Origin: Nymphaea colorata
Taxonomy: Eukaryota; Streptophyta; Magnoliopsida; Nymphaeales; Nymphaeaceae
Assembly (NCBI RefSeq): GCF_008831285.2
Contig: NC_045147.1
Location: forward strand, 892,001 to 956,000
Length of the DNA stretch: 64,000 bases
Reading direction: 5' to 3'
The notes beneath the pieces were generated by a model. The model did no database searches, was not told the origin of the DNA, and saw only the letters and a program-made list of their open reading frames with translations. A program made the position numbers and the translations under genes. This document shows positions 1 to 64,000 of the stretch, piece by piece (within the stretch, counting starts at the first letter, position 1; each line of letters begins with the position of its first letter).

Positions 1-2117
1 GATGAAGAAAGGAGGCAGACTTAGACCTTCACTTGGGGGATCAGATTTCCTCATGTCCACCTAAAATCATATATATTTAGTGAAATTATCCATGATTTAC
101 TTTCTTAGATTTAATTCACAAATATTTCAATACCTAAACAATGTATTATTCATGTTATCAAATGGTCGTTTTGAGTTATTGTGGGTGACATTCCTGCAAT
201 TATGTTTAACGTTAATAATGTATTTAGCAGTGGTCGAAAAAATAACCTTAGGTTAGTTCCTTCACCCTTTGCTTTAGGCAACATTCTTAAGCCAACATAT
301 TGAAAATTTTTTACTTTGACTCAATGGTTGAATAGAAGCATGGTACATTACCAAGGAATAAGGACAAAATATTAAAGCTTGAACTTTCATATTGTTAGCA
401 GCCAAGTTGGTAACTATGATTGATAATAAGTACTAAACAGCATTGACGGGCAAATCTACGAGCTTTCACCAATCTAAGATTGTTTGATTTATTTGACAAC
501 CACATCTTACCCAAAATTTTAGATTGTTATTGTTGAAGAGATCTAGAGGCACTGATCTGAAATCAAGATGCACGTAGATATCTTTATAATTAAGAACATA
601 AAGGATGGTACATAGATATGACAAATGCCTAAACTAAGAATCGAGTTCATTTTAGATACCATCTACTTTTTAGTTTTTGCTTCTTTCTTTTCCTCGGATC
701 TGACGTTACATGGGCAGGTGGATTGGGGAGGTCATTATAATGAAAGGCAATCAAATAATCAATGTTTTTGATCAATCCCAAGTCTTAGGAACATCATGTT
801 CAAGATGTTTGACAAGATCGTTGACCAAAATACATAAAATTGCTTAGCGTTGTTCTAATGTTGACTGTCTTGAATGTTCTTGCACTGCTTCTAAAAGTAT
901 GCCTCACGCTCTATATTGGGTTCGATTTATAGGGAAAAGATTCACGTTTTATCATAGGCAACATCTTTCTTTCCTATATTAGATGAAATCTTTGATTGAT
1001 CCCAAGATTGTCGCCTTTCTTTATCTTCAGATCTTACTGCCTTTTTCATCCGATCATAATATTCAATTAGCAGCTCTTCATCCGTTTTTTTATTGTCGTT
1101 ATCTTCTCCAACGGATTTGTGGCTCTTACCAATTTCCTTAACACCCAAGTGTTGAAGGTCATACCGTTCCTCCTATTCTCTCCTAGGTAGCAAACTTGCT
1201 TATGGTACTTCAGGGTAGCACTTCTCCTATACTTTAACTTGCATACTAACATCTTACTTTTACAACATAAAAAGTTAACATGAAATTTGAAACAGATATG
1301 GGTCGTCTGCCAACCCCTACCATTAGTCCGCCAACATAAAATCTCTCGTTGAAAACCACACATTATACTGCAGGGTGTGCATAGCACAAATAATATATGT
1401 ACACTCTCCTCAATGATCCTAACTTTGTAGAAGGGGTATGTATGAGGTTTAGTTGTTCAATAGAGAGTTCTGGCTATTATCTGATGGTTGTTATATTGGT
1501 TTTTGAATTGAATCTGTCAGGGAAAAGACTCAAAAAATGGGCTGAATCAAATTGAAATCCGAATTGTTCGTGAAATGGATCAATGAGAGTAAAAATATAA
1601 AAGATGTTTTTATAAATAAAATTAAAATTAGAAGATGAAAAATGCATTGTCCCAAGCATAACATGTTCATGAAGTAGTATGCAAAAACACGCTTGAAAGT
1701 CTGAAGGAATGTGAGAAAAGCGACCCACGTTTATATTGTACATATGGAGCTTCCACAAAAGGGAAAAAGTCATGAGATTGCCATATTAACTCCGACGTGG
1801 GGATGGTAACGGGGTAAAACTCATGCGTTCTTCTCCTCGTCTGGTTTTGGAGCGGTTTGCTGTGATTCAGTTTGATTGCATATTTTTCGTTCCCTATTCC
1901 ATCGATCAAAAGCCAAGCACAGTGAGAAGGAGAAACAAATCCCACTATCTCCAAACAACCTCATATTTATTTGGTATTGAACGGCCAAATCGATTTCCAC
2001 TGCTGGGGATTTCTTTCTTCCAGTTATCGGCTGCATCATCGAGTGAGCAGCTCATTTTTGTGCGCAAAGGGAAAATGGTCCACTTGTTTCTGTCTCAAAG
2101 GACTTGTGATGATGATA
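1..2117. other. No recognisable gene; upstream flank of decayed gene
   Basis: This is AT-rich sequence mirrored at 50120-52236. Short open frames occur, for example 942-1148 on the minus strand, whose lysine- and glutamate-rich peptide I do not recognise. The stretch at 1971-2117 is open in frame with the ATG at 2118 but reads like 5' leader sequence. No RNA gene or recognisable element was seen. Confidence 0.5.
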
Positions 2118-5100
2118 ATGGCGACATTGACATCAACGCCGGCGCCGCAAGCGGGATGGGGTTCACTTCTTGAAGAGCTGGGTTCCCTTCTACGGCAAGT
2201 AATTGTCGCCAACGGGCGGGCGGAGTCTCGTTTGTGGCTGTGCAACACCATTGCAAGCATAAATTCGATTGGGCCAAGAGAGCAGTGGGTGCTATTCAGG
2301 AAACTATTGGAATCAAGCTCACAGAGGCGTCGAATTGCAGCCCAAGTTTTGCAGTTGGTCTTCGAGAAGAAGCCAATTGCTTGCGAAGAAATGTTACATG
2401 CTGGAGAAGTTTTTTAGTGGTAATTTTTAAATGGTTGCTTTTAAGATTTATGCTTTTGGTTATTCCTACATGCATTAACACAATGTTTTTGTTTCGGGTG
2501 CTTTTTCCTCCTCTCAGACGAATCTTGATTTGGGATGTCGCTTTGGTCCTTTGAAAAAGCGCAGAAGTACTAAAACTGAATTTTGTGCAAGCTTTTGCTT
2601 CAAGTTTCCCCCTTTTCTTGTTGCATTTGATCATTGATTAGTGAAGACCCCCCTTCCTAGTAAATATATTTTGCACGAGCGGGTTCAAGTCTTAGCTCGA
2701 GGGAACTGCTTGCAATTGTTTATGGCATAAGGGGAGGCGTTAAGGGCACATGTATGGCCATTACTTTTCTAAGTCATAGTAAATTTTGGAGAGATGAAGA
2801 AGCGGTCATTTCACTAAAATTATCACAGCCTACCTACTGCCACTGTTTGTTAGTAGCAGTACTCCGTATACTTGTTGAGCTAAAGGCTGAAACTAACATG
2901 CATTTTATATGTACTGACATGCACCAATTTGCCATATGAAACTGTTTGCATCAAGTTAATTTGCTACCTATGGAAGGTGTTGGCTTCTCCATTCTGAGAT
3001 GCCTCTATGTGCTGAATTTGTCTCTTCCAGATGAAGGAATCTACCATAGTTTATCATCAAGTTGTGTATTTGTTAGTTTTCAGTATCTAATTTTAATTTG
3101 TTGCTTATCTAGTCATTTTTCAATGTTTTTTTTTATTTTTCATTTACGATTTTTATCAAAGTATCAGGATTTTTATTTATTTTTTAAAAATTTGTCATCT
3201 TTTTCCCGTTTTATTCCTGAGATATATAACTTTGCCGTTTTATACCCGTTTTTTTTCTCGCCATATAATACCCGTATACGTTTACTTTGGAGGCAGGTTC
3301 ATCATATATGTGTACACATGCATGCACATGCACCACGGTTCCCAATATGATCACCATTGAATTGGCATGGACAAGTTGCAAACTGTGTCAATGTCCAAAA
3401 CAAATAAAAAAGCTCGGAAAAAACATTACTTGAGAAGGGGGAGTCATCTCCAAATTTATACAAGGAGAACTTGAACTAGTTATTGACCAGCTAAGAAAAG
3501 GTCAAGGTCTAATCTTAATTAAAAAAACTGAGGAAAAGAGAAATGTATAACAATAAATATACATAAGAAAATAAAATTACTGGAACAGAAAAACAAATAT
3601 ATAAATCTGCAACGTATAGATGTGTATGTGTGCAACAAAGACATATAGACTATGATACAAGTATTGTACAAAAGTGTGTTTATATTTGCATGTGTGTATG
3701 CATGTATTAACGACTGTGTTCTTGTGCTGAAAATTTGTCGGTACTAGTCTGGCTCTTGATCGTTGCAGCTGCCAATGATTTGTTATAGTTGGTAAATGGT
3801 CTATTATATGCTGCGGGAATAGATTTTTAATTTTCAAACGTACTTTCTTCATGGCTTTTGTACAGGTAATCCAGGGCGCATTCTGCAGTGGTTTGGAAAC
3901 TTTGCTACTTCTGGCAAGTATGAGCACCAGAAGGGAGCTTGGGCAATATCCCAATGTGCTTTCATAAACAGAGACGTTTGCTGGAGGAGCTCAGTGGAAC
4001 GAGAAACATGGTCAATCACTAGCGATGGTTGCTACGAAGCCACACTATTTCCTTGATTTGGATGTGTTGAGGACAGTGGAGAATTTTCTGGAGAACGTCC
4101 CTGATTTTTGGGTATCAAATGAACTTGCAGAGACATTAAAGGATGGGAAATATTTCGTATTGATATGGAGTTCTTCACTGATCAGTTTACCCATTTAATG
4201 TATGAAGAGAATGCAGCAGATGTATGGGCTTCCATTGATGAATTTCTAAATGACGAGCAGTTCTCAAATCTCTGCAACCTTCTCTTGATTTTACTTAATG
4301 AAAGTGAGCTGTCTGAGTTTATGATTCACATACACAAAGTTTGTTCAAATTTGCACTCTAAAGTTTCTTGGCAAACTGAAGGGGCCATTCTCACCATCCT
4401 TTTGGCTTGAAATTTTACTTTTAACAAGTTCACACAAGCTAGCCATTGATGAATTGGTTCTATCAAATGCAGTTATTAATCACGGTCGCCAGTTGCTAGG
4501 TCTTGTACATATTGATGAACACATTGAGGAAAAAGATAAGACCAGTGAAATCCTTTCAAAAATAAATAGGATTCGGGATGAAGCCCAACACTGGTCACTG
4601 ATGTAGGAATGTACAAAAATAAACAGATTGGCAGCAATGAAATTACTTGGGCTTGAATCTTGGGTGGTGCATAGGCATTTGGCTTTGCAATGTAAATCTT
4701 CAGATTCATGGGAATCATTCTTCCTTGCAAATGGGATTGGCTTTTGCAAGTCTGCCACATATTCGCTAGTTGGTCGTGATGGCTCTTCACATAATGGTGG
4801 AAGTAGGACAGGTGATAGCAGTTCAGCCAGAGTTCCTCGAAACATAAAAAAAAGAGACATAGGAAAAAGAGAAAAAAGTACCGTGCTGACTACGACCATA
4901 GTTCCAGTGATGAATTGACAGAAATAGCAAGTTCAACAAGATGGGAAGGATTAGGGTCAGATGGATGTTGGTTGGTCTCAACTGACAATTATTCCTCTCC
5001 CTGGAGCAGTGTATGTATATCTCTTTCCCTAATTTTATTTTTGTGAGATTATTATACTGATGTAAATCATGTTTTCCAATAGAAAAAAGCTCGGGGAAAT

Positions 5101-5525
5101 TCTGGTTGGCAGACTCATGAAGCTTTCATTGTTTGCTTCATGACTGGTTTCAACTTTCAAGCACCTTGTTGAGAGGAAATTTCATCCGTTTATGAAACCC
5201 TTTCTCATGTATAAGCATTTAATTCAAAAGAATTTTACATCAAGTTTTACTGCTCCCTCATGTTTGTTGAGGATGAATTCCATGGCTTATTATAGACTGA
5301 GCAAATTTAATCTGTGCATTCTTCTCTGTCTTCATTTAGCTGTGTATTTTTGCAGTATCCACCTTTATCTTTTCTTTTTTTCTTTTCGTTTTGTTTTTTT
5401 TTTTCCTCTTAGTTTCTTACAGCTACTGCTTTCTCGTGGATGTGATATAGGCTGATCTACCAGAGCACCTGGCAAGACACTGTTTTTCGATCTGGGTGGC
5501 ATGGCTTTGCACAAAATGGTCTTAG
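2118..5525 (+). pseudogene. Decayed plant gene of unknown function, left copy
   Basis: The first exon starts at ATG 2118 (MATLTSTPAPQ...) and stays open to about 2408. A long exon begins after the acceptor at 3865 and ends at the donor at 5011 (GTATGT). The last exon, 5451-5525, encodes DLPEHLARHCFSIWVAWL and then stops. The order of recognisable blocks (NPGRILQWFGNFA, KPHYFLDLDVLRTVENFLE, LMYEENAADVW, LESWVVH, SWESFF, DLPEH) matches, from memory, a conserved uncharacterised plant protein; I cannot name it. Reading through needs frame changes near 3976-3995, 4147, 4380 and 4840, and TAG at 4604-4606 interrupts the conserved block before LESWVVH. The mirror copy shares most of these lesions. 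This copy has one more, GG instead of GGG near 3980. Several lesions are homopolymer contractions, so uncorrected assembly errors are a partial alternative to pseudogenisation. Confidence 0.6.
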
Positions 5526-7190
5526 TCTTCCAGCATACATAAAGTGGGCTTTAGTCTGGGGTTCTCCATTAAATCATATGGAACTTTATCTAGATGTGTG
5601 TTCAATTTTTAGTTTATGAAGGTTTTTACTTTATGGAGTTTGCCTGTAGACTAAGATGCTGCGACATTTCTGTGTACTTACACTGATAATTCCTGCATCC
5701 TTAAGTTCTTGTGCTTATTAGTCAAATTTGTTGAATTTCCTGATAAAACTAGCTACAAATGTCCGTGCAGGAGGTAGAAGACTCCAGCGGTCTTGGCTTC
5801 CAAATTCCCTGTATGAAACATCCAGGGTGCCGTGGCATTCCTTTTTGGAGCATATGCGCAGACCAAAGACAATCATTATAGTGGTGGTGTTTGGTGATAT
5901 TGGTATGGGAGCATTGTAGAGTTTCGTTTCTAATTGCCTGGTGGTGCCCAGTGCAAAACCACATGAATATCTCCTAGTCCTTGCTATCTGAATTAGGGCT
6001 GTCCTTCATTTGATGTCCCAAAAAATATGGGAAAAGGATAAATAAAAAAAGGGAATCAAGAGATGAAGGATGATCATTCTTCAATTAAATGTAGCACATC
6101 AATCATTAGTCTCATCCACATGTTAACTATTTGTTCACGCTACTCTGACAGCAAAAAGTTGTTGCATGAACTTGGTAAGTCTTCTCGTGCATATGGAGAT
6201 CACTTGGAGCTATGGATTCTGTGCACTTCCTGTGACATTTATCAGAGGCTGCTCTTGATAAAACCACATTTCAAAGATTTGTTCCTCGTAGCCTCTCAAA
6301 GGTTCTGTGCTTAGGTTTTAGGGGGCTTGGTTGTTCATACCCATGTAGATTTGCTCACTTTGGCTTGCTTTATGGTCATCCTGCCAAATGCTGCATCTGG
6401 ATTTAACATCAAACAACTAGGTTACATTTTTTATGCATGGAGTTATGGTGCATCCTATTTCGAGCTTTACAGTGGTTTTTGCACAGGTTGTATTGTCTTA
6501 ACATTTATATTTTTCTTTTGAACTTATCAATTCAATTGCTTCTTTTTTCTTGAATAGCTGACACAGTTCCTCTGAAAATATTACTCCTAGCAGAAATTTG
6601 CATTCCTTCTAAAGTAACATTTACAACATTAGTTTCCGAAGCTACAAATACCATATGTTCAGCCATCATTGTGAGATTCAATCTTTATATATTGAAAAGT
6701 CAGCAGCTCATGTTCACCGTTCATGATCATGAAGGTAGTTCAAAATAGTCGAAGAGATCATCCATCCTGTACTCAACCTTATTGACGACGATGGCAACTA
6801 TTGTGTATATATTTAACGCATATTGTTTAGAAAAAGTATTTTAACAGGGTACGATGCATCAAATTAATAATTGGTCAAGAAGAATCACAATGAAGCACTG
6901 AATTCGGTTGAACCACATGGAAAAGAGCAAAATGAAAAAACCTAAACAATAAAAATTCTGAACTAAAGGTGAGCAAACTTTTTCCTTGATATATTAACCA
7001 GCTGCAAGAAAAATCGCAAGGAAGCCTATGAATGAACCAAACCGATTAAGCTATCAAATGGACAGAATTAACCATGTTCGTTGACGGATTCTAACTAGAG
7101 AACAGGCTGCCTTCTTAATGCAAAGTGGTCACGGTTGTTGAACGGGAGGACAAACTAGGATTTTGTTAAATAAGCACGGCTTAACAACAA
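5526..7190. other. 3' flank and intergenic DNA, no gene seen
   Basis: No coding region was recognised. The short open frames at 6063-6314 and 6327-6521 lack family motifs and are probably 3' untranslated or intergenic sequence. It is mirrored at 45044-46709. Confidence 0.45.
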
Positions 7191-7275
7191 GGGGTGGTGG
7201 CGCAGTTGGCCAGTGCGTAGGTCTCATAGCTATTCGAGTGATCCTGAGGTCGAGAGTTTGAGCCTCTCTCACCCC
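7191..7275 (+). tRNA. tRNA-Met(CAT)-like gene with intron, left copy
   Basis: The acceptor arms GGGGTGG and TCACCCC pair over seven positions, with one G-T. The D arm (GCGC/GTGC), the anticodon loop CTCATA with CAT, and the T arm GAGAG/CTCTC are all present. About 12 bases after the anticodon (GCTATTCGAGTG) look like the short intron typical of plant elongator tRNA-Met. The internal A box (TGGCGCAGTTGG) and B box (GTTTGAGCC) fit polymerase III consensus. The T loop reads TTTGAGC instead of TTCGAGC, which removes C56 of the tRNA elbow, so the gene may be a pseudogene or the head of a tRNA-derived SINE. No CCA is encoded, as is normal in eukaryotes. Confidence 0.7.
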
Positions 7276-7393
7276 AATCCTCCACGCTCTCGCTCTTATG
7301 GCCGCCACTCATTTTCCTTTGGGAATCACTCTTATCCCGTAAAAACATTTGCCCCACTCACTTGTTTCTTTTGCCATGGAAAGAGCCTCCACC

Positions 7394-7683
7394 TAGGGCT
7401 GAACACGAGCCAAGCTCGAACTCGGCTCGACTAAGTAAGACCTCGAGCTCGACTCAGCTTGAGCTCGAAAATAGCTTGACTACACTGGCTCAAACTCAAC
7501 TCGATAGTCGCGTGTTGAGTTCGAGCTCGACAAACTCGTTTGATACTTACCCTTACTTGTTGAGCTCGATTAAGGCTCGATCAGTTGAACGAGTCGACTC
7601 GTGAACTCGAGCTCGACTCGTTAAACACATGATGGAGCTCGAACTCGTTTACGAGTCGACCTTGAGTAGCTTGTTCACCCCTA
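7394..7683. mobile_element. 290-bp hAT-type MITE, left copy
   Basis: The ends are imperfect terminal inverted repeats: TAGGGCTGAACACGAG at the left, and the reverse complement of TAGGGGTGAACAAGC at the right. The flanks repeat CTCCACC (7387-7393 and 7684-7690), a 7-bp direct repeat that extends to 8 bp with one mismatch. The interior is dense in GAGCTCG and GAGTCGA words and has no coding capacity. Its termini resemble those of the 728-bp element at 35121, which has a perfect 8-bp duplication, so both probably belong to one non-autonomous hAT family. Confidence 0.75.
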
Positions 7684-7690
7684 CTCCACC

Positions 7691-8782
7691 ATGGTCGTCC
7701 TTATCTCTTCCTCCTATGTGATATGAGCAGGCACATGAACCGGATCGGTTCCACTCCGATTTTGATAGGTATCAGTAAGGACAACATTATGTTAAGACCT
7801 GAAACCTGATCCCAGTCAACTCAGGTTGGAATTTGGGATCAGGTAAGTTCAATATTGTATATGCACAAGGAACATATTCATTAGAAAGCTGGAAGTTATA
7901 TATGTATATGTATATATATATATATGTAGACACACACATAGCATGTAATATTGAATCAATGTCTCAACCTGCTACGCCGACTTCATCATATAGAACCTGC
8001 TTTTTTTGGGGTAGGCCTGACTAAGTTCAGAGCTTGGAGATCACACATGCAATCGCGAATGGTGATACCAATGATTTCAAAGTTGTAAAACATACTATAA
8101 GAAGAAGCATTGTTCAGCAGTACCAGACGATATTTATATTAATATATAAATATAGTTAATCGTAATAAAATGTGTATACTTATTTATATATTTATAAGTG
8201 GTTGATCGGTTCCTACTTTTTTAAAGAACTGGAGCTGTTAGGGTTGGGTTATGATTCGAGTGGGCTGGATTGCTATAATCGTTCTGCACAGATTGATGTA
8301 TAACTTTTAACAGAAAAAGTTACCAGATTCATAGGCAAGTAAATTTTCCAGATTGACAAAATGGTGCTGTGAAATGCTTGAACTGACTAAGAAAATTCGT
8401 TTCAGCCCAAATTTCTATGTATGTGTAAATTAATCAGGATAAAGTAAAACTTCCTGAACTTCAAACGGGCAGAAAATGGTGACTTTTTTTCTTTTTCTTT
8501 TTCAAAATAGCAGCAGCATTCAGAAGTTAGAATCAACGTATTGGTGAAAGATATTCAATGTATATGTACAACAGCGACATACATGATATGGGAAGCCAGT
8601 TAAAGCTGCAAAGTTTCTGCTAAGGCGAAAAAGGTTGCTGCACGTGGAGCTCATACACAGCTATAAGAAGGAAAAACAAAGTTGAATGGAACTAAGACAA
8701 GGTTTTCCTTATCCTACAAGAGAGCACAAGCCCAGTTGCCTATGATCGCCTTGAAGATGAAGTTGATCTGGTTGAGCTACTA
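7691..8782. other. Intergenic DNA, no gene seen
   Basis: This is AT-rich sequence with a short TA tract near 7906-7927. It lies downstream of the NPH3-domain fragment and probably includes its 3' untranslated region. It is mirrored at 43452-44543. Confidence 0.4.
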
Positions 8783-9427
8783 TTACCAAATGGGCTTAGT
8801 TTTGCTAAACTTTGAGGATAATGAACTTAAAAACTTATTAGAGCTTGTTCTCTCAATATCTTGCTTCATACAAGCATGGTCTTTTTCTAAGTCATTTAAT
8901 CTCATCCTTAAACGTGCTAGCTCTAGCTTTAGCTCCCGGTTCTCTCGTCTTAATGATGCATAGTTATCACGAGGGGATATGGCAGCACTGAGAGCACCAC
9001 TACTAATGCGTTGAGACTGATGGAAACTTTGCTGGTCTTCATCTGCATGAGCAGAAAATAAGGCATTCGGGAGTCTTAACTGTTCAAAATAAAGAACTTG
9101 AACAACCGACTGCGCAGGAAGGCGGCTCATTCGTGCACCTGCCTCAGCTGATAATTTCTGGAAATCAATCAATTTACATAGCTTCTTCCGCTCCAAGTCA
9201 GGCAACCCTGGATGGGCCTGCAGCAGGAAAAAAATTGGATTGCTGCTGTGTAAGTACTAAATCAGACAGAACTTGTGAAGTAAATGAAATCACCGGAAGC
9301 ACATGCCTACAAAAGAAACATAAGCTTGTTCACAAGTTGGAAAGAACATCTGACCTTGTTGTCTGGACACAACCCACTTTACAGAACGCAAAGATAATTT
9401 TTACGTATACAAATTTCTAAACATATA

Positions 9428-9498
<71 letters not shown>

Positions 9499-9726
9499 AT
9501 ATATGCAAATTGACTATAGTCTATAGCATACATCACAGACCACCTAAACATAGATCAAAATATTGACGTTTGAAAATATTTAAGAAACAAGATGAAGGAA
9601 AAAAGTGTTTTTCCTTAACTTCTTTAAGGTAGATATCAATGGCTCGATAAAGTCCATCATCTTGAGTACGTGTATGCGCCGCTAAAGCTTCAGCAATTGC
9701 CATGAACCGGTTCTCAGATAGTTGGA
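8783..9726 (-). pseudogene. NPH3-domain (phototropism signalling family) 3' fragment, left copy
   Basis: This is the mirror of 42521-43451; the residue-level description is given at that entry. The last exon occupies 8783-9217 and the preceding exon about 9620-9726, both on the minus strand. The intron between them holds an AT-dinucleotide tract (9421-9503) about 13 bp longer than in the right arm. No BTB domain or upstream NPH3 exons exist before the gap, so this is a truncated gene. Confidence 0.75.
9421..9503. repeat. AT-dinucleotide microsatellite, left arm
   Basis: This is an interrupted run of AT/TA units inside the NPH3-fragment intron. The mirrored tract at about 42744-42810 is shorter, which makes it the largest single length difference between the outer arms. 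Confidence 0.85.
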
Positions 9727-10531
9727 TCTTAATATGTTTCACAAAACCAAACCAACACACAACACAAGGTCCACCATCAATCCGTAGTTTGAAGATGAAA
9801 ATGCAAATCCAGAACTCATAAGCACATAAAAAGCGTTACATATGAATAGGCCACTTCAAAAGAAAGCCCTAACAGTGCAAAGAACCTCAAAATGTAACCC
9901 AAGTGAAACAACGCAAATCTCAGAGCTCTCACTTCCGTTGCATCATTAGTGCCACCATTTGTGACAAAAGTAAGATTACTATTCCAAATATTGTGGAGTT
10001 ACCAGGGCGACCGCAAAACATACCAAGAATCGATATCATCAACCCACTGAGATCGCCAGACTAACGGTGGATGAGATGGAGAAAAAAAAAAAAAGGAGGT
10101 CCTCAACTTGTAGCGTTCAGAAGTCAAAGTTTTAATCATGTTCTCAGAAAAGAAATTAGCTTACTTTTCCATTTCTCTATTTCTTAAAGCATTGTTTTGC
10201 CTTTCAATCAGAAAATTAAAAATCCAAAAAGACCTAGGCAGGGTCCTCACCCGGTAGAAGTCGAAAAAACCGGGACATTGTTTCCTAGAAACTGATACCT
10301 AATACAGGGACATCCAGTGCCGACTCCAGATGACAAGACCACAAGTCATGTAACAGCAACCAAAAAGACCGTTCATTCTCCGGTACAATTGTCTAACAAA
10401 ATTAGGATGCATAATCCCACTAAACCACAACCTTAAACCTAAAAATAAAAATTGTCTGAAGAGGGCATCTAAACTGGCTCAGTCATAAACAGGAGTGCTC
10501 AGAAGGCAGAACAGATTCAAAAGAATAAGAA
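9727..10531. other. Mirror of RPL5 3' flank, ends at contig edge
   Basis: This is the reverse complement of 41709-42520. It corresponds to the 3' untranslated and downstream sequence of RPL5 and stops 11 bp short of the RPL5 stop codon, where the N run begins. No separate gene was seen. Confidence 0.7.
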
Positions 10532-10631
10532 NNNNNNNNNNNNNNNNNNNNNNNNNNNNNNNNNNNNNNNNNNNNNNNNNNNNNNNNNNNNNNNNNNNNN
10601 NNNNNNNNNNNNNNNNNNNNNNNNNNNNNNN
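10532..10631. other. Assembly gap of exactly 100 N
   Basis: A fixed run of 100 N is the usual placeholder for a scaffold join of unknown size. The sequence before it mirrors 41709 and the sequence after it mirrors 34041. The expected content is therefore the mirror of 34042-41708, about 7.67 kb including RPL5. Confidence 0.97.
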
Positions 10632-10844
10632 TAGCGAGAGCTTCAGACTGAAGCCGTCTTCTGCATTCCTCTTTCTCCTGTTCCTCAGAAAACCAATCTT
10701 TATTAGGTTCTCTCTCTCTCTCTCTCTCTCGCGTGTGCGCGCTCTTTGTCCGGCGCGATTTTCATTTCTTTGCTCTGGCTTTCCACCTTCGTTGATTCTT
10801 CTTCTCTTTGTCTATCACTCGCGTAGGTGCCACAAACTTCAAGG

Positions 10845-13534
10845 ATGGTGGTGGGGATAACGAAATATGAGGACATTCGTCAGAAGCGGTTGGAAGAGAA
10901 TAAAAGGAGAATGGAAGAGTTGAAGCTTCCTTCTCTATCCAATGATCTGAGGAAGTCCGCCATGAAGACTTCTCCGGTTTGTCTCCATAGAAAGTTCTTA
11001 GTTCTGTTCCTTTTCTTTTTTTGCCCATTCGTTGTTCCCCAATTGGTTTATTTTCTGTCTCTTTCCGTTTCTCTTGTCTAAACCTGAATCCTGTACATAT
11101 GCATGCCACTAGGCTAAGAAGGTGAAGATTACACCTAATCGGCGAATAGACTCATTCTTTGAAGTCAGAAGATCATCCAGGGTTGCCAAAAAACCTGCTC
11201 CAAATTACAAAGAGGTTAATGTCTTTTGGCTCTGGTTTGCATTTGATCCGTGTCTATTTTTGGATTCCTTATCTCAATAACGGTTCCCTTCGATTGATGA
11301 TATTCGTCCATTTCTGTAGATATGCACGATTTTATGCCAACCTACAGATACGTTCCTAAGCAATATATTGGTTTTCCTTCCATGTATTTTTTTATATTTA
11401 GGCCGTTAGGCGTCGTGAAATATTAGTTGAAACCGGTCCTGTATGTTCATTCACATAAATTACTCAATTAGCCTTTGAAAATACTAGAAGGAAATATTTA
11501 CAATATACTGACTTAGAAAACGTAAAGAATCTTTTTAGAATTTGTTTGTTTTTGCGGGGACGTTTCCCATAAACACCAACCACACTAGGACAAGCGAGTA
11601 TCAACCTGAAAATAATGGCTCTTGCTTTTGAGGTTTTATGGTGGACTAATTGGCAAGGTTAGGTTTCTAAAGCAGCATGTCAAGTTTTAAAATATCAAGC
11701 CCGGAAAATGCTGTTCCTGCATTCTCTTGGAAACTTTCAGACCTGCAACTTTATGTTTGAAACTTCTGGATTTGTAGGTCCTTCAGTATGGCCGATTTCT
11801 CGTTCATATGTCAGCGCAGTGTTTCCAACATTGGAGTCAGAAGTGTATCAAGTGATAGCTTCAGGAGAAGAATAGTGCCACACATATTAATGCATCCACA
11901 TCTATGTCTATAGTCTATACTACGCATACCATAATAGACAAGGGAGCTAAGAAAGTGCAGTTTTCCTTTCAACAGCTAAAATTAATTTAGGAGAGCACAT
12001 ATTTGTTAAATTAATTTAGGAGACCACATATTTGTTCTCTTTGAGTTTCGGTATAATCGATCTTTGCGATTGGTAAGCTTGTACCTCACCCATATAGTTA
12101 GCCTATTCCATGTTTTTCACTTTTCATGATATATGATAAGCTCCGTTGGCATCTGCCATACTAGTTATCCTTATTTTTTCATGCTTTATGACAATATGCA
12201 TATGATGGCTTGAAACTATCAGAAATATTCCCATTAAAAATGGCTATCTGCTTGTTGTTTAGCAAAAATGATTGACCATAAAAGTCAGCTTTATCCATTT
12301 TTTGAATTTTCTCAAAAGAATACTTATTCAGTTGTAGATACATTGTGTTTTTTCTATGCCATGCTGCCTATAATATTCTGTTTGACATAGGATAATCTCA
12401 ATGGCGCCCAGTTGCATGTGACTATCCTACCCGTCCTCTTCAGTCTCCACGTGTTGGCTTAAGTTATTTATTGTTTTATATGATAAAATTGATGAAATAC
12501 CTCATCTTTGTTACTTGTTCATTTTTTATGTTTTGACAGACAAACTACGATGATAGACGATTGTTAGGAAGGTAAGTTTAATATGCTCTCTCTCTCTTTC
12601 TCTCCCTCCCTCTCCTTCTCTCTTTCCTATTGGCTTCTCTCATGGTGATGACTATTTCAGGAGAATTTACAGCCGACCTCTTTTGATGAGTAAACATGCT
12701 TCAAATGAAGCAAGGACATTTGCTATTGAGAAAGCAGAAACCATCCAGTCTGGTTTGGATCCTCAGTTTCCTAGCTTCGTTAAACCCATGCTTCATTCAC
12801 ATGTTGCAGTTGGGTTTTGGTTGGTAAGCACATCTTAAACCTTGACAAGGTACGGCTGTGTGCGAGTTAACTTAATCCGAGCCTAGGTTGTTTATGCCTC
12901 ACTTGAGTGAATGGATTAGTCCTTCCTGAAAGATTTACAACAAATCAGCATCAATGCCTTCTTCAATAGGTGCGAGATTGGCTTGCCTAATCACAAACCC
13001 ATCTTAGTTGCATTTTTGTCTATATGACAAATGACATGAAACGTTGGCATTTTAGCGTTCACTCCTTTTAGAAGAAAGAGAGGCAGACATGTTGCAATCC
13101 AATGCAGCTCACCTGTGTTTAAGAATATTAAGCCTAAATAAATGGAGACAGTTCTGAAGCCTAAAATCAGGTTAATTAAAGGGAAAAAAAGAATGAGATT
13201 GGGCTTAGTTTGTTGTTCTACAAAATGAAAAACCTGATTTTCTCTGTAGACGCTTGCCAAAGTGTGAATATGTTATAATGAAATGGTACTACATGAAAGT
13301 GATTTATTAATATAGGATTCACTTTTAGGGGCTTTCTGTGGAATTCTGCAAGCTGCACCTTCCAAAGCGTGATACTATTATGATTTTGGAGGATGAAGAT
13401 GGGGAAGTGTACGAGACAAAATTTCTTGCCCTAAAGACTCGGTTAAGTGCTGGATGGAGGGGTTTGCTATTGCTCATGAGTTAATTGATGGTGATGCTGT
13501 CATATTTCAACTAGTTAAGCTAAACAAATTTAAG
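10845..13534 (+). pseudogene. B3-domain protein gene, frameshifted left copy
   Basis: The exons mirror those of 31136-33828: 10845-10976 (start MVVGITKYED), 11113-11214, 11402-11440, 12540-12571, 12661-12823 and 13329-13534, all with GT..AG boundaries. In the last exon the G run after GGATGGA (near 13460) has four G here and five in the right arm. The frame breaks in the middle of the B3 domain, just before the GFAIAHELIDGD block. The rest of the exon is intact at base level. The loss is a single homopolymer base, so a consensus error or a null allele fits equally well. Confidence 0.7.
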
Positions 13535-14814
13535 GTAACAGTCTATATCAGTTTGGTTTAGATTCATAAGTATGATGAAGTTGTTATTACTCCTCTTTTT
13601 ATGTGCACCTCAGAACCTTTAAGGTTTAAGGTCCACACATAGAGTGACCAACTCATGCCATTTTGTGCTAATGTATTTCAGTTCACACCGAAATGAGGAT
13701 GCAAATAAAATGACATTAATAATTGAAGACTTGAAGCAAATTAAAGAAGTCGTAATTGCAAAGTGCAAATGAAACATACTGTTTCCGTTTGGTCTATTCA
13801 TTTTTTTGTTGGAGCAGTTGTGTTGAGTGAATTGATAATAAAGTCTAGTTTGACTTTTGAATACGATGATAAAAAGTATCAAGTTGTCAAATATGTAAGT
13901 CATTTGCTTCCTTTTAATTCCATTAATAAAGGAGCTTCAAGACCATTTGAAATTATTTTTCTAATATTTGTGGCCCGACACTGTTTCTTCTATTTTCGAC
14001 AGTTGATCTATGTTATCTTCCTTGCTAGTTTTTCCCACTACACTTGGATAAATTTCAGAAAATATAAATTCAAACATTTCTTGGCTATTTCATAGTTTCC
14101 ATGAGTTTATTCAAAACAATTCCTCGACAAATTTAACTTGAATTTCTAATTCGATGAAGGCGGTGAATATTCTTTATGTAAATTTTTTAGTTTACTCCAA
14201 AGACCAAAATAAGGAAATGAAATATAGAGTTGCTTGCCTGCATATGTCTCAACAAAATCAGATTTCTGGAAAAAGGCATAAATATATTGTTGAGAGCACT
14301 GTAAGCATGATGTATGACAACAATGTCCCCAGTACTCTGTGGACGGACAGAACAGGAAATGCATAAATGCACATCTGGAACTAAAGAAAAAGACATTAAG
14401 ATTGAAATGGAGGACATAGAGGTCATTTGAAATGGAGCATACAAAGGTCATAAGTAAAAATGACAAAGCCATACGGGAATTTCATGTAGTTACGTGCTCA
14501 AAATTAAAAATGACCAGCAGATTTCACAGTGGGCATCATAAATCTTCTTCCCATGATAATTTTAGAAAATAAATCGTCTTATTTTACTTTTTTGGCATTC
14601 ATTTATGATGGTCTATAGGACTCTACACATTTTTTCATGCGTTTGTTATAAAGGATATCAGTGTAATGGTCTTGTGATTAGAAATGTTAAAATTTTATGT
14701 GGTATAATTTTCATGAGAGTGAGTTTGATATGTCTTAGTATATACATGCTATCAAGTTTCGAACTTTCCAGCACAAAAGTTTACTATAAATTCTCAGTTC
14801 CTTTTATCTAAATT
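13535..14814. other. 3' side of B3 gene, no exon recognised
   Basis: The B3 reading frame should continue past the donor at 13535, but I could not recognise a further exon here. The open frames at 13763-14095 and 14154-14366 have no family motifs. It is mirrored at 29856-31135. Confidence 0.4.
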
Positions 14815-17340
14815 TGAACAACAAGATGGGTTGAAGCTATGAATGGGAACATGGGAGCCTTAGATCAATGCTAGACGTGGGAAACTACTCCTGGAGTGAT
14901 ATATGAAACTATCCTATCCAAGTGGATATATAAGATCAAACATAAACGAAGTGGCAGCACTAGGAGATACATGGCTAGACTTGCTGTAAAGGTGTTTAAT
15001 CAATCATATGGTCATGATTTACAATGATATCTTTTAATTTGCTTTTAAGATGAGAACAATGAGAATAATATTGTGTTTAGCAGTTGAACATGGCTGGGCA
15101 TTGAGCCAAGCTGGTGTTGAGAGCACATTTTCATTTGAAGATTTGAATGAAGGAGTCTATATATTGCAGCCACCTAAACATGCAAAAGGAGACCTAGGAA
15201 CAGTTTGTGCAAGTTAAAGAGGGTCATTTATAATCGAACAGGCTTCATTCTCTTAGCTCGGTAGCTTTTCTCTAAAAATACAAAAACATGTCTTCACTTG
15301 ATCTCTTAAATGTCACCGCCATTTGTTTGTCTGCAAAGTCATGTGGGTAGTTACAACACTATTAATATCTTGTGAGAATAATATGATTGTCACATGAAAT
15401 TTAAGGGATCACATTAAAAAGAGAAACAACTCTAAGTCAGATATTTAAACGAAGGACATTGGTGATTTGTGATATTTCCTTCGTGTTGAAAAATGGATAG
15501 AGCCATAGAGGGGATGATTATTTGACCTTGGCTTAACACAAGTTGTTACTGAAGACTGTAAACCATTGGTCAAACTAGGTGCTCTCAACTAGAAGCTTAG
15601 GGCCCAAGATAGAGACATATACGTTGTAAAAAGTGATCATAATGCCAACCAGTTGGGCTAATATAGTAACATGTTGTAAAAATATTATACATAGTATTAT
15701 AATATGTCGTAAACATATTGCAAACTGATTTTTGTAATTCATAAAGAAAACAATCAGAAATATAGAGATAATTTGCGAAAGAACAGACTAAAGCAAATTG
15801 CTAAGCTTAGGAGACGCCTAACAAGGACTCCTAACGGAATTATAAGTGTTCATTGATTTATACAAATTATTTTTACCATTCAAATAAAAGTTCTTGCAGT
15901 TATGTTTTGCTCACACATAATGAGCATTCATAATTCATCATTCATAAGCCACACTTACTTAATAACACATCAAGAGATAAGTTTAAAATTTAAAGTGTTT
16001 TACATCAAAACATTAAATTGTTCAATGATAATTGAAAGTATGTTTATAACTAATATCATCAGTTAAGATGTTAATCTTCTTCTTCATCTCCATCCTCATC
16101 TTCATTCTCATTTTCATTGCCATTTGCTTCATTTCCTTCAAATGGAATGTCCTTATCAACATACACAAGTTTTCTTTCATTAGTAAAAGTTTAACCCTCA
16201 GACCCCATTAAAACTGGGCTTGGACCTGGCCACCCCATTTTACTTAATTGACAAGTCTAGATCGGGATAAGGGCCCATATTAGGGATAACTTGGGAATTA
16301 AAAAAAAACCTAGATTAACTAGGCTTCGTTTCTGTGCAATTATTTTCACAGTTTCAAACAAACATGTCTAATAGTTTATAATTCATTAATTCTCATTATA
16401 ATGTTCAAGGAAATGCGAGTTTGACTGTTGTGGTGGATGGATGTTTTTGTTGACATTCTTAGATATATTGCAGTTTTGGAAATATGTTTAATTTTTTCAT
16501 TTTGTTAAGATTGTCAAAATATCTTTAAGTGAATATTTAGCAATTAAATGGTAGCAGGGAGAGGAATTTCTTCTTCAAAAAATTGATGAAAACAACTCTT
16601 TTCTATTAGTTGGTTTGACTTGAGCTATTTAAATTAAATAACGTAGGTACTAGACTTGTTGTCTGACTTATGCTCTGATAATCTCAGGCCTGGCCAGGCT
16701 GCCTGGGCGGGCCATGTAAATTGTAATGGCTTGTTGAGCTTTTTCATGATGTTCAAAGGTTTTTCCCACCCCATCCGAGTGCCCTAAACTAATAATGCAA
16801 CACAAAATTATTAAGATATTTGAAGGGTACAATTTGACATGGGAAATACATGAAAACTTAGAAGGCAAAAGGTACAATGTCAAATAATTTCTGTAACGAT
16901 GCAGATTGGTTGGGAAATTCTGATGAAAGTGGATCTATTTCATAATATGGCATTTTTTTCTTGGGGAGAACTTGGTGTCATGGAGCAGTAGAAAACAAAA
17001 GTTCATGACAAAGTCATGCTTTAAAGCCAAATATCAATTTATGGCAGCAGCAATGGCTAAAGCCACATGGACTAAGCAGTTGCTGAGTGGGTTGGAGGAA
17101 CTAATTTCAGAATCCATTTTACAGTGTGCAATCAAAGTTCAATTAGGATATCTTTGAATACTATTTATCATAGCAGCATGAAACATAGATCAGCATTTTC
17201 TGAGGCAAAAGGAAGGAGTTAAAGAAACTGAGCCTAACTTTATTCCGATTGGAAAACAAGTACCAAATTTACTCATAAAGGGCTGATGAAGAACAGGTTT
17301 TGCTTCAAATGGACGTTGGTCCATGGTCAAAGCTAATAAG
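14815..17340 (+). mobile_element. Old, heavily decayed Ty1/copia relic, left copy
   Basis: Frame-hopping translation recovers copia pol blocks in the right order. RWVEAMNGNMGAL and YKIKH(K)RSG...RYMARLAVKVFNQSYGHD (14820-15020) match the start of the reverse transcriptase. NEGVYILQPPKH (about 15145) matches the motif that is usually EEVYMEQPPG. A decayed DLGDLRYFL-like block lies near 15460. An RNase H part, DADWLGNSDESGS...LVSWSSRKQKF...KAKYQFMAAAMA, lies at 16900-17150, followed by a tail resembling FIP..QV..LL.KGL near 17240-17290. Stops and frameshifts are numerous and no LTRs were identified. Confidence 0.75.
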
Positions 17341-19183
17341 ATGTTGCATGATTGACTGAATCAGATTATTATCCAAATCTAAACTCAAAATAATGGCATC
17401 TGTGTATAAACTATAAAGGACCATATGTATCAAATTTGTATTGAGGGACATTTGACTATGAAATGGTTGTACTCCCTTCATATATAATAAAGAGATTAAG
17501 GTAATGGCTTTCACAGTGAAAGGACATGACTGGTTTGAAACCCAGCTCTTGTTCTTTTTTCTTTGTTATGATCGGATTTGACTTTATTCTCAAATCTGGC
17601 ACCTGGTACTTCTTATATGTGTCATTTGGCTTCTTACTTTGGTTTGGAAATATCTGAAGTTTATTACATTTTTTTTTATTGTTAGATACCTAATTAGATA
17701 GTATCCTTAATATGTCACTACTTAGCCTCCATTTCACATGTAAAGCATTTTGCAGTTGTTGGGTACGACGTTTTCATAAATCTTGGTACGGGTACGGCGA
17801 CTATTATATTCATATATTATTAATTTTTAATAACCCAAAAATAAAAAAAAAAACAAAATGAATCCATAGATCAAAAAAACATCAGAATCAAATGTAAACA
17901 TAAACATTCCTTCCATCAATCCATACATAATAATTTCATATGTCATTAAAAAAACAAAAAACATCAAATGTTCCTTCCATATATCATAGATAATCTCATA
18001 AAACATAAACATACAATGTTCCTTCCATCAATCCATAGATACCTTCATAAGTCATAAAAGAAAACAAAAAACATCAAATGTTCCTTCCATAGATCATAGA
18101 TAATCTCATAAAACATAAACATACAATGTTCCTTCCATCAATCCATAGATACCTTCATAAGTCATAAAAGAAAACAAAAAAACATAAAATGTTTCTTTCA
18201 TAGATCATTCTTCAAGTTCTTTTTCCTCTTCATTGTCTACCTCAGCAATGTCCTCCTCATCCACCACTACATCTTGTAGTGTACATGGTTCATTTAACCC
18301 CGAATTAAGATGGTCTAGATCATCCTCTCCTTCGATGCACACATGGTGATGACACGCCACCCCTTCATCATAAAAGCAACAACCAGGACTTTGATTCACA
18401 ACCACTAGGACCTTGATTGCCCAATATTTTCTTCACCTCTCAAGTCAGCAAATAATGACATTTAATTCCAACTTACATCATGAACATGCAACGCCAGAAG
18501 GCCAGAACATCTTTGTCCCAACTTATTCTTCTGTATATTTCGTTCTGCTTTAAGATTATGGTGGGAAATCGTGTAACAAGGGATGTTTATAATTGTCTGA
18601 AACAAAAATGAGCAATCGCCAATCAAACTTTTCAGTTTTGTAGTTAGAACTCTCAATTTAAAAACCTTCCAATCATCCCTACAATTACATGCTGCACCAC
18701 CTATTCCCTGCCCTTCCAATCACCCGTGAGTGACAACAGTTGACTTGTTTGGCTTAAGTATATTCATCTATTGACAGTGGTCAACAAAATAAACTGAAAT
18801 ACAAAATCAATTGCAGAATAAGCCTTTAAAAAATTCTGGATAAACCACGGAACGATTGCAAATTTTTTTTATGCTCTGTTCCTTGTAGTAAACAGAACTT
18901 CAGTGTTGTTTAGTAGCAAAAGAATAATCGCTGAATATTTCACCAATCTAATGAAAGAAAGAATTTAAAGAAACAAAAGACAGTAAACTCACAGGTGACT
19001 AATGATTATAATCAAAGCAGCGAATGAAAAAACAACTTGTAGTTGGATGCTGTCTTCTTCGTTGCTGAATGTTGATGCAATGCCCGGAGATTGATGAGAT
19101 GACCACGAAGGAAGCCAATGTCACCTTGGCATCCCAACCGTTTTTCAGAAAAAAATGCCGAAATTCCATCGCAAAGCAACAAA
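17341..19183. other. Inner end of left arm, no gene seen
   Basis: It includes the 110-bp tandem repeat described at 26490-26730 (mirror about 17940-18180) and a short acidic open frame, 18205-18405 on the minus strand. Nothing else was recognised. Confidence 0.45.
18205..18405 (-). other. Acidic 66-residue open frame, left copy
   Basis: The peptide ends in a run of acidic residues (DEEDIAEVDNEEEKELEE). It could be the acidic C-terminus of a decayed transposase or an exon of an unknown gene. There is no supporting start context or neighbouring exon. It is identical in the mirror at 26265-26465. Confidence 0.2.
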
Positions 19184-21335
19184 ACAATGCAATCAATGAA
19201 AACTGTAAAGAATACCGGCAAAACCCTAAACACTGCCCGTCGCCATCCACCGTTCGCCGTCCATCACCGGCCGCCGTATGCTATGAAGTGGGTGTTTACT
19301 GTGAAGTACAAACCTGATGGCACTGTAGAACGCTATAAAGCTCATCTCGTTGCAAAGGGGTTTAGCCAGAAATATGGGATTGACTATCTTGAGACGTTCG
19401 CTTCCGTTGCTAAACTGAAGACAGTAAGGGTCATCTTAGCACTGGCAGTGCAAAAGAAGTGGAGCATGGACCAACTTGATGTCAAGAACGCCTTCTTGAA
19501 TGGTCACCTTGAGGAAAAAGTCTATATATGAGCATGCCGCCTGGATATGCGCAGAAAGGAAAGTGTTGTTATCTCAAGAAAGCATTGTATGGCCTCAAGC
19601 AGTCTCCTAGAGCGTGGTTTGAAAGACTAAGGGTTGTGATGAAAACTAATGGATATAAACAGGGAAATGGTGATCACACCCTCTTCATCAAGCAGAGAAA
19701 TGGTCTGGTGAGGCTACTTGTATATGTTGATGATCACAGGTGATGACAATGAAGAAAAAAGGAAGATGAAAGAAACGTTAGCTGATGAATTCGATCTCAA
19801 AGACCTGGGTAAATTGAGGTACTTTTTGGGAATTGAGATCGCGAGCGATCTGAGACTGGTCTTGTTATGAGCCAAAGGAAATACACTTTGGATCTTCTAA
19901 AAGAGACAGGTAAACTGGGATGCAGGCCATTTCTTACTCCAATGGAGTCTGGCACAAGGATAAGTATCAAAACTGGGACGATCTTGGATGAGGAAGGAAA
20001 AAGGAGGTATCAGCGGCTGGTTGGTAAACTCATTTATCTCACTCTTACTCGCCCAGATATTACGTATGCTGTGGGTATGTTAAGTCAGTTTATGCATGCC
20101 CCTACTGATTGTCATTGGAAAAGTGCTGAAAGAGTATTGGGATACTTAAAGAATGACCCAGGAAAAGGACTGCTCTATACTCGACAAGGTCAACTCAGCA
20201 TTGAAGGATACTCTGACGCCGACTGGTGATGCACAGATACTAGGAGGTCTACCAGAGGATACTGCATCTTGGAGGTAACCTGGTGGTATGGAAAAGTAAA
20301 AGATAAGAAGTTTGTTCCAGGTCCAGTGCTGAGGCTGAATAGAGGGCGGTTGCTATGGGGGTTACAGAAATGTTATGGCTCAAAATTCTTTTAGCAGATA
20401 TTGGGGTGAAAATGGAAGAGAAGACGAGGATGTATTGTGACAACAAGTCGGCTATTAACTTGGCAAACAATCCAGTCCTGCACGACAGAACCAAACATGT
20501 GGAGATCGATCGCCACTTCATACGGGAACGCATAGATTCTAAGGAGTTGATCCTGCCCTATATGAAGTCTGAAGATCAAGTTGCTGATGTCTTAAACTCA
20601 CAAACCACGCTAACGTGCAAACCACACCCAACAGAAGGAAATAGGTGTGGGGTGTGGTCTTGCTCCTTGTGGTCATGTCTCGGGCACAGTGCCCTCGAGG
20701 TACCTCACGGGGGAGCTAGGCCGAAGCCAGGGCTAAAGCAAATAACAGAAAGAAACTACAATGCGACCTAATGCGTAAGCAAAATCCCACCCGAAGCTAC
20801 AAGGGGGAGAGAGAGACGATACCGGCCAAAGTTCGACTTTGCGTAGCCGGATAACCGTCTCGGGGTGAGAACCAGACCCCGAGCACTGCAGCTCACGGAA
20901 CAGGAAAACCGGTTGAGGAGAGCCTCCTCGTAGCCTTGCTGCTCGGACTAGTCGCTGTCGGACGGGCGCTGACGGAAGCCTGCTCGCTGCTTGCGGGCCG
21001 CGGCCGCTGTTGCCGGACGCGGGCTGCTGACAAACACTGAACCGAGCGGGAGGTGCGCGCCGAGGACGACGAACGAGACTGTCGGGCTGCTGCGGTCACT
21101 GCTGACGACGGAAGCCGAGGAGCGCCTGCAGTCGGACGAAAGGCGCCGGTCGACCAGTTGCCGCCTGTCGAGGATGACGGCCGATTGATGTCGCGCGCTG
21201 ACGATGGAGGAATGCCGGAAGGGCCGCTAGGAAAGCCGAGGGGGGCTGCTGTCACAGCGAATGTGGCTCGGCCACGTGCGCCGGTGGATACCGACGGAGG
21301 AGGAGTGGCCGCTGCAAGGAGGTCGGTCGGGTCAA

Positions 21336-21521
21336 ATAGGTGGTTCCGTTGAGTATATAGGCTAGGGTCGAGCCTAGGCTCACGGGTGCCGGTCAATGTT
21401 GACCGAAATGAGGGTTTAGGTGCGGTGAGGGTTAACCTAGCTAATAGGTGGTTCCGTTGGGTATATAGGCTAGGGTCGAGCCTAGGCTCACGGGTGCCGG
21501 TCAATGTTGACCGAAATGAGG
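21336..21521. repeat. Tandem duplication, period 108 bp
   Basis: A block of about 77 bp beginning ATAGGTGGTTCCGTTG occurs at 21336 and again at 21444. It is nearly identical over the shared part, including AGGCTAGGGTCGAGCCTAGG, which is itself a partial palindrome. Confidence 0.9.
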
Positions 21522-21840
21522 AAAGGGTTGACTAAGTAGGAGGTTGTCTAAAATGGACTTAGCTGAATCCTAACCCAGGTCAATTCGGTCAAGGGTTACT
21601 CGAGGTAGGCTCGAGTCACTAAGGGAGGTTACCAAAGAAGTGGGCTCGGTGGGGAGAGTTGACCTATCTTTTGACTAAGGCAAGTGGTGTCGTTTAGGTG
21701 GGCTCGGCAAGGGACCTAGGTGAGGTGTTGGCGCATGAGGTCTCCTAGCTGGGTGGGGTTTGACTTGGTCGGTCAAACAAAGGATAGGGCGCCGATGCTT
21801 GCCACGTGGCAAGATGGGTGGACACGACAGAGTCAGCTAG

Positions 21841-23142
21841 AATAATGCTAGCTATTAGGAAGTGAATTCGGGCTCTTTCCTAAATGATAGGGAGGAGCTC
21901 GACAAAGGAGGAGGGTGAGCTCGAGAGGCTAGGGCTGAGATGGAGACACGTGGAGGAGATCGACGGATGAGAATAGCTGCAGATTAGGTCAAGGGGAAAG
22001 AAGGATATGCGGCTGAGAAAAGATAAGGAAAGGTGACTGCGAGGTGGCGGGGCTTTCCTAATTCTAAGGAAGCAAGATCCGAGAGAATAGAAGGTGGGGA
22101 TCTCGCAGGGCCTAGCTGTGGGACACGTGGTGGAGTGCGGGACCAGGGCGAGGAGCTGGCTGGTGAGGTGGCGGAAGGCTTGGTGAGATTGCAACACGTG
22201 TCCAGATGAACGCGTGAGATTTGATGCGGGTTAGGGTTGACGCGGTGGAGATAGCGATGAGCTGGGAGGAGACGCGGCTACGCGGGGGAGTTTCCTAACT
22301 TGGTGGAGCAGGTGAGCGAGCTGATCACGGTCTGGGACAGGTATGGATGGCTGGATGCGTGACAAGTGTCACGATGAAGGGCCGAGGTGAAACGAGAGAG
22401 GACTTACCGGATTTGGAGATGCGACGAAGGAGGAGTCTCCAATTCGCACCGGCGGCTAGGGCTAGCTCCCGGAACCCCTAGAATAATGCTAGCTATTAGG
22501 AAGTGAATTCGGGCTCTTTCCTAAATGATAGGGAGGAGCTCGACAAAGGAGGAGAGGGAGATTGGGGCGAAGGGCCATGTGGCACTCTCGGGTGAGCTCG
22601 AGAGGCTAGGGCTGAGATGGAGACACGTGGAGGAGATCGACGGATGAGAATAGCTGCAGATTAGGTCAAGGGGAAAGAAGGATATGCGGCTGAGAAAGAT
22701 AAGGAAAGGTGACTGCGAGGTGGCGGGGCTTTTCCTAATTCTAAGGAAGCAAGATCCGAGAGAATAGAAGGTGGGGATCTCGCAGGGCCTAGCTGTGGGA
22801 CACGTGGTGGAGTGCGGGACCAGGGCGAGGAGCTGGCGGAAGGCTTGGTGAGATTGCAACACGTGTCCAGATGAACGCGTGAGATTTGATGCGGGTTAGG
22901 GTTGACGCGGTGGAGATAGCGATGAGCTGTGGGAGGAGACACGGCTACGCGGGGGAGTTTCCTAACTTGGTGGAGCAGGTGAGCGAGCTGATCACGGTCT
23001 GGGACAGGTGGATGGCTGGATGCGTGACAAGTGTCACGATGAAGGGCCGAGGTGAAACGAGAGAGGACTTACCGGATTTGGAGATGCGACGAAGGAGGAG
23101 TCTCCAATTCGCACCGGCGGCTAGGGCTAGCTCCCGGAACCC
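21841..23142. repeat. Tandem duplication, period about 641 bp
   Basis: Copy 1 is 21841-22477 and copy 2 is 22482-23142. Both begin AATAATGCTAGCTATTAGG and end GCTAGCTCCCGGAACCC. Copy 2 carries an extra segment of about 37 bp near 22552-22590; copy 1 carries a few short extra stretches such as near 22158. Both lie inside the nested insert of the copia element. Confidence 0.95.
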
Positions 23143-24068
23143 AATTGACCGATGTGCCCCTTTCAATTTTAATTAAAAACAATAGGGAAGAAGGGCAAAA
23201 GGGTCCTTCCGACCGGAATCAATGGCGACCACCGGTTTGTGCAGCGGTGGCCGGATTTAGACTCTTTTCCGGCGGTAATTTTGATCTTTTGATCTAGCCG
23301 ATGAATCTCACCCAGTTTATAGTATTTTGAAGAGCTCGTTTGGGCGATTCTTCTGAACTAGACCGCTGCTTCAGATCTCGACCAGATAACAAGTTATTAT
23401 TGTTTTTCAACCTGCTGGCCCGACAGATCCAAAGGTATAACCCAAGCCGATCGTATTGATTTCTTTTCTTTCAATCGGCTGGTGCCTACTAAGGACAATG
23501 CTACGATTTCTAGCGTGCGACTAGGAGTGTAAGTCGCGGTTTAGAGACAGATTCACCCACGCCCGTAACTCCACTCTCGGGTACGCCGAGGGAGGAACTA
23601 GGGGAAGATAATCCCGAGCCTAACACAGCTCTAGCAGCAAGGAAGACATCGGAATCTCGCCCTCTTCGGTGTATTGAAGCCGGAGGTAGAACCAGCGCCT
23701 TCAATCTTCCCTACACCGAAATCAGCCTCACAATCCCCTCGTGATCAGGGAAAAGGCACCGATTCCAGAATTTCAAAATAGTTCGAATGGGGTACTTACG
23801 TGACAAAGGAGGGATCGCCGCCGGTGGGAGGAGGTCCGCCGATGCCTTCTATCCTTATGCCGGTGTCCTATGGACTGTAGCTCTTCAAGGATTTCTAGAA
23901 ATGGAAGCGCCGTGGAGGGAGAAGACGCCTGGCTCACGGCTGAGCAAGGTGGGAGACGAGAGGGGAGAAGCCTCGAGCGAGGAGAGAGAGAGTGAAACAC
24001 CAATTGCCTTGAAAAAAAATGTTAGCAAGCTTGGCATGTTTGACATGTATGCCAAGCTTGAGGGGGAG

Positions 24069-41698: not shown

Positions 41699-42520
41699 TG
41701 AAAGAGGAATTTTCTTATTCTTTTGAATCTGTTCTGCCTTCTGAGCACTCCTGTTTATGACTGAGCCAGTTTAGATGCCCTCTTCAGACAATTTTTATTT
41801 TTAGGTTTAAGGTTGTGGTTTAGTGGGATTATGCATCCTAATTTTGTTAGACAATTGTACCGGAGAATGAACGGTCTTTTTTGGTTGCTGTTACATGACT
41901 TGTGGTCTTGTCATCTGGAGTCGGCACTGGATGTCCCTGTATTAGGTACTCAGTTTTCTAGGAAACAATGTCCCGGTTTTTTCGACTTCTACCGGGTGAG
42001 GACCCTGCCTAGGTCTTTTTGGATTTTTAATTTTCTGATTGAAAGGCAAAACAATGCTTTAAGAAATAGAGAAATGGAAAAGTAAGCTAATTTCTTTTCT
42101 GAGAACATGATTAAAACTTTGACTTCTGAACGCTACAAGTTGAGGACCTCCTTTTTTTTTTTTTTCTCCATCTCATCCACCGTTAGTCTGGCGATCTCAG
42201 TGGGTTGATGATATCGATTCTTGGTATGTTTTGCGGTCGCCCTGGTAACTCCACAATATTTGGAATAGTAATCTTACTTTTGTCACAAATGGTGGCACTA
42301 ATGATGCAACGGAAGTGAGAGCTCTGAGATTTGCGTTGTTTCACTTGGGTTACATTTTGAGGTTCTTTGCACTGTTAGGGCTTTCTTTTGAAGTGGCCTA
42401 TTCATATGTAACGCTTTTTATGTGCTTATGAGTTCTGGATTTGCATTTTCATCTTCAAACTACGGATTGATGGTGGACCTTGTGTTGTGTGTTGGTTTGG
42501 TTTTGTGAAACATATTAAGA
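41699..42520. other. RPL5 3' flank
   Basis: This is the 3' untranslated and downstream region. Arm homology begins at 41709, 11 bp after the stop codon. The expected upstream exons of the NPH3-type gene are not present in it. Confidence 0.6.
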
Positions 42521-42753
42521 TCCAACTATCTGAGAACCGGTTCATGGCAATTGCTGAAGCTTTAGCGGCGCATACACGTACTCAAGATGATGGACTTTAT
42601 CGAGCCATTGATATCTACCTTAAAGAAGTTAAGGAAAAACACTTTTTTCCTTCATCTTGTTTCTTAAATATTTTCAAACGTCAATATTTTGATCTATGTT
42701 TAGGTGGTCTGTGATGTATGCTATAGACTATAGTCAATTTGCATATATATATA

Positions 42754-42806
<53 letters not shown>

Positions 42807-43451
42807 TATATGTTTAGAAATTTGTATACGTAAAAATTATCTTTGCGTTCTGTAAAGTGGGTTGTGTCCAGACAACAAGGTCAGATGTTCTTTCCAACTT
42901 GTGAACAAGCTTATGTTTCTTTTGTAGGCATGTGCTTCCGGTGATTTCATTTACTTCACAAGTTCTGTCTGATTTAGTACTTACACAGCAGCAATCCAAT
43001 TTTTTTCCTGCTGCAGGCCCATCCAGGGTTGCCTGACTTGGAGCGGAAGAAGCTATGTAAATTGATTGATTTCCAGAAATTATCAGCTGAGGCAGGTGCA
43101 CGAATGAGCCGCCTTCCTGCGCAGTCGGTTGTTCAAGTTCTTTATTTTGAACAGTTAAGACTCCCGAATGCCTTATTTTCTGCTCATGCAGATGAAGACC
43201 AGCAAAGTTTCCATCAGTCTCAACGCATTAGTAGTGGTGCTCTCAGTGCTGCCATATCCCCTCGTGATAACTATGCATCATTAAGACGAGAGAACCGGGA
43301 GCTAAAGCTAGAGCTAGCACGTTTAAGGATGAGATTAAATGACTTAGAAAAAGACCATGCTTGTATGAAGCAAGATATTGAGAGAACAAGCTCTAATAAG
43401 TTTTTAAGTTCATTATCCTCAAAGTTTAGCAAAACTAAGCCCATTTGGTAA
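42521..43451 (+). pseudogene. NPH3-domain (phototropism signalling family) 3' fragment, right copy
   Basis: The first retained exon (about 42521-42627) encodes QLSENRFMAIAEALAAHTR and DGLYRAIDIYLKE. The second (43017-43451) follows CTGCAG and encodes AHPGLPDLERKKLCKLIDFQKLS, VVQVLYFEQLRL, then SPRDNYASLRRENRELKLELARL, a coiled coil, and ends in PIW. These are the C-terminal half of the NPH3 domain and the coiled-coil tail of RPT2/NPH3-type proteins, which act as plasma-membrane adaptors of phototropin and auxin signalling. The frame is clean, but the BTB domain and the first part of NPH3 are absent: RPL5 ends only 0.8 kb upstream. It is therefore a 3' gene fragment. The TTAAAG/GTTAAG donor choice is inferred. 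Confidence 0.82.
42744..42810. repeat. AT-dinucleotide microsatellite, right arm
   Basis: This is the counterpart of 9421-9503, shorter by about 13 bp. Confidence 0.85.
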
Positions 43452-44543
43452 TAGTAGCTCAACCAGATCAACTTCATCTTCAAGGCGATCATAGGCAACT
43501 GGGCTTGTGCTCTCTTGTAGGATAAGGAAAACCTTGTCTTAGTTCCATTCAACTTTGTTTTTCCTTCTTATAGCTGTGTATGAGCTCCACGTGCAGCAAC
43601 CTTTTTCGCCTTAGCAGAAACTTTGCAGCTTTAACTGGCTTCCCATATCATGTATGTCGCTGTTGTACATATACATTGAATATCTTTCACCAATACGTTG
43701 ATTCTAACTTCTGAATGCTGCTGCTATTTTGAAAAAGAAAAAGAAAAAAAGTCACCATTTTCTGCCCGTTTGAAGTTCAGGAAGTTTTACTTTATCCTGA
43801 TTAATTTACACATACATAGAAATTTGGGCTGAAACGAATTTTCTTAGTCAGTTCAAGCATTTCACAGCACCATTTTGTCAATCTGGAAAATTTACTTGCC
43901 TATGAATCTGGTAACTTTTTCTGTTAAAAGTTATACATCAATCTGTGCAGAACGATTATAGCAATCCAGCCCACTCGAATCATAACCCAACCCTAACAGC
44001 TCCAGTTCTTTAAAAAAGTAGGAACCGATCAACCACTTATAAATATATAAATAAGTATACACATTTTATTACGATTAACTATATTTATATATTAATATAA
44101 ATATCGTCTGGTACTGCTGAACAATGCTTCTTCTTATAGTATGTTTTACAACTTTGAAATCATTGGTATCACCATTCGCGATTGCATGTGTGATCTCCAA
44201 GCTCTGAACTTAGTCAGGCCTACCCCAAAAAAAGCAGGTTCTATATGATGAAGTCGGCGTAGCAGGTTGAGACATTGATTCAATATTACATGCTATGTGT
44301 GTGTCTACATATATATATATATACATATACATATATAACTTCCAGCTTTCTAATGAATATGTTCCTTGTGCATATACAATATTGAACTTACCTGATCCCA
44401 AATTCCAACCTGAGTTGACTGGGATCAGGTTTCAGGTCTTAACATAATGTTGTCCTTACTGATACCTATCAAAATCGGAGTGGAACCGATCCGGTTCATG
44501 TGCCTGCTCATATCACATAGGAGGAAGAGATAAGGACGACCAT
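43452..44543. other. Intergenic DNA, no gene seen
   Basis: This is the mirror of 7691-8782. It probably starts with the NPH3-fragment 3' untranslated region. Confidence 0.4.
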
Positions 44544-44550
44544 GGTGGAG

Positions 44551-44840
44551 TAGGGGTGAACAAGCTACTCAAGGTCGACTCGTAAACGAGTTCGAGCTCC
44601 ATCATGTGTTTAACGAGTCGAGCTCGAGTTCACGAGTCGACTCGTTCAACTGATCGAGCCTTAATCGAGCTCAACAAGTAAGGGTAAGTATCAAACGAGT
44701 TTGTCGAGCTCGAACTCAACACGCGACTATCGAGTTGAGTTTGAGCCAGTGTAGTCAAGCTATTTTCGAGCTCAAGCTGAGTCGAGCTCGAGGTCTTACT
44801 TAGTCGAGCCGAGTTCGAGCTTGGCTCGTGTTCAGCCCTA
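44551..44840. mobile_element. 290-bp hAT-type MITE, right copy
   Basis: This is the mirror of 7394-7683. It begins TAGGGGTGAA, ends TTCAGCCCTA, and is flanked by GGTGGAG at 44544-44550 and 44841-44847. Confidence 0.75.
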
Positions 44841-44958
44841 GGTGGAGGCTCTTTCCATGGCAAAAGAAACAAGTGAGTGGGGCAAATGTTTTTACGGGAT
44901 AAGAGTGATTCCCAAAGGAAAATGAGTGGCGGCCATAAGAGCGAGAGCGTGGAGGATT

Positions 44959-45043
44959 GGGGTGAGAGAGGCTCAAACTCTCGACCTCAGGATCACTCGA
45001 ATAGCTATGAGACCTACGCACTGGCCAACTGCGCCACCACCCC
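44959..45043 (-). tRNA. tRNA-Met(CAT)-like gene with intron, right copy
   Basis: It is identical in structure to 7191-7275: intron after CAT, and a T loop with T instead of C at position 56. It stands 119 bp from the MITE. Confidence 0.7.
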
Positions 45044-46709
45044 TTGTTGTTAAGCCGTGCTTATTTAACAAAATCCTAGTTTGTCCTCCCGTTCAACAAC
45101 CGTGACCACTTTGCATTAAGAAGGCAGCCTGTTCTCTAGTTAGAATCCGTCAACGAACATGGTTAATTCTGTCCATTTGATAGCTTAATCGGTTTGGTTC
45201 ATTCATAGGCTTCCTTGCGATTTTTCTTGCAGCTGGTTAATATATCAAGGAAAAAGTTTGCTCACCTTTAGTTCAGAATTTTTATTGTTTAGGTTTTTTC
45301 ATTTTGCTCTTTTCCATGTGGTTCAACCGAATTCAGTGCTTCATTGTGATTCTTCTTGACCAATTATTAATTTGATGCATCGTACCCTGTTAAAATACTT
45401 TTTCTAAACAATATGCGTTAAATATATACACAATAGTTGCCATCGTCGTCAATAAGGTTGAGTACAGGATGGATGATCTCTTCGACTATTTTGAACTACC
45501 TTCATGATCATGAACGGTGAACATGAGCTGCTGACTTTTCAATATATAAAGATTGAATCTCACAATGATGGCTGAACATATGGTATTTGTAGCTTCGGAA
45601 ACTAATGTTGTAAATGTTACTTTAGAAGGAATGCAAATTTCTGCTAGGAGTAATATTTTCAGAGGAACTGTGTCAGCTATTCAAGAAAAAAGAAGCAATT
45701 GAATTGATAAGTTCAAAAGAAAAATATAAATGTTAAGACAATACAACCTGTGCAAAAACCACTGTAAAGCTCGAAATAGGATGCACCATAACTCCATGCA
45801 TAAAAAATGTAACCTAGTTGTTTGATGTTAAATCCAGATGCAGCATTTGGCAGGATGACCATAAAGCAAGCCAAAGTGAGCAAATCTACATGGGTATGAA
45901 CAACCAAGCCCCCTAAAACCTAAGCACAGAACCTTTGAGAGGCTACGAGGAACAAATCTTTGAAATGTGGTTTTATCAAGAGCAGCCTCTGATAAATGTC
46001 ACAGGAAGTGCACAGAATCCATAGCTCCAAGTGATCTCCATATGCACGAGAAGACTTACCAAGTTCATGCAACAACTTTTTGCTGTCAGAGTAGCGTGAA
46101 CAAATAGTTAACATGTGGATGAGACTAATGATTGATGTGCTACATTTAATTGAAGAATGATCATCCTTCATCTCTTGATTCCCTTTTTTTATTTATCCTT
46201 TTCCCATATTTTTTGGGACATCAAATGAAGGACAGCCCTAATTCAGATAGCAAGGACTAGGAGATATTCATGTGGTTTTGCACTGGGCACCACCAGGCAA
46301 TTAGAAACGAAACTCTACAATGCTCCCATACCAATATCACCAAAACACCACCACTATAATGATTGTCTTTGGTCTGCGCATATGCTCCAAAAAGGAATGC
46401 CACGGCACCCTGGATGTTTCATACAGGGAATTTGGAAGCCAAGACCGCTGGAGTCTTCTACCTCCTGCACGGACATTTGTAGCTAGTTTTATCAGGAAAT
46501 TCAACAAATTTGACTAATAAGCACAAGAACTTAAGGATGCAGGAATTATCAGTGTAAGTACACAGAAATGTCGCAGCATCTTAGTCTACAGGCAAACTCC
46601 ATAAAGTAAAAACCTTCATAAACTAAAAATTGAACACACATCTAGATAAAGTTCCATATGATTTAATGGAGAACCCCAGACTAAAGCCCACTTTATGTAT
46701 GCTGGAAGA
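45044..46709. other. Intergenic DNA, no gene seen
   Basis: This is the mirror of 5526-7190. No gene was recognised. Confidence 0.4.
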
Positions 46710-49700
46710 CTAAGACCATTTTGTGCAAAGCCATGCCACCCAGATCGAAAAACAGTGTCTTGCCAGGTGCTCTGGTAGATCAGCCTATATCACATCCACG
46801 AGAAAGCAGTAGCTGTAAGAAACTAAGAGGAAAAAAAAAAAACAAAACGAAAAGAAAAAAAGAAAAGATAAAGGTGGATACTGCAAAAATACACAGCTAA
46901 ATGAAGACAGAGAAGAATGCACAGATTAAATTTGCTCAGTCTATAATAAGCCATGGAATTCATCCTCAACAAACATGAGGGAGCAGTAAAACTTGATGTA
47001 AAATTCTTTTGAATTAAATGCTTATACATGAGAAAGGGTTTCATAAACGGATGAAATTTCCTCTCAACAAGGTGCTTGAAAGTTGAAACCAGTCATGAAG
47101 CAAACAATGAAAGCTTCATGAGTCTGCCAACCAGAATTTCCCCGAGCTTTTTTCTATTGGAAAACATGATTTACATCAGTATAATAATCTCACAAAAATA
47201 AAATTAGGGAAAGAGATATACATACACTGCTCCAGGGAGAGGAATAATTGTCAGTTGAGACCAACCAACATCCATCTGACCCTAATCCTTCCCATCTTGT
47301 TGAACTTGCTATTTCTGTCAATTCATCACTGGAACTATGGTCGTAGTCAGCACGGTACTTTTTTCTCTTTTTCCTATGTCTCTTTTTTTTATGTTTCGAG
47401 GAACTCTGGCTGAACTGCTATCACCTGTCCTACTTCCACCATTATGTGAAGAGCCATCACGACCAACTAGCGAATATGTGGCAGACTTGCAAAAGCCAAT
47501 CCCATTTGCAAGGAAGAATGATTCCCATGAATCTGAAGATTTACATTGCAAAGCCAAATGCCTATGCACCACCCAAGATTCAAGCCCAAGTAATTTCATT
47601 GCTGCCAATCTGTTTATTTTTGTACATTCCTACATCAGTGACCAGTGTTGGGCTTCATCCCGAATCCTATTTATTTTTGAAAGGATTTCACTGGTCTTAT
47701 CTTTTTCCTCAATGTGTTCATCAATATGTACAAGACCTAGCAACTGGCGACCGTGATTAATAACTGCATTTGATAGAACCAATTCATCAATGGCTAGCTT
47801 GTGTGAACTTGTTAAAAGTAAAATTTCAAGCCAAAAGGATGGTGAGAATGGCCCCTTCAGTTTGCCAAGAAACTTTAGAGTGCAAATTTGAACAAACTTT
47901 GTGTATGTGAATCATAAACTCAGACAGCTCACTTTCATTAAGTAAAATCAAGAGAAGGTTGCAGAGATTTGAGAACTGCTCGTCATTTAGAAATTCATCA
48001 ATGGAAGCCCATACATCTGCTGCATTCTCTTCATACATTAAATGGGTAAACTGATCAGTGAAGAACTCCATATCAATACGAAATATTTCCCATCCTTTAA
48101 TGTCTCTGCAAGTTCATTTGATACCCAAAAATCAGGGACGTTCTCCAGAAAATTCTCCACTGTCCTCAACACATCCAAATCAAGGAAATAGTGTGGCTTC
48201 GTAGCAACCATCGCTAGTGATTGACCATGTTTCTCGTTCCATTGAGCTCCTCCCAGCAAACGTCTCTGTTTATGAAAGCACATTGGGATATTGCCCAAGC
48301 TCCCTTCTGGTGCTCATACTTGCCAGAAGTAGCAAAGTTTCCAAACCACTGCAGAATGCGCCCTGGATTACTTGTACAAAAGCCATGAAGAAAGTACGTT
48401 TGAAAATTAAAAATCTATTCCCGCAGCATATAATAGACCATTTACCAACTATAACAAATCATTGGCAGCTGCAACGATCAAGAGCCAGACTAGTACCGAC
48501 AAATTTTCAGCACAAGAACACAGTCGTTAATACATGCATACACACATGCAAATATAAACACACTTTTGTACAATACTTGTATCATAGTCTATATGTCTTT
48601 GTTGCACACATACACATCTATACGTTGCAGATTTATATATTTGTTTTTCTGTTCCAGTAATTTTATTTTCTTATGTATATTTATTGTTATACATTTCTCT
48701 TTTCCTCAGTTTTTTTAATTAAGATTAGACCTTGACCTTTTCTTAGCTGGTCAATAACTAGTTCAAGTTCTCCTTGTATAAATTTGGAGATGACTCCCCC
48801 TTCTCAAGTAATGTTTTTTCCGAGCTTTTTTATTTGTTTTGGACATTGACACAGTTTGCAACTTGTCCATGCCAATTCAATGGTGATCATATTGGGAACC
48901 GTGGTGCATGTGCATGCATGTGTACACATATATGATGAACCTGCCTCCAAAGTAAACGTATACGGGTATTATATGGCGAGAAAAAAAACGGGTATAAAAC
49001 GGCAAAGTTATATATCTCAGGAATAAAACGGGAAAAAGATGACAAATTTTTAAAAAATAAATAAAAATCCTGATACTTTGATAAAAATCGTAAATGAAAA
49101 ATAAAAAAAAACATTGAAAAATGACTAGATAAGCAACAAATTAAAATTAGATACTGAAAACTAACAAATACACAACTTGATGATAAACTATGGTAGATTC
49201 CTTCATCTGGAAGAGACAAATTCAGCACATAGAGGCATCTCAGAATGGAGAAGCCAACACCTTCCATAGGTAGCAAATTAACTTGATGCAAACAGTTTCA
49301 TATGGCAAATTGGTGCATGTCAGTACATATAAAATGCATGTTAGTTTCAGCCTTTAGCTCAACAAGTATACGGAGTACTGCTACTAACAAACAGTGGCAG
49401 TAGGTAGGCTGTGATAATTTTAGTGAAATGACCGCTTCTTCATCTCTCCAAAATTTACTATGACTTAGAAAAGTAATGGCCATACATGTGCCCTTAACGC
49501 CTCCCCTTATGCCATAAACAATTGCAAGCAGTTCCCTCGAGCTAAGACTTGAACCCGCTCGTGCAAAATATATTTACTAGGAAGGGGGGTCTTCACTAAT
49601 CAATGATCAAATGCAACAAGAAAAGGGGGAAACTTGAAGCAAAAGCTTGCACAAAATTCAGTTTTAGTACTTCTGCGCTTTTTCAAAGGACCAAAGCGAC

Positions 49701-50119
49701 ATCCCAAATCAAGATTCGTCTGAGAGGAGGAAAAAGCACCCGAAACAAAAACATTGTGTTAATGCATGTAGGAATAACCAAAAGCATAAATCTTAAAAGC
49801 AACCATTTAAAAATTACCACTAAAAAACTTCTCCAGCATGTAACATTTCTTCGCAAGCAATTGGCTTCTTCTCGAAGACCAACTGCAAAACTTGGGCTGC
49901 AATTCGACGCCTCTGTGAGCTTGATTCCAATAGTTTCCTGAATAGCACCCACTGCTCTCTTGGCCCAATCGAATTTATGCTTGCAATGGTGTTGCACAGC
50001 CACAAACGAGACTCCGCCCGCCCGTTGGCGACAATTACTTGCCGTAGAAGGGAACCCAGCTCTTCAAGAAGTGAACCCCATCCCGCTTGCGGCGCCGGCG
50101 TTGATGTCAATGTCGCCAT
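46710..50119 (-). pseudogene. Decayed plant gene of unknown function, right copy
   Basis: This is the mirror of 2118-5525, with ATG at 50119 and stop at 46710-46712. It shares the TAG nonsense codon and the breaks in the KDGKYF, SWQTEG and NIKKR regions with the left copy. It differs near 48250, where it keeps GGG (CWEEL readable) and has CAATGG instead of CAGTGG, yet still needs a frame change before the EKHGQSLA block. The lesions therefore mostly predate the split of the two arms. Confidence 0.6.
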
Positions 50120-52236
50120 TATCATCATCACAAGTCCTTTGAGACAGAAACAAGTGGACCATTTTCCCTTTGCGCACAAAAATGAGCTGCTCACTCGATG
50201 ATGCAGCCGATAACTGGAAGAAAGAAATCCCCAGCAGTGGAAATCGATTTGGCCGTTCAATACCAAATAAATATGAGGTTGTTTGGAGATAGTGGGATTT
50301 GTTTCTCCTTCTCACTGTGCTTGGCTTTTGATCGATGGAATAGGGAACGAAAAATATGCAATCAAACTGAATCACAGCAAACCGCTCCAAAACCAGACGA
50401 GGAGAAGAACGCATGAGTTTTACCCCGTTACCATCCCCACGTCGGAGTTAATATGGCAATCTCATGACTTTTTCCCTTTTGTGGAAGCTCCATATGTACA
50501 ATATAAACGTGGGTCGCTTTTCTCACATTCCTTCAGACTTTCAAGCGTGTTTTTGCATACTACTTCATGAACATGTTATGCTTGGGACAATGCATTTTTC
50601 ATCTTCTAATTTTAATTTTATTTATAAAAACATCTTTTATATTTTTACTCTCATTGATCCATTTCACGAACAATTCGGATTTCAATTTGATTCAGCCCAT
50701 TTTTTGAGTCTTTTCCCTGACAGATTCAATTCAAAAACCAATATAACAACCATCAGATAATAGCCAGAACTCTCTATTGAACAACTAAACCTCATACATA
50801 CCCCTTCTACAAAGTTAGGATCATTGAGGAGAGTGTACATATATTATTTGTGCTATGCACACCCTGCAGTATAATGTGTGGTTTTCAACGAGAGATTTTA
50901 TGTTGGCGGACTAATGGTAGGGGTTGGCAGACGACCCATATCTGTTTCAAATTTCATGTTAACTTTTTATGTTGTAAAAGTAAGATGTTAGTATGCAAGT
51001 TAAAGTATAGGAGAAGTGCTACCCTGAAGTACCATAAGCAAGTTTGCTACCTAGGAGAGAATAGGAGGAACGGTATGACCTTCAACACTTGGGTGTTAAG
51101 GAAATTGGTAAGAGCCACAAATCCGTTGGAGAAGATAACGACAATAAAAAAACGGATGAAGAGCTGCTAATTGAATATTATGATCGGATGAAAAAGGCAG
51201 TAAGATCTGAAGATAAAGAAAGGCGACAATCTTGGGATCAATCAAAGATTTCATCTAATATAGGAAAGAAAGATGTTGCCTATGATAAAACGTGAATCTT
51301 TTCCCTATAAATCGAACCCAATATAGAGCGTGAGGCATACTTTTAGAAGCAGTGCAAGAACATTCAAGACAGTCAACATTAGAACAACGCTAAGCAATTT
51401 TATGTATTTTGGTCAACGATCTTGTCAAACATCTTGAACATGATGTTCCTAAGACTTGGGATTGATCAAAAACATTGATTATTTGATTGCCTTTCATTAT
51501 AATGACCTCCCCAATCCACCTGCCCATGTAACGTCAGATCCGAGGAAAAGAAAGAAGCAAAAACTAAAAAGTAGATGGTATCTAAAATGAACTCGATTCT
51601 TAGTTTAGGCATTTGTCATATCTATGTACCATCCTTTATGTTCTTAATTATAAAGATATCTACGTGCATCTTGATTTCAGATCAGTGCCTCTAGATCTCT
51701 TCAACAATAACAATCTAAAATTTTGGGTAAGATGTGGTTGTCAAATAAATCAAACAATCTTAGATTGGTGAAAGCTCGTAGATTTGCCCGTCAATGCTGT
51801 TTAGTACTTATTATCAATCATAGTTACCAACTTGGCTGCTAACAATATGAAAGTTCAAGCTTTAATATTTTGTCCTTATTCCTTGGTAATGTACCATGCT
51901 TCTATTCAACCATTGAGTCAAAGTAAAAAATTTTCAATATGTTGGCTTAAGAATGTTGCCTAAAGCAAAGGGTGAAGGAACTAACCTAAGGTTATTTTTT
52001 CGACCACTGCTAAATACATTATTAACGTTAAACATAATTGCAGGAATGTCACCCACAATAACTCAAAACGACCATTTGATAACATGAATAATACATTGTT
52101 TAGGTATTGAAATATTTGTGAATTAAATCTAAGAAAGTAAATCATGGATAATTTCACTAAATATATATGATTTTAGGTGGACATGAGGAAATCTGATCCC
52201 CCAAGTGAAGGTCTAAGTCTGCCTCCTTTCTTCATC
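50120..52236. other. Outer end of right arm, no recognisable gene
   Basis: This is the mirror of 1-2117. The open frame 51089-51295 (plus) encodes a lysine- and glutamate-rich peptide of unknown nature. Confidence 0.45.
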
Positions 52237-52518
52237 CTCTCAGTGTTTAGGGCTGGTTCAAAATGGCACCAAATTGTTTCTACTTACATATATTAATATA
52301 TTCTTTTTACAACACAAAAAGTTGTACCTCATTTTGCAGTACATGAATTTGACATTATGGGAGATTTAAATAGAAACCCACTGCTTACCAATTATCGGAG
52401 ATTTAAATAGAAACCCACTGCTTACCAAGTGTTCCGTTCACTACGCCTACCCTCTTCACAATACCTAGACACAAGATAAAATGTTTCTAGATTTCCAATA
52501 CTCAAAATCTATTATTCA

Positions 52519-53219
52519 TAAGCCTGGGCATCGAAGAGGCGGGTCGGGCCAGCCCGGCCCGATACCAATCTCGCCCTCCGTCCCCTGCTCCACCTCCTCG
52601 TCCGTCACCCTCTCCCCCCTCTGTATCCCGCTCCTCCTCCGTCTTCCTCCTCCGTCTCCCTCTCCCCCTCCGTATCCCTCCTCCTGCTCCCCCTCCCCCT
52701 CCCCCTCCCCCTCCTCCTCTGTCTTCTTCCTCCGTCTCCCTCTCCCCCTCTGTATCCCTCCTCTTGCTCCCCCTCCTCCTCTGTCTTCCTCCTCATTGCC
52801 CCGCTCCACCACCGAAACCTTGTGCGCCAGGTCGAGACCGCTGGGGAGGGGGAAAAGGAGTCGGCGAGGGGGAAAAGGCGCCGTGGTGGGAGGAGGAGGA
52901 GGAGCGCGGCCGTCGGGAAGGGGGAAAGGGGGTCGGCCGTCGGCAAGGGAGAAAGGGGGTCGGCCGTCAGCGTGGGGGAAAGGTGGTTGGTCATCTTGCT
53001 CCTCCATCGGGGTGGGCCGGGCCGGGCCTGGCAGAGCGGCCCAACGGGCCGGCCCTTACCGAGTCGGGCCTGGTCGGCCCTTACCGAGTCGGGCCTGGCC
53101 GGCCCGGCCCTTACCGAGTCGGGCCTGGCCGGCCCGGCCCTTACCGAGTCGGGCCTGGCCGGCCCGGCCCTTACCGAGCCGGGCCTGGCCGGCCCGGCCC
53201 GGCCCGATACCCACCCCTA
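52519..53219. mobile_element. 701-bp GC-rich hAT-type MITE with internal minisatellite
   Basis: The flanks repeat ATTATTCA at 52511-52518 and 53220-53227, a perfect 8-bp duplication. The termini are imperfect inverted repeats: TAAGCCTGGGCATCG against the reverse complement of the end, TAGGGGTGGGTATCG. The interior is a CCTCC-rich half (52570-52800), a GGGGGAAAAGG-type half (52840-52990) and a minisatellite. The long open frames here (for example 52481-53233) arise from the biased composition and are not genes. Confidence 0.85.
53053..53197. repeat. 30-bp GC-rich minisatellite, five units
   Basis: Units start CCCTTACCGAGTCGGGCCTG at 53053, 53078, 53108, 53138 and 53168. The first is 5 bp short; the last has GAGCC for GAGTC. 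There are no variable spacers between units. The array forms the right part of the 701-bp MITE. Confidence 0.95.
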
Positions 53220-54210
53220 ATTATTCAATATAGGATTGATTTTAGAGGTCAAAACTCAACCCAAAACATAAGATAAACATGTATATAATTCCTTAAGGGC
53301 AAGGTTGATTACTGGATAGCTTATTCGTGTGGTCAATAAAGTTTGCATTGTGGAAAAATCGATCAAACATATTACAAAATTAACCATGAATCGCTTATCC
53401 AATTTTTAACGCATATAATCCATTGATTCAAGGTCCGAACCGTGAGTACCTGATCCGATACGTGAAAATGGGAGGAACTGAACTTTAGGGTTTGCAACCC
53501 TTTATCAGGCGGCTAGGTTGGCTTCTGCGGGAGAGCGAAAGGACCAAGTGGAAGGAGGCTTCTCTTTGCCCATCTGCTGCACAACGTGGAAATGGGAGAT
53601 TGCTCTCTCTTCCATCTCCTTTTTTTTTTTTTTCTATTATGGCCTAGATCTCTTTATCCCTCCTCCTGCTACCCCTCCCCCTCCTCCTCCGTCTCCCTCC
53701 GTCCCCCGCTCCTCCTCCCCGCCCTAATCTCTGATAGCCCCACCCTACGCCGCTCCACCACCGAAACCTTGGGAGCCAGGTCGAGACCGCTGCAGAGGGG
53801 GAAAAGAAGTCGGCGAGAGGGAAAAGGCACCGTGGTGGGAGGAGGAGCGCGGCCGCCAGGAAGGGGGAAAGGGGGTCGGCCGTCGGCGAGGTGAAAGGCG
53901 GTCGGACGTCTTCTTCCTCCGTCGGTGCGGACTTGGCCGGGGCGGTGCCGGCCCGAGAACCGTGCTATCGGGCCGGGACCGGGCCTAGCTGAGGGGCCCA
54001 ACGGGCCGGCCCGACATGATACCCACCCCTAATTATTCAATATAGGATTGATTTTAGAGGTCAAAACTTGACCCAAAGCATAAGATAAACATGGATATAA
54101 TTCCTTAAGGGCAAGGTCGATTGCTAGATAACTTATTCGTGTAGACAATAAAGTTTGCATTGTGGAAAAATCGATCAAACATATTACAAAATTGACCATA
54201 CACCGGTACA
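53220..54210. repeat. Partial tandem duplication of MITE and flank, period about 812 bp
   Basis: The MITE right end plus about 180 bp of flank (53211-53396) recurs at about 54023-54207. The MITE interior near 52802-52945 recurs at about 53751-53900. The second copy lacks the minisatellite and the left terminus. Between the copies lies RPL5-like 5' sequence. Confidence 0.85.
53484..53640 (+). pseudogene. Diverged duplicate of RPL5 promoter, first exon and start of intron 1
   Basis: TTAGGGTTTGCAAC, CAGGCGGC, GCGGGAGAGCGAAAG and CTCTCTTCCAT(C/T)TCC occur in the same order and with similar spacing as in 36395-36520. The block corresponding to GGAAATGGTGAG reads GGAAATGGGAG, so the ATG survives but the donor GT does not. 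An extra stretch of about 45 bp separates the leader from the ATG. No other RPL5 exon follows; GC-rich repeat sequence does. Confidence 0.7.
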
Positions 54211-55825
54211 CTGGTACAGAGGTATGCGGTGGTACGTTTGGATTTGGTTTCGGATCGAAACCATATCCAAACCAAATTTATATCCGAAAAAAATGTAAAA
54301 CAGTAAAACCTAAAATCGTTCGACGACTCGACGGTCGTCTTCTTCTCTGCCTCTCTTTCTTCCTCTTCATTACGAAAGGCAACGGATGGCGACCGGCGAC
54401 GGACAACCGATGGACGGCGAGGGACGGTACCTCTGTTTCTTCGTATCCCCTTTGCCTCTGTTTCTTCTTCCACCTGATCTCTATTTCTTCATTATGCAAT
54501 GTTCATGCTAGTCTTCTTGCTATCTTCCAATTGTTATTTGCATCTTCTTCCCTTAGCTTGTTTGTCATCTCTATTTCTAATGATCTACAGTAAGATAATG
54601 TATTAGCAGAAACTCTTTATAATTTTTTTTAAATTAAAAAATTAACTTTATTGCATTAAATTTTCACCTAGTACCCAAGTGACATAGACATAGCTGTCGA
54701 AACGAAGGCATGTGACAGTACCACGGAAAGTTCTTTCACACCTCGAATGCCCATAAAGTGGAGGGAGGCCCAGTTTGTGCATCACGCTTGGGTGGTGTCC
54801 GCAGGGACGCACAGACAACGTAACGGCGAGGGAGAACATGGTGGTTCACACGATCTGGAAAGCGGTCTCGTTCATTCCATGGTAAATGTTATATTTGTCC
54901 GTTCCTCCCTATCGGACAAGCTCTACCGCGTTCCTTGACGCCTTGACGCTAAGGATGAGAACATGAGGTCGGTCTCTTCACGGGCATTTGGTGAACTGCT
55001 TATAACCGATCTTGATGTCTGAATTTTTCCTTTCTTTTTCAAAAAAGATCAATTGAATGAGTATCAGACTGACTATCAGTATGGATGTCCCAAAACCCAC
55101 ACTTACACGTGCGAAATCTAACTGTATATCTAGATACAAAATGTTTAAATTCATGACATTAAAAAAAAATATGATAGATTAGATGTATAATACAAATTTT
55201 TTTTTTTTAATATTTACTTAGGAAAAACCTCCTTCAGCTTAAAACCCCGATGTCATGCCCTTATGCATATAAAATTATGGTCCACTTGAGGGTCTGGGTG
55301 GACCTTTGATAGGTCCTTCAATTATAGTTTCACATTTATCACTGATGACAACGATCACGCAAATCTAATTTGGAATCCTTTGAATGTGAGCCACATTTCA
55401 CTATGTCCCTTTGAGGTAAAAGATCTAAAAATTAGCTTTCTTGACACATAAAATTGCATCCCAAACATCGGCTTCACATTTTACTTCTTTGTAAAATTTT
55501 CCTACATTTTAAATATTGGAAAACACAGAGGGACCAGAGAAGGAGACATGAGAGGAAGGTCCTTTTTCAGATACATACAGGTCTCCTTTGTGAATGATAA
55601 CAAAAACAAATTGGCGGCACCGTGCAGTACTATTGGCTTTTTGTTTGGTTCGGCCAAGCACGTCCTGGGCCGTATCCACAGGCCTTTGGTTGGTAATAAA
55701 AACCAGGTAAGTCCTTTCGTCCACCCACCCCGAATTAAATAACCTGGCTTTGACCACTCGTGGGCACAAAATGTTTTGCAAGTCAAGATGCCCATCACTC
55801 TTAGCCGCAATGGCCGAGCCGACTG

Positions 55826-55845
55826 GTGTGGGCAATTGCCCACAC
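55826..55845. repeat. 20-bp perfect palindrome GTGTGGGCAATTGCCCACAC
   Basis: It is a perfect inverted repeat without spacer. The inner 18 bp recurs at 58658-58675. Both are close to GGCTCC(A/G)CC sequence. Such sequences fit internal or end regions of a plant DNA-transposon family, but no boundaries could be fixed. Confidence 0.8.
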
Positions 55846-58657
55846 TAACTTCTCAATTTTCTTTTATTTTTTCATTAAGATCGTTTAATATTTACTTTGT
55901 TATACATGTAAGTGTCCCTTAAAGTATGAAAACTTGTGAATCAGTGCCCCTTCAGAAAATTTTTCTGGCTCCACCACAGCTTAGGAGCACTAAATTCAAA
56001 GAATCAAACATGGGTGCACGCCTTTCATGTTTAGATGGTCGAATTGACGATCACAATTTCTACAATGTATACATCTTCATTTTAAGAAGGATCGAAAGTT
56101 AGGGTTTACAGGTCATGTTAGAAGGGGATCCAATATATTTGAAAATGATAATACCCTCAAGCCAGACTGGCCCCATTTAAAATGGGAGGTGGTCATGGGG
56201 CACTTAATGCTCGAGGGCACACACATATACACATGCATACATACATGTACATACATCCTTATTTTGATTTTACCTCTCCCTTTATGAGGATTGGCAAGTA
56301 GGTCTTGAAACCATTATGAGGGTGACGGTCTCGCTTTTTTTGTACAAAAGGAGCTTGACAAGCTGAATATCAGCTAGCGATTGGTTTGCTTCAATTCATA
56401 TAAATTCCTAACTAGTAACTAACGATGTCTAACTAAGGTATATCATTCAATATATGCAAAAGTAACTTGTAGCAGTATTTTGATGTGCAAACATTTAATT
56501 TCAGACTATGAATCTCAGTCTAAGCGAATTAAATCGAGCATGGCTCCATAAGATTTGGAGTTCCAAGCTTTACTACTTTTGGCCTGGATACAAGTTATCT
56601 TCCATGAAAGAAGCGGCTTGAAGCGTAGCTCACTTTGTAACACTACATTAATTTTATGAGCAAGGGCATGAATAGCTTGTTTGTCTAATCTTCATAAATT
56701 AAACAAATTAAGCTCAAACATGCCAGCGCTTAGTCCGTTGGAGGTCCAGCATGGTGGCGTCGGTCTTCAATTTTTGTGAGCTTCAACTCTCTACACAAGC
56801 AGAAGCATGTAACCCACAGAGTGGAGATATTAAACATGAAGTCGAAATGACCAAGTCTCTGGACCCGGGTGCAGTTTGTTCTACGTAATAAAATCAAACA
56901 TGTTAGGGCAAAATCTATTTGGTGGTTCGTGAGTGGAGGGGCCACCTCCTGCCCTCCGGTTCTCAGGGTTCACGGTTGCTTTGTGATTGGGACCTCTGTG
57001 GTTTTGTGGTACAATTTTCAGTTCGAGTGTTGCGTATGTCATTATCTAAAATCTATGAGAATAACACCCAAGAGAATCTAACTGAGGACACGTTATCAGT
57101 GCGACAGAAAAAATTCTTTTGTTAATTTTCTCAATGTTAAAAAGGTCTTTAAACTAGTAGTGACTGGGCAGGTGGATAGAGCCCTTTTCAGCTGCTTAAC
57201 TAAACTTTGATGAGATTATGTTTTTCTTTTTACAAGAATTATCAATAATTTAATTTTTGATATTTTATGTTCAAAGTACTTATTTCTTTATCTTTCTAGC
57301 TAGTTCAAATGTTACCACTTTAAATGTGCTTCATCGCAACGAATTAAAACATGGCCAAGAACCCCTAAGGAATGGACGGTATTGGAACTACTATTTTTCT
57401 CAAAAAGTGAATTTCTAGATTTTTATTTTTTATTGTTTATGATTTTTGGGGTTGGAATCGGATAACGGGAGGTCTGTGATGGGCCGGACTGGGTAACTAG
57501 ATGCCGGGGGCTCTGTTTCAAGCCCAGACCGAGTCTGACACACACCCTGCCATGCTTGGACTACTATCTCAGGAACCAGTCCTCATTCCCCAGAAATTGA
57601 CGCAATAATGTCCAGCGAAACCGCCAAAGATCCAGAATATCTTGGATTTTCGGAAATGTGGACCACTAGCGGTTAGCGAATAGTTGTGGAGAGCTGCTTG
57701 TTTCTTGCGCCAACCTGCATCCCAAATGGTCGACGATTCTGGTTTTGAGAATGTCCAATAATGCGATAAGGTGGTATGTGCTTTTTCATGGCGAAGAAGA
57801 TAAATTGGGATATTGTGGTCCTGGTTCAAACATAATGCAGCCTAGCTAGCTTAGTTTCCGGATATATACATACTCTTCTTGTTTGATTGGTTCATCATAA
57901 ATTGGCACAACAGGAAGCACCAAGATTTCAATGAGAAGGATAGAGGCTGTTAAATGGGTCTTGCACAACGTGATCCGAAACAGATCCAAGTCTGGTAGGA
58001 TCTTCATTTAGTACAAGAAAGGAAGGTCTAATTACTTGTTCGGTTCGGACACTATTGGGCCGGACTGATATATAAGCTAGCTTTTGTTCGGTTTGGGAAA
58101 CTGTATACAAATCCTGAGTCTACTGACAATTGATCCTAGTTCTGATTAAGGTTCAAAACTTAAGTTTCCATTTCAAAATCATAAGTTTATTTTTGTTTTT
58201 TGTTTTCTTAAATGAAAGAGAACTGATAGGATGTGGATTTGGATCCGGCAGAAGGTTCTCTACTTGAACTTCGTTAGCAGGGGTCGAGCCCCTTGACTGT
58301 CCATATGGTATGCCAAGTAAGAACTAAATATTATTTAACAAAACATGGCTAAATAACAATATTGTAGTTGTATGAATATTAAAATTCTTGGATCATGTCC
58401 TATTTTTGATAATGTGATCTTCTAAGGCATAAGCTTAAAAATGTAAATAGTTGTAAGCCGATTGGTTTTTTGGAATTCCTCTTGTGACCTTCATGTGTTC
58501 TAAGCGGATAACCAGTTCTGAAACATAAACAAAAGAAGAAAATAAAAGGAGAAATTTGATGCCTTCTACCATGGACTTGTTTAGCTGTGGGTACTCACCA
58601 TATATCGAAGGGGCAATTTTATATGTAAACACATAAAAGTTTAGGGTTAACTGACAA

Positions 58658-58675
58658 TGTGGGCAATTGCCCACA
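58658..58675. repeat. Second copy of the TGTGGGCAATTGCCCACA palindrome
   Basis: It is identical to the inner 18 bp of the palindrome at 55826 and is followed within 20 bp by GTGGCTCCGCCC. Confidence 0.8.
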
Positions 58676-61249
58676 CATGCCCATGTGGCTCCGCCCTTGG
58701 CATCAACTGGCATAAAGGGTGAAGTTCATGAAAGTTGAACCTTGACTATTCAATCTCCCATAATAGGCAAGTCGTAGGCCTACAACCGACCATTGCCACG
58801 CAGGTCTTACTGCCACAAAAGACACTCATGAACAAGTAGCAGAGGCACATATGGGGGCAGCCGTAGAAGCGCATACAGTTTTGGTTATTACTTATTCCTA
58901 TATTGATATCTCATGGACATTTAGTTAGGTAGATGTTGGTTGTCCCTTAAAAGTTAGAATTTGATGTATTATTGCCCCTCAACCAAAACTTTCTACGTCA
59001 GATCTTTCACTTTCCATGTGAAGTAAAGTGAGACAAGATAAAAGGACAACAGAACTCATGGAAGATAGCTGCTCAAGCAGGTGGCAAAGAGGTTGGCCTT
59101 TCCATATGAAGAACAGAAGCTGGTGTTTCAAGCAACTCACTATTTCTGTCTCCATCGCCTTCAAAAGGGGTTGATGAAGAGGGTGCAGGGCGTGATCTTT
59201 CTTCTTTCTAAGGCTCTGATGCGCAAGATGTTTTACAAAGAATACAAAGAAGAGGGTGCCATTTCTCATGTTCTCAAGTGCGCAAATTCATGTGAATTAG
59301 TCCCTTTTGCTTTTGCAACTGCTCACTGTAGCACAGAGTGGGGAGAGGGAGAGAGCAGGATGGTCGCTAATGACCACTAAAGCGCTGTCATTCTTATCCA
59401 ACATTGTCTGGTTGAGGATGAAGAACGGTCTTATCATGGTTTAGCTTTTTGCACAGGGAGTTGGCCATTAAGGTTTAATCTCAACGAAGAGGACGACCTT
59501 CTTTTCTTGCTTAGACCACTCAACCCTCTCCCTCAACACGGCTATCCTGATGAAGAGTGATAGCTCTTGGCATCATGCAGCTACTGCAGCACAAAGCAAA
59601 TTCAATAAGATCAACTGTCCATCTCAGACTGGGTCATCGAGCTACTGTTTTCAACGCAGAAACACGTCCATCCATGCGTAGGTAGCCGGTAGAGCATTGT
59701 GTCAACAAAAAGATGGCGGCTAAGCCAAGACTGATTCCCAAAAGCCTCTCTCTCTCTCTCTCATGCATGTAATAAAAATGGTAGCTGAGCCCTAGCGATT
59801 TGAAAAGTCTGCCTCCCTCTCTTTCATCTTTTTTTGTTATGAATGCTAAAGCTATGCGAACCAGGGCCTTTTTATGCCAAGAGATGAATTCAAGAGCCCT
59901 GAATTCTCTATCATTTTCAAGTTGACGTTTCAACTCAAAGGCCCCACAACAAATTTTGCTGTTTCACGATGAATAACAATGGACTGAATGATAGTCCTGA
60001 CACAGTTAACAAGCCCGCACCGGTGATGGTGAGTCTAGCAGCGCCTACAAGCATTCAGCCAATCAACCCACGTATATCAACAACGGTACTTCAATAACCC
60101 TTTGCATATATGACGAACCCTTGGAAAGCTAGAATTGAGAAAAAAAATCTTATAGTTTCTGCATGACAGCCAACATTGGATTTCAAAAGACCTTCCAACC
60201 AAAAATGTGGGCATCGATGCTAGAACCAGTTTCAGCAAGATACATAGCTAAGAGAACGCAAAAACCAGTAATAGAATTCACCATTACAAGTACATTCATC
60301 ATACTACAATGGATAATTTCATTTTCTTATAAGTTATAACAGAGGTACCAACATCTACAAGGCAGAACCGTAATGATACTCACACCAGAGGCCATGAGGC
60401 TAAATTCATGCTGACATCCCTTGTTACCAATCGTACTTCTACAATGACGACCACAGAGCAGTTTCATTCATACTCAGGAACTGAAAAAACTTGTCAGCAA
60501 TCTTCAATGCTTTTTCCTAACAGGAATTCAACTCAATCTTCTCTAGCATGCCAATATGTTATTTGACAAGCTTAAATTGCATCTAAGCATCCCTGGAGTA
60601 ATAGCACTCGAACAATTTGAGCATGTATATGGTGCAGGCTGATGCTCATGCATCATCTACATGGCTCTGGTTTCTTATTTCAATGTCATTGCAACTGCGT
60701 TTCTTCAAGACCCAAATGCTTCATTGTTCAATGGCCAGGAAAAACACACCATCACTTAGGCTCCTGGTGATGAACTTGATGCATGTAGGTTATTTGCATC
60801 CATCATTTCAACTTCACAGACTGATGCAGTTCTTGAACTTCCACTGTCTTCGAGCTCCAATGAATTGAGTCTTGATTCTCGTGCAGCAAGTAGTTCGTAT
60901 CTGGACCATTAATAACAAAATAAAAACATAGAGCAACATACCAAGATGCAACATTTACCACAGTATCGCCATTAAGGCAGACTGTCAGTTAAAGAACTCC
61001 AAATGCAAGAAATATTTGTTCGCTTCAAATTGAACTCAAAGGCCGGCCCATCCCACCAAAAAATGAATCCAGATACCTCAAAACCATGCTTAATAAGTTT
61101 TTAACCTTCATACTTAAGCAAAACAAAGGGTTATGTCACAGACTTATCAAACTACAATCACCAACCTGTCAACTGCACCTGACATTAACTCAACGTTGAC
61201 TCATTGATGTCATTAGATGTGTCATAAACTTAAAAGACTTGTAGAAGTT

Positions 61250-61650
61250 TTCCGTGACCCCTAAGTCCTTCATGGGCAGCACTGATTCACTCCATGGAAA
61301 AATATTCAGCGCAAATCCGACGAAACTTCTCCTGGCTGACCATTATTCCTGACTGAGCCTCAAAACTTTGAAGGATAGAATTTATGCCTTGCAGCCATAG
61401 TCCTCAATTTTGCTAAGTAAATGATCATCATCGACATATGGTAGTCATTCTGAATCTAGGGATCTTGAGGGGAACAATAAGATCGAGACCCATGACCAAA
61501 GGCCAAGATAAAACTTCCATGATGGTTAGAAACAAATCCAGGGATAAAGAATCCCCTTGCCAAATGCCCCATGAGCTGCAGAAGTCAACTCCTACTCCAT
61601 TGATAACGACTCTAGGAGAAAACCAATTCCATACAAGTCAAACTGTTATT
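61250..61650 (-). mobile_element. LINE (non-LTR) reverse-transcriptase relic
   Basis: The minus-strand translation reads VVINGVGVDFCSSWGIWQGDS, then LSLDLFLTIMEVLSWPL. It matches the LINE RT block normally written INGxPxGFFxSSRGLRQGDPLSPxLFVLxMEVLS. After a gap with stops it gives LQGINSILQSFEAQSG followed by IMVSQEKF, the segment that normally follows the FADD catalytic motif; FADD itself is not recognisable. No ends, poly(A) tail or ORF1 were found. Confidence 0.7.
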
Positions 61651-62732
61651 GTTCCAGTCCTCATGGCAACCCAAATGTAATAGGGCACTAAACAAAAAAG
61701 AAAAAAAATTACTTAGCTGGTTATATTCCTTGTTCAAGTACAAATTAAGCAGATGGCTACAGAATAGAGAACCAGTTTCATGGTACTAGTAATCAAAATT
61801 TGGATGAAACAGCCTGGAAGGTCAGTCCGTTGATTATTGAAAATGGTTTGGCTAAAAATCCCAGACATTTCCTTGATCTTACAAAGAACATCACATCGAC
61901 CTATACGCCTGAACCGGGTAAATCTTGAGGTCCCTCGCACCTTGGAAGTTAGCACTTAGCACGAGGCACATTCAATCTATGCTACACCTTTCCAAAAGCA
62001 AAACACCTGTCACAGCATTAACTCATCCCTGACCGCATTCAACCAATACACCTGATAAAGCTTTGCTGTGAAACTCTGAGAGCACAGGGTCTTGTTACTG
62101 GTGATATTTTATATTTCATCTGGGGATACATCCACCAGCAACTTTCCGCTTTTTTCTGCTGAAACCACCAAAAGTACCCTTGCTAAGATGTCTCAGGATC
62201 AGGTCTGGATTCAGATCCGATTTGGATCTTAATCCAGAAGAGTTGTATGTTATGTCCTACTGTAGTTATCAGTACCTATTAGGAATATAATTGTCCTCCG
62301 TAATTTGTAATGAAATACAATTAGGTCATGGACTGCACATGAGGGAATGTGACTGCAGCAGCATCTATCTCTTTTCCTTCCATTTTTCTCTCCCTGTTTT
62401 TTGTTCAAGTCTGCTTCTAGTTTTAGCATGATTTGTCAGATTTCTTTCATGGTGTCAGACTGGTATTAAGATCCCAGAGCTGCAGTTTCCTCTAAAAAAT
62501 TGTATTTTCAAGTTTCAACATATTGTATGTTTTCCAATTCTTCATTTCTGATTTCCTCTCGCTTTTTAATCTTTTCTTGTCCTACCTTTCTGCATTGTTG
62601 AATCTTTTTCCTTTTTTTCTTCTCCTTCTTCTTTTCATCTTTATTCCCTCTCCCTGTCTTGTCACATATATTCTTTACTCTGATCCGATCCTTTCGTATT
62701 CCTTCACCTGTGTTCATGTGTTATTTTCTCTG
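61651..62732. other. Transposon-derived intergenic DNA; possible LTR and primer-binding site
   Basis: Around 62440-62480, TTTCATGGTGTCAGACTGG resembles an LTR 3' end (TTTCA) followed by a tRNA-Met-type primer-binding site (usual form TGGTATCAGAGC). This suggests a plus-strand LTR fragment at about 62170-62449. No internal coding region follows, so the assignment is tentative. Confidence 0.35.
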
Positions 62733-63014
62733 TTAACGTGAAATACAGATCCGGTCCTCATATCGCTTTCTTTGATCTCAATGGATCTTGTGAGAAAAGA
62801 GAGAAAGATTCAGAAAATGAATCACTTGTATATGTGCTATTGATCATACAAGGTATTTATAGAGTACAAGAGGGATGACGTTACAACAAATAAGGCAAGA
62901 AATAAAATCGTAGAATCAGATCCCAAATTGATTGTGATTGATACGATTTTATTTCTTGCAGAGATGATTTCGTAATTCAAGCTCTTTCCTAATTCAAATT
63001 CTTTCCTTAACAGT
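62733..63014 (-). repeat. Copia 3' LTR (282 bp)
   Basis: In element orientation it starts TGTTAAGGAAAG immediately after a purine tract (GCGGGAGAC) and ends CACGTTAACA, giving the matched termini TGTTAA/TTAACA. TCTATAAATACC near 62860 is a TATA-box candidate. The LTR overlaps the last codons of pol by about 20 bp. The partner LTR lies outside the window, so no target duplication can be checked. Confidence 0.8.
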
Positions 63015-63968
63015 CTCCCGCAAACTGAACGGCGGCTCCACGATGTTGAGGTTGTTTCTAAAATCTGTGAACACCATTCCTCCTGGAGCTTTCGTCATTC
63101 CATCCGCTAATTGCTCTTTAGTACGAGTGAAATTCACTTGGATCTCTCTTTTGTTGACATGATCTCTAACGAAATGAAAATCAATTTCAACATGCTTGGT
63201 GCGAGCATGAAACATGGGGTTTGAGGCTAAGTATACAGCTCCTATATTATCACACCATAAAGTTGGTGCATCTGATAATGGAAACCGTAGCTCTTTCAGG
63301 AGAGATTTTAACCATAGTATTTCTGCAGCAGCACATGCTAGAGACTTGTACTCAGCTTCAGTGCTAGACCGAGCAACTGTTCTTTGTTTTCTAGAAGCCC
63401 ATGAGACAACATTATTGCCTAGGAGAGCAACAAAACCTCCGGTCGATTTTCGATCTTTTGGACTGCCAGCCCAGTCTACATCAGCAAAGATACTCAACTG
63501 CAAAGATGATGATCGAGTCAAGCGAAGGGCATAATGACTGGTTCCTTTTAAATACCGAAGTATTCTTTTGACCATCGTCCAATGAATAGTCTTTGGAGAG
63601 TGCATGAATTGACAAACGCGATTTACAGCAAATGCAATTTCTGGACGTGTGAGAGTAACATATTGTAATGCGCCTATTATACTTCGATACATCGTGGGAT
63701 CCCAAAATAAATCCTCAATGGCGGATTTAGTGACCACCATGGGGGATGTTGTGGGTTTGGCACTGTCCATTTGAGCTTTGTGAAGAATGTCAGTAATGTA
63801 ACGACGTTGACTCAGATATATCTCCCCAAGCCTTCGCTTGACTTCAATACTTAGAAAATAAGTAAGGGGACCAAGATCCTTTACCGAGAATGCAGAGCCA
63901 AGTTGTTTAATAATATGAGAAACAAGAGCCGGCGCAGATCCAGTGATGATCAAATCATCGACGTACAC
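62994..63968 (-). CDS. Ty1/copia polyprotein, end of reverse transcriptase and RNase H
   Basis: This is an uninterrupted frame of 324 codons, reading in from the right window edge on the minus strand. It opens at the RT catalytic motif YVDDLIITG. DLGPLTYFLSIEV, LSQRRYITDIL, YRSIIGALQYVTLTRPEIAFAVN and WTMVKRILRYLKGT follow, and then RNase H: FADVDWAGSPKDRKSTGG, VVSWASRKQRTVARSSTEAEY, LWCDNIGA and HARTKHVEIDFHFVRD. The frame has no lesions, and the LTR ends are clean, so this element is far younger than the other copia remains here. Gag, protease, integrase and most of RT lie beyond the window. One substitution, DADWAG to DVDWAG, changes a residue next to an RNase H acidic position. Confidence 0.95.
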   Translation of the reverse strand: MYVDDLIITGSAPALVSHIIKQLGSAFSVKDLGPLTYFLSIEVKRRLGEIYLSQRRYITDILHKAQMDSAKPTTSPMVVTKSAIEDLFWDPTMYRSIIGALQYVTLTRPEIAFAVNRVCQFMHSPKTIHWTMVKRILRYLKGTSHYALRLTRSSSLQLSIFADVDWAGSPKDRKSTGGFVALLGNNVVSWASRKQRTVARSSTEAEYKSLACAAAEILWLKSLLKELRFPLSDAPTLWCDNIGAVYLASNPMFHARTKHVEIDFHFVRDHVNKREIQVNFTRTKEQLADGMTKAPGGMVFTDFRNNLNIVEPPFSLRETVKERI

Positions 63969-64000
63969 ATAAAGAAATATGTGATTGCCGTCGCGAGAGT

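Follow-up and report, generated by a model that had tools for sequence, protein, structure and literature searches.

When two long stretches of an assembled sequence are mirror images of each other, one must ask whether the inverted repeat was made in the plant or in the assembly. The window analyzed here, a stretch of 64,000 nucleotides, raises this question in both of its forms. It holds two long and nearly identical inverted segments that flank a spacer, and one of those segments is broken by a gap. Our answer, which we consider moderately probable, is a genuine and young fold-back inverted duplication at a plant nuclear locus, whose left arm has been poorly assembled.

Layout of the inverted repeat

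Comparison of the window with itself by BLAST gave two long inverted matches. The outer match pairs 1-10531 with 52236-41712 (99.79% identity over 10538 columns, with 2 mismatches and 10 gap openings). The inner match pairs 10633-19183 with 34040-25487 (99.94% over 8554 columns, with 2 mismatches and 3 gap openings). The two are collinear, and the similarity between the arms is far above chance. The inverted mirror pairs reported in the initial annotation of this DNA are indeed present in the assembly.

Judged within the window only, with copy number in the genome set aside, the layout is that of two inverted copies with a spacer between them (Table 1). Only ~19.08 kb of arm can be compared on both sides; at the identities given above, this is a palindrome in the sense of arms of tens of kb that are more than 99% identical. 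No gap interrupts 10632-64000, where the spacer joins the right arm to the inner part of the left. Position 1 pairs with position 52236. Position 1 is, of course, the edge of the window, and the outer end of the palindrome lies beyond view; the mirror may extend leftward past it.

The arms had been put at 26.7 kb or more and taken as one repeat rather than two. That length is an extrapolation. Segment 34042-41711 of the right arm is without a left counterpart, and 26.7 kb per arm presumes that the N gap hides the missing part. The view that there is one repeat agrees with the matching order and orientation of the two matches, while it rests on the scaffolding across the N gap.

Table 1. Features of the window, with positions counted from its first base
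Feature	Position	Strand	Basis
Outer part of left arm, where the contig before the gap ends; mirrors 41712-52236	1..10531	-	self-BLAST, 99.79%
Left arm, tRNA-like gene, identical to right-arm copy	7191-7276	+	RF00005, 40.7 bits
Gap of 100 N within left arm; faces right-arm 34042-41711	10532..10631	.	only N run in window
Left arm, inner part; mirrors 25487-34040	10632..19183	-	self-BLAST, 99.94% from 10633
Spacer, 6303 bases, not mirrored in other arm	19184..25486	.	edges from self-BLAST and arm comparison
Copia element, 5'-truncated, reverse transcriptase to RNase H, frames broken	19271..20600	+	PF07727 RVT_2; RNase H by eye
Probable 3' LTR of spacer copia element, after purine-rich tract	24069..24270	+	read by eye
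RPL5 fragment; mirrors right-arm 38736-39976 at 98%	24266..25491	-	BLAST, Pfam, sequence comparison
Right arm, gap-free; at least this long	25487..52236	+	self-BLAST
Inferred breakpoint junction, 5 bp microhomology TTTGT common to RPL5 and arm	25487..25491	.	comparison with right-arm RPL5 gene
Right arm, degenerate RVT_2 match, below Pfam cut-off	~29.2-29.65 kb	-	Pfam
B3 DNA-binding domain exon, open in right arm; left mirror frameshifted at 13459	31112..31342	-	PF02362, E 3.9e-09
RPL5 (60S ribosomal protein L5) gene with introns; left counterpart position is the N gap	38412..41698	+	PF17144, PF14204
End of NPH3-family gene; mirrored in left arm	42523..43450	+	PF03000, E 1.6e-08, one frame
Right arm, tRNA-like gene	44958..45043	-	RF00005, 40.7 bits

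Genes in the arms and flank

Judged by its genes, which include members of the plant families B3 and NPH3, this is probably plant nuclear DNA. The Pfam scan covered the forward frames of 18900-25000, 25000-34800, 34000-43900, 43000-52800 and 54100-63900, and the minus frames of 25000-34800, 43000-52800 and 54100-63900. The left arm (1-18900) entered the scan through its mirror in the right arm, in the frames listed.

In the right-arm RPL5 gene, PF17144 was found in three frames and PF14204 in one; its stop codon was read by eye. A second frame of the NPH3-family gene matched PF03000 below the Pfam cut-off. The left tRNA-like copy was called Ser(cga) by ARAGORN with introns allowed, a doubtful reading; run without the intron option, ARAGORN found no tRNA.

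Just past the last mirrored base seen is a GC-rich, repeat-laden stretch (52500-54200), with direct repeats at 53190-53387/54002-54199 and 52801-52968/53750-53910. Farther along, an open frame of more than 330 codons on the minus strand (62997-63998) reaches the window edge. A weak RVT_2 match near 63.7-63.9 kb falls below the Pfam cut-off, and the frame is probably part of another copia element.

The spacer

The spacer starts with ~90 bases of unassigned origin, followed by a copia element (RVT_2 matches with E 1.5e-32 and 2.6e-12, at ~19271-19849) whose RNase H part and end near 20600 were read by eye. Also by eye, the element appears interrupted by ~3.4 kb of GC-rich DNA (GC 0.535 and 0.541 in two 2-kb bins). 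Beyond this lies 24069..24270, which, read by eye against the usual copia layout, is probably an LTR. Among matches of at least 100 bases, BLAST within the spacer gave the RPL5 fragment and one direct repeat only. The GC-rich part contains a direct duplication of ~565 bases (21913-22477 / 22590-23142, 96.7%).

The RPL5 fragment lies at the far end of the spacer. It stops inside an exon, exactly where the right arm starts. Compared with the right-arm gene, it has 5 substitutions in ~1226 bases (0.4%), together with repeat-length changes and a 5-base indel, which has the look of true divergence. At 24924 (39308 in the gene), a Cys codon, read by eye, replaces a conserved Arg codon. The fragment is probably a dead copy. 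The 1.24-kb inverted match (24266-25495/38736-39976) carries RPL5 exons, and a transposon origin for it, also considered, was rejected on that ground.

The central junction

The left arm ceases to match at 19183, which is the exact mirror of 25487. Both arms therefore end at the same base, and one breakpoint can explain the center. If one edge of the spacer is the native continuation of the arm and the other is a breakpoint, then a single event would account for both. Here, the RPL5 edge makes the better breakpoint because an exon is cut there. This choice of edge is, of course, an argument from parsimony.

At this edge, an inner breakpoint with inverted microhomology (TTTGT) lies at the far end of the spacer, where the right-arm RPL5 gene, a paralogue, stands in for the unbroken sequence of the broken copy. 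Of 199162 inverted pairs drawn at random from the window, 0.64% shared at least 5 bp, which puts the chance at 0.0064 for a microhomology that was measured after the junction had been looked at.

Could an assembler have made this junction? A common breakpoint of 5 bp would be too short for an assembler to invent, and at least one read should therefore hold it. A misjoin through RPL5 homology was considered for the inner junction and rejected. The path leaves RPL5 in mid-exon to enter the arm, and a misjoin that followed homology would not leave it there.

Differences between the arms

Alignment with MAFFT gave 5 substitutions in ~19.08 kb (3865, 3994, 9487, 18849 and 18937), or 0.03%. BLAST counts 4; the fifth, at 9487, sits in an AT tract. 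One-base indels are more frequent; in all ten the left arm is the one that lacks a base, and nine fall in homopolymers (two-sided sign test, 0.002; a block at 10292 was divided by eye into two of these losses). One such loss, at 13459, disrupts the B3 frame, which the right arm keeps open. The only length change in the opposite direction is in the AT tract at ~9448, which is 13 bases longer in the left arm. The individual differences named in the initial annotation exist, displaced by 1-2 bases: 18849/25821, 3994/48242, T11/T12 at 5394/46842, and the AT tract.

These differences are unevenly spread. The first 3864 bases of the window are free of them; three fall within 130 bases (3865-3994) and two within 90 bases (18849-18937).

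The annotation offered two readings of this near identity, one of which was two alleles joined head to head. In general form, this holds that an assembler or scaffolder joined the locus to its allele or to a homologous copy carried by the other haplotype. Such a product would indeed come with a contig break and a 100-N gap like those of the left arm. Joined alleles should, however, differ chiefly by substitutions, in keeping with heterozygosity, and substitutions are here the rarer class, 5 against 10 one-way losses. This pattern seems to suit consensus error better than two alleles. Further, the joins between spacer and arms are free of gaps, and the inner junction shares only 5 bases. Joined alleles thus fit poorly, and we consider them improbable; for the left contig by itself they are easier to accept. 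The similarity of the arms may also reflect homozygosity of this stretch, or a contig present in duplicate.

The other reading, a very recent inverted duplication, is the one that fits better, with its one breakpoint, its 5 bp of inverted microhomology and its unmirrored 6.3-kb spacer. Near identity need not, of course, mean youth. A real but older palindrome might have had its arms kept alike by gene conversion between them, as on sex chromosomes. The arms are far more alike than the RPL5 fragment is to the gene (0.03% against 0.4% substitutions), as this would predict, and willow provides a plant precedent (PMC7023750). Nothing in the window, however, dates the palindrome or points to a sex-linked region, and we rate this as more improbable still than joined alleles.

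By its pattern of losses, the left arm looks less well polished than the right. It follows that the true age of the arms may be below what the raw counts suggest. The poor consensus is not uniform, given that the first 3864 bases are identical to the right arm. One-sided losses fit a thinly covered contig end; they are equally expected of an artefact. Taken alone, one-sided errors and a gap are no evidence that the palindrome is real.

The gap in the left arm

The sole N run in the window is exactly 100 bases long and is probably a placeholder. The contig to its right ends 8.55 kb into the left arm. The contig to its left carries the left arm on, in correct order and orientation. The facing 7.67 kb of the right arm, with the RPL5 gene, has no partner in the left arm, and we presume that the N gap hides its left counterpart.

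The right-arm counterparts of the two gap edges carry a 9-base direct repeat, TCTTTTGAA, at 34040-34048 and 41719-41727. Within 12, 15 and 20 bases either side, they share 5, 8 and 9 bases. With 20 bases either side, 9 or more shared bases occurred in 0.54% of 8000 random pairs, a figure for a word that was sought only after the edges had been seen. The left arm may have lost RPL5 by deletion through this repeat. The left contig keeps to the right-arm path for 7 bases beyond the repeat, which speaks against such a deletion. Insertion of a 7.67-kb mobile element into the right arm, with TCTTTTGAA as its target duplication, was also considered. It is not supported. When the first 300 bases of the segment were compared with its last 314, the longest inverted word in common had 8 bases, at offsets 96 and 277, away from the ends.

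The most serious competitor to a genuine duplication is an assembly artefact. Here, a single fold-back or chimeric molecule, or a few of them, would have arisen in library preparation or during amplification and given the inner left arm (10632-19183); the left contig would be a redundant copy of the locus, scaffolded alongside. The left-arm gap and the poorer consensus would also follow from this, including the one-base loss that breaks the B3 frame and the contig that ends 8.55 kb into the arm. Such molecules exist. One survey counted ~0.55-0.6% of genomic ONT reads as fold-back, with segments ~2 kb apart in an example read (PMC12870357). Fold-back also arises in vitro in whole-genome amplification. 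Palindromic reads are numerous after amplification, and among PacBio reads from an unamplified control 0.5% were flagged too (PMC6218980).

The artefact nevertheless needs two separate faults that by chance gave correct order and orientation. Moreover, the survey tool defines fold-back reads as having segments that map no more than 200 bp apart; here, there are 6.3 kb of genomic spacer and a junction with microhomology (PMC12870357). Fold-back reads were virtually absent from PacBio HiFi data in this survey, which would weigh against an artefact here if such reads were used. An artefact is, on balance, rather unlikely, and a genuine palindrome is the likelier of the two.

Comparison with known systems

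As to mechanism, the layout most resembles a fold-back duplication. Among the closest published cases are human inverted duplications (Hermetz et al., 2014, PMC3907307). In that report, a spacer was present at 21 of 21 sequenced junctions (766-70466 bp, median 3428), with inverted microhomology of 2-8 bp in 13 of the 21, longer repeats in 3 and insertions in 5. Both the spacer length and the microhomology seen here fall within these ranges. The two have in common the inverted copies, a spacer that is mostly of a few kb, the inner breakpoint and the short inverted microhomology. Unlike the present case, the human ones are large events at chromosome ends beside terminal deletions, translocations or rings, documented by array and junction data. 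The present case is from a plant, and is known from the assembled window alone, with its outer end beyond it. The literature searches returned no paper on fold-back duplication in plants by title, and one of them gave chiefly papers on sex chromosomes, which does not show that none exists.

By size, the nearest plant structure found is the pair of W palindromes of willow (Salix purpurea), W.P1 and W.P2. These have arms of ~20 kb that are more than 99% identical, a 6.9-kb deletion in one of the arms, and a spacer that contains LTR fragments (3.6 kb in the table, 2.6 kb in the text; PMC7023750). They resemble the present structure in being plant nuclear palindromes of similar arm size and identity with LTR sequence in the spacer. 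They differ in gene content (RR, SMR, HCT and others in willow; RPL5, NPH3 and B3 here) and in the sex linkage and gene conversion reported for willow. The inverted repeats described from poplar are smaller (PMC7465354).

Fold-back and amplification artefacts in reads likewise have inverted copies and near identity (PMC12870357, PMC6218980). A fold-back read should also be symmetric about its middle. Unlike fold-back reads as the first of these defines them, the present structure has an assembled genomic spacer of 6303 bases.

A proposed fold-back origin

From the repeat, the common inner end of the arms, the truncated RPL5 fragment, the microhomology and the one-sided indels, we infer a break, a copying and a collapse. 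A break inside an upstream RPL5 copy would leave a free end. This end would fold back on its own strand and pair, via TTTGT, with a site 6.3 kb inside. The paired end would then prime copying outwards, to give the copy, a 6.3-kb loop and the original, with one breakpoint at 25487-25491. This assumes that 19184 to ~19270 is the native continuation of the arm and that the right-arm RPL5 gene shows how the broken copy looked before the break. Both the spacer and the microhomology agree with the fold-back mechanism as published.

The left arm would then have been assembled badly. The near-identical middle of the arm, with RPL5, would have collapsed into the right arm, with a placeholder gap left between two contig ends of low quality. 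A real palindrome with arms longer than the reads could be assembled in this way, with one arm whole and the other as two thinly supported contig ends around a hole.

Significance

At the join, the sequence looks as if a broken DNA end had folded back to copy itself, and the structure would be at most another case of a known kind. The complete statement, in which fold-back at a break within a copy of a ribosomal protein gene very recently gave rise to a plant palindrome whose arms measure 26.7 kb or more, is tentative and on the doubtful side. Were the palindrome an artefact, several genes would be falsely doubled in the assembly, and the site would be one to correct.

If the complete statement is true, the NPH3 and B3 genes are doubled, as is RPL5 if it is hidden in the gap, and the B3 copies are transcribed toward each other across the spacer. 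The palindrome would then have been caught near its birth, ahead of gene conversion, and the gap edges, with their 9-base repeat, would hint at an RPL5 loss that has already taken place in the left arm. If real, the locus offers a plant fold-back duplication with a breakpoint resolved to the single base, and illustrates how palindromes that carry genes can arise.
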